Of a stretch of DNA of 64,000 nt, positions 1 to 64,000 are shown in pieces. A program made the translations under genes and the position numbers. The DNA is from Umezawaea tangerina (GTDB lineage Bacteria; Actinomycetota; Actinomycetes; Mycobacteriales; Pseudonocardiaceae): assembly GCF_003002815.1 (NCBI RefSeq), contig NZ_PVTF01000005.1, forward strand, positions 1 through 64,000. Direction: 5' to 3'. Within the stretch, counting starts at the first letter, position 1, and every line of letters starts with the position of its first letter. The notes under the pieces are model-generated. The model had not been told where the DNA came from, did not search any database, and saw nothing but the letters and a program-made list of their open reading frames with translations.

Positions 1-529
1 TCGTAGGTCCAGTTCGACGTCTCCGTGTCCACGAAGATGATCCGCGCGTCGGAGTAGCGCGAGTCGTCGTCGCTCCACACGTAGTAGTCGCCGTAAGGAC
101 CATCGGGTTCGGCACGGGACTGCTGGAACCACGGGTGCGCGTCGGAGGTGTGGTTGAGCACCAGGTCCGTGATCACCCGGATCCCCCGCAGGTGCGCCTC
201 GTCCAGCAGGTGCACGAAGTCCTCCACCGTCCCGAACTCGGGCAGCACCGCGCGGAAGTCGCTGATGTCGTAACCCCCGTCGCGCAACGGGGACGCGTAG
301 AACGGCGGCAGCCACAGGCAGTCCACGCCGAGCCACTGGAGGTAGTCCAGCCGGTCGGCCAGACCGCGCAGGTCACCGGTGCCGTCGCCGTTGGAGTCGC
401 TGAACGCCCGCACCAGCACCTCGTAGAACACAGCGCCCTTGAACCAGTCCGGGTCGCGCGGCGCCGGCCGGGCCGAGCCGAACTCGGCGGCGCTGGGCTC
501 GACGACCGGGTCGGCCTCGAACGGGCGCG

Positions 530-533
<4 letters not shown>
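1..533 (-). CDS. treS: TreS trehalose synthase / maltose glucosyltransferase, N-terminal part (cut by window start)
   Basis: Only the first 177 codons are inside the window. The translation has the GH13 start typical of TreS: residues ~29-40 ([12 protein letters not shown]), then the [11 protein letters not shown] calcium/loop segment, the [21 protein letters not shown] segment and DLVLNHTSD, which contains the conserved GH13 region I Asn-His. TreS interconverts trehalose and maltose, and in actinomycetes it feeds maltose to maltokinase and GlgE. The ATG at 533 overlaps the glgE stop (ATGA), so the two are translationally coupled. The rest of the protein, possibly fused to or followed by maltokinase, lies outside the window. 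Confidence 0.93.
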
Positions 534-2466
<1,933 letters not shown>

Positions 2467-2470
<4 letters not shown>

Positions 2471-2532
2471 CGCGCCGCCCTCCCCCGCTTGCCGGTGGCC
2501 GGACGGGGCGGGTGGCCGAAGTCGTGCGTCAT
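2467..2532 (-). CDS. Possible 21-aa leader peptide coupled to glgE
   Basis: A short frame starting ATG at 2532 encodes [21 protein letters not shown]. It ends with a TGA that overlaps the glgE ATG (ATGA). It has a better Shine-Dalgarno sequence (TTAGGAG, 7 bases before the ATG) than many genes here. The peptide is basic and proline-rich, with no domain. It could be a translational coupling leader for glgE, or chance. The ribosome site is seen; the function is inferred. Confidence 0.4.
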
Positions 2533-2707
2533 GGCGGTACTCCTAAGCACCACAGGGTGATCACCGGGCGGGACCGTCCGCTGTGGACGATCCCGCCGAC
2601 CCGCCGTCGTGGCGGTCCACCGCCACGACACCAGGGTCGCCCCGGTGGTCTCAACGATCCGGTCCACACCGGATCCGACTGCTCCAAGTCGGTCGTGCTG
2701 CGTGCTG

Positions 2708-3925
2708 TCAGGCGTAGGGCCGCAGCCACCGCTCGTCCGACCGCTGCCGCTCCAGCTCGCGCACGAGCCGGTAGCCGTGCGCGACGGAGCTGAGCGTCAC
2801 GTGGTGGTGCCAGCCCTGGAACGAGCGGCCCTCGAAGTGCCGGAGCCCGGAGCCCTCCGCGAGGACGTCCACGTCCTCCTTGACGCTCTCCCGCGCGTGC
2901 AGCAGAGCGGCCAGTTCGACGATCCCCGACGCACCAGAACTCGTCAGCCACAACGAGGACGGCCGGGCCGACCGGCTCGACGTCCACTCGGCCAGCACGC
3001 GGCGGGACCGCGCGAGAGGCCGTCCGGCGCGCGCCTCACCCGGCCCCTGCACGCCGGGCACGGTGGCCACGACGAACTGCGACGTGACCAGGTCGCCGCG
3101 TGCTCCCTGCCAGCGCGACAAGGTGGTCCGACCCCGTGCGGCCGCCTCGGCGGCCAGTCGTCCGACGGTGGGCACCGCGGTGCCGGGCACGAGCCGACCC
3201 CTGGCGCCCACCGGTAACGCCGGGGTCGACGCGGGCACCCGCACCACGTACGGCAGTCCCCGCTGCTCGAGCCCGCGCACCAGCGGGTAGACCTCGCGGT
3301 CGTCGTGCAGCTCCACCACGACGGGCGCGGGCGGCAGTCCCCAGGCGACCAGCTCGTCCACCAGTTCCAGCGGGTACGCCCAGTCCGGCCGGGACCGCTC
3401 GGAGGCGGGCAGCCTCACCTTCGACCGCTGGTCGACGTCGCCGTCCCAGCCGCGCGGCACCACCAGGCGCCAGTCGACCGGGACGCTGCCGCCGTCACCG
3501 ACCAGGAACACCGCGATCGCCCGCTGGCAGTTGAGCACCCGACCGGCGGACGGGGCGTACTGCCGGGCCACGGCGGCGGAACTGTCGCCGTTCTTGGGGA
3601 AGACCACCTCCTGCACGACCCACGCGCGGGGGCGCAGCACGGGCACGACCTGCTCGGCCAACGCGCGCCGCACCGGCTCCCAGGCCCACGGGCTCTGGTT
3701 GACGAACTGCTGCAACGACTGGCCCGCGTCGCGCCCGACGACCTGGTCGGAGATGCGGCGTATCGACTTGCGGCCGGGGACGCTGAGCAGCCCGCGCACG
3801 TACGCCTCGCCCCAGCGGCGCTGGTCGGCGCGGGCCACCGAGGAGAACACCCCCTGGCTGAACGAGGAGAAGGCGGACAGGTCGTGCAGGTCGAACTCGA
3901 CGGGTGCGATCCGGTCTGTTTCCAT
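2708..3925 (-). CDS. IS701-like DDE transposase-domain protein
   Basis: 405 aa, starting ATG at 3925 with AAGGGA upstream. The layout resembles the IS701/DDE_5 transposase family: LNCQRAIAVFL then VPVDWRLVVPRGW around the first acidic residue, VVVELHDDREVYPLVRGLEQRGLPYVVRVP around the second, and RSFQGWHHHVTLSSVAHGYRLV near the C-terminus. Sequence identity to active transposases looks low, and I see no terminal inverted repeats or target duplication around it. It may therefore be a domesticated or stranded copy; such lone IS701-type proteins are common in actinomycete genomes. No partner gene is obvious. Confidence 0.7.
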   Translation of the reverse strand: METDRIAPVEFDLHDLSAFSSFSQGVFSSVARADQRRWGEAYVRGLLSVPGRKSIRRISDQVVGRDAGQSLQQFVNQSPWAWEPVRRALAEQVVPVLRPRAWVVQEVVFPKNGDSSAAVARQYAPSAGRVLNCQRAIAVFLVGDGGSVPVDWRLVVPRGWDGDVDQRSKVRLPASERSRPDWAYPLELVDELVAWGLPPAPVVVELHDDREVYPLVRGLEQRGLPYVVRVPASTPALPVGARGRLVPGTAVPTVGRLAAEAAARGRTTLSRWQGARGDLVTSQFVVATVPGVQGPGEARAGRPLARSRRVLAEWTSSRSARPSSLWLTSSGASGIVELAALLHARESVKEDVDVLAEGSGLRHFEGRSFQGWHHHVTLSSVAHGYRLVRELERQRSDERWLRPYA

Positions 3926-4594
3926 GGTTGTCGAACATCCCTTCGCGACGGAAGAAGAACGATTCGAGCGATCGGTTCGGGAAACCGCAGCGGAAACGGG
4001 GAATATTTCACCGATCCCCACGAAAGCTGGTTCCACCTCTTCGGAAAACCACCTGCGGAAGCACGTCCCGCCCTTTCGGCGACGCGGCTCGAACAACGGT
4101 GTCCCCACGCACGACCGATGCGGCGCGACCTCGACGTCGCGACCACGGCGATCCGAGCCTCGTCCCCGGTTCCGGCACTCGCGGCACAAGCGCCGATCCC
4201 TTCCCGCTGGTCACTCCGATCGCAGGAAGCCTCTCAAGCAACATCGAACAATGGTTAGAATGCGCTGGTGGTGGCACTGGGAGTGCCAGCCACGAGAACG
4301 GATCCCGCACCATCCGAATTTGTCCGTTCGCATTCTTTCCCGGCCGTATGTCCGATATCCGGTCAGGCACGTGGTCCATTCGCCACCGACTGCCGCACCC
4401 ATTCGTCCCAATACCGGGACTTCGGGAATCACCGCGTTCACCGAACGCGAACGGGCGTGTCGCCTGGAACTGGCGGTGCCACCACTGCTGCGTTCTGCCG
4501 GAGCGGGCCGCGGTGCCCCATGATCGGCTGATCATGGAACCGCGCGGGCCTGTCAGCGGGCGGACGCGCGGTCGCGAGAACGGGAGTTCGTGTG
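3926..4594. other. Gene-free stretch of about 670 bases
   Basis: No convincing coding frame on either strand. The stretch is visibly less GC-rich than its surroundings, with several short AT tracts (for example near 4010 and 4245-4330). It separates the transposase-like gene from a plus-strand membrane protein and must hold the promoters of both. I see no strong palindrome. Confidence 0.5.
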
Positions 4595-5566
4595 ATGACC
4601 GAGGTGACCGAGGTGGCGGCCGGCGCGACCGGCGCGGTCCTGCTGGTCCTGGTGTGCCTGAGCGTGCTGAGAACGGTGTTCGCACCGGGACAGCGGTCCT
4701 CCAGAGCCGCCCGGTGGACGGCGCGGCTCGCGGCGCGGGTGGTGGCGCTGACGGTGCGCGGCCTGCCGCCCAACACCGCCGGACGCCTGCTCGACCTGTG
4801 CGCCCCGCTCGGCCTGTGCGCCCTCGCGGCGGTGTGGCTGCTGGGTGTGTGCGGCGGCTGCGCGCTGCTCGCCGTGGCCACCGGTACGCCCGTGCGCGCG
4901 CTGGTCGAGCGCCCCGGTGCCGCCGGGACCGCGGCGGTGCTGCTCGTGGTGTTCGTCGCGGTGGCGTTCACGACCATGCTGGTGCGCATCGGCGACGCCT
5001 ACGACCGCCGGGAGCGGGCGCTCGTGCAACTGGTCGCGGAGGTGCCGCTGCCCGCCGACATCGACACCGTGCTGGCGATGTGCATCGGCTCGACGTCGCG
5101 GGCGCGGATCGACCACCGCTTCGAGGAGTGGGCGTCGTGGTTCGCCGACGTCCAGTACACCCACCTGAGCTACCCGGTGCTGCTGTACTCCCGCCCGGCG
5201 GGCGACACCTCGTGGACGAGGGCCGCGGTGATCGCCCTGGACTCCGCCGCCCTCGTGGTGTCCATGGCTCCCGGCTGGGCCCCCCACCAGACCCGCGTGC
5301 TGCTGACCTGCGGGGTCAACTGCCTCACCAAGCTGTGCGCCGCCGCCGGGCTCACCACGCCCGCCACCGGACCGAGCCACCAGGGGCGAGAGGAGAACAC
5401 GTTCGGCGACGCGGTCCGCTATGCGACGGACGCAGGCCTGAAACCCGAACGCGACCACGACCAGATGTGGTCCGCCTTCCAGGACCTCCGCGCAGGCTAC
5501 GCGCCCCGCAGCACCGCGATCTGCCACGCACTCGGCTACGACATCGACCGCCCCGCCTACCCATAA
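4595..5566 (+). CDS. Membrane protein of unknown function
   Basis: About 323 aa from the ATG at 4595; a GTG directly before it is an alternative start, and GGGAG lies about 10 bases upstream. Three hydrophobic segments are visible: residues ~8-25, ~70-100 and ~108-128. They are followed by a soluble C-terminal half rich in Asp, Arg and His, with a FEEWASWFADVQYTHLSYPVLLYSRP stretch. The architecture resembles small ion-channel-like or sensor membrane proteins of actinomycetes, but I do not recognise a family and assign no function. It stands alone, with no operon partner. Confidence 0.75.
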   Translation: MTEVTEVAAGATGAVLLVLVCLSVLRTVFAPGQRSSRAARWTARLAARVVALTVRGLPPNTAGRLLDLCAPLGLCALAAVWLLGVCGGCALLAVATGTPVRALVERPGAAGTAAVLLVVFVAVAFTTMLVRIGDAYDRRERALVQLVAEVPLPADIDTVLAMCIGSTSRARIDHRFEEWASWFADVQYTHLSYPVLLYSRPAGDTSWTRAAVIALDSAALVVSMAPGWAPHQTRVLLTCGVNCLTKLCAAAGLTTPATGPSHQGREENTFGDAVRYATDAGLKPERDHDQMWSAFQDLRAGYAPRSTAICHALGYDIDRPAYP

Positions 5567-5567
5567 C

Positions 5568-5927
5568 CGGCCGAAGCGCCTGTCGCACAACGACATTCGG
5601 AAGCGCGCACACCAGGGACGCACCACCAGCCCGTACACCGCCGGGTACCGCCCCCGGCGGGCAGGGACAGGAGTCGGCCATCGGGAACGACACGCGCTGG
5701 ACGCGGCCGGTCTCACGGTCGATGCCCCTGCTCTCGTCCCACGGCAGGAACAGGTCGCGCCACGAGTTGCGCACGAGCACCCCGTCCGACCTCAGGACCA
5801 CCGCCAGCCGCCAGGTCTGGATCACCAGCACCACCAGCAGACCGACGAGCACCCCGCCACGTCCTGCGGACCGGTCTCCACGAAGTCCTGCTGCGGGGCA
5901 CTGCCCCCACCCCGTGACGCCGGTCAC
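5568..5927 (-). pseudogene. Remnant of a PH-domain membrane protein
   Basis: The minus-strand frame from a GTG at 5927 encodes a hydrophobic segment (GGVLVGLLVVLVIQTWRLAVVL) followed by SDGVLVRNSWRDLFLPWDESRGID. This is how short actinobacterial bacterial-PH proteins begin: a membrane segment, then a beta-rich 'DGLVVRN...PW..I' start. After about residue 75 the similarity stops and the frame runs on into the end of the neighbouring gene, so it looks truncated or frameshifted. An intact small gene cannot be excluded. Confidence 0.35.
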
Positions 5928-5940
5928 CCATCTTGACTGC

Positions 5941-5958
5941 CTACCAACTAGAAGGTAG
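5941..5958. promoter_or_regulatory. Palindromic operator in front of the TetR gene
   Basis: CTACCAACTAGAAGGTAG is an inverted repeat (CTACC..CTAG..GGTAG) ending 10 bases before the TetR GTG. A near-identical copy lies before the SDR gene at 6606-6623. Two copies, each directly upstream of a gene of the pair, are strong evidence for the site bound by this TetR protein. Confidence 0.75.
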
Positions 5959-5968
5959 AAATTGTCGG

Positions 5969-6541
5969 GTGACCACGACAGCGGATCGGATCCTGGACAG
6001 CGCTCAGGCGCTCGTGCAGGTTCGGGGGTACAACGGCTTCTCCTACGCCGACATCAGTGCCGAGCTGTCCATCACGAAGCCGAGCATCCACCACCACTTC
6101 CCCACCAAGGCCGCCCTGGCCGAGGCGCTGATCGCGCGCTACCGGGAACGGTTCGCCGTAGCGCGAAAGGAAGTCGACGACGACGCGGCGGGTGCGCGGC
6201 AGCGCCTGGTGGGTTACGCCGGGCTGTACGCCGAGACCTTCGCCCAAGGCGGTCGCATCTGCCTCTGCGGTGTCTTCGCCGTGGACGCGGAGAGCCTGCC
6301 CGTCCAGGTGCGGCAGGCGACGGACGCGTTCTTCGCCGATCAGCGGCAATGGGTGGCGGGCGTGCTGGCCGAGGCGGGCATGCCCGCCACCCGGACCGGC
6401 GCGGCGGCCGAGGCCTACCTGGCGTCCCTGGAGGGGGCGCTGCTGCTGGCCCGCGCCCACGGGCAGCCGGACGGCGCCGCCGGACAGGATCGGGATGTGG
6501 TCCGGTCGGTGGCGGCGACCTTGGTCGACGCCCTGCTCTGA
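5969..6541 (+). CDS. TetR-family repressor
   Basis: 190 aa from the GTG at 5969. This start keeps the operator outside the gene and gives the normal TetR N-terminus. The DNA-binding helix-turn-helix is at residues ~5-50 ([47 protein letters not shown]). The C-terminal ligand domain has Cys residues in a [11 protein letters not shown] segment, as in the TetR_C group of AcrR/YxaF-like regulators. It probably represses itself and the downstream SDR gene through the twin palindromes. A terminator hairpin follows. Confidence 0.9.
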
Positions 6542-6554
6542 CAACGCACCACCC

Positions 6555-6589
6555 AAGGCCGCCGCGCGTGGCACACAGCGGCGGCCTTT
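6555..6589 (+). terminator. Hairpin terminator after the TetR gene
   Basis: An 11-base perfect stem (AAGGCCGCCGC / GCGGCGGCCTT) around a 12-base loop, followed by a short T run. It separates the repressor from the SDR gene, which has its own operator. Confidence 0.75.
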
Positions 6590-6605
6590 CGCATGACCAG
6601 TCAAC

Positions 6606-6623
6606 CTTCCAACTAGTAGGTAG
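6606..6623. promoter_or_regulatory. Second copy of the TetR operator, before the SDR gene
   Basis: CTTCCAACTAGTAGGTAG differs from the copy at 5941-5958 at two positions and keeps the CTAG centre. It lies 20 bases before the SDR start and so probably overlaps its promoter or transcript start. Confidence 0.75.
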
Positions 6624-6642
6624 TCAGATGAGGAGAACCACC

Positions 6643-7419
6643 ATGGAACAGGACTTCACCGCTCGCAAGCTCGTCGTGGTCGGCGGCAGCAGCGGCATGG
6701 GCCGTCAGATCGCCGAGGACGTCGTCGACCGCGGCGGCAGCGCGGTCGTCATCGGTTCCCGCCGCGAGCGGGTCGAGAAGACCGTGGCCGACCTCGCCAC
6801 CCGCGGACAGGCGTGGGGCATCACCGCCGACCTGCGCGATCCCGCCGAGGTGACGCGGGTGCGCGAGGAACTGGCCGACCAGCACGCCGACACGACGTTG
6901 CTGGTCAACGCGGCAGGCGTGTTCAAGCCGTTGCCGTTCCTCGAACACACCCCCGCCGACTACGACGCCTACCTGGACCTGAACAAGGCCACCTTCCTGA
7001 TCACCCAGACCGTGGCGCGGCACATGGTGGACAGCGGCCGCGGTGGCGCCATCGTCACCATCGGCAGCATGTGGGCGAAGCAGGCCATCGCCGCGACCCC
7101 GTCATCGGCGTACTCGATGGCCAAGGCCGGCCTGCACGCCCTGACCCAGCACCTCGCCCTGGAGCTGGCCGCCCACAAGATCCGGGTCAACGCCATCTCC
7201 CCCGCCGTGGTGGCCACCCCCATCTACGAGGGCTTCATCCCACCGGCCGAGGTCGACACCGTCCTGGCGGGGTTCGACGACTTCCACCCGATCGGCCGGA
7301 TCGGCACCACCCGGGACATCTCCGCCGCGGCCACCTTCCTGCTCTCCGACCAGGCGGGCTGGGTCACCGGCGCGATCTGGGACGTCGACGGCGGAGTCAT
7401 GGCGGGCCGGAACCAGTAA
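6643..7419 (+). CDS. Short-chain dehydrogenase/reductase
   Basis: 258 aa with a strong AGGAG ribosome site. A classical SDR: glycine motif GGSSGMG near residue 15, NAAG after beta-4, catalytic Ser in VTIGSMW, and YSMAK with the active Tyr and Lys. It ends [17 protein letters not shown], as usual in the FabG-like group. The substrate is unknown. The TetR/SDR pair with shared operators suggests an inducible detoxification step, for example reduction of a reactive carbonyl or quinone. This role is inferred from arrangement only. Confidence 0.9.
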
Positions 7420-8187
7420 CCCCCGAGGCGCTTGCCAGGCCTGTGCGGGCTCCACGGCTCGGAGCCCGTACAGGCCCCCCTTCGGGTCCGCGAACGCCGT
7501 CCCGGTCGCGGCACGCCAGCGCTCCTCCGCGGAGCGCATGATGTCGTTGCCGAGTTGTTCGAGGAAGCGGCCCGCTGTCGCGAGCCGGGATCCGGTAGTC
7601 GTATCGGGCCCGAAGACCTCGGCTCCGCGGAGCGCGGTGGCGGCAAGTCGTTGGTTGGCGCGGAATCCGACCACGGCGGAGCGGAAGCCCGCGTCCTCGT
7701 CGATGAAGTACCGGTGGCGCCTGCTCCGGTCGTCACGACCACGGCGGACCAGTCCCTGGTCCAAGAGGAGGCGGACCGCGACCGAGACGGTCGCCGGGCT
7801 GACCTGGAGGTGTCGCGCCAACTCGGCGGCCGTGCGACTGCCGGTCTCGGACGTGAGCAGGCATGCCATCACACCGGCGGCGGTGCGCGGCAGACCGGTC
7901 TCGACGAGAGCGCGGGTGAGATCGGTGACGAACGGAGCGGTGTGGTCGAGGTCGGTGATCGACCGCGCCGCCGCGTGCGGGCGGGGCCTGCGCCGGGCGC
8001 GGTGGGCGGTGGCGAGCTGTGCCAGTTCGGCGCGGTAGTGGCCCGGCCCGCCGTTGCGCGCGACCTCACGACTCACGGTCGAGGCGGGACGGCCCAGGCG
8101 TCGGGCGATCTCGGCGAAATCCAGCCCCTGCGCCAATCCGGCGGCGATTCGCTGCCGGTCGGCTCCGGTCAGTCTGCGTCCCGGCAT
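7102..8187 (-). CDS. Two-HTH transcriptional regulator (IS30-like HTH plus MarR-like domain), read-through C-terminus
   Basis: 361 aa as an open frame from the ATG at 8187. Residues ~1-45 ([39 protein letters not shown]) form an IS30-type helix-turn-helix. Residues ~85-150 ([48 protein letters not shown]) form a MarR/GntR-like winged helix. The convincing protein ends near 7480. The last ~120 codons pass through a hairpin and lie antisense to the SDR gene, so the natural stop may have been lost or the frame shifted. It is divergent from the P450 at 8442 and is probably its regulator. Confidence 0.75.
7438..7476. terminator. Hairpin between SDR and the convergent regulator
   Basis: A 16-base stem (GGCCTGTGCGGGCTCC pairs with GGAGCCCGTACAGGCC, one mismatch) with a 7-base loop lies 18 bases after the SDR stop. 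It is placed to end transcription from both sides, yet the minus-strand regulator frame reads straight through it. Confidence 0.65.
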
Positions 8188-8244
8188 CCTTCCGGCTCCC
8201 CCGATTCGCCGTCGTGACGTGCAGTATGCGGGCCGGTCGTCGGC

Positions 8245-8254
8245 CGTTGCAACG
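8245..8254. promoter_or_regulatory. Candidate operator CGTTGCAACG in the regulator/P450 promoter region
   Basis: A perfect 10-base palindrome. Its core TTGCAAC recurs at 8290-8296 within the same 254-base divergent spacer. This is a candidate site for the regulator at 7102-8187; short palindromes do arise by chance. Confidence 0.35.
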
Positions 8255-8441
8255 CACTGCCCTTGGGCGTGCATTGGTCGGCACTGTCATTGCAACTACC
8301 GATCATGAGCACGACCAGCGCGAACGGCGTCGATCCGGTCGCGGTTCGATTGCTCCCGCTTTCGGCGTCCGCCTAACGTCCCGGATCAGGAAGCCGGACA
8401 ACGGTATTCGGCGACCTCCCAGCGACAAGCGAGGTACCTGC

Positions 8442-9629
8442 ATGGCCGAGTCCGCCGTCGAACTGCCCACCGAACGCACTCCGGGCCGTCCGTTCGACCC
8501 GCCCGCGGAACTGTCCGACCTCAGCGGCAGGGCGCCGCTGACCCCTCTGCACTTCCCGGACGGGCACGAGGGGTGGCTGGCCACCGGCTACACCGCGGTG
8601 CGCCGCGTGCTGGCCGACCCGCGCTTCAGCAACCGCGGCGAACTCCAGCATTCACCGTTCCCGGAGCACGCGGGGATGACGGCGCCGCCCGCGCAGCCGG
8701 GGGACTTCCTCAAGATGGACCCGCCGGAGCACACCCGGTACCGAAAACTCCTGGCGGGCAAGTTCACCACGCGCCGGATGGCCCAGCTCACCGAGCAGGT
8801 CGACCTGATCGCCGCCGAACACCTCGACGCGATGCAACGGCATGGCGGGCCGGTCGACCTGGTCGCGGCCTACGCGCTCCCGATCCCCGCCATGGTGATC
8901 TGCGAGCTGCTCGGCGTCCCCTACGCGGACCGCGAGCGCTTCCAGGCCGACGCCGCCCAGCTCCTCGGGCCCAACACCACACCCGCGGGGAAGTACAAGG
9001 CGTTCGAGGCGTTGAGCGCCTACGTGCGAGGGCTGATCACGGCCAAGCGCGCCGACCCGACCGACGACGTGCTCAGCGAGCTCACCGCAGGCGACCTCAC
9101 CGTCGACGAGCTCGCCGCCATGGGCGGGCTGCTCCTCGCGGCGGGCCTGGACACCACCGCCAACATGATCGCGCTGGGGACCTTCGCGCTGCTGCGGCAC
9201 CCCGACCAGTGGGCGGCACTGCGCACGGACCCGCACCTGGTCGGTCCAGCGGTCGAGGAACTGATGCGCTACCTCACGATCGTGCCCACGCTGGCGCGCG
9301 TGGCGCTCGAGGACGTCGAGCTCGACGGGCACCTGGTCAAGGCCGGGTCCACGGTCGTGCTGGCGATGGCGGCGGCCAACCGCGATGCGACGAAGTTCCC
9401 CGATCCGCACACCCTGGACCTGCGTCGCGATCCCGCCGGACACGTCGGCTTCGGCCACGGCCCCCACCTGTGCCTCGGTCAGCAGCTGGCCCGAGTGGAG
9501 ATGCGGGTCGCGCTCCCGGCGTTGGCCGCCCGGTTCCCCGGCTTGCGCCTGGCCGTCCCCGCCGACGACGTCGTGCTGCGCGAAGGAGCGGACATCCACG
9601 GCGTGACAACGCTTCCGGTCACCTGGTGA
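8442..9629 (+). CDS. Cytochrome P450
   Basis: 395 aa, a soluble class I bacterial P450 of the CYP105/107 type. The I-helix motif is AAGLDTTAN, the K-helix ExxR is EELMRY, and the heme loop FGHGPHLCLGQQLA has Cys344. The start MAESAVELP is the first ATG in frame after a weak purine-rich site. No ferredoxin gene is next to it. It is divergent from the two-HTH regulator and convergent with an MFS exporter, which suggests a small drug- or metabolite-modifying unit; the substrate is unknown. Confidence 0.93.
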   Translation: MAESAVELPTERTPGRPFDPPAELSDLSGRAPLTPLHFPDGHEGWLATGYTAVRRVLADPRFSNRGELQHSPFPEHAGMTAPPAQPGDFLKMDPPEHTRYRKLLAGKFTTRRMAQLTEQVDLIAAEHLDAMQRHGGPVDLVAAYALPIPAMVICELLGVPYADRERFQADAAQLLGPNTTPAGKYKAFEALSAYVRGLITAKRADPTDDVLSELTAGDLTVDELAAMGGLLLAAGLDTTANMIALGTFALLRHPDQWAALRTDPHLVGPAVEELMRYLTIVPTLARVALEDVELDGHLVKAGSTVVLAMAAANRDATKFPDPHTLDLRRDPAGHVGFGHGPHLCLGQQLARVEMRVALPALAARFPGLRLAVPADDVVLREGADIHGVTTLPVTW

Positions 9630-9711
9630 GGAGCGGCGAGGGTGGTGATGACGGCGCCACCGGCGGATCCCCGGCACCTGCTGGACGAACCGGAGCCGCG
9701 CGTCTTCGCAC

Positions 9712-10938
9712 TCACCCGACCGGCTCGTCCGTCGCGCGGGCCAGGGCGCGGTTGTTCAGCACAGGGTAGAAGGCAAGCGCCACCAGGATGAGGAGGACAC
9801 CACCGGCGACGTAGGGGACCTGGACGGTGAACGCGCCGGCGAGAACGCCGCCGAGCGCCGCACCGACCGGCCCTCCCGCCATCACCACCAGTCTGCTCGA
9901 CGAGAGCACCCTCCCCAGGAGCCCACGGGGCACGATCCGCTGGCGCAGCGTGCTCACCACGACCTTCTCCGCGGTCATCAGCGCACCGGTCACCATCATC
10001 ATCGCGGCCGCGACCCACGCGTCGGCGGCAAGTCCCAAGACCAGAACGGCCGCGCCCACGCCGGCTTTGCCCGTGAGCAGCACCGCGCCGGGGCCGAACC
10101 GCTTGGCGGCGGCCGCGGCCGCCAGTCCTCCGGCCGTCGCGCCGACCGCGGTGGCCGTCAGCAGCAGACCGAAACCGGAGTCCGGAAGTCCGAGGACTTC
10201 CTTGGCCAGCAGCACGAGCATCGCGAACTGGGCCGTGACGACGACGTTGCCGAGGCAGGACACCACGGCCAGCGCCCGGAGGGTCCGGTTCCCGACCAAC
10301 CACCGGACGCCCTCGACGATGTCCGTCCACACGCTCTCGCGCGGAACGTCCGACTTCTCCTCCGGTTCGGCGTCCGTCCGGATCGAGAGGATCAACAGGC
10401 CGCTGGCGGCGAACGAGAGGGCGTTGCCCGCGAACGGCAGGAAGTTCCCCACCCCGAAGAGGGCGGAGCCGACCGGCGGCCCCGCGAAGTCCTCACCGAC
10501 GCTCTCAGCGGCGGTGATCCGCCCGTTGGCCGTCGCCAAGCTCCCCGGATCCCTCGACACGAAGTCGGGAATCGCCGACTGGGCGGCGACGTCGAAGAAG
10601 ACCTGGCCCAAGCCCAGCAGGAACGCCGCGAACACCAACACCAGCAGGTCCACCCGCGAGGTCAGGATCAGCGCCACAAGAGCGACCAGGACGGCGAACC
10701 GGCCGAGGTCGGCCCACACCATCACACGCCGGCGGTCCAGCCGGTCCACCACGACACCGGCGTGCAGCGAGGCCAGCACCCAAGGAAGCTCGGCGGCCAC
10801 CACGACGAGGCTCAACGCGATCGGACCGCTGGTGCTCTGCAGGGCGAGCAGGGGCAACGCGGTCGCGTGCATACCGGTGCCGACGGACGACACGAGCGTG
10901 GCACCGAAAAGCCGGTGAAAACGACCGCCCAGCGTCAC
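9712..10938 (-). CDS. MFS exporter (EntS/MFS_3 type)
   Basis: 408 aa from a GTG at 10938 (VTLGGRFHRLFGATL), chosen because the membrane part begins at once. About 11-12 hydrophobic segments are visible. The loop DRLDRRRVMVWADLGR between helices 2 and 3 is the MFS signature, and VGEDFAGPPVGSALFG is typical of the enterobactin-exporter-like group. It probably exports a small amphiphilic compound or drug. It follows the NACHT gene on the same strand after 183 bases. Confidence 0.85.
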   Translation of the reverse strand: MTLGGRFHRLFGATLVSSVGTGMHATALPLLALQSTSGPIALSLVVVAAELPWVLASLHAGVVVDRLDRRRVMVWADLGRFAVLVALVALILTSRVDLLVLVFAAFLLGLGQVFFDVAAQSAIPDFVSRDPGSLATANGRITAAESVGEDFAGPPVGSALFGVGNFLPFAGNALSFAASGLLILSIRTDAEPEEKSDVPRESVWTDIVEGVRWLVGNRTLRALAVVSCLGNVVVTAQFAMLVLLAKEVLGLPDSGFGLLLTATAVGATAGGLAAAAAAKRFGPGAVLLTGKAGVGAAVLVLGLAADAWVAAAMMMVTGALMTAEKVVVSTLRQRIVPRGLLGRVLSSSRLVVMAGGPVGAALGGVLAGAFTVQVPYVAGGVLLILVALAFYPVLNNRALARATDEPVG

Positions 10939-11121
10939 CTCGCCGATCCCGGCCCGACCCTGACGAGCCGCTGGGTGCGAGTCGACTCCACCGCTTCGCC
11001 GTCGTACAGGGTCATGGTCCGCGGCCAGTCCGTCCACTCGTAGGTCAACGCTCACGCGTCGACGACACCGGCAGTATTCCCGACGGGCACGCCCGCGCGC
11101 CGACATCCATCCATGCCGGAG

Positions 11122-13017
11122 TCAGGCGGCGACCTTCGCGGCCACCCTGGTCCAGTTGGCGGCCAGGTGCTCCTGGATCTCCCGGTGCGGGAAGCGCAGT
11201 GCGCTGCCGTGGGCGCGCAGCAGCAGGTTCTCCTGCGCCCAGGCGAGAAACGCCAGGTAGTCCACCGGCCCCCGCCCGGTGTCGTGCAGCGCGTGGAACA
11301 ACGCCCGGTACTCGAGGTGGGCGAGGCCGCCGAACAACAGGTAGCAGCAGGTCGAGGACACGAGCGCCAACGGCAGGGTCATGGCGGACGCCACACCAGG
11401 GCCGTACGCGGCGTAGAGCGCCGCGAGACTCACCAGCGACGTGGGGAGCACGATCAGCAGCACCGCCAGTCGCCCATTGCGTGCCGACCGGCGGATCCGC
11501 TCACCAGGTGGGGAACCGGCCGAGTTGGGCCGGCTCTCCCGGCTAACGCCGAGTGCGAGCAGCAGCGGTACGTTCGGGACGATGATCGTGAGCACGGCGA
11601 CCGAGAAGGCCGCCGGCGCGAACGGTCTGCCCGCAGTCTGCACCAGCACCAGCACCGTGACGAGCGCGCTGGGGAGCAGCATCGCCTTGGCGAACGACCG
11701 CAGGCCGCGCACCCGCCAAGCCAACGGGATGGGCAGGTCGTCCGCGTGGTCCGCGGCGAGGTTGATCCGGGTGAAGATCGCGATCGGCAGCACCTGCAAC
11801 AGGAACTTCACCGTCGTGGTCCCGCGGGTGGCGACCACGCCGACCGCCGCGCCGACCACGACCGCGATCAGCACCACCCGGCGCAGTGCGCGGTCCAGGA
11901 GCCGCAACCCCGAGCGCTCAGTCACATCGGTGAGCCACTTCGCCGGGATCCGGTCCACGAAGAACTCCGTGCGGCCGTGCAGCGCCATCCACCTCGCCAG
12001 CCAGGAAAGCCACCTCCGCACGTCCTGTTCGGGCCACGGCGGACGTCCCTTGCGGCCGATCAGCGAGTCGACGTAGAGGGTGAGGATCTTCTTGCGGCGG
12101 TGCCGCGCCGGAAGGCCTGCCAGCGACGTGCCTGCCGTCGCCAGGTGGGCGACGACGCCGAGCATCAGCGGTCGGCGGACCAGGTCCCACCACTGCTTGT
12201 CGCGTTCCGACACGGCGGCGACGGCGTCGGCGGCCGGGTTCTCCAACGCCCGCAGGTAGGCGACGACCCGGTCCCTCGGCGGTTCGAGCACGGTGACCGT
12301 GCCGACGAGCGTGGGTGGGAGGTCCCGTGCGAAGTCCTCCGTGCGGCAGGCCACGGCGACCGGGCAGGGATGTGCGTCCAGGAAGGCGTGCAGCGCGTCG
12401 AGAAAACCCTTGTCGGCCTCGTCCAGGCCGTCCACCAGCAGGACCACGGTCCGGTCGGCGATCCAGCGCGCGACCGCCTTGGGCTTGACGCCGGGGTAGG
12501 TGTCGACCACGGCGTCGCGCAGCCAGCGGGGGAAGGGAGCACCCCGCCACGTCCCGGCGTCGACCAGAACCGGGACCGCGTGGGTCTCCTCGCGGCACAG
12601 CCGGACGCACAACCGGGTCAGCACCGTGCTCTTGCCGCTGCCGCCCACGCCCAGCAGCACCACCGCCCGCCCGTTGGCCTCGTAGGCGGTCAGGACGTCG
12701 GAGTACCGGCGCGACTGCGCGTCGGCGAGTTCCAACGGCAGTTCGGGGACCTCCGCGAAGGTGGCGTCCAGCCTCGCCTGCTCGGCGGCGAGCACCCTGG
12801 CCACGGCTTGGCGGCGGGCGACCAGGAGGCGTTCCGGGGACTCGACCGCCTGCCGGTAGGTCGCCACGGCGAGGGCGGGTACCAGGACTGCCAGGACCGG
12901 CCACGCCCAGGTCTTCAGCAGTTCGGGCGGATCGGTGGTGACGAGGTTGACGAAGTAGGCCACGGCGACCGTGAGCACCACGACATCCGCGACGACCAAC
13001 GCCTTCCGCATACCCAT
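11122..13017 (-). CDS. Membrane-embedded NACHT-type NTPase
   Basis: 631 aa from the ATG at 13017. Two N-terminal membrane segments (~5-25, ~33-52) precede a NACHT/STAND NTPase core. Walker A is VVLLGVGGSGKSTVL, Walker B is TVVLLVDGLDEADKG, and a sensor-like VAVACRTEDFARDLP follows. The C-terminal half (~360-590) holds several more membrane helices. STAND proteins act as switches in signalling and in phage defence, but this one has no visible sensor repeats or effector domain, so its role is open. A small membrane-anchored protein is encoded 70 bases upstream in the same direction. Confidence 0.8.
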   Translation of the reverse strand: MGMRKALVVADVVVLTVAVAYFVNLVTTDPPELLKTWAWPVLAVLVPALAVATYRQAVESPERLLVARRQAVARVLAAEQARLDATFAEVPELPLELADAQSRRYSDVLTAYEANGRAVVLLGVGGSGKSTVLTRLCVRLCREETHAVPVLVDAGTWRGAPFPRWLRDAVVDTYPGVKPKAVARWIADRTVVLLVDGLDEADKGFLDALHAFLDAHPCPVAVACRTEDFARDLPPTLVGTVTVLEPPRDRVVAYLRALENPAADAVAAVSERDKQWWDLVRRPLMLGVVAHLATAGTSLAGLPARHRRKKILTLYVDSLIGRKGRPPWPEQDVRRWLSWLARWMALHGRTEFFVDRIPAKWLTDVTERSGLRLLDRALRRVVLIAVVVGAAVGVVATRGTTTVKFLLQVLPIAIFTRINLAADHADDLPIPLAWRVRGLRSFAKAMLLPSALVTVLVLVQTAGRPFAPAAFSVAVLTIIVPNVPLLLALGVSRESRPNSAGSPPGERIRRSARNGRLAVLLIVLPTSLVSLAALYAAYGPGVASAMTLPLALVSSTCCYLLFGGLAHLEYRALFHALHDTGRGPVDYLAFLAWAQENLLLRAHGSALRFPHREIQEHLAANWTRVAAKVAA

Positions 13018-13087
13018 GATGATCGCCGGCGCGGCCGAGGGCGCTACAACCGCGACCAACACCGGATCGCGTGCGGCCGATCCGTCG

Positions 13088-13654
13088 TCACGGTGTGGTG
13101 GAGCGGTCGGGCAGCGGTGGCTTGGGGTGGAGGGAGTTCCACGTGAGCTCGGGCAGTGGGCCGCTGGTGATGTCGAGGTCGCCGCGGGCGTGGGCGTAGA
13201 AGTCGTTGCGCAGGCGCATGGCGTTGCGGTAGGCGTCGGTGAACGCGGACGGGTCGGGGTGTTCCTGGCGGAGGATGTGTTCGAGCTGCCACACCTGTTC
13301 GCTCCACGCCCGCGCGGCCGAGATCGTCGTCGGGTCGCCGAGGAGCAGGACGGTCTCCCAGCGTGCCGCTCGGTCGGTCTCGGCTTCGGCGAGGTCGGTG
13401 AACGCGGTGTCGAGGTCGACGGGCTGACCGGTGGACAACAGCTTCCTGGTCTCCGCGATCCGACGGCACAGCCGGACCATGCGCTTGACCGCGTGGGCGT
13501 ACTCCGAGTACGCGAGGAGGCGCTGCTCGTCCCACCGGGCGGACTGGGTCCGTCGCCAGCGGGCTCGTTCGACGGTGGACGTGAAGAGGAACGTGGCGGC
13601 TGATCCGAGCAGGACACCGGCGATGGTCAACACCTGCGCAACGATCGGGTTCAC
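13088..13654 (-). CDS. Small membrane-anchored protein of unknown function
   Basis: 188 aa with one N-terminal membrane helix (residues ~3-25), then an Arg-rich, probably alpha-helical or coiled-coil soluble region (ERARWRRTQSARWDEQRLLAYSEYAHAVKRMVRLCRRIAE). This layout is common among actinomycete hypothetical proteins. It is encoded just upstream of the NACHT protein and may be its partner; no function can be assigned. Confidence 0.75.
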   Translation of the reverse strand: MNPIVAQVLTIAGVLLGSAATFLFTSTVERARWRRTQSARWDEQRLLAYSEYAHAVKRMVRLCRRIAETRKLLSTGQPVDLDTAFTDLAEAETDRAARWETVLLLGDPTTISAARAWSEQVWQLEHILRQEHPDPSAFTDAYRNAMRLRNDFYAHARGDLDITSGPLPELTWNSLHPKPPLPDRSTTP

Positions 13655-13703
13655 AGGTCGCAGCCTGCCGGCTCGCGGGACGTCCTACACACCCATTGGG
13701 GGC

Positions 13704-14897
13704 TTACCTCCGGACTCCGGAGTCCGGCACCCCCGCGTAGTCGGGCAGCTCGACGCCGTTGATCGCACGCCCGACCAGTTCCACGAACCACTCGCCCGAG
13801 AAGTCGGGGAGCGGCTCGGCGTCCGGCGCCGGCAGGTCGCGGGTGCGGGCGTTCAGCCTGCCGATCTCCTGGTTGGCCTCGACGTACGAGCGCATCCGCT
13901 CCTCGTAGCGGGCGAACCCGACTTCGGGGTCCCACCCGGCGGCGGCCAGTTCACCGGCCAGCAGGTAGGCGCCGACCAGTGCGAGCCCGGTGCCCTGCCC
14001 GGACATCGGCGACGAGCTGAACGCCGCGTCCCCGAGCAGTCCGACCCGTCCGCTCGACCAGCGGTCCAGCACCACCTGGGCGACCTGGTCGAGGTAGAAG
14101 TCCGGGGTGTCGTCCAGGTGCTCGAGGATGTCCGGGGTCAGCCAGCCCAGGCCCGCCACCCGCTCGCGCAGCATGGACTTCTGGGCCGCGACGTCGCGGT
14201 GGTCGACGTCGAAGTCGGGCGAGGCGAAGTAGAACATCGCCATCGCACGGGTCGCGTCCTGGATGGGGCGCAGCAGGACCGAGCGCCCGACCTCCTGGTG
14301 CTCGAGCAGCCAGCGGTCCAGCCCGAACCCGTTGGGCACGCTGTAGAAGGCCAGCACGTGCCCGAGGTGGCGCAGGTACCGCTCGTGCGGTCCGAAGACC
14401 ATCGCCCGCAACGCCGAGTGCAGCCCGTCCGCCCCGACCACCAGGTCGAAGCGCCGCCGGTCCCCGCCCGCGAAGACCACGTCGACCCCGTCCGGGTCCT
14501 GGGTGAGCTCGGCGATCCGGTCGCCGAACAGGTACTCGACGCCGTCGCGGGTGTCGTCGTAGAGCACCCGCGACAGGTCCCCGCGCAGGATCTCGATGTC
14601 CGCGATGAACCCGTCACCGCCGTCGTCGTCGGCGCGGAAGGTCTCCAGCACGTTCCCGTCCACGTCCACGGTGTGCGCGCCCGCGGTGTCGGTGCACGCC
14701 GCGCGCACCGCCGCGTCCAGGCCCATGCGCACGATGACGTCCTTGGCCACCCCGCGCGCGTCGACCGCCTGCCCGCCGGGCCGCAGCTCGGGAGCCCGCT
14801 CCACCACGGTCACCTCGGCTCCGCGCCGACGCAGCCAGTGGGCCAGCGCGGGCCCGGCGATGCTCGCCCCCGCCACCAACACCCTGATGCCGCTCAC
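13704..14897 (-). CDS. FAD-dependent aromatic-type monooxygenase (TetX/PHBH-like)
   Basis: 397 aa. The Rossmann FAD motif VAGASIAGPALAHWLRRRG is at the very N-terminus. DG...VVGADGLHSALR (the 'DG' motif) is near residue 150, and GLLGDAAFSSSPMSGQGTGLAL is near residue 290. These are the three signatures of group A flavin monooxygenases that hydroxylate aromatic or polyketide-like substrates or inactivate tetracyclines. It is divergent from the S51 peptidase gene. The substrate is unknown. Confidence 0.92.
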   Translation of the reverse strand: MSGIRVLVAGASIAGPALAHWLRRRGAEVTVVERAPELRPGGQAVDARGVAKDVIVRMGLDAAVRAACTDTAGAHTVDVDGNVLETFRADDDGGDGFIADIEILRGDLSRVLYDDTRDGVEYLFGDRIAELTQDPDGVDVVFAGGDRRRFDLVVGADGLHSALRAMVFGPHERYLRHLGHVLAFYSVPNGFGLDRWLLEHQEVGRSVLLRPIQDATRAMAMFYFASPDFDVDHRDVAAQKSMLRERVAGLGWLTPDILEHLDDTPDFYLDQVAQVVLDRWSSGRVGLLGDAAFSSSPMSGQGTGLALVGAYLLAGELAAAGWDPEVGFARYEERMRSYVEANQEIGRLNARTRDLPAPDAEPLPDFSGEWFVELVGRAINGVELPDYAGVPDSGVRR

Positions 14898-15098
14898 GAC
14901 GCCCCCCGCTCACCCGTTCGGACCACGGCCCGGATCCTACGACGGCGTGAGGTCCGATCGGCGGATGACCGGAGGTTCCGGCACGTCGTCCACGAGCGGT
15001 CCAGCACCCCGGCGAGACCAGAACGCTCGAACCGCGATGAGTCCGGGCCCGGTGCATGGTCTTCAGACACGTACACGTTCCCCGCGTCGGAGGCAGCT

Positions 15099-15761
15099 GT
15101 GAAACTCTTGCTCACGTCAGGCGGCGTCACGAACCCGAGCATCCACGCGGCGCTCGTGCGGCTCCTCGGCAAGCCGATCCCCGAGTGCCGCGCCCTCTGC
15201 GTCCCGACCGCCCAGTGGGGGCACCCGATGTGCGGACCGGCATCGGTGCAGGGGTTCCTGGCCGCCAAGCCCGCGTGGCAGCACTTCTCCGGCCTGGGCT
15301 GGGCGTCGCTCGGCGTCCTCGAGCTCACCGCGTTGCCCACCATCGGCGCACAGCGGTGGGTTCCCTGGATCCGGGAGGCCGACGTGCTCCTGGTCGACGG
15401 CGGCGACGCGACCTACCTGTGCCACTGGATGCGCGAGTCCGGGCTGGCGGACCTGCTGCCGTCGCTGCCCGACCTGGTCTGGGTGGGGGTGAGTGCGGGC
15501 AGCATGGTGATGACGCCCCGGATCGGGTCGTACTTCGTCGAATGGCCTTCCGCGCCCGACGACCGCACCCTGGGGGTCGTCGACTTCTCGATCTTCCCGC
15601 ACCTGGACGCCTTCCCCACCAACACCCTGGCCGACGCGGAGCGCTGGGCCGCCGACATCGACGTCCCGGCCTACGCCATCGACGAGCAGACGGCCATCGA
15701 GGTCGTCGACGGCTCCGTCGAAGTGATCTCCGAAGGGCACTGGACGAAGCTGCGGGGATAG
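15099..15761 (+). CDS. Peptidase S51 family protein (dipeptidase E-like)
   Basis: 220 aa from a GTG at 15099 with GGAGGC upstream. It opens MKLLLTSGGVTNPSI, as in PepE-like proteins. It has DVLLVDGGDATYL and the nucleophile elbow GVSAGSMV with the catalytic Ser. Family members cleave Asp-X dipeptides or cyanophycin-like bonds in the cytoplasm. The His of the triad is less obvious. No operon partner is seen. Confidence 0.88.
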   Translation: MKLLLTSGGVTNPSIHAALVRLLGKPIPECRALCVPTAQWGHPMCGPASVQGFLAAKPAWQHFSGLGWASLGVLELTALPTIGAQRWVPWIREADVLLVDGGDATYLCHWMRESGLADLLPSLPDLVWVGVSAGSMVMTPRIGSYFVEWPSAPDDRTLGVVDFSIFPHLDAFPTNTLADAERWAADIDVPAYAIDEQTAIEVVDGSVEVISEGHWTKLRG

Positions 15762-15923
15762 CCGCCATCGTCCGGCTGGACCGGCGCAGCACGTCGTTCC
15801 TGTCAACGCGAACGTCCACCGTGGTGGTCCTGCGGTATCACCCGCGGTAGTACGGAAGGATCACCGCCAGGGGCCACCGCGGGTGGATGGGGGGAGCGGT
15901 TCCGCCTCGATAGCGTCGAAGCC

Positions 15924-17231
15924 ATGACCGATGTCACTCCTGAGGCCGCCGTGGACAACGGATCCCGGCCCGGCCGACTCCGCCTCGCCTTCGCTTGGCT
16001 CGTAACGGTTCTGGCGGTGTCCACCGCCGTCCTGCTCTACTTCGCCGTCCTGCTCGTGACCGCGCAGACGACCGGGAACGCCGTGCTGTCATACGTTCTG
16101 GCCGCACTCGTCGCGCTCGGGTGCGCCATCGGCTTGGCGCGGTGGTCGGTTCGGCTCCGAGGTGGCCGCACGCGCCTGACCCAAGGCCTCTGCATCGCGG
16201 TCCCACTCCTGCTGGTGGCCGGGCTGTCCTGGACGTGGTTCGGGGCGCCCGCGACCTACACGCCGCTGCCCGACTCCTCCTCCGTCCAGTACTGGGATCT
16301 GCCCACGGGCTCCCGGATCGGCTACGTCCGCACGGCGGGGACGGTGACGCACAGCGAACCGGTGCTGCTCGTCCACGGCGGCCCCGGAGCCCCGGCGACC
16401 GAGAGCGCCGAGTTCGCCGGGCGCCTCGCGGCCGCCGGGTTCGCCGTCTACACCTACCAGCAGGTCGGTGCGGGCCAGTCGAGCAGGCTCGACCCGGAGG
16501 AGTACACCCTCGACCGGCACGTCGCCGACCTCGAAGCCATCCGGCAGGAACTGGCGGCCCCGAAGGTGGTGCTGATCGGCTCGTCCTGGGGCGGGCAGCT
16601 CACCGCCCACTACATGGCCACGCATCCGGACAACGTCGCCAAGGCGGTCGTCGCGAGTCCCGGAGCCATGTCCAGCGACTCCTTCGAAGACGGCAGCCTC
16701 ACCCCGACCGGCAGCAGCGACCAGACCCGCCGGTTCTCCGAGCACACCCGTTTCGCGGCCACGTACTTCCTCGCCCAGCTGGGCGGACTGCGCGCGGCCC
16801 GGACGTTGATGCCCGCCGACACCGCGGACGGTCTCTACCAGCAGTTCGTGCACAGCCTCAACATGAGCTCGGGTTGTCCCGATGCCGTCGCCGCCGACCG
16901 GCCCGCCGAGGCCACCGCCGGCTACAGCCTCTGGGTCAACATCGCCACCCTCGCCTCGGCGTCGAAGGCCGCCGACCCCCGACCCGCGTTGCGCCACAAC
17001 CAAACCCCGGTGCTGGTCCTGCGAGCGCAGTGCGACTACCTGCGCTGGGAGGTGACCCGCGAATACCGCGACACGTTCCCCCGTGCGACGATGCTGACCG
17101 TCGACGGCGCCGGGCACACCGCCCTGGCCGACAAGCCCGCCGAGACCGGCGCGGCCGTGGTCGCCTTCCTCACCGGAGAACCCTTGCCAGCCAAGCCGTA
17201 CACCGCGTCGGAAGCACCGTGGCAACGTTGA
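15924..17231 (+). CDS. Membrane-anchored alpha/beta hydrolase (prolyl iminopeptidase-like)
   Basis: 435 aa. Three N-terminal membrane segments (~22-48, ~53-72, ~88-108) are followed by an alpha/beta-hydrolase domain. The oxyanion HGGPG is in LLVHGGPGAPATE, the nucleophile elbow is LIGSSWGGQLT, and the catalytic His is in DGAGHTALADKP near the C-terminus. The HGGPG motif is typical of prolyl iminopeptidases, but the membrane anchor is not, so an extracytoplasmic esterase or peptidase is likely. The substrate is unknown. Confidence 0.85.
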   Translation: MTDVTPEAAVDNGSRPGRLRLAFAWLVTVLAVSTAVLLYFAVLLVTAQTTGNAVLSYVLAALVALGCAIGLARWSVRLRGGRTRLTQGLCIAVPLLLVAGLSWTWFGAPATYTPLPDSSSVQYWDLPTGSRIGYVRTAGTVTHSEPVLLVHGGPGAPATESAEFAGRLAAAGFAVYTYQQVGAGQSSRLDPEEYTLDRHVADLEAIRQELAAPKVVLIGSSWGGQLTAHYMATHPDNVAKAVVASPGAMSSDSFEDGSLTPTGSSDQTRRFSEHTRFAATYFLAQLGGLRAARTLMPADTADGLYQQFVHSLNMSSGCPDAVAADRPAEATAGYSLWVNIATLASASKAADPRPALRHNQTPVLVLRAQCDYLRWEVTREYRDTFPRATMLTVDGAGHTALADKPAETGAAVVAFLTGEPLPAKPYTASEAPWQR

Positions 17232-17409
17232 GGTGCCGAAGCCACGGGGGAAGCACAGCTCCGCCAACGGTTTCGACACGCTGGCCGTCAACGCCCACCG
17301 GGCCGACGACAAGACCGACGACGGTGAGGCGATCTTCCGCCTGGTCTGGGACACCTGCGCCGAGGCCGGCGACACCGCCCCACCCCCACTACAAGTCCTG
17401 ACGCCGCAA

Positions 17410-17440
17410 GGTCCGGTTCCACCGGTGGTGGAGCCGGACC
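17410..17440. terminator. Bidirectional terminator hairpin
   Basis: A 14-base stem (GGTCCGGTTCCACC with GGTGGAGCCGGACC, one G-T pair) and a 3-base loop, between the convergent hydrolase and TetR genes. Confidence 0.75.
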
Positions 17441-17445
17441 GCCGT

Positions 17446-18033
17446 TCAGGCCAGGGCGGCCAGGTGCGCCTCGATCACCCGCAGCTGCAGGTCCGGTGTC
17501 GTGGCGTGGTCGGGCAGCTGGGCGAGGACCTGCATCCCCATCGCCATCGCCAGGAGCTGTTCCGCGATCACCGCGTCGGGGACGGCCGTCCGCACCTCGC
17601 CGTCCCGTCGGGCCTCGGCGAGCAGGACCACCATGTCGTCGCGCCAGCGCTGCATCCGGGCGTCGCTGGTGCGCGCCAACGCCCCGTCGGTGACGGTGCG
17701 GCTCCAGAACGGCAGGACGATGCGGGCCTCGAGCAGGGTGACCTCCTTGGTGGGCACCAGCTCCACGAGGAACGCGCGCAACGCGGCCAGCCCCCGCTTG
17801 CCGGAGGCGGCGGCGCGGATGCGGAGGTCGGTCTGCTCGGACACGTAGACGTAGGCCGCCTCGATCAGCGCTTCCTTGTTGGGGAAGTAGTGCACGAGCG
17901 CGCCGTTGGCGTAGCCCGCCTGCCGCGCGATCTCGCGCATCGTGGCGGCGTCCGGCCCCTGCGTGGCGATCAGGCGCCACGTCACCTCGAGGATCGCGCG
18001 ACGGCGTTCGGCGTGGTCGACCAACTTCGGCAA
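17446..18033 (-). CDS. TetR-family regulator
   Basis: 195 aa. The N-terminal helix-turn-helix is RRRAILEVTWRLIATQGPDAATMREIARQAGYANGALVHYFPNKEALIEAA. The C-terminal domain resembles the BetI/TetR_C_6 group (MQRWRDDMVVLLAEARRDGEV). It is divergent from the aromatic amino acid decarboxylase gene, with 143 bases between starts, and probably controls it. TTGACTCTACCAGCGTAGAA in the spacer near 18080 could contain the operator (CTAC..GTAG). Confidence 0.88.
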   Translation of the reverse strand: MPKLVDHAERRRAILEVTWRLIATQGPDAATMREIARQAGYANGALVHYFPNKEALIEAAYVYVSEQTDLRIRAAASGKRGLAALRAFLVELVPTKEVTLLEARIVLPFWSRTVTDGALARTSDARMQRWRDDMVVLLAEARRDGEVRTAVPDAVIAEQLLAMAMGMQVLAQLPDHATTPDLQLRVIEAHLAALA

Positions 18034-18176
18034 GATTTCCCCCGCTCTGCTGCCGAACCCCTGCGACGTCGGTGTATCTTGACTCTACCAGCGTAGAACA
18101 ACGCAGCTCAAAGCCCTGCACGTCGAGGTCGGCCCGATCGTCGACGTCGGCCCGTGACCGTCGGATGAGGTAACGC

Positions 18177-19598
18177 ATGAACCCCGAGGAATTCCGCGCC
18201 GCCGCCCATCAGCTGGTCGACTGGATCGCCGACTACCGGACCCGCGTCCCCGAGCTGCCGGTCCAGGCGCGGGTCAAGCCGGGAGAGGTGGCGGCCCAGC
18301 TGCCCGCGGCGCCACCGGCGGCACCGGAGGGGTTCGACGCCGTCCTGGGCGACCTGGACCGGGTCGTGGTGCCGGGGATCACCCAGGTCCAGCACCCCCG
18401 CTACTTCGGCTGGTTCCCCTCCAACGCCACGCTCAGCTCGGTCCTGGGGGACATCGCCGCGTCCGGTCTCGGCGCGCTGGGGATCACCTGGCAGTCCGCT
18501 CCGGCGCTGACCGAGGTCGAGGAGGTCGTCGTCGAGTGGCTGCGCGAGCTCACCGGACTGCCCGCGTCGTGGCGGGGGTCCATCCAGGACACCGCGTCCA
18601 GCGCCTGCCACCTGGCCCTGCTGGCCGCCCGTGAACGCACGACCGACTACTCCGGGACGCGCGGCGGCCTCCAGGCCGAACAGGCGCCACTGACGGTCTA
18701 CACGACCGAGCACGCCCACTCCTCCATCTCCAAAGCGGTGGCGCTGGCCGGTTTCGGCATGGACAACCTGCGCCTGGTCGAGACGGACCCGTGGACCCGC
18801 GCGATGTCGCCCAAGGCGCTGGCCGAGGCGGTGGCGGCCGACGTGGCCGCCGGGAAGCGGCCCACCGCGGTGATGGCGGGCCTCGGCACCACCGGCACCA
18901 CGGCCATGGACCCGCTCGCCGAGATCACCCGGATCGCCGCCGAGCACCGCATGTGGGTGCACGTCGACGCCGCGATGGCCGGTTCGGCGCTGCTGCTGCC
19001 GGAGATGCGGTGGATGATCGACGGCGTCGAGGGCGTCGACTCGCTGTCGTGGAACCCGCACAAGTGGATGGGCACCGTGATCGACTGCGCGCTGCTCTAC
19101 GTCGCCGACCCCGACCACCTGGTGCGGGTGATGTCCAGCAACCCCTCCTACCTCCGTTCCACTGTGGACGGAGAGGTCACCCAGTACAAGGACTGGGGCA
19201 TCCCGCTGGGACGGCGGTTCCGCGCCCTCAAGCTCTGGTTCCAGCTGCGCCTGGACGGCGTCGAGGCCATCCAGGACCGGCTGCGGCGCGACCTCGACAA
19301 CGCCCGCTGGCTGGCCGAGCAGGTCGAGGCCGCACCGGGCTGGCGCCTGTTGGCCCCCGTCGCGCTCCAGACCGTCTGCATGCGCTACGAACCGGCGGGC
19401 ATCACCGACGGCGACGCGCTCGACGCCCACACGCTCGCCTGGGTCGACGAGGTCAACGCCTCGGGCGCCACGCTCATCACGCCGTCGCTGCTGGACGGGC
19501 GGTGGTCTGTCCGGGTGTCGATCGGAGCGGAGCGGACCGAGCGGAGCGACGTGGCAGCGGTGTGGGAGGTGCTGCGCACGGCGGCCGAACGCCGCTGA
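18177..19598 (+). CDS. PLP-dependent aromatic L-amino acid decarboxylase
   Basis: 473 aa, a group II decarboxylase. Conserved pieces include HPRYFGWFPSNAT near the substrate pocket, QDTASSACHLALLAARER, AGLGTTGTTAMDPL, the PLP-binding HVDAAMAG, and SWNPHKWMG with the Schiff-base Lys. The family turns L-DOPA, tryptophan, tyrosine or phenylalanine into the amine. It is divergent from a TetR gene, with no transporter beside it. Its amine could be a product by itself or a building block; which amino acid is used cannot be told from the sequence alone. Confidence 0.92.
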   Translation: MNPEEFRAAAHQLVDWIADYRTRVPELPVQARVKPGEVAAQLPAAPPAAPEGFDAVLGDLDRVVVPGITQVQHPRYFGWFPSNATLSSVLGDIAASGLGALGITWQSAPALTEVEEVVVEWLRELTGLPASWRGSIQDTASSACHLALLAARERTTDYSGTRGGLQAEQAPLTVYTTEHAHSSISKAVALAGFGMDNLRLVETDPWTRAMSPKALAEAVAADVAAGKRPTAVMAGLGTTGTTAMDPLAEITRIAAEHRMWVHVDAAMAGSALLLPEMRWMIDGVEGVDSLSWNPHKWMGTVIDCALLYVADPDHLVRVMSSNPSYLRSTVDGEVTQYKDWGIPLGRRFRALKLWFQLRLDGVEAIQDRLRRDLDNARWLAEQVEAAPGWRLLAPVALQTVCMRYEPAGITDGDALDAHTLAWVDEVNASGATLITPSLLDGRWSVRVSIGAERTERSDVAAVWEVLRTAAERR

Positions 19599-19714
19599 CC
19601 ACCGGCGCTCACCCGGGATCCCGCCCTCGGACCGCGTCCAGCAAGCGCTCGACCAGCTGGCACGCGGCGACGTCCGCACCCGGCTCGCCCTGTCCGACCG
19701 GGAGCACCGGGCTC

Positions 19715-20143
19715 TCAGCCCGCGGGCTTGGTGCGGGTGTCGTAGGCCTCCTGGGCGGTGAGGACCTCCGCCAGGTGGTCCACCGACCACTGCGTGAGCG
19801 CTTTCAGCGGCACCCGGAGCGTCTCGGCCAACGGGGTCAGCTCGTACTCCACGCGCACCGGCACCGCCGGGTGGACCGTCCTCAGGACCAGGCCGTCGCG
19901 TTCGAGGGCGCGCAGGGTCTGGGTGAGCATCTTCTCGCTGACCCCCGACAGCCGGTTCCGCAGGTGGGTGAACCGGCAGGTCCCCTGCGCGATGAGCTCG
20001 CCCAGCACGAGGACCGACCACTTGTCGCCGATCCGGTCGAGCAGGTCCCGCGACGGGCAGCCCCGCGTGTACGGGTCCCACGACGTTGTCGTCCTGATCA
20101 CAGCGTCGCCGTCCGCCACCACGCCCACCTCTCCACTCTCCAC
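19715..20143 (-). CDS. HxlR-family regulator
   Basis: 142 aa. The winged helix shows the HxlR signature: CPSRDLLDRIGDKWSVLVLGELIAQGTCRFTHLRNRLSGVSEKMLTQTLRALERDGLVLR, with the conserved Cys preceding. Such regulators often sense oxidants or electrophiles through that Cys. It is divergent from the secreted beta-propeller gene, with a repeated motif between them. Confidence 0.93.
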   Translation of the reverse strand: MESGEVGVVADGDAVIRTTTSWDPYTRGCPSRDLLDRIGDKWSVLVLGELIAQGTCRFTHLRNRLSGVSEKMLTQTLRALERDGLVLRTVHPAVPVRVEYELTPLAETLRVPLKALTQWSVDHLAEVLTAQEAYDTRTKPAG

Positions 20144-20145
20144 TG

Positions 20146-20173
20146 GGTGGCTACCTTACCAAAAGGTGGCTAC
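20146..20173. promoter_or_regulatory. Candidate HxlR operator, direct repeat GGTGGCTAC
   Basis: GGTGGCTAC occurs at 20146-20154 and again at 20165-20173, with ACCTT/AAGGT inverted between them. It sits just upstream of the HxlR start, in the spacer shared with the propeller gene. The placement suggests control of both. Confidence 0.5.
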
Positions 20174-20269
20174 TTCCCCTTGGTGAGCCATGGGGACACG
20201 GTTGGGCCTCGAAGGTCACCCAGCACGACGAGAACAGCTCCCCCGGAGCCGACCGGAAAGGTCCAACCG

Positions 20270-21235
20270 ATGTCCAGCCGCAGTACCCGACGCGCACTTC
20301 TCGCCCTCACCGCGACGTCCGCCACCTTGGCCGCACTCGCCGTCCCCGCCACCGCCGTGCCCGCCGACGACCACGACGTCCGCACGATCACCGTCAACGG
20401 CGGCAACGCCTTCCCCGAGAGCGTCGCCGCCGACGACCACTTCGTCTACACCACCAGCATCGGCGACGGCGCCGTCCACCGCGGGCGCCGCGGGGCGAAG
20501 ACCCTCGACCCGTTCCTGCCCGCGGGCCAGGACGGCCGCACCCAGGCCACCGGGATCAAGATCTCCGGCGACCGACTGCTCGTCGCCGGAGCCTTCACCG
20601 GGCGCTTCTTCGTCTACACCGGCGCCGGGCAGCTCGTCTCCGCCTACACCGTCCCCGACACCGGTGAGCCGACCCTCGTCAACGACGCGGCCGTGACCCC
20701 GAACGGGGACGTCTACGTCACCGACTCCTTCCGCGCCGTGGTCTACCGGATCCCGGCCGCCGAGGTGCGCTCCCCCGCCACCGGCACCCACCGGACCCTG
20801 GAGGTCGCCCACCACCTGCCGGACTACGTGGCGGGCCAGTCCAACGGCAACGGCGTCGTCGCCACCCCCGACGGCAGGTTCCTGGTCATCGGCTACTGGT
20901 ACAGCGGCGCGCTCTACCGGCTCACCCTCGCCACCGGCGAGGTCCGCAGGATCACCGCACCCGCCCTGCCCAGCGCCGACGGCCTCGCGCTGCGCGGGAA
21001 CACCCTCCACCTGGCCCGCTCCACGGACAACTCCGTCACCACCATGCGCCTGTCCGACGACAGCACCAGCGCCACCGTCGTCTCCGTGCGCACCTACCCC
21101 GGCGCCGACACCACCACCGGCGTCGCCGTGAGCGGGAACCGCCTGCTGGTGACCAACTCCCAGATGGACACCTACCTGTACGGCACCCCGCTGACCAGTC
21201 CGGTGTTCACCATCACGAGCCTGCCGCTGTGCTGA
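20270..21235 (+). CDS. Secreted SMP-30/NHL-like beta-propeller protein
   Basis: 321 aa. The N-terminus RSTRRALLALTATSATLAALAVPATAVPA is a twin-arginine-type signal peptide with an Ala-X-Ala cleavage site near residue 27-30. The mature part is built of repeated 'GDRLLVAG', 'NGDVYVTD', 'DGRFLVIG' and 'GNRLLVTN' strands, as in SMP-30/gluconolactonase-type propellers. It probably binds or hydrolyses a small lactone or sugar outside the cell; catalytic residues are not clear. It is likely controlled by the divergent HxlR protein. Confidence 0.8.
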   Translation: MSSRSTRRALLALTATSATLAALAVPATAVPADDHDVRTITVNGGNAFPESVAADDHFVYTTSIGDGAVHRGRRGAKTLDPFLPAGQDGRTQATGIKISGDRLLVAGAFTGRFFVYTGAGQLVSAYTVPDTGEPTLVNDAAVTPNGDVYVTDSFRAVVYRIPAAEVRSPATGTHRTLEVAHHLPDYVAGQSNGNGVVATPDGRFLVIGYWYSGALYRLTLATGEVRRITAPALPSADGLALRGNTLHLARSTDNSVTTMRLSDDSTSATVVSVRTYPGADTTTGVAVSGNRLLVTNSQMDTYLYGTPLTSPVFTITSLPLC

Positions 21236-21250
21236 CCGCCCGGCCGCGGT

Positions 21251-21313
21251 TCACCACGTGAGCACGGTCTTGCCCAGGGCGTGGCGGGTCTCGCTCAGCG
21301 TGTGCGCTGCCAC
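21251..21313 (-). pseudogene. C-terminal stump of a zinc-type alcohol dehydrogenase / quinone oxidoreductase
   Basis: Read on the minus strand, these bases encode VAAHTLSETRHALGKTVLTW and a stop. This is the characteristic last 20 residues of medium-chain NADP oxidoreductases (AEAHxLSETGHARGKxVL). No upstream part of the gene survives, so it is a deletion remnant. Confidence 0.55.
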
Positions 21314-21446
21314 CGGCGGTCCGGCTACCGGTCACGACAGCCATCCGATCGGCCCGTCGCCCCACCGGCCACAGTGGACAGTCGTGGGCGTGGCCGCTTC
21401 CCGTCCGGAGGTTGCCTCCGCGAGGCGCATCTCACCGATCTACTAC

Positions 21447-21458
21447 TTCACTAGTGAA
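21447..21458. promoter_or_regulatory. Perfect palindrome TTCACTAGTGAA before the ABC operon
   Basis: A 12-base perfect palindrome 44 bases upstream of the first ABC gene. It is placed where a YtrA-type GntR repressor, encoded third in this operon (23268-23678), would act. Confidence 0.55.
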
Positions 21459-21502
21459 AGGTGTTACCTTGGGCCGCAGCCGATGACGGAAAGGAGACGG
21501 CC

Positions 21503-22249
21503 TTGAACACGCGAAGGCAGCCCGACCAGGCACTTCCGGTCGTGACCAGTGCTGTGGGCAAGAAGTACCGCCGGGGCTGGGCGCTGCGGGAGACGACCTT
21601 GGTGATCCCGAGGAACCGGGTCGTGGCCCTCGTCGGCCCGAACGGGGCGGGCAAGAGCACGCTGATGGGGCTGATCACCGGTCTGCTGCGCCCGACGACC
21701 GGGGGGATCACCGTGTTCGGCGACCACCCGACGGGCAAGGGGCTGCACCCCGCGGTGTCCTACCTGGCCCAGCAGAAGCCCCTGTACCAGCACTTCACCG
21801 TGACCGAGACGCTGACGTTCGGGGCGCGGACCAACCCGACCTGGGACCAGGGCTACGCCGAGCACCTGGTCGCGCAGGCGGGGGTGCCGATGGGCGCGAA
21901 GGTCGGCACCCTGTCCGGCGGGCAGCGCACCCGCGTCTCCCTGGCGCTGGCTCTGGGCAAGCGCCCCAAGCTGCTGCTGCTCGACGAGCCGCTGGCCGAG
22001 CTGGACCCGCTGGCCCGCGAGACCGTGCTGCGCGCACTGATCACCGAGGCGAGGGACCAGCACATCACGGTGGTGCTGTCCTCGCACGTGCTGGCGGAGC
22101 TGGAAGGCGTGTGCGACCACCTCGTCCTGCTCCACAACGGACGGATCCTGCTGGCCGGTGACGTCCGCGACCTCAGCGCGAGCGGCGTCCCGCTCGGACA
22201 GCTGGCTCTCGACCGCATGCGTGCGGCTGCACAGGAGGAAGCGGCATGA
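21503..22249 (+). CDS. ABC transporter ATP-binding protein
   Basis: 248 aa from a TTG at 21503, 7 bases after AAAGGAG; no ATG gives a better start. Walker A is GPNGAGKSTL, the Q-loop is YLAQQKPLYQ, the signature is LSGGQRTRVSLA, Walker B is LLLLDEPLAELDP, and the H-loop is SSHV. It belongs to the class of single-domain ATPases paired with ABC-2 permeases. The stop overlaps the permease start (ATGA). The operon continues with permease, GntR regulator and a second ATPase. Confidence 0.93.
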   Translation: MNTRRQPDQALPVVTSAVGKKYRRGWALRETTLVIPRNRVVALVGPNGAGKSTLMGLITGLLRPTTGGITVFGDHPTGKGLHPAVSYLAQQKPLYQHFTVTETLTFGARTNPTWDQGYAEHLVAQAGVPMGAKVGTLSGGQRTRVSLALALGKRPKLLLLDEPLAELDPLARETVLRALITEARDQHITVVLSSHVLAELEGVCDHLVLLHNGRILLAGDVRDLSASGVPLGQLALDRMRAAAQEEAA

Positions 22250-23232
22250 TCTGGACCTCGTGGCGGCTGCAGCGCCTGCAGCTGCTCACCCTGCTGGGAA
22301 TGCTGGTCGTCGGCGCGGCCGCGATCGTCCTGCTCCGGTCGAACATGGTCGACACCATCACCTCGACCGGGCTCGCCCAGTGCGTGACGCAGGACGTCAA
22401 GGACTGCACGGCGTCCGAGGCGATGACGGACTTCCGGGCGGCCTGGAGCAACCTGTTCTACCTGGGGCAGGCCGCGATCCTCGGTCTGCCCGCCCTGGTC
22501 GGCGTGTTCATCGGTGCCCCGCTCTTCGCCCGCGAGCTGGAGCAGGGCACGCACGTCCTGGCCTTCACCCAGTCGGTGAGCCGCACCCGGTGGATGGTCA
22601 GCAAGCTGGTGGTCGCGCTCGTGCCCGCCGTGATCGTGCTGGCCGTGCTGCAGTACCTGGTCTGGTGGTGGCTGTCCTCGGCGGGCGCGTTGGGACCGCT
22701 CAACAACGGCCCCTACAACGCCATCAACTTCAGCATCGCCCACGCCTCGCCCGTCGGCTACGCGCTGTTCGCCTTCGCGCTCGGCACCTTCCTCGGGGTG
22801 GTGTCCCGCCGCACCCTGGTCGCGATGACCGCGGGGCTCGCCGCGTTCATCGCCATGCGGTTCGCCCTGTCCGCCGTGGTGGACCGCTTCGCCCCCACCC
22901 AGCGCATGGAGACCACGGGCGACAAGAGCCTGGGCGTGGAGACGGACGGCAGCCTGGTGCTCGGCAGGGGCTGGCTCGACGCCGCCGGACTGCCGGTCCC
23001 CGAAGACCGGGCACGGACCCTGATCCAGGCCTGCAAGGCGCCGACGGGCGCGAAGCCGAGCCAGGAGGAGTTCCTGGCGTGCCTGCCGCGCTCCGGGCTC
23101 GCCAAGAGGTACGCGTACTACATCCCGGAGAGCCAGGCGTGGCAGGTGCACCTGGTCGACCTGGCGGTCTTCGGCGTGCTGGCGGGCCTGCTGCTGGTGG
23201 GCACCGCCTGGGCGTTGCGGCGCCAGAGCTGA
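22246..23232 (+). CDS. ABC-2 type permease
   Basis: 328 aa. Six or so hydrophobic segments, with PLFARELEQGTHVLAFTQSVSRTRWMVSKLVV after the second membrane helix, typical of ABC-2 permeases of the YtrA-regulated type. A large extracytoplasmic region (about 215-290) carries Cys residues. It pairs with the ATPase at 21503-22249, with which it overlaps by 4 bases. Confidence 0.88.
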   Translation: MIWTSWRLQRLQLLTLLGMLVVGAAAIVLLRSNMVDTITSTGLAQCVTQDVKDCTASEAMTDFRAAWSNLFYLGQAAILGLPALVGVFIGAPLFARELEQGTHVLAFTQSVSRTRWMVSKLVVALVPAVIVLAVLQYLVWWWLSSAGALGPLNNGPYNAINFSIAHASPVGYALFAFALGTFLGVVSRRTLVAMTAGLAAFIAMRFALSAVVDRFAPTQRMETTGDKSLGVETDGSLVLGRGWLDAAGLPVPEDRARTLIQACKAPTGAKPSQEEFLACLPRSGLAKRYAYYIPESQAWQVHLVDLAVFGVLAGLLLVGTAWALRRQS

Positions 23233-23267
23233 GCGTGTGGTGGAGGCCCTGAGCTGCGGGAGCACCT

Positions 23268-23678
23268 ATGCTGACCGATGTGATCGAGTTCCGGATCGAC
23301 CGGCACTCCGGGGTCTCCACCTACATGCAGTTCGTCCAGCAGGTCAAACAAGCCATGCGCCTGGGACTGCTCAACCCCGGTGACCGGCTGCCCTCAGCGC
23401 GGGAGGTGGTGGAGGCGACCGCCGTCAACCCCAACACCGTCCACAAGGCCTACCGCGAGCTGGAACGCGAGGGGCTGGTGGAGGGCCGCCGCGGGCTGGG
23501 CACGTTCGTGACCAAGTCGCTGTCCTCAGCGGCCACCACCGGCGACGACGCGCCGCTCCGCCAGGAACTGGCGGGCTGGATGGGCCACGCGCGCGACGGC
23601 GGTCTCGCCGTCGAGGACGTCGACGCCCTGTACTCCGCAGTCCGAGACGAGCTCTACCCCGCCGAGGAACGATCATGA
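23268..23678 (+). CDS. GntR regulator of the YtrA subfamily
   Basis: 136 aa. The N-terminal winged helix has the GntR signature (YMQFVQQVKQAMRLGLLNPGDRLPSAREVVEATAVNPNTVHKAYRELEREGLVEGRRGLGTFV). The short alpha-helical C-terminus is typical of YtrA-type regulators, which are usually encoded inside the ABC operon they repress. GGGAG lies 7 bases before the ATG. The stop overlaps the next gene (ATGA). Confidence 0.92.
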   Translation: MLTDVIEFRIDRHSGVSTYMQFVQQVKQAMRLGLLNPGDRLPSAREVVEATAVNPNTVHKAYRELEREGLVEGRRGLGTFVTKSLSSAATTGDDAPLRQELAGWMGHARDGGLAVEDVDALYSAVRDELYPAEERS

Positions 23679-24541
23679 CCCCGTTGAGCGCCACCGCCGT
23701 GGGCAAGCGATACCGCGACCGCTGGGCGGTCCGCGACTGCTCCTTCACCCTCCCCGAGGGCAAGGTCGTCGCCCTGATCGGCCCGAACGGCGCGGGCAAG
23801 AGCACCCTGCTGCGCATGGCCGCGGGCCTCGTCCGCCCGACGACCGGTGAGCTGAGGACCTTCGGCGCACCCGTCCGCGGCCGCATCCACCCGGACGTCT
23901 CGTTCCTGGCGCAGGACCGGCCGCTGCACCGCGATCTCACGGTGCGCGAGCTGGAGCGCTTCTGCGCGGCCATGAACGACCGCTGGTCCACCGACCGGGT
24001 CCACGAGGTGCTGGGGCTGCTGGCGGACGTCGACCTCGACGCGAAGGTCGGCACCCTGTCCGGGGGCGTCGTGACCCAGGTGGCCATCGCGATGGCGTTG
24101 GGACGACTCCCCCGGCTGCTGCTCCTGGACGAGCCGCTGGCCGACCTGGACCCGCTGGCCCGCGACGAGACGCTGCGGATCATCATGACCGAGGTGGCCG
24201 AACGCGAGACCACGGTGGTGATGTCCTCGCACCTGCTAGCCGACCTGCGCGAGGTGTGCGACCACGTCCTGCTGGTCGACGACGGCCTGGTCCAGGTCGA
24301 CGGCGACATCGAGGAAGTCCTCGCGCGGCACCGGATCCTGGTCGGCCCGCCCACCGGGGAGTCCACAGTGGAGGGAACGCTCGTCAGCGCGACCCGCACC
24401 CAGCGCCAGTCCACCCTGCTCGTGCGGGACGCCGGACCGGTACCGGAGGGCTGGGCGGACTCGGAGCCCGACCTGGAGTCGCTGGCCATGGGCTACCTGC
24501 GCGCGTCACGCGAGCGGCGCGCGTCGGCCCGGCGCCGGTAG
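23675..24541 (+). CDS. Second ABC transporter ATP-binding protein
   Basis: 288 aa. Walker A is GPNGAGKSTLL, Walker B is LLLLDEPLADLDP, and the H-loop is MSSHL. The signature reads LSGGVVTQVA instead of LSGGQ, an unusual change at the nucleotide-sandwich position. A ~60-residue C-terminal extension follows. No second permease lies downstream, so it must share the permease at 22246, use one elsewhere, or be left over. Confidence 0.9.
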   Translation: MTPLSATAVGKRYRDRWAVRDCSFTLPEGKVVALIGPNGAGKSTLLRMAAGLVRPTTGELRTFGAPVRGRIHPDVSFLAQDRPLHRDLTVRELERFCAAMNDRWSTDRVHEVLGLLADVDLDAKVGTLSGGVVTQVAIAMALGRLPRLLLLDEPLADLDPLARDETLRIIMTEVAERETTVVMSSHLLADLREVCDHVLLVDDGLVQVDGDIEEVLARHRILVGPPTGESTVEGTLVSATRTQRQSTLLVRDAGPVPEGWADSEPDLESLAMGYLRASRERRASARRR

Positions 24542-24582
24542 TCCCCACCCCGACCGGACCCGCACCCCCTTCGGTCTATTTC

Positions 24583-24605
24583 CAATACAGGTCTGCACTG
24601 TATTG
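24583..24605. promoter_or_regulatory. TetR operator CAATACAG-N7-CTGTATTG
   Basis: A perfect 8-base inverted repeat with a 7-base spacer, ending 8 bases before the TetR start. Its AT-rich TGTATTG half resembles a -10 region, so binding would block transcription of the regulator and the membrane protein after it. Confidence 0.75.
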
Positions 24606-24613
24606 TAAGGGCC

Positions 24614-25219
24614 ATGGGAACCGACGACCGCGCTCCCGGCCGCCCGCGCAGCAAGGAGGCCGACGCGGCGATCCTGGGCGCCGCGCTGGAGCTGTTCATC
24701 GAGCGCGGCGCGGAGGCGACCAGCATCGAGCAGGTCGCCCGGCGGGCCGGGGTCACCAGGGCCACGGTGTACCGGCGGTTCCCGGACAAGACCCGGCTCC
24801 TGATCGCCACGCTCGAGGCCGCCTACGGCAACCCCCCGCGGAGCCCGCGGATCGTCGACGTCGAGCAGCTGGTGGCCGGGTGGACCCTCGTCCTCTCCGA
24901 CCCGCGCCAACGCCGTCTCCTGCGCCGCGTCTACGGGGCGATCGAGGACAACCCGGAGCTCGCCCGCGCCTACCACGACCAGTTCGGCCGGCACCGCGAC
25001 CAGGCCCGCCGCGAGGTGTTCGAGCGCGCCCGCGCCCGGGGTCTGCTGCCCGCCGACAGCGACCCGGACGTCGTGCTGGACGTGCTCACCGGAGCGGGGT
25101 GGCAGCACCTGGCCACCCGACCGGACACCGGCACCGCCGACGAGGTCGAGCGGTTCCTGCGCGCCGTGCTCCACCAGGTCGGCTACCGGCCGGGCCGGCC
25201 CGTCGAGGGAGACCAGTAA
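24614..25219 (+). CDS. TetR-family regulator
   Basis: 201 aa. The helix-turn-helix is at residues ~18-62 (AAILGAALELFIERGAEATSIEQVARRAGVTRATVYRRFPDKTRLLIATLEAAY), and the C-terminus is a TetR_C_7-like helical domain. A perfect inverted repeat precedes it. The downstream membrane protein starts 25 bases after the stop and is probably co-transcribed and controlled by it. Confidence 0.92.
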   Translation: MGTDDRAPGRPRSKEADAAILGAALELFIERGAEATSIEQVARRAGVTRATVYRRFPDKTRLLIATLEAAYGNPPRSPRIVDVEQLVAGWTLVLSDPRQRRLLRRVYGAIEDNPELARAYHDQFGRHRDQARREVFERARARGLLPADSDPDVVLDVLTGAGWQHLATRPDTGTADEVERFLRAVLHQVGYRPGRPVEGDQ

Positions 25220-25244
25220 GCACCCGAGGACAAAGGAGAGCACC

Positions 25245-25700
25245 GTGTCGACCGCCACCGTCGAAGCGCAGCAGCGCACCAGGGCCTTCGCCCGTGTCAT
25301 CGGCCCCTACGTCGCGACCTTCACCACCGTCTACGCGATCCGCCTGCCCGACGGGCTGGACGCCATCGGCGACCTGTTCGCCCAGCCCATCCTGGTGCTG
25401 CTGCTCGGCGCCCTCATGCTCGGTGCCGGACTGGTCGTCATCGGCCTCCACCGCAGCTGGCGCGGACCGCTCGCGGTCACCGTGTCGCTGTTCGGCTGGT
25501 TCGTCGCCCTGCGCGGAGCCCTCCTGGTCGTCGCGCCCGCGACGGTCGAGTCGGGTGTCGAGGCCACCATGCTCTCGCCCACCGGAGTGCTCCTGGCCCG
25601 CGTCTTCTTCGGCGCGCTGGCCGTGATGGGCCTGCTGCTCACCTACGCCGGGTGGTTCACCGGACCGAAGGCGGCGAAACCCGATCACGTGAACGCCTAG
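25245..25700 (+). CDS. Four-helix membrane protein of unknown function
   Basis: 151 aa from a GTG with a strong AAAGGAGAG site. Four hydrophobic segments (~20-32, ~45-67, ~75-97, ~112-135) and short loops. It resembles small DoxX/DUF-type membrane proteins that accompany TetR regulators. Its TAG stop shares the CTAG with the stop of the convergent MarR gene. Confidence 0.8.
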   Translation: MSTATVEAQQRTRAFARVIGPYVATFTTVYAIRLPDGLDAIGDLFAQPILVLLLGALMLGAGLVVIGLHRSWRGPLAVTVSLFGWFVALRGALLVVAPATVESGVEATMLSPTGVLLARVFFGALAVMGLLLTYAGWFTGPKAAKPDHVNA

Positions 25701-26176
25701 CGGCCTTCGCGCTCCATGCGGGCGTGCACCTTGTCGGAGATCCGGTGCAGGGTCCGCAGCTCGTCGGGGTCCAGGACGTCGACGAACACGTCCAGCACCC
25801 GGCCGACGTGTCCGGGCGCCGAGTCCACGAGGTGGGCGTGACCGGCGTCGGTCAGGATCGCCTGGATGTACCGGCCGTTGAGCGGGTCGGGCTCGCGGCG
25901 CACGAAGCCGCGGCTCTCCAGGCGCGTGACCATGTGCGACAGCCGGGACAGCTCCGAGCCCGCCAGGATCGCGAGCTCGCTCATCCGCAGGCGGCGCTCG
26001 GGCTGCTCGGACAGGTGCGCCAGCACGTAGTACTCGATGAAGCTGAGCTTCGAGTCCCGCTGGAGCTGGGCCCCCAGGACGGCGGGCAGCGTCTGGAGGA
26101 GCCTCATGAACGCACGCCACGCCGCCAGCTGGTCACCGGCGAGCCAACGCGGCTCGGACTCCCCTGAATCGGACAT
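25697..26176 (-). CDS. MarR-family regulator of the resorcylate operon
   Basis: 159 aa, a winged-helix MarR protein: LSFIEYYVLAHLSEQPERRLRMSELAILAGSELSRLSHMVTRLESRGFVRREPDPLNGRYIQAILTDAG. It is divergent from the gamma-resorcylate decarboxylase gene, with two copies of a TTGAA-N2-TTCACGT motif in the 125-base spacer. MarR proteins typically release DNA on binding small phenolics, which fits an operon for phenolic acid catabolism. Confidence 0.92.
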   Translation of the reverse strand: MSDSGESEPRWLAGDQLAAWRAFMRLLQTLPAVLGAQLQRDSKLSFIEYYVLAHLSEQPERRLRMSELAILAGSELSRLSHMVTRLESRGFVRREPDPLNGRYIQAILTDAGHAHLVDSAPGHVGRVLDVFVDVLDPDELRTLHRISDKVHARMEREGR

Positions 26177-26206
26177 GCGCGCAGTCTACTGACCTTCGAC
26201 CGTGAC

Positions 26207-26254
26207 TTGAATCTTCACGTCAGCGTCGCTACGTTCGTAGTTGAAATTTCACGT
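26207..26254. promoter_or_regulatory. Twin MarR operator TTGAANNTTCACGT
   Basis: TTGAATCTTCACGT (26207-26220) and TTGAAATTTCACGT (26241-26254) are near-identical, each with an inverted TGAA/TTCA core, and start 34 bases apart. They lie between the divergent MarR and decarboxylase genes. Confidence 0.75.
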
Positions 26255-26301
26255 GACGGTCGGGAACGGCCTTTCGTGGACGACGACGTGGAGGAGCCTC
26301 C

Positions 26302-27291
26302 GTGAAGCTGTACGGACTCGAAGAGCACTTCGTCACCGCCGACGTCGTCGACGCGTGGAAGCGGCACGACCCGACGCTCTCCGCGCCGATGATGAAGTGG
26401 GCCGTCGCCAGCGACACCACCCCGGCGCTGCTGGACCTCGACGACACCCGGATCGCCGCCATGGACGACGCCGGGATCGACACCGCGGTGCTGTCCCTCA
26501 CGACGCCGGGCCTGCAGGACATCGACACCGCGCGAGCGGTCTCCTTGCAGGCGCCCACGAACGACGTCATCGCCGCCGCCGTGCGCCGCCACCCCGAGCG
26601 CTTCCAGGGGTTCGCGGCGCTCGCCACCTCGGCGCCGTCGGCCGCCGCCGACGAACTGCGGCGCGCGGTCACCGGGCTCGGGCTCAACGGGGCCCTGGTG
26701 AACGCGAGCTCCCGCGGCAAAAGCCTGGACGCGCCGGAGTTCTGGGACGTCTACGAGGCGGCCGAGGACCTGCGCGCGCCCGTCTACCTGCACCCCAGCG
26801 TCCCCGTCCGGGCCGTCCAGGACGCCTACTACCGCGGTTTCGGCGAGCGGGTGGACAGCCTGCTGGCGACCGGGACGTTCGGCTGGCACTACGACGCGGG
26901 CCTGACCGTCCTGCGGATGATCGTCTCCGGCGTGTTCGACCGGTTCCCCGACCTCCAGGTCGTCCTCGGACACTGGGGCGAGGTCGTGCTGTTCTACCTC
27001 GACCGCGTCGCCGCCCTGGACGGCGTCACCGACCTGCGCCGCCCGGTCGCGGAGTACTTCCGCACCAACGTCCACATCACCCCCGGCGGCATCTCCAGCC
27101 ACAAGTACCTGCGCTGGACGCTGGAGACGGTCGGCGTCGACCGGGTCATGTACGCCTCCGACTACCCGTTCAACCAGGAGCGCGCCGGATCCGCGCGGCG
27201 CTTCCTCGACACAGCACCGATCAGCGCCGACGACCGCGACCGCGTCGCCCACCGCAACTGGGAAGCGCTCGTCGCCGGCATCCGGCGCTGA
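26302..27291 (+). CDS. Gamma-resorcylate (2,6-dihydroxybenzoate) decarboxylase-like amidohydrolase
   Basis: 329 aa, of the ACMSD/resorcylate-decarboxylase branch of metal-dependent amidohydrolases. Visible landmarks are the N-terminal EEHF metal motif, ALVNASS, the metal His in VYLHPS, the metal His in LGHWGE, NVHITPGG and the metal Asp in YASDYPFN. All match gamma-resorcylate decarboxylases in order and spacing, giving resorcinol plus CO2. The context supports this: the next two genes encode a hydroxyquinol-type dioxygenase and a phenol hydroxylase. Salicylate or 2,3-dihydroxybenzoate decarboxylase is the main alternative. Confidence 0.85.
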   Translation: MKLYGLEEHFVTADVVDAWKRHDPTLSAPMMKWAVASDTTPALLDLDDTRIAAMDDAGIDTAVLSLTTPGLQDIDTARAVSLQAPTNDVIAAAVRRHPERFQGFAALATSAPSAAADELRRAVTGLGLNGALVNASSRGKSLDAPEFWDVYEAAEDLRAPVYLHPSVPVRAVQDAYYRGFGERVDSLLATGTFGWHYDAGLTVLRMIVSGVFDRFPDLQVVLGHWGEVVLFYLDRVAALDGVTDLRRPVAEYFRTNVHITPGGISSHKYLRWTLETVGVDRVMYASDYPFNQERAGSARRFLDTAPISADDRDRVAHRNWEALVAGIRR

Positions 27292-27327
27292 CCCTCCCGC
27301 ACACCACCACCAGAGGAGCGAACTCCC

Positions 27328-28170
27328 TTGTCCGAACCGGAAAGCCGTCTGCAGGTCGTGTTCGCCGACCTGCGCCGCGCTGTCGACGACGTCATCCTCA
27401 AGCACGAGGTCACCCTCGACGAGCTGCTCGCCACCCTCGACTGGGTGCGGCAGGTCGCCGACGCGGGCCAACTGCAAGCCGCGAGCATCCTGTTCTACAA
27501 GACCGTCCTCAAGGCGACCGCGGGCGCCTCCTACGCCCACCCGGAGAAGGACGGAGCGAGCTACTGGGAGATGGAGGGCCCCGCCCGCATCCCCGACTCC
27601 CCCGTCCTGCCCAGCCCCGCCGTGCTCCCCATGCGCCCCGACGAGCCCGGCGAACCCCTTGTGGTGTCCGGAACCGTGCGCACCACCGCAGGCACCCCGC
27701 TGCCCGGTGCCGTGCTCGACGTCTGGCAGATCGACGCCGACGACGTCTACTCCGGCGTGGACAGCAGCGCCTTCCTCCCCCTGGACATCCCCAACGACTC
27801 CACCGGCATCCCCACCTACAACCTCCGGGCCAGGGTCGTCACCGACGTCGACGGCCGCTACGAGTTCCGCACCGTCATGCCCGGCACCGAGACCTTCGGG
27901 CTGCCCCCGGACACCCCGCTCACCACGCTCGTCGACGCCCTGCGGCTCCAGGGCATGCGGCCCCTGCACATCCACTCGATCGTCTCCGCCGCCGGATGCC
28001 TGCCGCTGACCACCCAGATCTACTTCGACGGCGACCCGCTCGTCACCAGCACCGTCGAGGGCGCCGTCCCCGCCGCCGCGGTCAAGTCGACCACCCGCGA
28101 GCCCGACCGGCCGCACCGGAGCCTCACCTACGACTTCGTCCTGCGACCGGCGTCACAGATCAACCACTGA
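27328..28170 (+). CDS. Intradiol dioxygenase, hydroxyquinol 1,2-dioxygenase type
   Basis: 280 aa from a TTG at 27328, 9 bases after GAGGAG. The N-terminal helical domain (~1-100) is that of catechol/hydroxyquinol dioxygenases. The catalytic beta-sandwich carries VSGTVRTTAGTPLPGAVLDVWQIDADDVYS and the non-heme Fe(III) ligands: Tyr in IPTYNLR, Tyr in GRYEFRTVMPG, and the two His of PLHIHSIVSA. It opens hydroxyquinol to maleylacetate. It is placed between the decarboxylase and the hydroxylase in one operon. No maleylacetate reductase is in the window. Confidence 0.88.
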   Translation: MSEPESRLQVVFADLRRAVDDVILKHEVTLDELLATLDWVRQVADAGQLQAASILFYKTVLKATAGASYAHPEKDGASYWEMEGPARIPDSPVLPSPAVLPMRPDEPGEPLVVSGTVRTTAGTPLPGAVLDVWQIDADDVYSGVDSSAFLPLDIPNDSTGIPTYNLRARVVTDVDGRYEFRTVMPGTETFGLPPDTPLTTLVDALRLQGMRPLHIHSIVSAAGCLPLTTQIYFDGDPLVTSTVEGAVPAAAVKSTTREPDRPHRSLTYDFVLRPASQINH

Positions 28171-28175
28171 TCCCC

Positions 28176-28208
28176 AGATTATCGATAATCTTTGGACATA
28201 TCGATAAC
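28176..28208. promoter_or_regulatory. Palindrome AGATTATCGATAATCT plus a second TATCGATA
   Basis: A perfect 16-base palindrome starts 6 bases after the dioxygenase stop. Its TATCGATA core recurs at 28199-28206, 19 bases on. AT-rich sites of this kind are rare in this genome and resemble GntR(FadR)- or IclR-type operators. They may give the hydroxylase gene its own regulated promoter. Confidence 0.6.
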
Positions 28209-28250
28209 AGCTCGGCCGGGGAGGCCGGCACGCATGGGGAGGGGAACGAG

Positions 28251-29885
28251 ATGTCCAACGGCGCGCTTGCCCCGGAGACCGAGGCCGACGTCCTCGTCAT
28301 CGGCTACGGCCCGGTGGGGATGACCGCGGCGGCCCTGCTCGCGCAGCAGGGTCTCGACGTCATCGCGATCGAGAAGCACCCGAAGCTGTACAACCTGCCG
28401 CGAGCCGGTCACCTCGACGGGGAGACGCTGCGGACCTTCCAGGGGCTCGGCATCGGCGAGCAGGTGGAGATCGTCGCCCGACCGGTCGTGGACTTCGCGC
28501 TCGTCGACGCACAACGGCAGCCCTTGCTGAGCCTGTACGTCGGCGAGGACGGCCACGGCTGGAAGCCCGACTACATCTCCTACCAGCCCGAGATCGAGAC
28601 GATCGTCGACGGGGCCGCACGGGGCTTCGGCGCCCGCGTCGCGCTCGGGGTCGAGGCGACGGAGATCGCCCAGGACGCGGACGGCGTCACCGTGACCGCC
28701 CGGTACCGCGCGGAGCCGGCCGCCGAGCCGGTGTCGATCCGCGCGCGATACGTGCTCGGCGCCGACGGCGCGGGCAGCTTCGTGCGTCGCGCACTCGGGA
28801 TCGGTCTCGACGAGCTCGGCGAGTTCCCGCACCCCGACCTGGTGCTCGACGTCGAGCACGTCGACCCCGACCGGGACCTGGTGGCGCTGCCCGAGGTGTA
28901 CCAGGTGCTCGACCCCGCGCGGCCGGTGCTCGGCGGCCGCTGGAACGGGGCCCGCTGGTCGCGCTGGGAGTACGCGACGCTGGAGGGCGAGACCCGCGAG
29001 TCCCTGGAGCGCGACGACTTCGCGTGGAGCCTGCTCGCGACCTGGGGCGTCACCCCGTCCGACGCCACCATCATCCGGCGCGCCGTGTACGAGTTCCGCA
29101 GCACGGTGGCGAAGCAGTGGCGGCGCGGCCGCGTGCTCCTGCTCGGCGACGCGGCGCACACCCAGCCGCCGTTCATGGGCCAGGGCATGCTCTCCGGCAT
29201 CCGGGACGCGGTGAACCTGGGCTGGAAGCTCACCGCCGTGCTCCGCGACCAGGCCGACGAGTCCCTGCTCGACACCTACCAGAGCGAGCGCGAGCCCCAC
29301 GTCCTCGACCTCACCCAGCGGTCGATCGCCACGGGGGAGATGGTCACGATGACCGACCCGGCCGCGGCCGCCGCCCGCGACGCCGCGATCCGGGCGGGCG
29401 AGCTGCCACCTCCGCCGATCTTCCCCCGGCTCGGGGACGGCATCGTGGTGTCGTCGGACTGGCCGGGCTCCATCGAGGCCACCGGCGGCGACGGCAGGCC
29501 GGGGCTGCAGGCGCGGGTGGTCAAGTCCGGCGCCGTCGAGCGGCTGGACGACGCCGTCGGGCCGGGGTGGCGGATCGTCAGCAGGCACCGGGTGGACCGC
29601 ACGATCTTCACCCCGGAGCAGCGCCGTTTCCTCGACCGGCTCGGGGTGCGGTTCGCGCACGTCACCCCCGGCGCGGCCGAGGGCGCCCTCGTCGACCTCG
29701 ACATCGACTACGACCGGTGGTTCCGGGCGAACGGCCGCAAGGCCTACGTCGAACGGCCCGACCACTACGTCTTCGGGACCGCGGAGAAGATCGAGGACCT
29801 GCCCGCGCTGGTCGACGAGCTCGCCGCCTCCCTCGCCGCGGCGGGATGGCGGACCGGGACGACCACTCCGGCGGCGCGGCGGTGA
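28251..29885 (+). CDS. FAD-dependent phenol-type hydroxylase (MhpA-like; probable resorcinol hydroxylase)
   Basis: 544 aa. The FAD motif is IGYGPVGMTAAALLAQQG, the DG motif is YVLGADGAGSFVRRALGI, and LLLGDAAHTQPPFMGQGMLSGIRDAVNLGWKL matches the MhpA/PheA group. The C-terminal thioredoxin-like domain (~400-540) is present. Family members hydroxylate 3-hydroxyphenyl acids, phenol or resorcinol. With the decarboxylase upstream giving resorcinol and the dioxygenase needing hydroxyquinol, resorcinol 4-hydroxylation is the simplest role; this is inferred. Confidence 0.87.
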   Translation: MSNGALAPETEADVLVIGYGPVGMTAAALLAQQGLDVIAIEKHPKLYNLPRAGHLDGETLRTFQGLGIGEQVEIVARPVVDFALVDAQRQPLLSLYVGEDGHGWKPDYISYQPEIETIVDGAARGFGARVALGVEATEIAQDADGVTVTARYRAEPAAEPVSIRARYVLGADGAGSFVRRALGIGLDELGEFPHPDLVLDVEHVDPDRDLVALPEVYQVLDPARPVLGGRWNGARWSRWEYATLEGETRESLERDDFAWSLLATWGVTPSDATIIRRAVYEFRSTVAKQWRRGRVLLLGDAAHTQPPFMGQGMLSGIRDAVNLGWKLTAVLRDQADESLLDTYQSEREPHVLDLTQRSIATGEMVTMTDPAAAAARDAAIRAGELPPPPIFPRLGDGIVVSSDWPGSIEATGGDGRPGLQARVVKSGAVERLDDAVGPGWRIVSRHRVDRTIFTPEQRRFLDRLGVRFAHVTPGAAEGALVDLDIDYDRWFRANGRKAYVERPDHYVFGTAEKIEDLPALVDELAASLAAAGWRTGTTTPAARR

Positions 29886-30084
29886 ACCGCGGGCCCCGGG
29901 ATCCCCGCCCTCGGCCGGGGGCCTCCTTTGTGGACATCCGTCCGCCTGACCGGATGACCTCGACCCCGGTCTGACAGGAATGCGCTTACCCCCAAGGGAT
30001 CCGGTCGATCGGAGGAGCGGCGGGGTCCGTCCCATGGAGGGGTTGACGGGGAAGCACGCCGTTGGAACAGTGGCCACCGGGCGG

Positions 30085-30098
30085 TGAGAGCGCTTCCA
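30085..30098. promoter_or_regulatory. CebR/LacI-type operator TGAGAGCGCTTCCA
   Basis: Matches the actinomycete CebR-type palindrome TGGGAGCGCTCCCA at 12 of 14 positions, including the central GAGCGCT. It lies 86 bases before the GH2 gene. It suggests control of that glycosidase by a LacI-family sugar regulator encoded elsewhere. Confidence 0.6.
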
Positions 30099-30183
30099 CA
30101 GATTCTGACCGCCCCGGCACCGTTGCCACCCGCCCTGGTCGCGGAGCCGCGCCACGCCCGCGACGCGCTAGGGAAGGGTCGAC

Positions 30184-32985
30184 GTGGAGATCAAACGACG
30201 CAGTCTGCTGGCGGCGGGGGTGGGCGCGGCGGGTCTCTCCGCGATCGGCGTCCCGCTCGCCGGACCCGCGGGCGCGGCGCCCGGCACACCCGTGACGGAG
30301 GAGCTGCTCCTCACCGGGACCGACGCGGACAACACGGTGGACTGGGACTTCCGGGTCACCGCGGGGCGGCGCGGCGGGGTGTGGAGCACCATCCCCACCC
30401 CGTCGAACTGGGAGTTCCACGGCTTCGGCAGCTACAACTACGGCTCCGCGCTGGTGCCCGACGAGAAGGGCGAGTACCGGCGCTCCTTCACCCCGCCCGC
30501 CTCGTGGGCGGACCGGCGGGTCTTCCTGGTCTTCGAGGCGGCCATGACCGACACCGACGTGCGCGTCAACGGGGTCTCCGCTGGGCCGACCCACCAGGGC
30601 GGCTTCTACCGGTTCCGCTACGACGTCACGTCCCTGCTGGAACTCGGCCACACCAACCTGCTCGAGGTGACGGTCAGCAAGGAGTCCGCGGACAACTCGG
30701 TCAACAACGCCGAACGGCGGGGCGACTACTGGAACTTCGGCGGCATCTTCCGCCCGGTGTGGCTGGAGGCCCGTCCGGCCGCGCACGTCGACCGCGTCGC
30801 CGTCGACGCGCGGGCCGACGGGACGTTCGGCGCCGACGTCGTGCTCGCGGGCGTCACCGCGCCCGGACGGGTCACCGGGCTGATCAGGCGCCCGGACGGC
30901 TCCCCCGTGGGTGAGCCGTTCTCGGTGGCGGTCGCCGCGGGCGCGACCAGGGCGACCATCACCACGACCGCGGCACAACCCCTGCTGTGGACGGCCGAGA
31001 CGCCGAACCTGCACCAGGTGGAGGTGACGCTGACCGACGGCGCGGGCACGGCCCTGCACACCACCGGCGTGCGGTTCGGGTTCCGCACGGTCGAGGTCCG
31101 CGCGGGCGACGGGCTCTACGTCAACGGGCGCAGGGTCGTGCTCAAGGGCGCCAACCGGCACACGTTCTGGCCCACGTTGGGCCGCGCGTCCAGCCCGCGG
31201 CTCGCCCGGCAGGACATCGGGCTGATGAAGGACATGAACATGAACGCCGTCCGGATGTCGCACTACCCGCCGGACGGCTTCTTCCTCGACCTGTGCGACG
31301 AGCTGGGGCTCTACGTCCTCGACGAGCTGGCGGGGTGGCAGAAGCGCTACGACGAGGGCGTCGGCGCGCCGCTGGTGGCCGCGACGGTGACCCGCGACGT
31401 GAACCACCCGTCCATCCTGTTCTGGGACAACGGCAACGAGGGCGGCTGGAACACCGCCCTGGACGACGACTTCGCCCTGCACGACCCGCAGAAGCGCAAG
31501 GTGCTGCACCCGTGGACCACCTTCAGCGGGGTCGACACCAGCCACTACCAGTCCTACTCCAGCACGGTCGCCAAGGCGGCGGGCAGTGCCGTCTTCATGC
31601 CGACCGAGTTCCTGCACGGCCTCTACGACGGAGGCGCGGGCGCGGGCCTGAACGACTACTGGAAGGTCATGGGTGGCGCGCAGCGGTCCGCGGGCGGGTT
31701 CATCTGGTCGTTCGTCGACGAGAGCGTCGTGCGCGACGACCGCGGCGGAGCCCTCGACACCGCGGGGAACCTGGCGCCGGACGGCATCCTGGGCCCGTTC
31801 CGCGAGAAGGAGGCCAGCTACCACACGGTCAAGGACATCTGGTCGCCGGTGCAGCTGGCCAGCCCCGACTACTACGCCACGACGTTCCCGAGCGCGTTCG
31901 ACAAGACGGTGAAGGTCGTCAACAGGTACGACTTCACCAACCTCGACCGCTGTTCGTTCACCTGGCGGCTGCTGGCGTTCGCGGCTCCCGGCGGCGGCGC
32001 GGGCCACGCGGTCGTCGCCGAGGGCACGGTCGCCGGACCCGACGTCGCGCCCGGCGCCAAGGGGGCCGTGGCACTGGGCCTGCCCTCGACGTGGACGGGC
32101 GCCGACGCGCTGAGCCTGACCGCGACGGACCGGACCGGCCGGGTCGTCAGCGCGTGGACGTGGCGGATCAGGAAGGCACCCGAGCACGCCGCGCGGCTGG
32201 TGGTGCCCGTGTCGGGGAGCGTCACCGCGACCGAGGACGCCACCACCGTGACGATGACGGCCGGGTCGACCCGGATCACCGTCGGCAAGTCCTCCGGGCG
32301 GCTGGTGGGCGTGACCCGCGACGGGGTGGCCGTGTCGCTGGCCAACGGTCCGGCGTTGGCGGTCGGGACGGCCGAGCTGACCGGTCTCCAGCACTTCCGC
32401 GACGGCACCGGGTGGGTGGTGCGGGCCGACTACAGCGGTGACCTGACCTCGGTGCGGTGGCGCCTGGACTCCAACGGCTGGTTGCGGTTGGAGTACGACT
32501 ACCACCGCACCGGGAACCACGACTTCCTCGGCGTGAGCTTCGACTACCCCGAGGCGAAGGTGCGCGGTGTGACGTGGCTCGGCGACGGGCCGCACAACGT
32601 GTACAAGAACCGCAGGCGCGGTGCGACGCCCGACGTGTGGGCCAAGGCGTACAACGACACGGCCGTCGGCGCGAGCAAGTGGCAGTACCCCCAGTTCAAG
32701 GGGTACCACGCCAACGTGTGCTGGGCCGCGCTGGCCACCTCCGAGGGCACCATCACCGTGGTGTCCGAGCAGGAGGGCCTGTTCCTGCGGCTGTTCACCC
32801 CCGCCGTCGGGCCCGATCCCCTGCACGCCACCGCCCCCTACCCCGCGGGCGGTCTGTCGTTCCTGGACGGGATTCCCCCGATCGGGAACAAGTTCCACGA
32901 CGTGGGCCAGCTGGGTCCGGAGAGCGCGCCGAACGCGGCCGCCGGGAACTACCACCGTTCCCTGCACTTCCGCTTCGACGCGTGA
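30184..32985 (+). CDS. Exported GH2 glycoside hydrolase (beta-galactosidase-like)
   Basis: 933 aa from a GTG after AAGGG. A Tat signal peptide (KRRSLLAAGVGAAGL...AGAAPG) is at residues ~4-33. Next comes the GH2 sugar-binding domain (SNWEFHGFGSYNYG...EYRRSFTPPASW), the Ig-like domain, and the catalytic barrel with VLKGANRHTFWPTLGR. The acid/base Glu is in FWDNGNEGGWN and the nucleophile Glu in MPTEFLHGLYDG. The C-terminal ~300 residues form beta-sandwich domains as in large GH2 enzymes. The exact sugar cannot be named. Confidence 0.9.
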   Translation: MEIKRRSLLAAGVGAAGLSAIGVPLAGPAGAAPGTPVTEELLLTGTDADNTVDWDFRVTAGRRGGVWSTIPTPSNWEFHGFGSYNYGSALVPDEKGEYRRSFTPPASWADRRVFLVFEAAMTDTDVRVNGVSAGPTHQGGFYRFRYDVTSLLELGHTNLLEVTVSKESADNSVNNAERRGDYWNFGGIFRPVWLEARPAAHVDRVAVDARADGTFGADVVLAGVTAPGRVTGLIRRPDGSPVGEPFSVAVAAGATRATITTTAAQPLLWTAETPNLHQVEVTLTDGAGTALHTTGVRFGFRTVEVRAGDGLYVNGRRVVLKGANRHTFWPTLGRASSPRLARQDIGLMKDMNMNAVRMSHYPPDGFFLDLCDELGLYVLDELAGWQKRYDEGVGAPLVAATVTRDVNHPSILFWDNGNEGGWNTALDDDFALHDPQKRKVLHPWTTFSGVDTSHYQSYSSTVAKAAGSAVFMPTEFLHGLYDGGAGAGLNDYWKVMGGAQRSAGGFIWSFVDESVVRDDRGGALDTAGNLAPDGILGPFREKEASYHTVKDIWSPVQLASPDYYATTFPSAFDKTVKVVNRYDFTNLDRCSFTWRLLAFAAPGGGAGHAVVAEGTVAGPDVAPGAKGAVALGLPSTWTGADALSLTATDRTGRVVSAWTWRIRKAPEHAARLVVPVSGSVTATEDATTVTMTAGSTRITVGKSSGRLVGVTRDGVAVSLANGPALAVGTAELTGLQHFRDGTGWVVRADYSGDLTSVRWRLDSNGWLRLEYDYHRTGNHDFLGVSFDYPEAKVRGVTWLGDGPHNVYKNRRRGATPDVWAKAYNDTAVGASKWQYPQFKGYHANVCWAALATSEGTITVVSEQEGLFLRLFTPAVGPDPLHATAPYPAGGLSFLDGIPPIGNKFHDVGQLGPESAPNAAAGNYHRSLHFRFDA

Positions 32986-33007
32986 CGGCGGACGGGCGGT
33001 CGTGTCC

Positions 33008-33187
33008 TCAACGACCGCGGTAGTGGGTGACCAGGCCGACGATGCAGGCGACCGTCAGCAGACCGAAGGGGATGCTGACGGCGACGCCCAGGCCCAGCAG
33101 CGACGCGGCCGCGTTGCAGAGGCCGCCCACGACGAGCGTCGTCCAGAGGAGAACCGGGTGTTTGCGCGAGGTCTTGGTGTTCGTCAT
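33008..33187 (-). CDS. Small two-helix membrane protein
   Basis: 59 aa from the ATG at 33187. A basic start (MTNTKTSRKHPVLLW) is followed by two membrane segments (~13-35 and ~38-54). It lies 71 bases after the class II diterpene cyclase in the same direction, so it may be the last gene of the diterpenoid operon. No function is assigned. Confidence 0.65.
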   Translation of the reverse strand: MTNTKTSRKHPVLLWTTLVVGGLCNAAASLLGLGVAVSIPFGLLTVACIVGLVTHYRGR

Positions 33188-33258
33188 GGCCCAAACGCTA
33201 GTGATCGGACGCCGCTCCGCTGAGCCCCTCAACACCCGGATCGCCGGTGGAGCAGGCT

Positions 33259-34794
33259 CTACCACGCCCGGCCGGGCAGCTCGGGAGGACCGCCGAACCG
33301 CCTGGTCACGTGGCCGAGGGCCATGAGCGCGAAGACGTCGGCCAGCAGCGGCACGTGGAAGATGAAGGGCCGCGGGCCGATGGAGTCGCTGACGGAGGGG
33401 ATGCTCCCGTCCTCCTGCTGGTGCCGCAGCAGGAACCGGACCCCTTCGGCCGCGGGGCGCGGGTCGTCCTGCGCGCACAGGGCCATGACGGCGTAGGAGG
33501 TGCTGATCGGGTCGCTGGGGCTGTCGGCGCGCTGGCCCCAGCCGCCGTCGTCGTTCTGGCCGCCGAGCACGAAGTCCAACCCCCGCGCGGCGATCCGGCC
33601 CGCGGGTCCGTCCGGGATCCGGGACGCCATCAGCACGGCCCGGAAGACGGTGTGCAGCAGGCTGCTGCTCCAGTCCGGCGGGAAGGTGCCGTCCGCCAGC
33701 TGCTCGTCGGCCAGGAAGGACAACCCGTCCGCGAGGACCTGCCGGTGCTGCGTGCGGTCGTAGGTGAAGGCGTCGAGCGCGGCGACCGTCATGCACGCCT
33801 CGGGCGCGGAGTCCCGGACGTAGGTGGGGAAACCGCCCCGCGGATGCCGCACGGCCAGCAGCGACGCCAGTCCGCGCTTGACCGCCTGGTCGCTCGCGTT
33901 CCCGGTGCGGGACTGGAGGAACTGCAGGGCGACCGAGGTGTCGTCCACGTCCGTCTGCAGCGCGACGTCGGTGACCGACCAGCCGCCGCCCGGCAGCTGG
34001 CTCCGGACTAGGCGCGCGGCGATCCGGTCCAGCACCGGCTCCGGGGCACCGGCCGCCGCCAGTGCGACCCCGGCGGTCACCGTGCACCACGTGTCGGTGT
34101 CGGTGACGAACGGGACGCCGCCGTCGGACCGCACGTGCCGCAGGGCCTTGCGGATCCCGTCCGCGACCACGGTCTCGGTGCCGGGCAACCGTTGCAGGGC
34201 GTGCAGGGTGAACAGGTGGATGAGCAGGTTGCCCTCCCAGACCTCGGGCGAGCGCTGGGTGGCCAGCAGGACGTGGGCGTCCTCGTCGGCGAGCGAGCCG
34301 GTCAGGACGCCCTTCAACGCCGTGACCTGGACCTGCGCCCAGGAGTGCAGACCGTCGCGGCGCAGGACGTCCCGGTAGGCCCGGTCGGCGGCGGCGGACT
34401 CGCCGAGCACCGCGAACACCCCGTCCAGCAGGGCGCGCTTGCGCGGACCGGTGAAGTCGGGGCACTTGGCGACCACGCTCGCGCGCAGCTCACCGGTGGG
34501 CCCTCCGCCCCGGGACAGGGCGGCCTGGGCGATGGCCAGGTCGAACGGTTCGGTGCCCGTGGGAAGGGAGCGCAGGTAGCGGGTCTGCCGGTCGAACGGC
34601 TGCCCGGTGCTCTGCAGCAGGCGCAGCAGGAGGGCGGTCTCCAGCGGACGGCCGTGGCAGGGGAACCGGACCGCGCCATCGGGGTCCACGTGCGAGGCGA
34701 CGTACCGGGACAGCCGGGCCGTCGCGTCCCCGAGCGAGTCTGGAACTGACGACGACGGCCACGGTTCGCCGCCGTGGTGGGAAAGGGGGCGCAT
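33259..34794 (-). CDS. Class II diterpene cyclase (DxDD type, copalyl-diphosphate-synthase-like)
   Basis: 511 aa, the normal size of bacterial class II diterpene cyclases. The diagnostic DVDD motif is at residues 282-285 (TDVDDTSVALQFLQ); its middle Asp protonates the prenyl double bond. QW-like helical repeats are visible (GGGWSVTDVALQ, GGFPTYVRDS, DGTFPPDWSS, DGGWGQRADSPSDPISTSYAVMAL). No class I DDxxD motif is present, as expected. It should cyclise geranylgeranyl diphosphate to a copalyl-type diphosphate for the class I synthase encoded two genes upstream. A GGPP synthase is not in the window. Confidence 0.88.
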   Translation of the reverse strand: MRPLSHHGGEPWPSSSVPDSLGDATARLSRYVASHVDPDGAVRFPCHGRPLETALLLRLLQSTGQPFDRQTRYLRSLPTGTEPFDLAIAQAALSRGGGPTGELRASVVAKCPDFTGPRKRALLDGVFAVLGESAAADRAYRDVLRRDGLHSWAQVQVTALKGVLTGSLADEDAHVLLATQRSPEVWEGNLLIHLFTLHALQRLPGTETVVADGIRKALRHVRSDGGVPFVTDTDTWCTVTAGVALAAAGAPEPVLDRIAARLVRSQLPGGGWSVTDVALQTDVDDTSVALQFLQSRTGNASDQAVKRGLASLLAVRHPRGGFPTYVRDSAPEACMTVAALDAFTYDRTQHRQVLADGLSFLADEQLADGTFPPDWSSSLLHTVFRAVLMASRIPDGPAGRIAARGLDFVLGGQNDDGGWGQRADSPSDPISTSYAVMALCAQDDPRPAAEGVRFLLRHQQEDGSIPSVSDSIGPRPFIFHVPLLADVFALMALGHVTRRFGGPPELPGRAW

Positions 34795-34839
34795 GGCGGA
34801 CCTCGCTGGGTGCTCGGGTGGGGCGCGACGGGTGCTGGT

Positions 34840-36180
34840 TCAGGGGCGGCGGCGGACGACGACCGGCATCCGTTCCGGCCGCAGCGTGACGACCGCCTTC
34901 GGCCGGACGGCCCGCGACGAGGCGGGCACGACCCGCCAGTGCGGGAGCAGGCTCGCGAGGATCGTCATGACCTCGGTGACCCCGAAGGCCTCGCCGACGC
35001 ACCGGTGCACTCCGGCGCCGAACGGGCAGTAGGCGCCGCGGGGCAGTGCGCCCCGCCGTTCCGGCAGCCACCGGTCGGGGTCGAACCGCTCGGGGTCCGG
35101 GTACCAGCGGGGATCCCGGTGCAGCGCGTAGGGGCTGTAGTACACCGAGGCGCCGACGGGTATGTCCCGGCCGCCGAGGCTCAGGGGTGCCGTGGCCCGG
35201 CGGCGGACCAGCCACACCGGCGGGAACAGCCGCAGGGCCTCGCTGACGACGCGGCGCAGGCGCTCCAGCTCCGGGAGGTCGTCGGCTTCGACCGGTCGGC
35301 CTCGCAGGACGTCCTCGACCTCCTGGCGCACCAGGGCTTCGCTGTCCGGGTTCAGGCCCAGCAGGTGCAAGACCCAGCACACCGTGGTCGCGGTCGTCTC
35401 GACCCCGGCCACCAGCATCGTCATGATCTCGTCGTGGATCTGCCGGTCGTCCAGCCCCGGCACCCCTTGCGCCTGGGCGTCCCGGAGCCTGCCCAGCAGG
35501 TCGGTACCGGCACCGGCGGGCCGTTCGGGCTGGTGCGCGCCCAGCGCGTCGGCGATCGCGTGCAGCCGGCCGAGCGCGGCGGTGTAGCGCCTGCGAGCGG
35601 GGGTCGGCAGCTTCGTCACGAGCTTGACCGGGGCGAGCGCGATCCGGGAGGCGATGTCGAGGCACGTGGGCAGCGCCGCGGACACGTCGTCCGCCATGCC
35701 CTCGGGCGACCGCACGCCGAAGAGGCTCGTGAGCACCCCGGTGGTGGCGACGACCAGCATCTGCCGGACGAGGTCGACCGTCCCGCCGTCCCGCCACCGC
35801 GCGGCCTGCGCTTCCGCCGCCTGCCGCAGGAGCGGGACGTAGGAGGCGACCTGCTCGTGGTGGAACACCGGTTGCACCAGCCGCCGTTGCCGCCGGTGGA
35901 ACTCGCCGTCGGAGCTGCCCAGCCCGTTGCCCGTCAACGCGCGGGTCTTGTCCCCCGTCGTGCCGCGACCGACCTGGCCGGAGAGCTCCGTAAGCAGGCT
36001 CCAGACCAGATCGGGGTCGTTGACCAGGTAGGCGGGGTGGCCGCGCAGCAGGAAGGGCGCCACCGCGCCCGCGGTCCGCTGCCGCTCCAGGAACTCCAGC
36101 GGACGCCACCGCAGCCACGGGAGGTGACCGAGCACCGGCAGGGCGGCGGGAAGTGCTGGGTGCGTAGTGGAGCCCGGCAT
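34840..36180 (-). CDS. Cytochrome P450, terpenoid-oxidase type
   Basis: 446 aa from the ATG at 36180. I-helix AGVETTATTVCW, K-helix EALR in VVSEALRLFPPVW, PERFDPDRW, and the heme loop PFGAGVHRCVGEAFG with Cys394. The long form and 'FPP...RR' pattern resemble actinomycete P450s that oxidise terpenes (PtlI/CYP183-like) rather than CYP105/107 enzymes. It lies 8 bases after the terpene synthase in the same operon. It shares length and layout with the P450 at 37127-38491 (heme Cys also residue 394), suggesting an old duplication. No redox partner is nearby. Confidence 0.92.
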   Translation of the reverse strand: MPGSTTHPALPAALPVLGHLPWLRWRPLEFLERQRTAGAVAPFLLRGHPAYLVNDPDLVWSLLTELSGQVGRGTTGDKTRALTGNGLGSSDGEFHRRQRRLVQPVFHHEQVASYVPLLRQAAEAQAARWRDGGTVDLVRQMLVVATTGVLTSLFGVRSPEGMADDVSAALPTCLDIASRIALAPVKLVTKLPTPARRRYTAALGRLHAIADALGAHQPERPAGAGTDLLGRLRDAQAQGVPGLDDRQIHDEIMTMLVAGVETTATTVCWVLHLLGLNPDSEALVRQEVEDVLRGRPVEADDLPELERLRRVVSEALRLFPPVWLVRRRATAPLSLGGRDIPVGASVYYSPYALHRDPRWYPDPERFDPDRWLPERRGALPRGAYCPFGAGVHRCVGEAFGVTEVMTILASLLPHWRVVPASSRAVRPKAVVTLRPERMPVVVRRRP

Positions 36181-36188
36181 CACGGCGC

Positions 36189-37130
36189 CTACCCGCGCGG
36201 GAGCACTTGGTAGCGGGCCGGGCTCGTGATCACGAACCAGTCGTACTGCCCGCGCATCCAGTACCCCATTCCCGTGACGCAGCGCAGCACGCCCGACCTG
36301 TCCCGTTCGCTGAGGGAGGCGAACTCCTTGGTGCGCGGCAGTTCTGCCACCAGCGCCACGAACTCCCGCGCCTTCGCGTTGGTCATGTCGACCGCGCGGG
36401 CGAGGGCGTCGTGCTCGGGCAGGTCGGCGTGCCGGACGAGCACGTCGACGAGGTTGAACCGGCTCCCCGAGCGCCGTTCCTTCCGGTAGGAGTAGATGTC
36501 GTTGGTCCACGTCAGCACATCGGCGCACGCGTCGTGGAGTCCGCGCCACGCGGCGGAGCCCCGGAACTCCTCGGGCAGATCGGTCCGCGCGACGACCTCG
36601 ACGAGGTGGATGGTCGGCTTGGCCGCGCCCTCCTCCCTGCGCAGCACCAGGAACTCCGCCGGCTCCGGGAGGTCGTCCGCGGTCGACGTCCCCGCGAACC
36701 GGATCGCGTGGCGCAGGTAGGAGTCGAAGTCCCGCCGGAACCTCTCGCCCCAACCGGGGCTCATGCGCGCCGTGACGTCCTCGCGGAACCCGTCCATCCC
36801 GGCGGTGACCGCACGCGGCAACCCGGTGGCCGCCAGGTCCGCGGGAGCGCCCGTGGTGCTCCCCGCGAAGACGTCCTCGCAGAGGTCGTCCAGCGGGAAC
36901 AGCCACAGCAGCCACTCGGCGACCGGCCCGATCGTGTCGGCCTCGGCCTGGGGTGACGTGCGGCAGATCAGGTCGACCATGACGTCGTCGCCCTGCACGA
37001 AGTGCCCCAGCCCGGCGGCCTCCAAGCGCTCGCGAACCTCGCGGGCCCGGTGCCGGACCAGGCTTTCCGGCTCGTAGCGACCGGCGTCGAAGGGCAGGAC
37101 GAGCGTCGGGGTGCCCTGGGCGGCGGTCAT
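36189..37130 (-). CDS. Class I terpene synthase
   Basis: 313 aa. The aspartate-rich metal motif is D81-D82-L-C-E85 in FPLDDLCEDVF. The NSE triad is N210-D-I-Y-S214-Y-R-K-E218, and the C-terminal RY pair is R306-Y307. All three hallmarks of bacterial type I terpene synthases are intact. The start codon overlaps the stop of the upstream P450 (ATGA). Together with the DxDD cyclase it forms the class II plus class I set for a labdane-derived diterpene skeleton. If it acted alone it could use farnesyl or geranylgeranyl diphosphate. Confidence 0.9.
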   Translation of the reverse strand: MTAAQGTPTLVLPFDAGRYEPESLVRHRAREVRERLEAAGLGHFVQGDDVMVDLICRTSPQAEADTIGPVAEWLLWLFPLDDLCEDVFAGSTTGAPADLAATGLPRAVTAGMDGFREDVTARMSPGWGERFRRDFDSYLRHAIRFAGTSTADDLPEPAEFLVLRREEGAAKPTIHLVEVVARTDLPEEFRGSAAWRGLHDACADVLTWTNDIYSYRKERRSGSRFNLVDVLVRHADLPEHDALARAVDMTNAKAREFVALVAELPRTKEFASLSERDRSGVLRCVTGMGYWMRGQYDWFVITSPARYQVLPRG

Positions 37131-38491
37131 CCGGTCTGCTCACGGGCGTCGGCGGCCGGTCGCCGAGGGATCATCGGCATCCGGTTCGGGTGCACGGTCC
37201 CGGTCGCCACCTCGCGGATCCGTTGCCCGGCAACGGGTTCGAGCCGCCAGTGGGAGCAGATCACGGCGAGGGTCGTGGTGAGGCCCACCAGTGCCATCTT
37301 CTTCCCGATGCACACGTGCGCGCCCGCGCCGAAGGGGAGGTAGCAGCCCTTGGTGGCCGCGCCGTGGCCCGTGGGCGACCACCGGTCGGGGTCGAACCGC
37401 CGTGGTTGCGGGAACCAACGCGGGTCGTGGTGGAGCAGGTGCGGGCTGTAGACGATCTCGGCCCCGGCGGGGAGCTCGACCTCGCCCAGGCGCACCGGTT
37501 TCAGCGTCCGGCGCATGATGAACGGGACGGGGTAGCGCCGCAGGGTCTCGCTGACCACGTTGTTCAGGTAGGTCAGGGAGGACACGTCGGCGGCGGCGGG
37601 CGCGCGCCCCGCCAGGACGGTCGCCAGCTCCTCGCGCACCCGGCGGGCGATGTCCGGGTTCCGGAAGATCTCGTACAGCGCCCAGCTCAGCACCGCGGCG
37701 GTGGACTCGCTCCCGGCCACCAGCATCGTCATGACGTGGTCCCGGACCTGCCGACCGGACAGCCCGTGCCCGTGGTCGTCCTGCGCCGCGAGGAGCGACC
37801 CCAGGAGGTCGCCGTGCGCGTCCTCGCCGCGCGCACGCCGCGCGGAGATGATGGTGCCGACGACGCCGTCCAGGCTCCGCATGGCCTTCTTGAAGCGGAA
37901 GTTCCCGACCGTCGGCATCCGCTCCAGTCCGCTGGGCAGGATCGTGCGGAAGAGGACGCTCTTGAACAGCGCGGGCATGTGGAGCCGGAGACTTTCCAGG
38001 TTCGCCGCGGTGAGGTCGGTGGAGAAGAGGCTCTGCGCGGTGTTGGTCAGCGCCAGGTCCTTCATCTGCTCGTCCACCGCGAGCACCTCGTCCGCCGTCC
38101 AGGACTCGACGAGCGCCGTCGTGGAGTCGCGGACGTGGTCGACGTGGGACGCGACCTGCTCGTTGGTGAACGCCGACCTCAGGGACCTGCGCTGCTGCTG
38201 GTGGGCGGTGCCGTAGGACGTGAGCAGGGAGTCCCCGAACCACGCGCTCGCCTTGGTCATCAGCCTGCCGCGGTCGTAGTCCCGGTCGCCGGGCACCAGC
38301 AGCTGGTGGGCCACGGCGGGGTCGGTGACGACGTAGGCGGGGATCGGCCCGAGCCGGACCTCGACGACCTGGCCGACCGACGGCAACGAGGACAGGAACT
38401 CCAGGCGCCTGGCGATGAGCGCGGGCGCGTGGCCCACGACGGGCCACCGGCCCGGCGCACCCGCTGCTCCGACCGGACTCGGGCTTCTCAT
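37127..38491 (-). CDS. Cytochrome P450, terpenoid-oxidase type, first gene of the diterpenoid operon
   Basis: 454 aa from the ATG at 38491, with GGGGG upstream; in-frame codons further upstream encode an unlikely proline/glycine tail. I-helix AGSESTAAVLSW, K-helix ETLRRYP, PRRFDPDRW, and heme loop PFGAGAHVCIGKKMA with Cys394. The N-terminus GRWPVVGHAPALIARRLEFLSSLPSVGQVVEV is typical of the family. It heads the operon P450-terpene synthase-P450-cyclase. The promoter region is shared with the AraC gene. Confidence 0.92.
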   Translation of the reverse strand: MRSPSPVGAAGAPGRWPVVGHAPALIARRLEFLSSLPSVGQVVEVRLGPIPAYVVTDPAVAHQLLVPGDRDYDRGRLMTKASAWFGDSLLTSYGTAHQQQRRSLRSAFTNEQVASHVDHVRDSTTALVESWTADEVLAVDEQMKDLALTNTAQSLFSTDLTAANLESLRLHMPALFKSVLFRTILPSGLERMPTVGNFRFKKAMRSLDGVVGTIISARRARGEDAHGDLLGSLLAAQDDHGHGLSGRQVRDHVMTMLVAGSESTAAVLSWALYEIFRNPDIARRVREELATVLAGRAPAAADVSSLTYLNNVVSETLRRYPVPFIMRRTLKPVRLGEVELPAGAEIVYSPHLLHHDPRWFPQPRRFDPDRWSPTGHGAATKGCYLPFGAGAHVCIGKKMALVGLTTTLAVICSHWRLEPVAGQRIREVATGTVHPNRMPMIPRRPAADAREQTG

Positions 38492-38536
38492 CGGCGGACC
38501 CCCAGGTTGTGCGCGACCGCGTCGCGCGCCGGTTGT

Positions 38537-38546
38537 CGAATATTCG
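38537..38546. promoter_or_regulatory. Palindrome CGAATATTCG in the diterpenoid promoter region
   Basis: A perfect 10-base AT-rich palindrome 46 bases upstream of the first P450 start, in the 233-base spacer shared with the AraC gene. It may overlap the minus-strand promoter. Confidence 0.4.
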
Positions 38547-38660
38547 CCACCATCGGGCACGCCGGGATCGCGTATGCCCGGTGGAGCGGTTTCCTATCGT
38601 CGGGCGGTGAACCGTGGTGGTGCCTCCCGTCGAGGCTAGGGAGGCAGGCGCGGCACGCGG

Positions 38661-38695
38661 TTGAACCACAGCGACATCCGGATTGAACATCGGCG
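38661..38695. promoter_or_regulatory. AraC-type direct repeat TTGAACNNCRGCG
   Basis: TTGAACCACAGCG (38661-38673) and TTGAACATCGGCG (38683-38695) are direct repeats 22 bases apart, that is two helical turns. This is the geometry of AraC-family half-sites. They lie between the AraC gene and the divergent diterpenoid operon. Confidence 0.6.
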
Positions 38696-38724
38696 CCACA
38701 ATCCCGCGAGGTGGACGAGCAGCG

Positions 38725-39702
38725 ATGGACAGCACTGGATCACGGGCGGAAGGGACGTTCTCGGTGGACTCCACCGTCCGCGGGGCGTCCGCCCGCGGCT
38801 TCGCCGCCTTCCGCCGCGAGTGGGAGTCGCAGCTCGGCGGGGGCTTCCGGATGCCCGCCTTCAGCCCCGCCACGACCGGTGACTTCCGGGTCAGGAGCTG
38901 CGGCACCAGGATGCGGGACGTGGCGATCATCAACCTCCACGGCGTGTCGGCCGTGGAGGCCGCGGGATCCTCGCACTGCGCCGAGGACCTGGTGCGGATG
39001 CACGTGGTGCGACGCGGGACGTTGCGGGTCGGCGAGGTGCGCGAGCACGCCGACGGCACCGTGTCGGCGGGCCGGTTCCTCATCCGCTTCTTCAAGCGCG
39101 CGCCGCGCTACGAGCTCGTGCGGCACACCACGGTCAAGTTCCTCTTCCTGCCCGCCTCGACGCTTACCCCGCTGCTCGGGAACCGGATGATCAGCGGGTC
39201 GACCGACTCGGCCGAGATGCGCCTGCTGCTGGCCCACACGAACCTGGTCCACGAGAACGCCTCCGACCTCGGCCCGGCCGGCGTGCAGGCCGCCCGCGAC
39301 GCCCTGGTCGAACTGGTCAAGGCGGTGGCCCTGCGCCAGTTCGACGACGTCGAACCGCTGCTCGCACCCGCGCTCGCCCTGGCCGCGAAGGAGCTCGCGG
39401 ACACCCACCTCACCGAACCCGGCCTGTCCACCGCGATGCTGGCCCGCGAGCTCAACGTCTCGATGCGCACCCTGCAACGGGCTTTCGCCGCGACCGGCGA
39501 ACCCGTCACCACCTACATCCGCCGCAGACGCCTGGAACAAGCCCGGCTCGCCCTCACCTCCCCCACCGGCCCACCCGACATCTCCGACCTCGCCGCCCGC
39601 TGGCAGTTCGCCGACAGCAGCCACTTCATCCGCACCTTCAAGAAGCACTACGGCCAAACCCCCACCGAGTACACCCGCTCGACCAGAACGGCCGACCGCT
39701 GA
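38725..39702 (+). CDS. AraC-family transcriptional regulator
   Basis: 325 aa from the ATG at 38725. The N-terminal ~200 residues match the AraC-binding-like/NitR-type sensor domain (MRDVAIINLHGVSAVEA...). The C-terminal ~100 residues are the double helix-turn-helix with LSTAMLARELNVSMRTLQRAFAATGEPVTTYIRRRRLEQAR and the ISDLAARWQFADSSHFIRTFKKHYGQTPTEYTRS signature. It is divergent from the diterpenoid operon and convergent, 6 bases apart, with dpgD. It is the natural candidate to control the diterpenoid genes. Confidence 0.93.
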   Translation: MDSTGSRAEGTFSVDSTVRGASARGFAAFRREWESQLGGGFRMPAFSPATTGDFRVRSCGTRMRDVAIINLHGVSAVEAAGSSHCAEDLVRMHVVRRGTLRVGEVREHADGTVSAGRFLIRFFKRAPRYELVRHTTVKFLFLPASTLTPLLGNRMISGSTDSAEMRLLLAHTNLVHENASDLGPAGVQAARDALVELVKAVALRQFDDVEPLLAPALALAAKELADTHLTEPGLSTAMLARELNVSMRTLQRAFAATGEPVTTYIRRRRLEQARLALTSPTGPPDISDLAARWQFADSSHFIRTFKKHYGQTPTEYTRSTRTADR

Positions 39703-39708
39703 CCGCCG

Positions 39709-40503
39709 TCAGCGGCCCTGCCAGCGCGGCTGCCTGCCTTCGGCGAAAGCGCGGGGGCCTTCGGCGGCGTCCGCGCTGCGCGTGCGCCGTTCCTCCCACA
39801 CGTACCGGGTCGCGAAGGCCTGAGGTAGGGGCAGGGTGGCGGAGGTGGCGGCGGCTTCCTTGGCGGCGCGGACGGCCAGTGGGGCGCAGCGGAGGATGTC
39901 GGTCACCCAGCCGTCCACTGTGGAGTCGAGCTCGTCGGCGGGGACGACCTCGTTGACCAGGCCCAGGTGCCAGGCGCGGTCGGCGGTGAGGTCGCGGCCG
40001 GTGATGAGGTGGCCCAGGGCGGTGCGGAACGGGAGTTGGCGGGTGAGGCGGAAGACGCCGCCCGCGCCGGCGACCAGGCCCAGCCTGGCTTCCGGCAGGC
40101 CGAAGCGGGAGCCTTCGGCGGCGATGATGACGTCGCACGCCAGGGCGAGCTCGAAGCCGCCGCCGAGCGCGTAGCCGTTCACCTTCGCCACAACGGGTTT
40201 GGCCAGGGCGAAGCGTTCGGTCAGGCGTGGCCAGCCGGGTTGTCCCCGGCTGCCGAACGTGGCCGGGGCCGCGGTGCCGTTCGCGTTGCGCTCGGCCAGC
40301 TCCTTGAGGTCCTGGCCGACGGAGAACGCGCGGTCGCCCGCGCCGCTGAGCACCGCGACCCAGAGGTCGTCGTCGCGCTCGAACTCGTCCCAGGCCGTCG
40401 CCAGCTCCTCGTGCATCCGCAGGTTCATCGCGTTCAGCACGGCCGGGCGGTTCAGGGTCACGTGGGCGACCCGTCCACGCCGCTGGAAGTCCACAGTGGA
40501 CAT
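39709..40503 (-). CDS. dpgD: DpgD-like enoyl-CoA hydratase/isomerase
   Basis: 264 aa from the ATG at 40503. A crotonase fold: oxyanion-hole [14 protein letters not shown] and [25 protein letters not shown], then [20 protein letters not shown]. In glycopeptide producers DpgD, with DpgB, assists DpgA in forming 3,5-dihydroxyphenylacetyl-CoA from the tetraketide. Assignment as DpgD rather than an unrelated crotonase rests on its place as last gene of the dpgA-B-C operon. Confidence 0.88.
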
Positions 40504-40522
40504 GCACCCTCTTCTCGACAGC

Positions 40523-41947
40523 TCAGAACTGCGACGGGACGGCGGCGAACCGCACGGTCGACCACTGCCACTGGGTGAACTCGTGCCAGCTCTGCCCGAA
40601 GCCGTGCCTGCTGCCGTTGCCGGAGGCACCCCGCCCGCCGAACGGCACGAAGGCGTTGTCGTCGACGGTGTGGCCGTTGACGTGCACGATGCCGGTGGCG
40701 AGTCGTCGGGCCAGCGCGAGCCCGCGTTCGGCCGAGCCGGTCTGCACCGCGGCGACCAGCCCGTAGGAGGTGCGGTTGGCCAGGGTGACGGCTTCGTCCT
40801 CGTCCTCGGCCACGATCACCGGTGCGACCGGTCCGAAGATCTCCTCGGTGAACGCGGGCATGTCGGCGGTGACGTCGGCGAGCACCGTCGGGCGGTAGTA
40901 CAGGCCGTGGTGGGTGCCTCCGGTGAGCAGCCGCGCACCGGCCGCCGCGGTGTCCCGGACGATCCGGTCCACCCGTGCCAGCTGCGCCCGGTCGATCAGG
41001 GGGCCGAGGGCCACGTCCTCGCGCCACGGGTCGCCGGTCGTCAGCGCCCGCGCCCGTGCGGTGAGGCGGGCCAGGTACTCCTCCGCCACGTCGCGCAGGA
41101 CGATGTGGCGCCCGGCCGCCATGCAGATCTGCCCCTGGTGGAAGAACGAACCGGTCGCGCCCGCCGAGCTCGCCAGGTCGAGGTCCGCGTCGTCGAGCAC
41201 GATGATGGCGTTGTTGCCGCCCAGCTCCAGCGACACGCGCTTGAGGGCGCGCCCGGTGACCGCGCCGATCTCCACGCCGACGTCGGTCGAACCGGTGAAC
41301 GCGATCATGGCGATGTCCGGGTGGCCGGTGAGCGCGCGACCCACCCGCGCGTCCCCGGCGACGACGTTGAGCACCCCGGCCGGGAGTCCGGCGTGCTCGA
41401 AGAGCGCGGCGAGCACCCGGCCGCCCGCGACGTGGGTGTGCGGGTCGGGTTTGAGCACGACGGCGTTGCCCAGGGCGATCGCGGGAGCGACGGCGCGCAT
41501 GCCCAGCAGCAGCGGGACGTTCCACGGGCTGATCACGCCGACCACCCCGAGCGGCAGCCTGCGCCCGATGCTGTGCCTGCCGTCGGGGTCCGGCAGCAGC
41601 TCGCCGTGGGGCTGGGCGGGCAGCGCCGCGGCGCTCCAGAGCTCGTCGAGCACGGAGGCGACCTCGTGCCGCGCCTTGGCGCGCACGGATCCGCTCTCGC
41701 GGACCAGCCATTCGACCACCTCGTCGGTGTGCTCCTCCAGCACGCGGGCGGTCCGCCGCAGCACGGCGGCGCGCTCCATCGGGGACGTGGCGGCCCAACC
41801 CGGTTGTGCCGCAACGGCTTCGTCGACCGCCGCGTGCACGGCCGCGGTGTCGGAGAGCACCACGTGGTCGAGCACGTCGCCGGTGGCGGGCTCGACGACC
41901 TCCCTGGTACCCGGTCCGGGTGGGGTCGGGGCGAACAGGCGGTTCAT
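40523..41947 (-). CDS. Aromatic aldehyde dehydrogenase (benzaldehyde dehydrogenase-like)
   Basis: 474 aa, the ALDH superfamily. Catalytic Cys275 is in [13 protein letters not shown] and the general-base Glu in [49 protein letters not shown] and FTGSTDVG bind NAD(P). The sequence resembles benzaldehyde/vanillin dehydrogenases. Its ATG overlaps the stop of the ThDP decarboxylase gene, so the two enzymes are coupled. The expected reaction is 3,5-dihydroxybenzaldehyde to 3,5-dihydroxybenzoate, inferred from the operon. Confidence 0.92.
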
Positions 41948-43590
41948 CGGGTACCCCTCCGCGTGTGTCCGGTGATGGGGACGTCCACCAGCAGGGGCGC
42001 GTCCAGGTGGGCCGACCTCGCCACGGCGTCGACCACGTCGTCGGTGTGCCCGGCACGGATCGCGGCGACGCCGAAGAACCCGGCGGCCCTGGTGAAGTCC
42101 AGCTCACCGAGGTCCAGTCCCGCGTACTCCCCCACCCGTGTCGCGCGGCTGCCCCAGGAGTCCAGCGTCTCCTTGAGCGTGCGGTACTCGCCGTTGTTCA
42201 TCACCAGGAAGGTGACCGGCACCCGGTACCGCGCCGCGCTCCACAGCCCTTGCAGGCCGAACAGCGTGCACCCGTCGCCCAGCACCGCCACCACGGGCCG
42301 GTGCGGGGCGCCCATGCGCGCGCCGACGGCCGCGCCGATCCCGGACCCGAGGCCGCCGCCGACCGTGTGCACGTAGGAACGCGGCCGGGTCTGGCGAAGC
42401 ACGCGGCGCAGCTGGGCTCCGGTGGTGATGGCCTCCTCGACGAGCACCGCGTCCGGCGGGAGGCCGGTGGCGATGGCGTGCGCCACGGCCAGCGGGTCCA
42501 GCGGAGCCGGGCCGCGGGCCGCTCGGGCGGCTCGGTCCAGCTCGGTCCACCGCGCTTCGTGCCTCCTAGCGATCACGTCGAGGCGGGCGGCGGCATCCGG
42601 AACGCGACCGTGGAGCAGCCGCGCCAGCCGGTCGAGGCTCGGCTTGACGCCACCGGTGAGACCGAGGTCGACGGGGAAGGTCCGGCCCGGCTCCGCGGGG
42701 TCGGAGTCCAGCTGCAGCACGCGCGTGCCGTCGGGGATGGCGCCGCCGGGTGTGTAGTGGTGCGGTGTGAACGCGTGGCAGCCGACGACGAACACCACGT
42801 CGTGGCCCGCGAGGGCCTCGCGGACGCGCGCGTTGACCGGGTCGAGCACCCCGGCGTGCAGCGGGTGGGTGGTGGGGAAGCAGACGCCGTCGTTCATCGG
42901 CTGGTGGAACGTCGTGGCGCCCAGCGCCTCGGCGACGGCGACCAGCTCGGCGACCGCGTCGTCGCGCCCCACTCCGTCACCCGCGACGATGGCGGGGTTG
43001 TGCGCCCCGGCGAGCAGGGCCGCCGCTTCGGCCAGTCCGCCCGCCGGTGCCGGTGGCGCGATCACCGACCGGGCGGGCAGGTCGACGTCGGTGGTCTCGG
43101 CCAGCAGGTCCATCGGCAGCGAGAGGAAGACCGGGCCCGCGGGTGGTCGCACGGCGAGGCGGAACGCCCGGCGGAGCAGCACCGGCAGGTCGTGCGCGTG
43201 CTGGACGTCGAAGGCCTGTTTCACCACCGGTCCCGCGATGCCGACCAGGTCGCCGGCCAGCATCGGGTCCTCGACGAGGTGCCTGCGGTCCTGCTGCCCG
43301 GCCGTCACGACCAGCGGTGTGCGGGACCGCCCCGCGTTGAGCAGTCCGACGAGCCCGTTGGCCAGGCCCGCCGCCACGTGCAGGTTGACGAAGGCGGGGC
43401 GGCCGGTCATCCGCGCGTAGCCGTCGGCCATCGCGACGACCGAGCCCTCCTGCACGCCCAGGACGTAGTCGATGTCGGGCGCGTCGACCAGCGCGTCGAG
43501 CAGCGGCAGCTCGGTGGTGCCGGGGTTGCCGAAGACCTTGTCGACGCCTTCGTCGCGCAGCACGGCCAGGAGCGCGTCGACCGGTTTCAC
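41944..43590 (-). CDS. ThDP-dependent decarboxylase (benzoylformate decarboxylase-like)
   Basis: 548 aa from a GTG at 43590 that overlaps the DpgC stop (GTGA). The N-terminal pyrimidine-binding domain has the ThDP-activating Glu in VLGVQEGSVVAMADGYAR. TAGQQDRRHL follows, as in benzoylformate decarboxylase. The C-terminal domain carries GDGCTLFGLQGLWSAARYRVPVTFLVMNN, the GDG...NN cofactor motif. Benzoylformate decarboxylases act on aryl glyoxylates, and DpgC makes exactly such a compound, so release of 3,5-dihydroxybenzaldehyde is strongly suggested. In glycopeptide clusters this position is taken by a transaminase. Confidence 0.9.
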   Translation of the reverse strand: MKPVDALLAVLRDEGVDKVFGNPGTTELPLLDALVDAPDIDYVLGVQEGSVVAMADGYARMTGRPAFVNLHVAAGLANGLVGLLNAGRSRTPLVVTAGQQDRRHLVEDPMLAGDLVGIAGPVVKQAFDVQHAHDLPVLLRRAFRLAVRPPAGPVFLSLPMDLLAETTDVDLPARSVIAPPAPAGGLAEAAALLAGAHNPAIVAGDGVGRDDAVAELVAVAEALGATTFHQPMNDGVCFPTTHPLHAGVLDPVNARVREALAGHDVVFVVGCHAFTPHHYTPGGAIPDGTRVLQLDSDPAEPGRTFPVDLGLTGGVKPSLDRLARLLHGRVPDAAARLDVIARRHEARWTELDRAARAARGPAPLDPLAVAHAIATGLPPDAVLVEEAITTGAQLRRVLRQTRPRSYVHTVGGGLGSGIGAAVGARMGAPHRPVVAVLGDGCTLFGLQGLWSAARYRVPVTFLVMNNGEYRTLKETLDSWGSRATRVGEYAGLDLGELDFTRAAGFFGVAAIRAGHTDDVVDAVARSAHLDAPLLVDVPITGHTRRGTR

Positions 43591-44918
43591 GAGGCGAACC
43601 GCCCCACCTTGGCGAGCACGTCCGGGCTGTAGAGCCGTTGTGCCTGGACCAGAGCGAACCGCGCCAGGTACGCGCGGAACACGTCGGGCGGCTCCTCGGC
43701 GAGGGTGAGCATCGCGCGGTTGGCCACGACCGCGGGGTTGTCGAGGTCGTGCGCGGCCCGGTCGAGCGCGTCGCCGACGTCGCCCGGCTCGACCACCTCG
43801 TCGCAGACCAGTCGCGCGTCGGGCTCGCCCGCCCACAGCTTGCGGCCGCCGAGGATCACCTGCCGCGCGAGCCGTCCGCCTGCCAGCCTGCCCAGTCTCA
43901 GGTTGCCCGCGCCGGGCACGATGCCCTCCCGTGCGGCGGGCAGGCTGAAGTACGCGTCCGCGCCCGCGACCACCCGGTCGAACACGAGCAGCAGCTGCAT
44001 CCCCCCGCCGATCGCGAAGGTGTCCACGCCCGCCGCCCACGGCTTCTCCACCGCGTCGTGCGGCCACGTGGACGGGTCGTCCTCGACCGCGAGGCCGCGC
44101 AGCAGCTTGTGGATGAACCCCGTCTCCCGGCGGAGCAGGAAGTCGATGTAGGTGATCCGGCCGCAGTGCAGGTCCTTGAGGTTGATGCCCGCGCTGAACA
44201 CCCGCCTGCCCGCGTAGCGCGGGTGGTCCACCTCTCCCCCGCGCAGCGTGCCGACGTGCACGTCGTCGTCCAGCAGCGCCAGGTCCACCGCGGTCTCCAG
44301 GTCGTCGACGAGCCTGTCGTCCTCGGCGTTGAGGCAGTGTCCGTTGTGGATGGTCACGTGGGCGACGCCGTGCAGGCGGACGAGGTGCACCGAGCCCAGG
44401 TGCAGCTCGCCGACGCGGCGGAACTCGGGCAGCAGGGCCAGGGCGCGGGGTGTCGGCCCGCGCATCGACTCCAGCACGTGCGCCCCGACGTCGGGCAGGC
44501 GCAGCAGCTCGCTGAAGAAGATCGCCTGGTCGATCTCCCGCCCCTCCTTGTCCGCCTGCGCGTGGCGGAGCTCGGCCGCCATCTGGTCGGGGTCGGGCAG
44601 CAGGCCGGGTACGCGCCGGGCCGCTCCCCGCGCGAGCTCGGGGAGCCGGGGGGACAGGGTCCGCCGCTCGGTCACCTCGTCGTACACGGTCGTGGCGTGT
44701 GCACGCAGGAACGACGACCGCAGGCGTCGTGCCGAGCGGTGCACGACGTCCGCGAGCCCGTGCTGCCGCGGTGAACGGTCCGGTTTGGACGGTAGCGCGG
44801 CCAGCAGGTCCTCGCCGTGGGCCAGGTGCGCGGCCAGCGCCGCGGCGTCGGGGTCGAACCTGCCCGTCACGGTGGGCAGCGCTCGCACCCACCGCTCGGT
44901 CGTGCCGCTCGCGGTCAC
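43587..44918 (-). CDS. dpgC: DpgC 3,5-dihydroxyphenylacetyl-CoA 1,2-dioxygenase
   Basis: 443 aa from a GTG at 44918 overlapping the DpgB stop (GTGA). A helical N-terminal domain (~1-200) is followed by a crotonase domain, the special architecture of DpgC. Conserved parts include RVFSAGINLKDLHCGRITYIDFLLRRE, KPWAAGVDTFAIGGGMQLLLVFDRVVAG and YFSLPAAREGIVPGAGNLRLGR. DpgC is a cofactor-free dioxygenase converting 3,5-dihydroxyphenylacetyl-CoA plus O2 to 3,5-dihydroxyphenylglyoxylate and CoA. Confidence 0.95.
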   Translation of the reverse strand: MTASGTTERWVRALPTVTGRFDPDAAALAAHLAHGEDLLAALPSKPDRSPRQHGLADVVHRSARRLRSSFLRAHATTVYDEVTERRTLSPRLPELARGAARRVPGLLPDPDQMAAELRHAQADKEGREIDQAIFFSELLRLPDVGAHVLESMRGPTPRALALLPEFRRVGELHLGSVHLVRLHGVAHVTIHNGHCLNAEDDRLVDDLETAVDLALLDDDVHVGTLRGGEVDHPRYAGRRVFSAGINLKDLHCGRITYIDFLLRRETGFIHKLLRGLAVEDDPSTWPHDAVEKPWAAGVDTFAIGGGMQLLLVFDRVVAGADAYFSLPAAREGIVPGAGNLRLGRLAGGRLARQVILGGRKLWAGEPDARLVCDEVVEPGDVGDALDRAAHDLDNPAVVANRAMLTLAEEPPDVFRAYLARFALVQAQRLYSPDVLAKVGRFAS

Positions 44919-45589
44919 GGCGTCACCCCGGCGGCGGTCCGCCGCAGGACGCGGTCGCAGGCGGCCAGGTGCGTGCCGAGCGCGTCCTCGAAGCTGATCC
45001 CCTGCGCCTCCAGCAGGAGCCTGCGCCGGATGGCGAGCTCGGTGCCCGCCACACCGCCCGCCAGCTCGACCTGCGCGGCCAGTGCGCCGTCCGGGTCGTC
45101 GGTGACCTCGTCGAGGAGGTTCAGCCGCGCGGCGTGCCTGCCGGTGATCTCCGCTCCGAACAGCACGAGCTGTCGCGCGGTGGCCACGCCGAGCTGGTTG
45201 GCCAGCCGGTACACCACCATGCCCGGCCACGGTTCGCCCGCCGCGAGCGGGAGCATGAGCCGCGAGCCGGGTGTGCCGATCCGGTAGTCGCACGCCAGCA
45301 GCACCTCGAGCGCGGGACCGGCGCACCGGCCGTCGACCACCGCGATGGTCGCCGACGCGACCCGTTCCAACCGGCGCAACGCCTGTTCCCACTTGCCGAC
45401 CACGTCGATCGCGAGGTCGGCGCGCCCGGAGGGCTCGTCCGCCCCGCCCAGCCGCAGCACCAGGACCGCGTCGGCCGCCTCGTCGCACAGCCGGTGCACC
45501 GCCTGGACCAGCGACGGCGTCACCGGTTGCGCGCTGTCGACCTCCAGGGCGCGCGCAGTCGAGCCGGACCACCCGTGTTCCACGGACAT
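44915..45589 (-). CDS. dpgB: DpgB-like enoyl-CoA hydratase
   Basis: 224 aa from the ATG at 45589, which has GGGGGA 5 bases before it; a GTG 30 bases upstream lacks a site. A short crotonase-fold protein: ATIAVVDGRCAGPALEVLLACDYRIGTPGSRLMLPLAAGEPWPGMVVYRLANQLG. This length and degenerate active site are usual for DpgB, which raises the output of DpgA. Starts 34 bases after dpgA. Confidence 0.9.
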   Translation of the reverse strand: MSVEHGWSGSTARALEVDSAQPVTPSLVQAVHRLCDEAADAVLVLRLGGADEPSGRADLAIDVVGKWEQALRRLERVASATIAVVDGRCAGPALEVLLACDYRIGTPGSRLMLPLAAGEPWPGMVVYRLANQLGVATARQLVLFGAEITGRHAARLNLLDEVTDDPDGALAAQVELAGGVAGTELAIRRRLLLEAQGISFEDALGTHLAACDRVLRRTAAGVTP

Positions 45590-45623
45590 GTCCCCCACCA
45601 CCTTCCGCTCAGTCGTCACCGGA

Positions 45624-46745
45624 TCAGAACCGCAGCAGCGCCGTCTCGATGGTCGATCCGGGTCCCATGGTCATGAGGACGCCGTGGTCGCCCGGTCCGG
45701 CCGACGTCTCGTCGAGCAGCCGCGCGTAGGAGAAGAGGAACGACCCGCTGGACAGGTTCCCGTGGTCGCGCAGCACCCCGGTGGTGTGCCGGACGTCGTG
45801 CCGGGTGAGGCCGAGGTTGACCATCACCGAGTCGATGACCTTCTTCCCGCCCGAGTGCACCACCCAGTGCGCGATGTCGTCGGTGCGCAGGCCCGTGCCC
45901 GCGAGCAGCTCGGCGACGACGGCCCCGGCGTTCGCGCCGACGACGTAGGGCACGTCGCGGTCGAGGAAGAAGCTGAACTTCGCGTGCTCGTCGTCCCAGT
46001 CGTAGCGCATCGCGTCGATGGCCTCGGGGATGATGCGGCTCGCGAACTTCAGCACCTCCGGGGCGAGCGCGCCGCCGGTGTCGCCCGCGACCAGCGCCAC
46101 CGCGCCCGCGCCGTCGCCGAACAGGCTGTTCACCACCGACGTCCGCATCGTGCCGTCGAAGACGTAGGCCGCGGAGCACGCCTCGATGCACACCATCAAC
46201 GCCAGCTCGTCGGGATGGGCGCCCGCCCAGGAGGTCACGGCGTTGAGCGCGTTCAGCCCGGCGTTGCAGCCCATGCCGACCACGTCCAGCCTGCCGGTGT
46301 CCGGGCGCAGCCCCAGGTCCTTGATCAGCAGGGCGCTGAACCCCGGCGTGAGGAAGCCGGTCGTGGTGACGCAGCACAGGTAGCGCACGTCGTCGGGGAC
46401 GGCACCGGCGCGTTCCAGGCAGGCGAGCAGCGCCCGGCGCCCCATGTCCAGGCCCGAGTCGCGGTGCTTGCGCAGCAGCTCGCCCTGCGTCTCCACGCGC
46501 CTGGTCCCGTCGGGCAGCTCCGGCGGCAGTCGCAGGGAACGGCGCTCGATCGCGCTGTTGAGGAAGAGCGACCGGATGCGCGGGTCCCGCACGCGGAAGA
46601 GGTCCACCAGCTCGTGTTGGGTGTAGGAGGAGGGCGGGGTGGCGACACCGACGCCGACGATCCTCGGGGCGGTGCGCCCGCGCTCGCCGCCGATGTCGGC
46701 CCGGACGACCGGGGCCGCCCTCTCCGGAAGGACTGTTGGGGTCAT
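45624..46745 (-). CDS. dpgA: DpgA 3,5-dihydroxyphenylacetyl-CoA synthase (type III PKS)
   Basis: 373 aa from the ATG at 46745, after GAGGGG. The chalcone-synthase fold shows the Cys-His-Asn triad: C160 in VVGMGCNAGLNAL, H297 in HWVVHSGGKKVID and N330 in DHGNLSSGS. The family condenses four malonyl-CoA without another starter to the C8 resorcinol acid. It opens a six-gene operon in which every later gene acts on its product. A StrR-type operator lies 200 bases upstream. Confidence 0.96.
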   Translation of the reverse strand: MTPTVLPERAAPVVRADIGGERGRTAPRIVGVGVATPPSSYTQHELVDLFRVRDPRIRSLFLNSAIERRSLRLPPELPDGTRRVETQGELLRKHRDSGLDMGRRALLACLERAGAVPDDVRYLCCVTTTGFLTPGFSALLIKDLGLRPDTGRLDVVGMGCNAGLNALNAVTSWAGAHPDELALMVCIEACSAAYVFDGTMRTSVVNSLFGDGAGAVALVAGDTGGALAPEVLKFASRIIPEAIDAMRYDWDDEHAKFSFFLDRDVPYVVGANAGAVVAELLAGTGLRTDDIAHWVVHSGGKKVIDSVMVNLGLTRHDVRHTTGVLRDHGNLSSGSFLFSYARLLDETSAGPGDHGVLMTMGPGSTIETALLRF

Positions 46746-47048
46746 TTTCCCCTCGCATAGGGAAGTGTGGCCGGGAATCCGCGCAGAACGCCGGACCGGC
46801 TCGTCCGGGCCGACGCTAGCGACCCGCGAATCGGGTGACAACACGACCGGAAAGCGCTCGACCACCGTTCGGGGACGCCACCGACGACACCCGCGCACAC
46901 CCGTCCGGGTCTGCGCATTCCGACGAATGCAGCACACCGGACCTGTTCAACCGGCGTTATCGCGCAGTTGAACAACGCGCACCGGAACAGGACACAGGTG
47001 TTCGACCGGAGAAATTGTTTTCGACCCCTTTCCTGTTAATCTCCGGCC
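46746..47048. promoter_or_regulatory. Divergent promoter region dpgA / aldo-keto reductase
   Basis: 303 bases without a gene, less GC-rich than the flanks, with AT-rich patches near 47010-47045 and 46740-46755. It contains the StrR-type inverted repeat at 46945-46973 and must serve both the dpg operon and the reductase gene. Confidence 0.7.
46945..46973. promoter_or_regulatory. StrR-type operator GTTCAACCG-N11-CAGTTGAAC
   Basis: An inverted repeat with 8 of 9 matching positions and an 11-base spacer. This is the arm length and spacing of the sites described for StrR and the glycopeptide regulators Bbr/Tei15/Dbv4 (GTTCGACTG-N11-CAGTCGAAC). It lies between dpgA and the reductase. A StrR-family protein is encoded at 57149-58174. 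Confidence 0.75.
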
Positions 47049-47909
47049 GTGATTCACGGACGAGAATTGCCATTGCTCTCACCCCGCGGCGGGTCACCGG
47101 TGGACCGGATGGGGTTCGGCGCCATGTGGCTGACCGGGTACGGGCCCGCGCGCGATCCCGACGCGATGGTGCGCCTGGCCCGGCGCGCCGTCGAGCTGGG
47201 CGCCGGTGTGGTCGACACGGCGGACGGGTACGGGCTGGGCGCCAACGAGGAGCTGCTGGCGAAGGCGCTGCACCCCTACCCGGACGGCGTGCTGGTGGCG
47301 ACGAAGGTGGGCCAGGTCCGCTCCGCCGAGCGCAAGTGGCAGCCGCTGGGCCGCCCCGCCTACCTGCGTCAGCAGACCGAGCTGAGCCTGCGCCGCCTGC
47401 GCGTGGACACGCTGGACCTGCTCCAGCTGCACCGGATCGACCCCACCGTGCCGGTGGAGGACCAGCTGGGCACGCTGGCGGAGCTGCAGCAGGAGGGCAA
47501 GGCGCGGCACATCGGGTTGTCCGAGGTGACCGCGGACCAGCTCGAGGCCGCGCGCGGGCACGCCCGGATCGCGAGCGTCCAGAACCGGTACAACCTGACC
47601 GACCGCGAGCACGAGGGCGTGCTGGAGCACTGCGAGCGCGAGGGGATCGCGTTCATCCCGTGGTGGCCACTGGCACGCGGCGAGCACGCGCTGCGCCAAG
47701 GCCCGATCGGCCGGGTGGCCGACGAGCTGGGCGCTACGCCCGCGCAGGTCTGCCTGGCGTGGTTGCTCAGGCGTTCCCCGGTCGTCCACCCCATCCCCGG
47801 CACGAAGTCGCTCGCGCACCTCGACGAGAACATGGCCGCGCGGACCGTCGAGCTCGACGACCGGCGGTTCCGCGAGCTCGACGCGCTGGCGCCCGCCGCC
47901 GGGAAGTGA
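47049..47909 (+). CDS. Aldo/keto reductase
   Basis: 286 aa from a GTG at 47049. A TIM-barrel AKR with the complete catalytic tetrad: Asp and Tyr in VVDTADGYGLGANEELL, Lys in VATKVG and His in LQLHRID. PIPGTKSLAHLDENMAA near the end binds NADPH. It is divergent from dpgA across the StrR-type site, so it is probably co-regulated with the resorcylate pathway. It could reduce the aldehyde or a later ketone; the substrate is unknown. Confidence 0.9.
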   Translation: MIHGRELPLLSPRGGSPVDRMGFGAMWLTGYGPARDPDAMVRLARRAVELGAGVVDTADGYGLGANEELLAKALHPYPDGVLVATKVGQVRSAERKWQPLGRPAYLRQQTELSLRRLRVDTLDLLQLHRIDPTVPVEDQLGTLAELQQEGKARHIGLSEVTADQLEAARGHARIASVQNRYNLTDREHEGVLEHCEREGIAFIPWWPLARGEHALRQGPIGRVADELGATPAQVCLAWLLRRSPVVHPIPGTKSLAHLDENMAARTVELDDRRFRELDALAPAAGK

Positions 47910-47911
47910 CA

Positions 47912-47951
47912 GGTCGCCGGGCCGCAGGAGCTGCGTCGCCGCCCGGCGACC
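47912..47951. terminator. Hairpin between convergent reductase and ligase genes
   Basis: An 11-base perfect stem (GGTCGCCGGGC / GCCCGGCGACC) with an 18-base loop directly after the reductase stop. No T run, as usual in this genome. Confidence 0.55.
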
Positions 47952-48030
47952 GGAGCTGACCCACCGCCCAACGGCACAAGCCCGCCCACCGCCGGGCGAC
48001 AGGCGCCGACCCGCCGCCCGGCCGTGGTCG

Positions 48031-49368
48031 TCAGCCGACGATCGGCTTGCCGGTGGCCGACCTGGGCAGCTCGTCGCGGATCTCCACCTTCCGGGGCACC
48101 TCGTGCGGGTCCAACCGCCCGCGCGCCCACCGGACGAGGTCGGCGACCGGGACCGGGTACCGGAGCACGACCCGTGCGACGGGCACCTCGCCGCGCACCG
48201 GGTCGGCCTCCGCGAGCACCTGCGCCTCCCCCACCGCCGGGTGCGCGCACAGGGCGCGTTCGACGGTCGACCGGCTCACCTTCTTGCCGGAGACGTTGAT
48301 GACGTCACCGATGCGCCCCAGCAGCCGGATGGTCCCGTCGGCGCCGAGGACGGCGCGGTCCCCCGTCCGGTAGGACCGGGCGCCGTCGACGGGCAGGGGC
48401 CGCACCCCGTCGGGCCCGAGGTAGCCCGCGGCCAGTGAGTCGGTGACGACCACCAGCTCGCCGTCCGGTCCCTCCACGCGGACCTCCACCCCGGTCAGCG
48501 GCCGCCCGACGGTGCCGGGTTCCAGCACGGGGGTCACCGGGCCGATCGACACCGTGCCCGTCTCCGACGAGCCGTAGGCGTTGACCAGCGGGAGCAGCAG
48601 CCCGCCGACGACGGTGTCGGGCAGCGGCGCCCCCGACGACACCGCCTTCTCCAACGTCGGCGAGCCCGGCCACGACGAGTCCACGACCAGCCGGTACTGG
48701 AACGGCAGCCCGACCAGGACCACCGCCCCGACCTCCGCCACCGCCTTCGCGATCGCGGACGGCAACGTCCTCGGCCCGACCAGGCGCACGGCGGCGCCCG
48801 CGAGCAGCGGCGCGACCAGTCCGGTGTTGAAGCCGTAGGAGTGGAACACCGGCGCGGTGGTCACCACGGCGGCGCCGGGCCGGTAGTCCAGGGCCGAGGC
48901 GATCCGCGCGCAGTCGGCGAGCACGCTCGCCGGTGGTCGGACCACCCACTTCGGCGCGCCGGTGGACCCGGAGGTCGGGAACAGCTGCGACCCGGCGGGC
49001 ACGTCGGGGGCGTGCCACCCCTCGCCCGACCGCACGACGGACAGGCGCAGGCCCACGACCTCGTGCGCGTCGCCGTCGGACGGCCCCCCGTCGCGGACCA
49101 GCAGACCGGTGCGGGGCACCGCCGACCTCGGGTCGACGTGCGCCAGCGGGACGCCCGCCATGGCGCACCCCATCGACACCACCGCGGTGGCCACCCCGTC
49201 GTCCACCTGCGCCATGGCGATCTCACCTGATTCGCACCGCCGTGAGAGGAAGTCCGCGAACCGCGCGGCGCCCGCGCGCAACTCCCCGCGGGTGAGCGAG
49301 CCCGACCCGTTCACCAAGGCCACGTCGTGATCGTTCCCGTGGAGTGCGCTGGACACGTCATCCGGCAT
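48031..49368 (-). CDS. Stand-alone AMP-forming acid ligase / adenylation enzyme
   Basis: 445 aa from the ATG at 49368, after GAGGGAAC. The ANL motifs are all present: P-loop FPTSGSTGAPKWV, VFHSYGFNTG, YGSSETG, YRTGDRA and the C-terminal catalytic K441 in PRSATGKPIVG. At 445 aa it is short for the family (usually 500-550); the N-terminal domain looks reduced. It could load an aryl acid, for example 3,5-dihydroxybenzoate, onto CoA or directly onto the ACP of the P450-ACP protein. The canonical aryl-acid Asp in motif A4 is not evident, so the substrate is uncertain. Confidence 0.88.
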   Translation of the reverse strand: MPDDVSSALHGNDHDVALVNGSGSLTRGELRAGAARFADFLSRRCESGEIAMAQVDDGVATAVVSMGCAMAGVPLAHVDPRSAVPRTGLLVRDGGPSDGDAHEVVGLRLSVVRSGEGWHAPDVPAGSQLFPTSGSTGAPKWVVRPPASVLADCARIASALDYRPGAAVVTTAPVFHSYGFNTGLVAPLLAGAAVRLVGPRTLPSAIAKAVAEVGAVVLVGLPFQYRLVVDSSWPGSPTLEKAVSSGAPLPDTVVGGLLLPLVNAYGSSETGTVSIGPVTPVLEPGTVGRPLTGVEVRVEGPDGELVVVTDSLAAGYLGPDGVRPLPVDGARSYRTGDRAVLGADGTIRLLGRIGDVINVSGKKVSRSTVERALCAHPAVGEAQVLAEADPVRGEVPVARVVLRYPVPVADLVRWARGRLDPHEVPRKVEIRDELPRSATGKPIVG

Positions 49369-49552
49369 TTGTTCCCTCGCTTTCTGCGGAGTCGTCACGC
49401 TAACCGGCGCCGATAAGCGCGGCCAGCGCGTTCGGAACGGTTGTTCGACCAGAGGCATATCCCTTTTCCGCCGTTGCCATTAGGCTCGCTCGACGAAAAG
49501 GAATCGGGTTTCCCCCGGTCGTCACCGGAAATGTCCCAACCGGAGGCAGTCG

Positions 49553-51319
49553 TTGTTCTCGTCGAGCGGGTTGCGTCGATCGGTGCGGCCGTTGGCCCTG
49601 CTGGGGCTGGTGCCGGTGCGGGTCAGGATCATCGCGATCGCGATGGGGGTGGTGGAGAGCTGCCTGCCCCCGGCGGTCGCGTTCTCGTTCGGGTCGCTGG
49701 TCGAGCGGTCCTCCACGGGTGGTCCCCTCGTGGTCGCCGCGGCGACCCTGGTGGCGCTGCTGGCCGTGCAGCAGCTGTCGGAGATCGCGATCGCCCCGAT
49801 CAGGGAGCGCGTCGCACGCGAGATCGACGGCCGGTTCCGCCGGTCGGTCGGCGCACTGGCCCTGTCCCCGGTGGGGGTCTCGCACCTGGACGACCCGGTG
49901 GTCGCCGACCTCATCGGCCGGGCCACGTCCGAGGTCAACGGCTTCACCCCCGGCCGGGCGAGCGCCGCCCAGGTCGTCGTGATCAGCCAGGTCGCGGCCG
50001 CGCTGGGGTGCCTGGTGCTGCTGTCCTTCCGCGCCCCGCTCGCCGCCCTCGCCATGCTCGTGCTGCTGGTGCTGGCCAGGGTGTCCACGACCCGCGTGCT
50101 GGTCCGGTTGAACGACGTCGTGGTGCGGGCGGGTGCCCTGGCCGGGCGGGCCGACTACTGGCGCAGGCTGGCCACGGGGATCGAGGGCGCCAAGGAGGTG
50201 CGCGTCTTCGGGCTGGCGGAGTGGGTGGTCGACCGCTGGCGCGACCGGCACACCGACCGGGTGCGGACGGTGTCGCGGGCACGGGCCCGCGCGCTCGTGC
50301 TGGCCTGGCTGCCCCTGGCGCCGGTGGGTGCGGCCGCGTTGGTCGGGCTGCTCGCCGTGGTCGGCGTCGCCGAGCCGGGGCCGGTCGCCCAGCACGTCAT
50401 GGCGGTGTTCGGCGCCCTGGGACTCGGCGCGGTCAGCTGGGACGTCTTCGTGCTGGCGCACGGCAGGGCCCCGCTCGACGCCTACGACCGGCTGCGGACC
50501 GTGCTGCCCCCCGCTCCCGCACCGGAACCGTTCGCGCCGCCCACCGGCGGACCGCCCTCGATCCGCTTCGAGGACGTCGCCTTCGCCTACGGCGACGGCG
50601 ATCCGGTGCTGTCCGGGATCACCCTCGACGTCGCGCCCGGCGAGGTGGTGGCGGTCGTCGGGGTCAACGGCGCGGGCAAGTCCACGTGCGTGAAGCTGCT
50701 GCAACGGCTGTACGAGCCCGATCGCGGCCGGATCACCGTCGACGGCGTCGACCTGCGCGACCTGGACGCGCGGGCGTGGCGGGACCGGATCGCCTTCGTG
50801 GGCCAGGACTTCGCCCGGCTCGACCTGTCGTTGCGCGACAACGTCACCCTGGGGGCGCCGGAGCGCCGTCACGACGACGAGCTGTTCGAGGCCGTCGCCG
50901 CCGAGTTCGACCTGGCGGACCTGGTGCCCGCCGACACCGGGTGGGACACGCCGCTCTCCCGCGGCCGGACCGGCGGCACGGACCTGTCCGGCGGGCAGTG
51001 GCAGCGCGTCGCGTTGGCGCGCGCTCTCTTCGCGGTGCGGGCCGGAAGACAGGTGCTGGTCCTGGACGAGCCGACCGCGCACCTCGACGCCGACGCCGAG
51101 TTCGCGGTGTTCCACCAGGTCGTGACCGCGATGAGGGGCGCGTCGATCATCCTGGTCTCCCACCGGCTGGCCACGGTGCGCTTCGCCGACCGGATCGCCG
51201 TCTTCCGCGACGGCGTGGTCAGCGAGCTCGGCAGCCATTCCGACCTGATCGCCTCGCCCGCCGACTACGCGCGGATGTTCGACGTGCAGGCGAGCCCGTT
51301 CGCGGAGGACCTCTCATGA
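49553..51319 (+). CDS. ABC exporter half-transporter (membrane plus ATPase), first subunit
   Basis: 588 aa from a TTG at 49553, 6 bases after GGAGG. An N-terminal six-helix exporter domain (~1-325) is followed by an ATPase with Walker A GVNGAGKSTCV, Q-loop FVGQDFARLDLS, signature DLSGGQWQRVALA, Walker B VLVLDEPTAHLD and H-loop VSHRL. The VGQDF/GGQWQ pattern is typical of exporters in antibiotic and lanthipeptide clusters. The stop overlaps the second half-transporter (ATGA). Probable exporter and self-resistance element of the cluster. Confidence 0.92.
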   Translation: MFSSSGLRRSVRPLALLGLVPVRVRIIAIAMGVVESCLPPAVAFSFGSLVERSSTGGPLVVAAATLVALLAVQQLSEIAIAPIRERVAREIDGRFRRSVGALALSPVGVSHLDDPVVADLIGRATSEVNGFTPGRASAAQVVVISQVAAALGCLVLLSFRAPLAALAMLVLLVLARVSTTRVLVRLNDVVVRAGALAGRADYWRRLATGIEGAKEVRVFGLAEWVVDRWRDRHTDRVRTVSRARARALVLAWLPLAPVGAAALVGLLAVVGVAEPGPVAQHVMAVFGALGLGAVSWDVFVLAHGRAPLDAYDRLRTVLPPAPAPEPFAPPTGGPPSIRFEDVAFAYGDGDPVLSGITLDVAPGEVVAVVGVNGAGKSTCVKLLQRLYEPDRGRITVDGVDLRDLDARAWRDRIAFVGQDFARLDLSLRDNVTLGAPERRHDDELFEAVAAEFDLADLVPADTGWDTPLSRGRTGGTDLSGGQWQRVALARALFAVRAGRQVLVLDEPTAHLDADAEFAVFHQVVTAMRGASIILVSHRLATVRFADRIAVFRDGVVSELGSHSDLIASPADYARMFDVQASPFAEDLS

Positions 51320-53151
51320 TCCGCTCCACCCGCCGGTGGTCGGCGTTCGCCGGGACCATGTGGCGCGCGAGCCCGTGGCGGTGCGCCGCGGTGCTGCTCA
51401 CGCTGGCGATCGACGTCGTCGGCCAGCCCGCGTTCGCGGTGCTGCTGGCCGGTTTCACCGACGCGGCGCTGCGGGGCGACCCCGCGGGTGCCGGTGTCCA
51501 CGCCGTGCTCGCCGCCTCGGCGTGGGCGGCGGTCAGCCAGAGCCGCGGCGTCCGCAACCAGCTGCGCAACGACGTCCGCGACCGGGTCGGGCACCTGGTC
51601 ACCGAGGACGTCATGCGCCTGACCGCGACCGAGCCGCGCGTCGACCACCTCGAGGACCCGCGCACGCTCGACCAGGTCGACCGCGTCTCGGCCAAGGGGT
51701 ACACGATCGCGGACACCGTCTGGGCCGCGCTCGAGGTCGCCGCGATCAGCCTGACGGTCGCCCTGACCCTGGTCGTCATGTCGACCGTCTCCCCCGCGCT
51801 GCTGCTGGTGCTCCCGGTCATCCTGATCACGTTGTGGCTCAACAAGGTCGGCCAGGACGGCGTCCGGCGCGCGGTGGAGACCGCGGACGAGCCCCTGCGG
51901 GTCGGCGCGAACCTGCTGCGGCTCACGCACGACCCCCGTGTGGCGGGCGAGCTGCGGGTGACCGGCGCGGGTGGCGCGGTGCTCGACGAGCACGAGCGCC
52001 AGTGGGCGACCGCCTCGCGCGTCCTGGACCGGGCCGAGGCCCGCGCCGGTGTCCTGCTCGCGGCGGGCTGGCTGGTGTACGTGCTCGCGATCGGCGCGGG
52101 TCTGGTCTGGGCGGCGACGCAGATCGACAGCGGCCGGGTGGGGGCGGGCGACCTGGTCATGATCCTGGCGATCGCCCGCCAGCAGCAGCTCTCGGTGCAG
52201 ATGGCCGTGAACGGGTTCAGCAGGATGTCCGAGGGCGTCGTCACCGCGGCGGCCTACGACGAGGTGCGGGCGACCGTGGCGCCGACGGCGCGGCAGGCCG
52301 CCGGGGAGCACGACGGGATCGGCGGCCGACTGCACCGGGGCATCGCCCTGCGCGACCTCTCCTTCACCTATCCGGGCACCTCACGGCCCGTCCTCGCGAA
52401 CCTGGACCTGGAGCTGCCCGCCGGCACCATGGTCGCCCTGGTCGGCGCGCACGGATCCGGCAAGACGTCCGTGATCAAGCTCCTGACCGGGATGCACGCG
52501 CCGACGTCGGGACGGATCGAGGTCGACGGCCGACCGCTCGACACGATGGCTCCCGAGGCATGGCGGGCGCGCGTCGCCGCGGGGTTCCAGGACTTCGTGC
52601 GGTTGCAGGCACTCGCGCGCGAGTCGGTGGGCGTGGGCGACCTGACGGCCGTCGACGACCTGCCGCGCGTCGAGGGCGCGGTCCGCGACGCGGGCGCCGA
52701 GGACGTGGTGGCCGCGCTGCCGGAAGGCCTGCGCACCCAGCTGGGCACGACGTTCGGGGGCGTGGACCTGTCCGGCGGCCAGTGGCAGAAGGTCGCCCTC
52801 GCCCGCGGCCACATGCGGCAGGACCCGCTGCTCGTCGTGCTCGACGAACCGACGGCGGCACTGGACCCGTTGAGCGAGTCCGAGGTCTACACCAGGCAGC
52901 TGTCCTACGCCCGCGCGATGGCGCGCAGGTCCGGGACGGTGACCGTGGTGGTGTCGCACCGGTTCTCCACGGTGCGGATGGCGGACCTGATCATCGTGCT
53001 CGACCGGGGCGCGGTCGTCGAACAGGGCGACCACGACCACCTCATGGCGGCCGGCGGCACGTACGCCCGGCTCTACACCTTGCAGCGCGACTCCTACGTC
53101 GGACCGGCGTCCGACGCGACAGGACGGGCAGTGATGAACGATGAGCACTGA
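51316..53151 (+). CDS. ABC exporter half-transporter, second subunit
   Basis: 611 aa. A membrane domain (~1-330) and an ATPase domain with Walker A GAHGSGKTSVI, GFQDFVRLQALARESV, signature DLSGGQWQKVALARG, Walker B VVLDEPTAALDP and VSHRF. Its layout matches the preceding gene, and the two start/stop codons overlap, so they likely form a heterodimer. Its end overlaps the start of the condensation-domain gene by 11 bases, tying transport to biosynthesis in one transcript. Confidence 0.92.
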   Translation: MIRSTRRWSAFAGTMWRASPWRCAAVLLTLAIDVVGQPAFAVLLAGFTDAALRGDPAGAGVHAVLAASAWAAVSQSRGVRNQLRNDVRDRVGHLVTEDVMRLTATEPRVDHLEDPRTLDQVDRVSAKGYTIADTVWAALEVAAISLTVALTLVVMSTVSPALLLVLPVILITLWLNKVGQDGVRRAVETADEPLRVGANLLRLTHDPRVAGELRVTGAGGAVLDEHERQWATASRVLDRAEARAGVLLAAGWLVYVLAIGAGLVWAATQIDSGRVGAGDLVMILAIARQQQLSVQMAVNGFSRMSEGVVTAAAYDEVRATVAPTARQAAGEHDGIGGRLHRGIALRDLSFTYPGTSRPVLANLDLELPAGTMVALVGAHGSGKTSVIKLLTGMHAPTSGRIEVDGRPLDTMAPEAWRARVAAGFQDFVRLQALARESVGVGDLTAVDDLPRVEGAVRDAGAEDVVAALPEGLRTQLGTTFGGVDLSGGQWQKVALARGHMRQDPLLVVLDEPTAALDPLSESEVYTRQLSYARAMARRSGTVTVVVSHRFSTVRMADLIIVLDRGAVVEQGDHDHLMAAGGTYARLYTLQRDSYVGPASDATGRAVMNDEH

Positions 53152-54526
53152 AGTCCGCACGGCGGGCGCCGTCTTCCACGGCTCCCGGTCCATCACCGCT
53201 CCCCCCACCTGGGCGCAGCAGGCGATGTGGAACACGATCGGCCGGATGCGGCCGAACGACGCCTTCCTCAACGCCAAGTTCGCGCTGGCGGTGCCGGAGG
53301 GCCGCACGGTGGACGACGTCTGCCGGGCCGTCGGCGAGGCCGCCGCGGCGCACGAGGCCCTGCGGACCAGGTACCCGGAGTCGGCCGACGGGCACATCAC
53401 CCAGGTGGTCGAGCGGTCGGGCGAGCTCCCCGTCACCGTGCGCGCCTCCGACGCGACGCCGGTGCTGACCGTGCTGGACGACCTGGCGGAGCGGGCCTTC
53501 GACCACGCGGCCGACTGGCCGGTCCGGTTCGCGGTGCTGGTCGACGACGGCACGCCGACCCACCTGCTGTTCGTCGGCTCGCACCTGTCGTTCGACGGCA
53601 TCGGCAAGAACCTGCTCCACGAGGACCTGGCGGCGCGGCTGGCGGGCGAACGACCGCGGGCCGACCGGACCCCTCCGATGACGGCCGCGGACCTCGCGAT
53701 CGACGAGCAGTCACCCGCGGCGCAGGCCCGCAACGCCGCCGCGGTCGCCCGCTGGCACCGCCTGGTGGACACCCACGACGTCGTGCACTTCCCCTTGGCG
53801 CTGCACGACTCCGACATCGACCCCCGGTGGCTGGTGAGCAGCATGTCGGCGCCGGTGGTGGCGCCCGCCGTCGAGCTCATCGCCCGGCGCTGCCGCGTCA
53901 CCACCCCAGCGGTGTTCATGGCCGCGACGGCCGTGCTGGTCTCGGCGCTGTCCGGCAGACCTACGGTCGTGCTCAAGAACATGATCTCCAACCGCTTCAC
54001 CGACGCCGAGAAGGCGTTCGTCGGCACCATCTCCCAGTCCTGCGCGACGGTCGTGCACGTGGGCGGGTCCACGTTCGACGAGGTCGTGACCCGGACCATG
54101 ACGGCGAGCGTGCGCGGCTACTCGATGGGCCGCTACCGGCTCGCGGACATCTACGACGTGGCACCGCCGCAGCTGTTCGACTGCTTCCACAACGACCTGC
54201 GCGACGTCGACCGGCGCGGACCGGGCGAGCCCCCCAGGGTCGAGGAGGTGACGGCGTTGCGGGAGGTGTCCTCCGCGGTGCCCGCGCTCCGGCTCCCGTT
54301 GCACGGCAGCAAGTTCTACCTCGAGGTCCGCGACGGCGCCGACGGCCCCGAGTCGGTGCTGATCGTGGACCGCCGCCACCTGGCGCTGGCCGAGCCGGAG
54401 CGGCTGCTCCTCGCGCTGGCCGCGTTCCTCGCCAACCGCGCGACCTCCCCCGCGGTCGGCGGGGCGGTGGGGCAGCTCCTCGAATGCCTTGTCCGCACAC
54501 CGATCCGCCTCGACGGCCGCACCTGA
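53141..54526 (+). CDS. Stand-alone condensation-domain-like acyltransferase
   Basis: 461 aa, the size of a single NRPS condensation domain. Residues 147-153 read SHLSFDG in place of the classic HHxxxDG: the catalytic second His (H148) and Asp-Gly (152-153) are kept and the first His is Ser. N-terminal TWAQQAMWNTIGR and the later FLANRATSPAVGG region fit the two-lobed fold. Such free-standing members transfer acyl groups from carrier proteins to amines or alcohols. It is encoded between the exporter and the P450-ACP, so that ACP is its likely donor. Confidence 0.85.
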   Translation: MSTEVRTAGAVFHGSRSITAPPTWAQQAMWNTIGRMRPNDAFLNAKFALAVPEGRTVDDVCRAVGEAAAAHEALRTRYPESADGHITQVVERSGELPVTVRASDATPVLTVLDDLAERAFDHAADWPVRFAVLVDDGTPTHLLFVGSHLSFDGIGKNLLHEDLAARLAGERPRADRTPPMTAADLAIDEQSPAAQARNAAAVARWHRLVDTHDVVHFPLALHDSDIDPRWLVSSMSAPVVAPAVELIARRCRVTTPAVFMAATAVLVSALSGRPTVVLKNMISNRFTDAEKAFVGTISQSCATVVHVGGSTFDEVVTRTMTASVRGYSMGRYRLADIYDVAPPQLFDCFHNDLRDVDRRGPGEPPRVEEVTALREVSSAVPALRLPLHGSKFYLEVRDGADGPESVLIVDRRHLALAEPERLLLALAAFLANRATSPAVGGAVGQLLECLVRTPIRLDGRT

Positions 54527-54548
54527 GCCCCCGGAAGGAGTCCGCGCC

Positions 54549-56006
54549 GTGCTGGACCCGGACCTGATCGACCTGCGCGAGTTCGGCGAGAGGTACTACG
54601 ACGACCCCCACTCGGTCTACCGGGAGCTGCGCGACCGCGGACCGGTGCACCGGGCGCTCCTGCCGGACGGGAGGACCGCGTGGTTGGTGCTGGGGTACAA
54701 GGAGGTCCGCGACGCGCTCGCCGATCCCGGTCTGAGCAACGACGTCGCCCGGTCGCGTCGGGAACGGGGACGCGACACCTCCGGCGCGCACCTGCTGCTC
54801 AGCGATCCGCCGCGGCACACGCGGCTGCGGAAGCTGGTGGCCAAGCACTTCACCCCGCGCCGGGTCGAGCTGCTGCGCCCGAGGATCGAGCAGATCGTCG
54901 ACGGCCTGCTGGACGACGTGGAGCGCGCGGGCGCGGTCGACCTCGTGGAGTCGTTCGCGCTGCCCCTGCCCGTCACGGTGATGACCGGGATCCTCGGTGT
55001 CCACGACCTCGACCCGACGCGGTTCCGCGCGTGGACGAACGCGATCGTCGTCTCCGACGGCGGCAGCGCCGAGGCGCGGGAAGCGCTTGCCGCCATGCAC
55101 GAGTACCTCGCGGGGCTCTTGGCCGCCAAGGAGCACGACAAGGGAGACGGGCTGCTCGACGAGCTGATCGAGGCGCGGCGCGACGACCCCACCGCGCTGA
55201 GCGCGGCCGAGCTGCTGTCCATGACGTTCTTCCTGCTGGTGGCCGGGCACGAGACGACGGTGAACCTCATCGCGAACGCCGTGCACCTGCTGTTGACCAA
55301 CCCCGCCCAGCTGGCCCGCGTTCGCGACGACCCCGACCTCGTCGCCGGGGTCGTCGAGGAGGCGCTGCGCCACGAGGCTCCGCTCAAGCTCGCCGCGGAG
55401 CGGTTCACCACCGCGGGCATCACCATCGGCGACACCGCCGTGCCCGGCGACGGCGAGACCGTGCTGCTCGGGTTGGCCGCCGCGGGACGCGACCCCGACC
55501 GGTACACCGACCCGGCCGCGTTCGACGTGACGCGCTCGGCGGGCGGCAACCTGGCCTTCGGGTCGGGCCTGCACCGCTGCCTCGGGGCGCCGCTGGCCGC
55601 GATCGAGGCGCGGATCGCGATCGGGGCGCTCCTGCGCCGGTTCCCCGACCTGCGGCCCGACGGCGCTCCGACCTGGTGGCGCAGCTCGGTCACCAGGGGG
55701 CTGAAGAACCTGCCGGTCCGCGTGTCAGTGGAGAGGACGTACATGGTTGACGATCGCAAGTCCGTGGTGCGGGAGCTGTCGGAGCGCGTCACGCTGTTGA
55801 TGCCCGAGCTGCGCGAGGTCGCGTTCGACGAGACCAGCGACCTGCGCGACTTCGCCGGGTTCGACTCGCTGGTGATCCTCCAGCTGCTCACGCACGCCGA
55901 GGAGGTGTTCGGCGTCTCCCTGATGGAGGACGACGTCGCGATCGACAGCGCCTCCTCGGTCGGCAGGCTCGCCGAGCACATCGTCGGGAACCGCCAAGCG
56001 CTCTAG
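54549..56006 (+). CDS. Cytochrome P450 fused to an acyl carrier protein
   Basis: 485 aa from a GTG at 54549, 8 bases after GGAAGGAG. Residues ~1-392 are a complete bacterial P450: I-helix VAGHETTVNL, ExxR in EEALRHE, heme loop FGSGLHRCLGAPLA with Cys344, and the family's normal ending RGLKNLPVRV. Residues ~399-485 are a carrier protein with phosphopantetheine Ser440 in FAGFDSLVILQLL. The P450 would act on a substrate held by its own ACP. An in-frame ATG with a good ribosome site at the junction (55743) suggests that the ACP is also made alone. Confidence 0.92.
   Translation: MLDPDLIDLREFGERYYDDPHSVYRELRDRGPVHRALLPDGRTAWLVLGYKEVRDALADPGLSNDVARSRRERGRDTSGAHLLLSDPPRHTRLRKLVAKHFTPRRVELLRPRIEQIVDGLLDDVERAGAVDLVESFALPLPVTVMTGILGVHDLDPTRFRAWTNAIVVSDGGSAEAREALAAMHEYLAGLLAAKEHDKGDGLLDELIEARRDDPTALSAAELLSMTFFLLVAGHETTVNLIANAVHLLLTNPAQLARVRDDPDLVAGVVEEALRHEAPLKLAAERFTTAGITIGDTAVPGDGETVLLGLAAAGRDPDRYTDPAAFDVTRSAGGNLAFGSGLHRCLGAPLAAIEARIAIGALLRRFPDLRPDGAPTWWRSSVTRGLKNLPVRVSVERTYMVDDRKSVVRELSERVTLLMPELREVAFDETSDLRDFAGFDSLVILQLLTHAEEVFGVSLMEDDVAIDSASSVGRLAEHIVGNRQAL
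55743..56006 (+). other. Internal translation start for a free 87-aa ACP inside the P450-ACP gene
   Basis: ATG at 55743 is in frame and is preceded by GGAGAGG with a 6-base gap. The resulting 87-aa protein (MVDDRKSVVRELSERV...) has the normal length and start of a discrete acyl carrier protein. It begins six codons after the natural end of the P450. The ancestral state was probably two genes whose stop codon was lost, with the ribosome site retained. Confidence 0.6.
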
Positions 56007-56057
56007 GTCGTGTTTCACAGGCTTTGACCAGCGGTGTGTCGGTGCCTGAAGCAAGGC

Positions 56058-56241
56058 GAGGTCTCCGGTAGACGGGTTGGCGACCAAGCAAACCCCCACC
56101 ACCGGAGACCTCGTGGCCGGCCTAATCAAGCAGCACCGGGCGGTGGCCACTCGCTACGACGAGCTCGCGGTCCGTTTCCTGGCCACAGTTCAGGTCGCGG
56201 CCATCACCATCTGGCTGCGCCACATGTGGAACACGCCCTAG
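56058..56241 (+). mobile_element. Internally deleted IS5-type insertion sequence remnant
   Basis: A 12-base inverted repeat (GAGGTCTCCGGT 56058-56069, ACCGGAGACCTC 56101-56112) precedes a GTG at 56113. The 42-codon frame that follows joins the first residues of a transposase to its C-terminus (IKQHRAVATRYDELAVRFL then VQVAAITIWL) and ends at 56241. The middle of the transposase is missing and no right terminal repeat is seen. It lies 50-230 bases after the P450-ACP stop. Confidence 0.65.
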
Positions 56242-56255
56242 CCGTCCACCTCGTC

Positions 56256-56843
56256 TCAGCCGGTGCGCCCGCGTTCGAGGCCGACCCCGCCATCGTCGTC
56301 GACGGCGGCGTACAGCAGGGAGTCGCGCCATGAGCCGCGGACGAACAGGTGGCTGCGCATCCTGCCCTCGAACCGCAGGCCGACCTTCTCCAGCACACGG
56401 GCCGAGGCGTGGTTGTCCGGGTGGCACGTCGCGCTGACGCGGCGCAGGCGCAGGTGGTCGAACCCGAACCGCAGCAGCAGCGCGCCCGTCTCGGTGGCGT
56501 ACCCCCGCGACCAGAACCCGCGGTGGAACACGAAACCGAACTCGCCCTGCCGGTGTCGGGCGCTGGTGACGCCGATCGCCACCGAACCGATCAGCTCGCC
56601 CGAGTCCGCCAGCGTCGCCGCCAGCGCGAAGTGGGTCCGTCCGGGAGTGGTCACCTGGGAGGTGGCCTCCGCCAGGAACGCGCGGGTGTCGTCGAGGCTG
56701 TTGGGGCCGAAGTCGGTGTACCGGGTGACCAACGGGTCCGCGGCGAAGGAGTGCACCGCGTCGAGGTCCGTGTCGGCGAACTCGCGCAGGACCAGTCGGT
56801 CACCGACCAGCCGGATGTCGGTCGGCCGTAGTGGTGAAGTCAT
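56256..56843 (-). CDS. GNAT-family N-acetyltransferase (RimJ/RimL-like)
   Basis: 195 aa from the ATG at 56843, with GAGGAGG 6 bases upstream. TDIRLVGDRLVLREFADTDLDAVHSFAADPLVTRYTDF is the RimJ-type start. Acetyl-CoA is bound at HRGFWSRGYATETGALLLRFGFDHLRLRRVSATCHPDNHASARVLEKVGLRFEG. It could acetylate a protein N-terminus or the cluster product. It sits inside the cluster border between the IS remnant and the StrR-type gene, so a link is possible but not shown. Confidence 0.92.
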   Translation of the reverse strand: MTSPLRPTDIRLVGDRLVLREFADTDLDAVHSFAADPLVTRYTDFGPNSLDDTRAFLAEATSQVTTPGRTHFALAATLADSGELIGSVAIGVTSARHRQGEFGFVFHRGFWSRGYATETGALLLRFGFDHLRLRRVSATCHPDNHASARVLEKVGLRFEGRMRSHLFVRGSWRDSLLYAAVDDDGGVGLERGRTG

Positions 56844-57148
56844 CGGGTCCTCCTCACCTGCGGTAGCCGGAGTGCTGCGACGTGCCCGGAACAACCGAGG
56901 AGGCGAGTGTCGCGCAACTGCGACGAGCCCCGCCACCGGTTATCCACTGTGGAGCCCCGACCTGCTTCGGGGTCTGTACCGGGGTTGTACCGGTTCCGCG
57001 AAACCTGGTCGGCGCCGCTGCCTTGACGAGGAGGTTCACGGATGGGGAAACGCTTGCTGGGGGCGAGCCTTGCGGATGTGGTGCCCGGGTCGTCGGAGGA
57101 TCCACGTCCTGGCGCCTGCCGGCGGAAACGGGTTTCGGAGCGTTGAGC
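56844..57148. promoter_or_regulatory. Divergent promoter region with an 11-base tandem repeat
   Basis: 305 bases without a gene between the acetyltransferase and the StrR-type gene. TGTACCGG occurs at 56975-56982 and 56986-56993, exactly 11 bases apart, next to a small CCCCGA/TCGGGG hairpin (56955-56972). No StrR-type 9-N11-9 site is seen here, so autoregulation by that motif is not supported. Confidence 0.4.
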
Positions 57149-58174
57149 GTGTCGTTGTCCGATGGCGATGAGGCGCTGTCGCCCTGGCTGGCACATCAGT
57201 CCGGGGTGCGGCCGGTGGAGTCGGTGCCGGTCAAGGTGTTGCGGTCGGCGGACTCGCCGCGCACGGCGGGAGAGGACGCGAACCACGTGTACGCGTTGGC
57301 GGAGGTCGACGCGCCGTTGCCGCCGATCATCGTCTACCGGCCCACCATGCGCGTCGTCGACGGGATGCACCGCCTCCGCGCGGCCCTGCTGCGGGCTCGC
57401 GAAGAGATCGAGGTGCAGTTCTTCGACGGCACCGAGGACGACGCGTTCGTGCTGGCGGTCGAGGCGAACACCAGGAACGGCCTGCCCTTGTCGCTGGCCG
57501 ACCGGAGGGTCGCCGCGGCGCGCATCATGTCCACGCACCCGCACCGGTCGGACCGGTGGACCGCACAGGTCAGCGGACTGTCGGCGAACACGGTCGGCGC
57601 GATGCGGAAGTACTCGAACCCCGGAGGCGACGGGCCGACCGCCAGGGTCGGCCGGGACGGGCGGGTGCGTCCGCTCGACAGCTCGGACGGGCGGCGGATC
57701 GCGGGTGAGCTGATGCGGGCCAATCCGGGACGGTCTTTGCGGGACATCGCGCGGGTGGCGGGCATAGCGCCGTCGACCGCGCTCGACGTGCGCAGGCGGT
57801 TGCAGTCCGGCGCCGATCCGGCGGTGACGCGGCGCAAGGCCACCGAGGCGGAAACCGGTCCGGTGTCGGCCGGAACACCGCAGCCGCAACGGGAGGTGAA
57901 TCCCGAGGAGATCCTACGACGGCTGCGGAACGACCCGTCGCTGCGGTTCACCGAGGCCGGGAAGTCGTTGCTCCGGTGGCTGGGCGCGCACACCGTCGAG
58001 GACGGCTTGGCGGCACTGCCCCTCGACGCGATCCCGACGCACTGCATCGGCACGGTGGCCGACCTGGCCCAGTACAACGCCGGGTCGTGGGCGAGGTTGA
58101 GCGAGCAGCTCGCCGCACTCCGGACCGATCGGCGCACGACCGATGACGCCCCGCGGACCGGGGAGCGGGCCTGA
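57149..58174 (+). CDS. StrR-family (ParB-like) pathway-specific transcriptional activator
   Basis: 341 aa from a GTG at 57149, 8 bases after CGGAG. The ParB/Srx-like N-terminal domain has the StrR-type sequence run VKVLRSADSPRTAGEDANHV, LPPIIVYRPTMRVVDGMHRLRAALLR, IEVQFFDGTEDDAFVLAVEANTRNGLPLSLADRRVAAARI. A helix-turn-helix follows (VSGLSANTVGAMRK), and a second near GRSLRDIARVAGIAPSTALDVRRRL. StrR and its relatives Bbr, Tei15 and Dbv4 activate antibiotic genes, including dpg genes. A matching operator lies before dpgA. Flanked by IS remnants on both sides. Confidence 0.93.
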   Translation: MSLSDGDEALSPWLAHQSGVRPVESVPVKVLRSADSPRTAGEDANHVYALAEVDAPLPPIIVYRPTMRVVDGMHRLRAALLRAREEIEVQFFDGTEDDAFVLAVEANTRNGLPLSLADRRVAAARIMSTHPHRSDRWTAQVSGLSANTVGAMRKYSNPGGDGPTARVGRDGRVRPLDSSDGRRIAGELMRANPGRSLRDIARVAGIAPSTALDVRRRLQSGADPAVTRRKATEAETGPVSAGTPQPQREVNPEEILRRLRNDPSLRFTEAGKSLLRWLGAHTVEDGLAALPLDAIPTHCIGTVADLAQYNAGSWARLSEQLAALRTDRRTTDDAPRTGERA

Positions 58175-58176
58175 CA

Positions 58177-58237
58177 GCACGGGGCTCCCGCCGGACGACG
58201 ACCTCGGAAGGTCGTCGTCCCGGCGGGAGCCCCGTGC
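58177..58237. terminator. Very long hairpin terminator
   Basis: A 28-base stem with a single bulged C around a CGGA loop, starting 2 bases after the StrR-type stop. It begins GCACGGGGCTCCCGCCGG and ends with its complement. Before the IS inserted, it lay between convergent genes and would have stopped transcription from both. Confidence 0.85.
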
Positions 58238-58243
58238 GGACGG

Positions 58244-59162
58244 CTAGCTTGAGTTTTAGACCTCCTATCAGAATGAGTGGAGTCGCCGGTAGCAGATCAG
58301 TGCGCAGGCCAGCTTGAGGAACGCTTCGTGGATGTCGACGCGGCGTTCCCAGCGGATGCGCAGGCGCCGGAACTGGTGCAGCCAGGAGTTGCTGCGTTCG
58401 ACGACCCAGCGCAGGGTTCCCAGCCCGGACCCGTGCGCGTGCGCCGCCGAGCCAGAACCGGGGTGATGCCTCGGCGCCGCAAAACGCCTGGCGGTGTTTG
58501 TCGCTGTCGTAGGCGCGGTCCCCCAGCAGTGTCCGGGCGGCGGCGCGGGCGGCCGCGCTTGCCGCGTACCTGCGGGATCGCGTCGACCAGCGGTAGTAGT
58601 CGGGTGATGTCGTGGCTGTTGCCGCCGGTGAGGATCACGGCCAACGGGATGCCTCCACCGTCGGTGATCAGATGGTGCTTGGAACCGACACGTCCGCGGT
58701 CGACCGCGCTCGGGGCCGGTGCACGGCCCCCTTCTAACGCCCTCACGTGGGAGGAGTCCACGACCGCGCGGAACCAGTCGATCCGGTCGGCCTCGCGGAG
58801 TCCGGCGAGCATCACCTCGTGCAAGCGTTGCCAGACGCCGGCCTCGCTCCAGTCCCGCAGTCGTCGCCAGCAGGTCATGCCGGACCCGAACCCCAACTCC
58901 CGGGGCAGGTGTTCCCAGCCGATGCCGGTGTGAAGCACGAACAGGATGCCTTGCAGGCACGGACAATCCGGTAATCGCTTCCGGCCGGGGTTACGGGTCC
59001 GACGCGGTGGCACCGGGATCAACGGGTCGACCAGATCCCACAACTCGTCCTCGACCAGCCACGGCTTCGACACCTCCACCCCGTCGGAGGGGTGACGTCC
59101 CCGCTCAGGGAGTTCGTCTGCCGATCACCCCATTGTGTTAGAAGGTCTAAAACTCAAGCTAG
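58244..59162. mobile_element. IS5-type insertion sequence, 911 bp, with 16-bp perfect terminal repeats and CTAG duplication
   Basis: Terminal inverted repeats CTTGAGTTTTAGACCT (58248-58263) and AGGTCTAAAACTCAAG (59143-59158) match perfectly, and CTAG flanks both ends (58244-58247, 59159-59162) as target duplication. A transposase frame fills the interior on the minus strand but is broken. The intact ends suggest recent arrival or trans-mobilisation despite the damaged gene. The right-hand CTAG provides the stop codon of the neighbouring response regulator. Confidence 0.9.
58268..59079 (-). pseudogene. Frameshifted IS5-family transposase
   Basis: The first ~165 residues are in one frame (MEVSKPWLVEDELWDLV..., GIGWEHLPRELGFGSGMTCWRRLRDW, first catalytic Asp in FRAVVDSSHV). 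The conserved LLGDRAYDSDKHRQA follows in a second frame, LRRRGITPVLARRR is back in the first, and GSGLGTLRWVVERSN (catalytic Glu) to LKLACALICYRRLHSF is in a third. At least three shifts are needed, more than a single programmed frameshift, so the enzyme is probably dead. Confidence 0.8.
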
Positions 59163-59806
59163 GTCACGATGCCGTGCTCCCAGGCCCAAGCCGCGATCTC
59201 GACGCGGTTGCGCAGCACCAGCTTGTCCTGGATCCGGCCCAGGTGGGTCTTGATCGTGCTCACCGCCAGGTGCAGGTCGGCGGCGACCTCGCTGTTGGTC
59301 CAGCCCCGTGCGACCCGCGTGACGACCTTGAGCTCCTGGGCGGTCAAGGTCGTCGCGGCGGTGTCGTCCCGCGCGCGGTGGGCGTTGACGTGTTCCAGCA
59401 GCCGCAGGGTGATCGACGGGGAGACGAGCGACTCGCCGTTCTTGGCCGCGCGCACCGCTTCGGTGAGCAGTCGCGCGCCGGAGTTCTTCAGCACGAACCC
59501 GCCCGCGCCCGCCCGCAGCGCGCCGTAGACGTACTCGTCCAGGTCGAAGGTCGTGACGACCACGATGTTCGTCGTCGCGGTCGACGGTTCGCGCTTGATC
59601 GTCCTGGTCGCCTGGAGCCCGTCGACCTTCGGCATCCGGATGTCCATCAGGCACACGTCGGGGCGCAGCGAGCGGACCAGCTCGACGGCCTCGGCACCGT
59701 CGCCCGCCTCGCCGACGACCGTGATGTCGTCCTGGGCGTCGAGGATCAGGCGGAACCCCGCCCTGATCATCTCCTGGTCGTCCGCGACCACCACGGTCAC
59801 CGCCAC
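59159..59806 (-). CDS. NarL/FixJ-type response regulator
   Basis: 215 aa. The receiver domain has acidic D9-D10, phospho-acceptor D55 in VCLMDIRMP and the Lys in VLKNSG. The LuxR-type helix-turn-helix is LTAQELKVVTRVARGWTNSEVAADLHLAVSTIKTHLGRIQDKL. It is paired with the histidine kinase 10 bases upstream. Its TAG stop lies within the CTAG duplicated by the IS, so the protein is intact but its 3' end and former terminator are displaced by 911 bp. Confidence 0.95.
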   Translation of the reverse strand: MAVTVVVADDQEMIRAGFRLILDAQDDITVVGEAGDGAEAVELVRSLRPDVCLMDIRMPKVDGLQATRTIKREPSTATTNIVVVTTFDLDEYVYGALRAGAGGFVLKNSGARLLTEAVRAAKNGESLVSPSITLRLLEHVNAHRARDDTAATTLTAQELKVVTRVARGWTNSEVAADLHLAVSTIKTHLGRIQDKLVLRNRVEIAAWAWEHGIVT

Positions 59807-59816
59807 GGGAACCCTT

Positions 59817-60977
59817 TCACCGGAGGGGGATGGAGGCGCGCAGCTGCCAGCCGCCGCCGTCGACCGGGCCGCTCACGAGCTCGCCGCCGAGAGCGGAGAC
59901 GCGTTCGCGCAGCCCGATCATGCCGAACCCGCTCGACCGGAACCTCGGTCTCGCGGTCCTCGCGCCGTCGTCGACGACCCGCACGACGAGCCGGTCGCCG
60001 TCCGGTTCGACGGTCACCCGGACCGAGGTGGCCGACCTGGCGTGCTTGCGCACGTTGGTCAGTCCCTCCTGCACGAGCCGTTCGACCGACTTCGCCACCT
60101 GCGGCGACCACACCACCGAGTCCACGCCGGGCCCCAGGACCAGCTCGGCCGCCGTGCCCTCCTCGGCGAACCGGTCGACCTGGCCGCGGATGCTGTCGAC
60201 GCTGCGGACCACGCAGGGCGCCTCCTGCTCGCCGTCGCGCAGCAGCCGCACCATCCGGCCCATCGCCACCAGCCCGTCCTGCCCGGTCCGCTCGATGTTG
60301 CCGAACAGCTGCCGCCCCTGCGGGTGGTCCACGACGGCCTCGCCCGCTTGTGCCTGCACGATCATCGCCGTCACGTAGTGCGCGACGTTGTCGTGCAGGT
60401 CGCGGGCCAGTTCCAGCCGTTCGGACCGGCGGACGCGCTCGGCCTCCGAGGCGTGGCGCAGGTCCTGCGACCGCAGGTGGACACCCCACCCGAGGAAGAC
60501 CGCGGGGAGCAGCACGAACCACACGTCCACATCGCTGATCAACGGCAACGCCATGTCGGGCGCGAGCCGCAGCTGGAGGAGCTCGATCGCGCCCACCACC
60601 GGGACCACGCCGACCGGCAGCCACGGCCAGGAAGTCCCCCGCACGAACGCCCGCAGCACCAGCAGCAGCGCGGCCAGCTCGACCAGTCCGCACTCGCGCT
60701 GGCGCACGACGTCCTCGACGAACGCGGTCACCCCGGTCGAGACCGCGACGGCGACCAGCGCGAGCACGACCGCCCGCGCGGGCCTCGCCGTGGCGACCAG
60801 GCGGATGACCTGCCCGCACAGCACACCGACGACCACGCCCGAGGCGATCAGCGCCTGTCCCGTCGGCGTGCGCGGGGTGAAGGTGCCCAGGTCGACCAGG
60901 GCGAGGACGGCGAGCACACCGGCGGTCACCAGGACGTCCGCACCGAGCTCCCGCGACGCGCGGACAGCGAAGTTCAC
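59817..60977 (-). CDS. Sensor histidine kinase of the NarX/DesK (HisKA_3) type
   Basis: 386 aa from a GTG at 60977. Five or six membrane helices in the first ~165 residues have short loops and no large sensor domain. The phospho-acceptor His is in ELARDLHDNVAHYVTAM, and the ATPase part has NVRKHARSATSV (N box) and FGMIGLRERVSALGG (G box). This pattern senses membrane or small-molecule stress. Divergent from a lipoprotein and an ABC transporter, which the pair likely controls. Confidence 0.93.
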   Translation of the reverse strand: MNFAVRASRELGADVLVTAGVLAVLALVDLGTFTPRTPTGQALIASGVVVGVLCGQVIRLVATARPARAVVLALVAVAVSTGVTAFVEDVVRQRECGLVELAALLLVLRAFVRGTSWPWLPVGVVPVVGAIELLQLRLAPDMALPLISDVDVWFVLLPAVFLGWGVHLRSQDLRHASEAERVRRSERLELARDLHDNVAHYVTAMIVQAQAGEAVVDHPQGRQLFGNIERTGQDGLVAMGRMVRLLRDGEQEAPCVVRSVDSIRGQVDRFAEEGTAAELVLGPGVDSVVWSPQVAKSVERLVQEGLTNVRKHARSATSVRVTVEPDGDRLVVRVVDDGARTARPRFRSSGFGMIGLRERVSALGGELVSGPVDGGGWQLRASIPLR

Positions 60978-61129
60978 GACGGCCGACGCTACCCGCCCGC
61001 GGCCCGCCGACGTTCAGACTTTCGGTTGAACGTCGGGGGCCTGGATCGGTACTCGCGCACGACCCCGGCAGGCCGGGAAGCCGCCAGGATCGGAGTCCAC
61101 ACCAGAACCGACCGGAACGGAGACCACCG

Positions 61130-61489
61130 ATGACCCGAAACCCGCGATCCCGCAAGCTGCTCCTGCTCCTCCCCGTGCTCGCCTTGTCCGCCACCTCGCT
61201 CACGGGCTGCGGCCTGTTCGGCAAGAGCTGGGACGTCCGGGTGGAGGTGCGCGGCGAGGGCACCGCCAAGGTGGTGGTCCAGTTCGCGGGTGAGACGGAC
61301 GCCGTCCCGAAGTCGACGCCGCTGCCGTTCGAGACGGCCCGCAACGTGGGGTTCGGGTTCAACACGGTCTCCGTCAGCGACGCCGGGCCGGGCACGGTGT
61401 GCCGGATCCTGGTCGACGGGGAGCTGCGCCAGGAGTCCAAGGTGGACGACCAGGGCAAGGCCGCCTGCAACGCCAACAACCAGGACTGA
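61130..61489 (+). CDS. Small lipoprotein (MmpS-like)
   Basis: 119 aa. A basic start and hydrophobic segment end in the lipobox SLTGC with Cys27 as lipid site. The mature domain is a small beta-rich module (WDVRVEVRGEGTAKVVVQFAG...) with two further Cys, resembling MmpS-type proteins. It is followed after 4 bases by the ABC ATPase, so it is probably an accessory part of that transporter. Confidence 0.82.
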   Translation: MTRNPRSRKLLLLLPVLALSATSLTGCGLFGKSWDVRVEVRGEGTAKVVVQFAGETDAVPKSTPLPFETARNVGFGFNTVSVSDAGPGTVCRILVDGELRQESKVDDQGKAACNANNQD

Positions 61490-61493
61490 GCCG

Positions 61494-62222
61494 ATGCCGA
61501 CCCCCGCTGTCGTCGCGACCGGCCTGCGCAAGGTGTACGGCCGCGGCCCGACCGAGGTGCACGCGCTGCGCGACGTTGACTTGACGATCCACAAAGGACA
61601 ACTGACGGCGATCATGGGTCCGTCCGGATCCGGGAAGTCCAGCCTGATGCACTGCCTGGCGGGTCTCGACCGCCCGAGCGCGGGCACCGTCACCGTGGAG
61701 GGCACCGACCTGACCGGGCTGGACGAGAGGAGGCGCACCGACCTGAGGCGCGACCGGATCGGGTTCGTCTTCCAGCAGTACAACCTCCTGCCGGAGCTCA
61801 GCGGACGCGACAACGTCCTGCTGCCGCTGGAGATCGCGGGCCGCCGCACCGACCGGGCCTGGTTCGACCGGATCGTCGCCGCGCTCGGCATCGGGCCGCA
61901 CCTCGACCGCCGTCCCACCGAGCTCTCCGGCGGTCAACAGCAGCGGATCGCCATCGCGCGGGCGCTGATCACCCGCCCCGCGGTCGTGTTCGCCGACGAG
62001 CCGACCGGCAACCTGGACTCGGCCGCGAGCCGGGACGTCCTGGAGCTGCTGCGGCGGTCGACCGGGTCGCTGGGCCGGACCGTCGTCGTGGTGACCCACG
62101 ACCCGGTGGCCGCGGGCTACGCGGACCGGGTCGTGCTGCTCGCCGACGGCCGGGTCGCGGGCGAGCTGCACGGGTCCACGTCCCAGGACATCGCCGTAGA
62201 GCCAGAAAAACTCGCCGGGTGA
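61494..62222 (+). CDS. ABC transporter ATP-binding protein, MacB/LolD type
   Basis: 242 aa. Walker A GPSGSGKSSLM, Q-loop FVFQQYNLLPELSGRDNVLLPL, signature LSGGQQQRIAIARAL, Walker B VVFADEPTGNLDS, H-loop VVTHDP. The FQQYNLLP and ADEPTGNLD runs are diagnostic of the MacB/LolD family, which works with FtsX-like permeases. The stop overlaps the permease GTG (GTGA). Confidence 0.95.
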   Translation: MPTPAVVATGLRKVYGRGPTEVHALRDVDLTIHKGQLTAIMGPSGSGKSSLMHCLAGLDRPSAGTVTVEGTDLTGLDERRRTDLRRDRIGFVFQQYNLLPELSGRDNVLLPLEIAGRRTDRAWFDRIVAALGIGPHLDRRPTELSGGQQQRIAIARALITRPAVVFADEPTGNLDSAASRDVLELLRRSTGSLGRTVVVVTHDPVAAGYADRVVLLADGRVAGELHGSTSQDIAVEPEKLAG

Positions 62223-64000
62223 AGGGGATGGGACTGGCGAAGAGCACCCTGCGGCAGATCCGCCGACGGCCGTCGCGACTGCTGCTCACCGGTGTCGCCC
62301 TGCTCGTGGCGACCTCCTTCCTCTCCGGATCGGTGGTCCTGCGCTCGTCGCTGCGGGCCGCCGTGATCGGCGCCGGGGCGACGACCACGGCGTCGACCGA
62401 CGTCGTGGTCACCACCGAGGACCGCGACACACCGCTGACCGACGACGACCTCACGCGGATCGCCGCAGCGCCCGGTGTGAACGGCGTGTCCCCCGTGACC
62501 TACGGTCCGGTGCTCGTCGAGGGCACCGGCCGCGCCCCGAAGGCGTTGCACGGCATCGCGATGGAGGGCCCGATGAGCCCGGTGCGCCTTGTCGAGGGCA
62601 CTCCCCCGCGGCGTCCCGACGAGGTCGCGCTGCCACCGGGGCTCGCCGAGCGGCTGCACGCCCGCGTCGGCACCTCCATCGTGGTGCACCCGACGTCCGC
62701 ACCCGCGGTGACCGTCCGGGTCAGCGCGATCGCGGCTGTCCCCGACGGGCTGCGCTCGGCGGTGCTCACCACCCCCGCGAACGCGCGGACCTGGCTCGAC
62801 ACCACCGGTTGGCAGCGGGTCGACACCACCTCGGCGGACCCCGCGGCCACCGTGCGGGCGATCGAGGCCGGACTCGGCGGCCAGGACGTCCTCGTCCGCA
62901 CCGGGGCGGGCATCCGCGCGGAGGACGAGGCGCGGGCGCTGGAGTCGGTGGACTCGGTGTTCCTGCTGCTGCTCGCGTTCATCGCGGTCGCGCTGATGGC
63001 CGCCGCGGTGATCGTCTCCTCGACCTTCCGCGTGCTGCTCACCCGCGACCAGAAGCGGCTCGCGCTGCTGCGCTGCGTGGGAGCGCGGCCGGGGCAGGTC
63101 GTCCGGGCAGTGGTGACCGAGGCGGCGCTGTCCGGTCTGGTGGCCGGGGTCGCGGGCGCGGCACTGGCGGTCGGAGCGGTGCGTGGTGGCCTCGCGGTCG
63201 CGACGGCGAGCGGTGTCGCGAAGGTTCCCGCGCTGTCCCTCCCGTGGGCGGGCATCCCGTTGTGCGTGGCGGTCTCGGTGCTGCTCGCGGTCGTCGCCGC
63301 CCTCCCTGCGGCTCTCGCGGCCGCTCGCGTCCCACCGGTGGCGGCGCTGAGCGGTTCCGCCGTGCGCGACACGGCGGACCGGATCGGTGTCCCCCGCGTG
63401 CTGCTGGCCGCCGGATCGGTGGCGACCGCGGCGTTCCTCGGCGTCGTCGCCCACCTCGGCACCGGCGTGCCCGACGTCGTGGTCCTGTCCGCCGTCGGGT
63501 CCGGTCTGGCCCTGTTCGGCGGCCTGCTGGCGCTCGGCCCGTTGTTGCTGCGCAAGGCCGCACCGGTGCTCACCGCGGTGGGACGCGGGCTCGGCGGCCT
63601 GCCTGGCAGGCTCGCCGCGGGCAACGTCGTGCGCGTGCCCCGGCGCAGTGCCGCGTGCGCGGCGGTGGTGGCGTTGGGCACGACCATGGTCTGCGCGGTG
63701 CTGGTGGTGCTCGCGTCGCTGGAGGACGGCAGCCACGACAAGGTGTACGGCCGCTCCCCGAGCGACGCCGTGATCGCCTGCTGGTCCTCCGACGAGCAGG
63801 CAGCGATCTCCCCGGCCGTGGTCGACGCGGTGCGGGCGGTGCCCCTGGTCGGGGCGGTCGTACCGGTGCGGCGAACCACCGCGACCGTCGGGGCCTCGTC
63901 GACCCGGACGTCCGTCGGCTCCCCGGACCTGACCGTGCACCCCCGCCTCCCCCACCCCGATGGAGGCTGGTCACCCGGCCGGATCGCGTTGTCCCACCGC
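62219..64000 (+). CDS. FtsX-like ABC permease, incomplete at window end
   Basis: Open to the end of the window (594 codons). It starts with a GTG at 62219 coupled to the ATPase stop; an ATG at 62228 is an alternative. It opens GLAKSTLRQIRRRPSRLLLTGVALLVATSFLSGSVVL with the first membrane helix, then a periplasmic-type domain (about 45-230). A three-helix FtsX block then starts with AAVIVSSTFRVLLTRDQKRLALLRCVGARPGQVV, and a second half begins. Family members export peptides or drugs by mechanotransmission. Probably under the kinase/regulator pair. Confidence 0.9.
   Translation, partial: MKGMGLAKSTLRQIRRRPSRLLLTGVALLVATSFLSGSVVLRSSLRAAVIGAGATTTASTDVVVTTEDRDTPLTDDDLTRIAAAPGVNGVSPVTYGPVLVEGTGRAPKALHGIAMEGPMSPVRLVEGTPPRRPDEVALPPGLAERLHARVGTSIVVHPTSAPAVTVRVSAIAAVPDGLRSAVLTTPANARTWLDTTGWQRVDTTSADPAATVRAIEAGLGGQDVLVRTGAGIRAEDEARALESVDSVFLLLLAFIAVALMAAAVIVSSTFRVLLTRDQKRLALLRCVGARPGQVVRAVVTEAALSGLVAGVAGAALAVGAVRGGLAVATASGVAKVPALSLPWAGIPLCVAVSVLLAVVAALPAALAAARVPPVAALSGSAVRDTADRIGVPRVLLAAGSVATAAFLGVVAHLGTGVPDVVVLSAVGSGLALFGGLLALGPLLLRKAAPVLTAVGRGLGGLPGRLAAGNVVRVPRRSAACAAVVALGTTMVCAVLVVLASLEDGSHDKVYGRSPSDAVIACWSSDEQAAISPAVVDAVRAVPLVGAVVPVRRTTATVGASSTRTSVGSPDLTVHPRLPHPDGGWSPGRIALSHR

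Follow-up and report, generated by a model that had tools for sequence, protein, structure and literature searches.

A terpene cassette and a 3,5-dihydroxybenzoate cluster lie side by side in Umezawaea tangerina and probably represent two pathways

A 64,000-nucleotide stretch of the Umezawaea tangerina genome (the window) carries genes for a terpene next to genes for an aryl acid. We consider it probable that these are two adjacent pathways, an AraC-controlled terpene cassette and a StrR-controlled aryl cluster. In the gene neighbourhoods of relatives the two halves occur independently of each other, which a sequence-only reading had itself named as grounds for refuting its proposal. That proposal, a link between aryl unit and terpene, is not supported.

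All gene families listed in that reading were recovered between 33259 and 58174 (Table 1), and this many family matches within 25 kb are no chance effect. The corrections are small. The frame at 33008-34465 is spurious, as it is without a Pfam match and overlaps the real class II cyclase gene; the ORF called at 33008-33187 is a separate one of 59 aa. An aldo/keto reductase gene had been overlooked. The seam between the halves lies at 39702/39709, where the AraC gene and dpgD stand tail to tail with 6 bases between them. These bases are the sole thing separating the terpene half from the aryl half, which we count against the two-pathway reading.

Table 1. Annotated features of the terpene half, the aryl half and the StrR-type inverted repeat between dpgA and the reductase gene.
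Feature	Position	Strand	Evidence and remarks
Class II terpene cyclase (DVDD), SsDMS-like	33259..34794	-	Pfam SQHop_cyclase_C E 7e-18; reads QTDVDDTS
Cytochrome P450 a	34840..36180	-	Pfam p450 8e-68; closest NCBIfam model is albaflavenone synthase, under the cut-off
Class I terpene synthase	36189..37130	-	Pfam Terpene_syn_C_2 2e-32; reads DDLCED and NDIYSYRKE
Cytochrome P450 b	37127..38560	-	Pfam p450 1e-65; closest NCBIfam model is pentalenene oxygenase, under the cut-off; start 38437 or 38560 (uncertain)
AraC-family regulator	38683..39702	+	Pfam HTH_18; start 38683 or 38764; divergent from P450 b
DpgD	39709..40494	-	NCBIfam NF042430, 465 bits (cut-off 400)
Aldehyde dehydrogenase	40523..41947	-	Pfam Aldedh 7e-150; predicted aryl aldehyde to 3,5-DHBA
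ThDP-dependent aryl-glyoxylate decarboxylase	41944..43590	-	Pfam TPP_enzyme N/M/C
DpgC dioxygenase	43587..44918	-	NCBIfam NF042432, 597 bits (cut-off 530)
DpgB	44915..45601	-	NCBIfam NF042431, 250 bits (cut-off 140)
DpgA type III PKS	45624..46745	-	NCBIfam NF042429, 625.9 bits (cut-off 425)
StrR-type inverted repeat	46945..46973	.	dpgA/AKR intergenic region
Aldo/keto reductase (AKR)	47109..47909	+	Pfam Aldo_ket_red 3e-63
Stand-alone AMP ligase	48031..49458	-	Pfam AMP-binding and AMP-binding_C; start 49368 or 49458
ABC half-transporter 1	49583..51319	+	Pfam ABC_tran
ABC half-transporter 2	51316..53151	+	Pfam ABC_tran
Stand-alone condensation domain (SHLSFDG)	53141..54526	+	Pfam Condensation 1.5e-17; family alignment
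P450 fused to carrier (PCP/ACP) domain	54489..56006	+	Pfam p450 and PP-binding
GNAT gene	56256..56843	-	Pfam
StrR-like regulator	57149..58174	+	ParB-like PHROG match; relatives in C-domain loci

All four genes of the terpene operon are found again in two close relatives, G383 and G214, with their order kept and 68-84% identity; two of G214's genes are partial. Cyclase matches were found in 15 other genomes, and the surroundings of seven (these two and five further cyclase-bearing genomes; 20-60 kb each) contain no Dpg, ThDP, aldehyde dehydrogenase (ALDH), ligase, condensation-domain (C-domain) or StrR match above 80 bits. Weaker superfamily matches of 60-67 bits do occur near the cyclases, to enoyl-CoA hydratase in G383 and to AMP ligases in G097 and G086. 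Of 390 family genomes, 46 have dpgA at E 1e-100, and G214 is not one of them. In G383, G097 and G086 dpgA is present, either on another contig or at a distance of 2.3 Mb, and we count this presence and the weaker superfamily matches against the two-pathway reading. Around dpgA itself, 27 of the 49 places other than the window's own were covered (about 10 kb each side), and none has the terpene cassette. Overall, matches above 80 bits to both halves were found together in none of the 7 terpene loci, 6 C-domain loci and 27 dpgA loci.

The class II cyclase has beta-gamma cyclase homology with the DxDD motif (here DVDD) expected of a drimenyl diphosphate synthase. Among its closest solved sequences are 7xqz/7xra (phmmer E 3e-66), and 7XRA is SsDMS, a drimenyl diphosphate synthase. 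Profile searches place the cyclase at E 6e-90 from 7xqz/7xra compared to only 1e-4 from PtmT2. Another solved sequence, 8zg1, gives as good a match as SsDMS, a point that we count against our reading. In sequence, the window cyclase thus resembles a drimenyl diphosphate (C15) synthase far more than it does known diterpene cyclases, and the earlier 'diterpene' label is therefore an unproven interpretation. Farnesyl diphosphate (FPP) is a candidate substrate, and a diterpene product should not be assumed.

The genes around the cyclase can be compared with two kinds of known cluster. The drimenyl diphosphate synthases SsDMS/CavC and the cav cluster of S. clavuligerus share with the window a beta-gamma class II cyclase carrying DxDD and, close to it, P450s and a class I cyclase. 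Unlike there, no Nudix hydrolase adjoining the cyclase is identified among the genes of 26302-58174; the similarity is only remote, and a drimenyl product is predicted from sequence. The tpn diterpene cluster likewise has two terpene synthases and two P450s, but in addition carries genes for a GGPP synthase and a ferredoxin, neither of which is in the window cassette. The cyclases of such bacterial labdane/clerodane-type clusters (PtmT2, Tpn2) are only marginally similar to the window's (5bp8 E 1e-4, 7xkx E 5e-5). None of the 10 polyprenyl synthetase matches found genome-wide is on contig C5, and GGPP could come from elsewhere. The class II cyclase would protonate a linear prenyl diphosphate, C15 farnesyl being likelier than C20, to give a bicyclic diphosphate of the drimane type. 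This would be ionised or rearranged by the class I enzyme, which may instead act separately on farnesyl diphosphate, and the two P450s would oxidise the product.

In the aryl half, homologues of DpgA, DpgB, DpgC and DpgD stand together, all above the NCBIfam equivalog cut-offs. The ThDP enzyme and the aldehyde dehydrogenase belong to the same operon, on one strand with genes overlapping or adjacent. Among the best 25 matches listed, neither of these two passes an NCBIfam cut-off, the best for the ThDP enzyme being benzoylformate decarboxylase (419 bits vs 493 needed). Venemycin VemA-F and kendomycin B Kmy14-18 and 29 are 3,5-dihydroxybenzoate (3,5-DHBA) starter modules, and they combine DpgA, B, C and D with a benzoylformate-decarboxylase-type ThDP enzyme and a benzaldehyde-type dehydrogenase as in the window (PMC5132015, PMC8708025). 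The earlier claim of a 3,5-DHBA supply is thus supported by the predicted functions of the set. DpgA/B/D would make 3,5-dihydroxyphenylacetyl-CoA and DpgC the glyoxylate, which the ThDP enzyme would decarboxylate to an aldehyde for oxidation by the dehydrogenase to 3,5-DHBA.

The same dpgABCD families occur in glycopeptide producers, and the window has a C domain of NRPS type as well as a carrier, as would suit 3,5-dihydroxyphenylglycine or a Dpg-containing peptide as the product. Nonetheless, no aminotransferase family for 3,5-dihydroxyphenylglyoxylate is found among the genes of 33259-58174, the ThDP enzyme and aldehyde dehydrogenase fit the venemycin/kendomycin pattern, and there is a single C domain and a single carrier domain. 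We regard such a product as extremely unlikely.

In the venemycin and kendomycin pathways this acid goes into a modular PKS whose loading A domain is built in (PMC5132015, PMC8708025). The window is without a PKS and has in its place a stand-alone ligase, a carrier fused to a P450 and a C domain that is likewise free-standing. These would hold and transfer the aryl acid, in line with the tethering role already proposed for them. We infer that the ligase loads 3,5-DHBA onto the fused carrier domain, and that the C domain hands the acyl group, whether or not the P450 has oxidised it, to a nucleophile; this may be another 3,5-DHBA molecule, in which case an aryl ester would form. The ABC pair would export the aryl product.

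The C-domain family was found in six other loci, at 41-43% identity: in Amycolatopsis azurea, A. kentuckyensis, Amycolatopsis sp. CA-128772, Saccharothrix obliqua, Streptomyces sp. SBT349 and the Pseudonocardia plasmid pBCI1-1. Two of these loci begin or end at contig edges. They share with the window a related C domain (SHLSxDG), a StrR-like gene (5/6, 40-46%), a carrier (5/6), a ligase (3/6, 40-49%) and a P450 (3/6). Relatives of the ABC pair occur in one of the six, that of SBT349 (41% each), which has ligase, C domain, P450, ABC pair and StrR all together. None of the six has terpene or dpg matches. The carrier is a separate small gene in these clusters, whereas in the window it is fused to the P450. 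The acid supply also differs: instead of dpg genes, the relatives have a class II (AHBA-type) DAHP synthase (5/6), a chorismatase (4/6) and AHBA-synthase-type genes (2/6). Conversely, DAHP synthase II, DHQase II, AHBA synthase and chorismatase give no match (E 1e-6) in the 64-kb window. Because dpg genes with this C domain were found in no relative, the independence of the aryl half rests on these 41-43% relatives with other acid-supply genes. We count this, and the small number of loci with the ligase, the P450 or the ABC pair, against the two-pathway reading.

The dpg-ThDP-ALDH genes adjoin modular PKS proteins in two genomes (G061 and G225). This would suit a division into three separable units, namely the terpene cassette, a 3,5-DHBA supply serving an acceptor in another part of the genome and a ligase/C/PCP unit that uses some other acid. 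The absence of a PKS from the stretch argues against it, as does the StrR-type box between dpgA and the reductase gene. In addition, genes for meta-substituted benzoates, acids that 3,5-DHBA resembles, occur in the relatives of the C module and are absent from the window. We judge this division very improbable.

The second aryl acid genes and the glycosyltransferase genes of the relatives are also absent from the window. An acceptor is therefore missing, and the terpene could fill this role. In a single composite pathway of the kind that the sequence-only reading proposed, the C domain would transfer 3,5-DHBA from the carrier to a terpene hydroxyl made by a P450, and the product would be a meroterpenoid aryl ester. 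The halves adjoin directly, two terpene P450s could provide hydroxyls, and the terpene promoter has a weak StrR-like site. Nonetheless, the terpene operon is without the aryl half in both close relatives, one of them without any dpgA match, and the C domain is without terpene genes in all six of its loci. Separate regulators flank the seam, with relatives of each beside its own half. We therefore consider one composite pathway unlikely and the terpene a doubtful acceptor. One form of it, also improbable, is a fusion of the halves in this strain into a new meroterpenoid pathway, with an oxidised drimane-type (C15) terpene from the class II/class I cassette esterified from the P450-fused carrier by a free C domain that was recruited from AHBA-type clusters and is now supplied with 3,5-DHBA by dpg genes. 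If true, NRPS-type tethering would here have produced, in a bacterium, a terpene esterified with resorcylate.

Under the two-pathway reading, AraC is predicted to control the cassette at 33259-39702 and StrR the aryl cluster at 39709-58174. The AraC regulator shares 71% identity with the AraC that adjoins this operon in G214. StrR proteins are ParB-like. The best PHROG of the StrR-like gene is a family of unknown function (1.2e-8) and the next a ParB-like family (1.4e-6); its Pfam HTH matches are weak and below cut-off, and NCBIfam gives no HTH match. The inverted repeat between dpgA and the reductase gene has 3 mismatches to the published StrR consensus and fits perfectly the R/Y form used in our scans. 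The degenerate site in the P450 b/AraC promoter has 4 mismatches and is counted against two pathways; sites as good arise in 6 of 200 shuffles (10/300 and 1/300 in other runs). A StrR-type box also occurs in the SBT349 locus, where the one identical to the published consensus lies inside the match to the StrR-like gene and outside any promoter. By eye, one half-site of the P450 b/AraC promoter site is common to G214's promoter.

These results point to a small cluster family around a free C domain travelling with genes for meta-substituted benzoates. We found no published study of these AHBA/chorismatase C-domain clusters in a literature search. The window looks like a natural swap of the acid supply from AHBA/chorismatase to dpg, in which the ligase, carrier, C domain and StrR-like regulator stayed and the P450 became joined to the carrier. 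The acyl tolerance of the ligase, carrier and C-domain enzymes is therefore directly testable. More generally, adjacency alone should not be taken as evidence for a single hybrid product. Finally, pBCI1-1, which bears one of these loci, is a mobilizable plasmid from a Pseudonocardia associated with ants.

We report as the chief point a family of benzoate clusters with free condensation (C) domains and, in the window, an apparent switch of their acid supply. Gene calls and profile scans of the window, which takes up bases 1-64000 of contig C5 in a 10.68-Mb genome of the Pseudonocardiaceae, bore out the gene list of the sequence-only reading, to which we add an aldo/keto reductase. Frame 33008-34465 has no Pfam match and overlies the real cyclase gene.

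Genes of the terpene and aryl parts of the window, from gene calls and profile scans
Feature	Position	Strand
Class II cyclase, P450, class I cyclase, P450	33259-38560	minus
AraC gene, divergent from the terpene operon	38683-39702	
dpgD, aldehyde dehydrogenase, ThDP decarboxylase, dpgC, dpgB, dpgA	39709-46745	minus
Aldo/keto reductase (absent from the first list)	47109-47909	plus
AMP ligase	48031-49458	minus
Two ABC half-transporters, condensation domain, P450-carrier fusion	49583-56006	plus
GNAT gene	between P450-carrier fusion and StrR-like regulator	
StrR-like regulator	57149-58174	plus

Among 390 genomes of the family, five relatives of the C domain were found at 41-44%, and a further one is present in Streptomyces sp. 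SBT349. All six aligned sequences contain the SHLSxDG motif with its second histidine, which we take to be the catalytic one. A profile search with this alignment across the class reached 27 of 394 genomes at E 1e-30, the best match outside the source genome being 1e-61 compared to 1e-210 for that genome itself. The AlphaFold model of the C domain built from a six-row alignment is of low quality (mean pLDDT 47.7).

The six C-domain loci, some of which are truncated where a contig or the 20-kb stretch compared stops, contain a StrR-like gene, a carrier protein and a class II DAHP synthase in five cases each, a chorismatase and a glycosyltransferase in four each, a ligase and a P450 in three, AHBA-synthase-type genes in two and the ABC pair in one. 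The SBT349 locus brings together in one place the ligase, the P450, the ABC pair, the C domain and the StrR-like gene. At the Amycolatopsis azurea locus, 305 bits were scored for the AHBA-associated phosphatase model, above its cut-off of 247, and 322.6 for the FkbO/Hyg5 chorismatase model, whose cut-off is 325. The record of the Pseudonocardia plasmid pBCI1-1 names DAHP synthase, dehydroquinate dehydratase, chorismatase and condensation-domain genes. The carrier is called as a small gene of its own in A. azurea, Amycolatopsis sp. CA-128772, A. kentuckyensis, Saccharothrix obliqua and SBT349; the window has it as a fusion with the P450. The acid-supply genes of these relatives (DAHP synthase, dehydroquinate dehydratase, chorismatase and AHBA-synthase type) have no match in the window. 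On the simplest reading of these gene sets, the coupling genes would form a module that activates and transfers a meta-substituted benzoate and that has been re-supplied in the window with 3,5-dihydroxybenzoate (3,5-DHBA). Literature searches for AHBA combined with either a free C domain or a chorismatase, covering few subscription journals, gave no paper among the matches listed that describes this gene set in its title or abstract opening.

Two observations concern mobility. The plasmid pBCI1-1 of an ant-associated Pseudonocardia is mobilizable and bears its C-domain, chorismatase and DAHP synthase cluster 12 kb from a second condensation-domain gene; a plasmid record of a second ant-associated Pseudonocardia also carries the C domain. 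In the window, the translation of 56107-56241, between the P450-carrier gene and GNAT, resembles by eye the tail of an IS5-type transposase and is a possible mobility scar within the aryl half.

The supply of 3,5-DHBA is indicated by the profile scan, in which DpgA, DpgB, DpgC and DpgD each score above the curated cut-off. Together with the ThDP enzyme and the aldehyde dehydrogenase they correspond to the VemA-F set described for venemycin (PMC5132015) and to genes described for kendomycin B, where a type III PKS mutant is reported to have regained production upon feeding of 3,5-DHBA (PMC8708025). Dihydroxyphenylglycine was considered as the aryl product and is unlikely because there is no aminotransferase among the window genes scanned. 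We compared 27 of the 49 places with a dpgA match outside the source genome: the complete six-gene set is found in one (genome G225), the set with every match except DpgB in another (G061), and a relative of the aldehyde dehydrogenase at 61-69% in seven. In both G225 and G061, which are Pseudonocardiaceae, modular PKS proteins adjoin these genes, and a KS-AT-ACP-TE protein of G061 closely resembles the VemH that PMC5132015 describes.

The terpene cassette has relatives of its own. The order class II cyclase, P450, class I cyclase, P450 is kept, with identities of 68-84%, in G383, which belongs to the same genus, and in G214, which belongs to a different one. In the 60 kb at these two cassettes (in G383 the contig ends some 10 kb from the cassette), no dpg, ThDP, aldehyde dehydrogenase, ligase, C-domain or StrR-like match exceeds 80 bits. 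The same holds for all seven cyclase loci compared, including five with more distant cyclases. Cyclase matches occur in 15 other genomes, of which these loci represent seven; the remaining eight match at 38% or less. Matches of 60-67 bits lie near the cyclases in G383 (enoyl-CoA hydratase) and in two further genomes, G097 and G086 (AMP ligases). At E 1e-100, dpgA is absent anywhere in G214; in G383, G097 and G086 it lies on another contig or 2.3 Mb from the cyclase. The AraC gene stands beside the cassette in G214 (71%) and about 10 kb off in G383 (50%). In a search for an empty site, the left flank (lacZ) and the right flank (response regulator) match two different contigs of G383 (C24 and C7, respectively); they are not collinear and give no insertion boundary. 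The G214 cassette (about 16067-17321 of its locus, in a single-contig genome) is itself broken: the match to the class I gene stops at residue 250, without the end of the gene, and that to the first P450 begins at residue 287, without about its first two thirds. The lacZ-type gene (30292-32985; best NCBIfam match exo-beta-1,4-galactosidase, below cut-off) is conserved in the two genomes of the same genus (86-87% DNA identity), each of which continues differently beyond it, so that strain-specific DNA may begin at its right-hand side.

We also looked for sites of the StrR consensus, GTTCGACTG-N11-CAGTCGAAC as given in PMC8306873 and PMC8406272. A single putative site with at most 3 mismatches is found in the window, at 46945 in the gap that separates dpgA from the reductase (0.19 expected per window; at least one in 17 of 100 shuffles). 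This site is perfect under a form that permits R/Y where the consensus varies, a form chosen once the site had been seen; in 200 shuffles of the intergenic region, none did better than 4 mismatches. No comparable site is present in the LIG/ABC1 or the GNAT/StrR intergenic region, where the best candidates have 6 and 7 mismatches, and the balhimycin-type box GTCCA-N17-TTGGAC gave 0 matches. Intergenic sites with 3-4 mismatches adjoin the StrR-like gene in both A. azurea and CA-128772; CA-128772 has one ahead of its AHBA synthase-type gene as well. The SBT349 locus carries two perfect boxes (8744-8772 and 18927-18955), one about 0.4 kb upstream of the chorismatase match and the other, exactly the published consensus, inside the StrR-like gene match.

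StrR control of the terpene promoter was rejected: the region upstream of the operon holds a 4-mismatch site only, equalled in 6 of 200 and 10 of 300 shuffles, and the promoter in G214, where there is no aryl half, has by eye one half-site in common with it. With the 46945 box on the aryl side and no more than the 4-mismatch site on the other, the putative regulatory sites would put the seam at 39702/39709, the same place as the locus comparison. A terminator at the seam was also rejected, as a hairpin is present at 39696-39715 but the stretch folds no better than shuffles (z -0.71) and no terminator-like site is found there. Just after the StrR-like gene, a strong inverted repeat with 11-base arms (58193-58220) may be the terminator of that gene and mark where the cluster ends on the right.

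The sequence-only reading had joined both halves in one meroterpenoid. Its 3,5-DHBA and tethering parts hold as argued from gene families, but the union in one molecule is the weakest part of that model and is disfavoured by the relatives, in which the halves occur separately. Since the window's aryl cluster shows no evident acceptor and has neither the genes for a partner acid nor the glycosyltransferase genes that its relatives carry, we retain the terpene as acceptor of the aryl acid, though as an improbable one. Among the matches listed, no paper combining terpene, dpg and C-domain genes was found by title or abstract opening, with few subscription journals covered. The cav cluster was suspected by its own authors to be two clusters lying side by side (PMC11035983).

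The cassette product had been called a diterpenoid. The tpn cluster, as described in PMC9814783, is of similar make-up, with two cyclases and two P450s; its cyclase Tpn2 (7xkx) and PtmT2 (5bp8), both diterpene cyclases identified in that paper, match the class II cyclase only marginally. The closest solved relatives include 7xqz/7xra, of which 7XRA is the drimenyl diphosphate synthase SsDMS (PMC13244436); 8zg1, for whose product no paper was found, matches equally well. Ten prenyl synthase matches occur in the whole genome and none on the contig of the window. On these comparisons, a sesquiterpenoid is at least as likely a product as a diterpenoid.

Finally, about 10 kb from the 3,5-DHBA cluster, an operon-like run at 26302-29885 (Amidohydro_2, intradiol ring-cleavage dioxygenase, FAD monooxygenase) possibly serves ring cleavage of a resorcylate type; G383 and G214 likewise have Amidohydro_2 genes (35-46%), at a distance of about 4-5 kb from their terpene cassettes.
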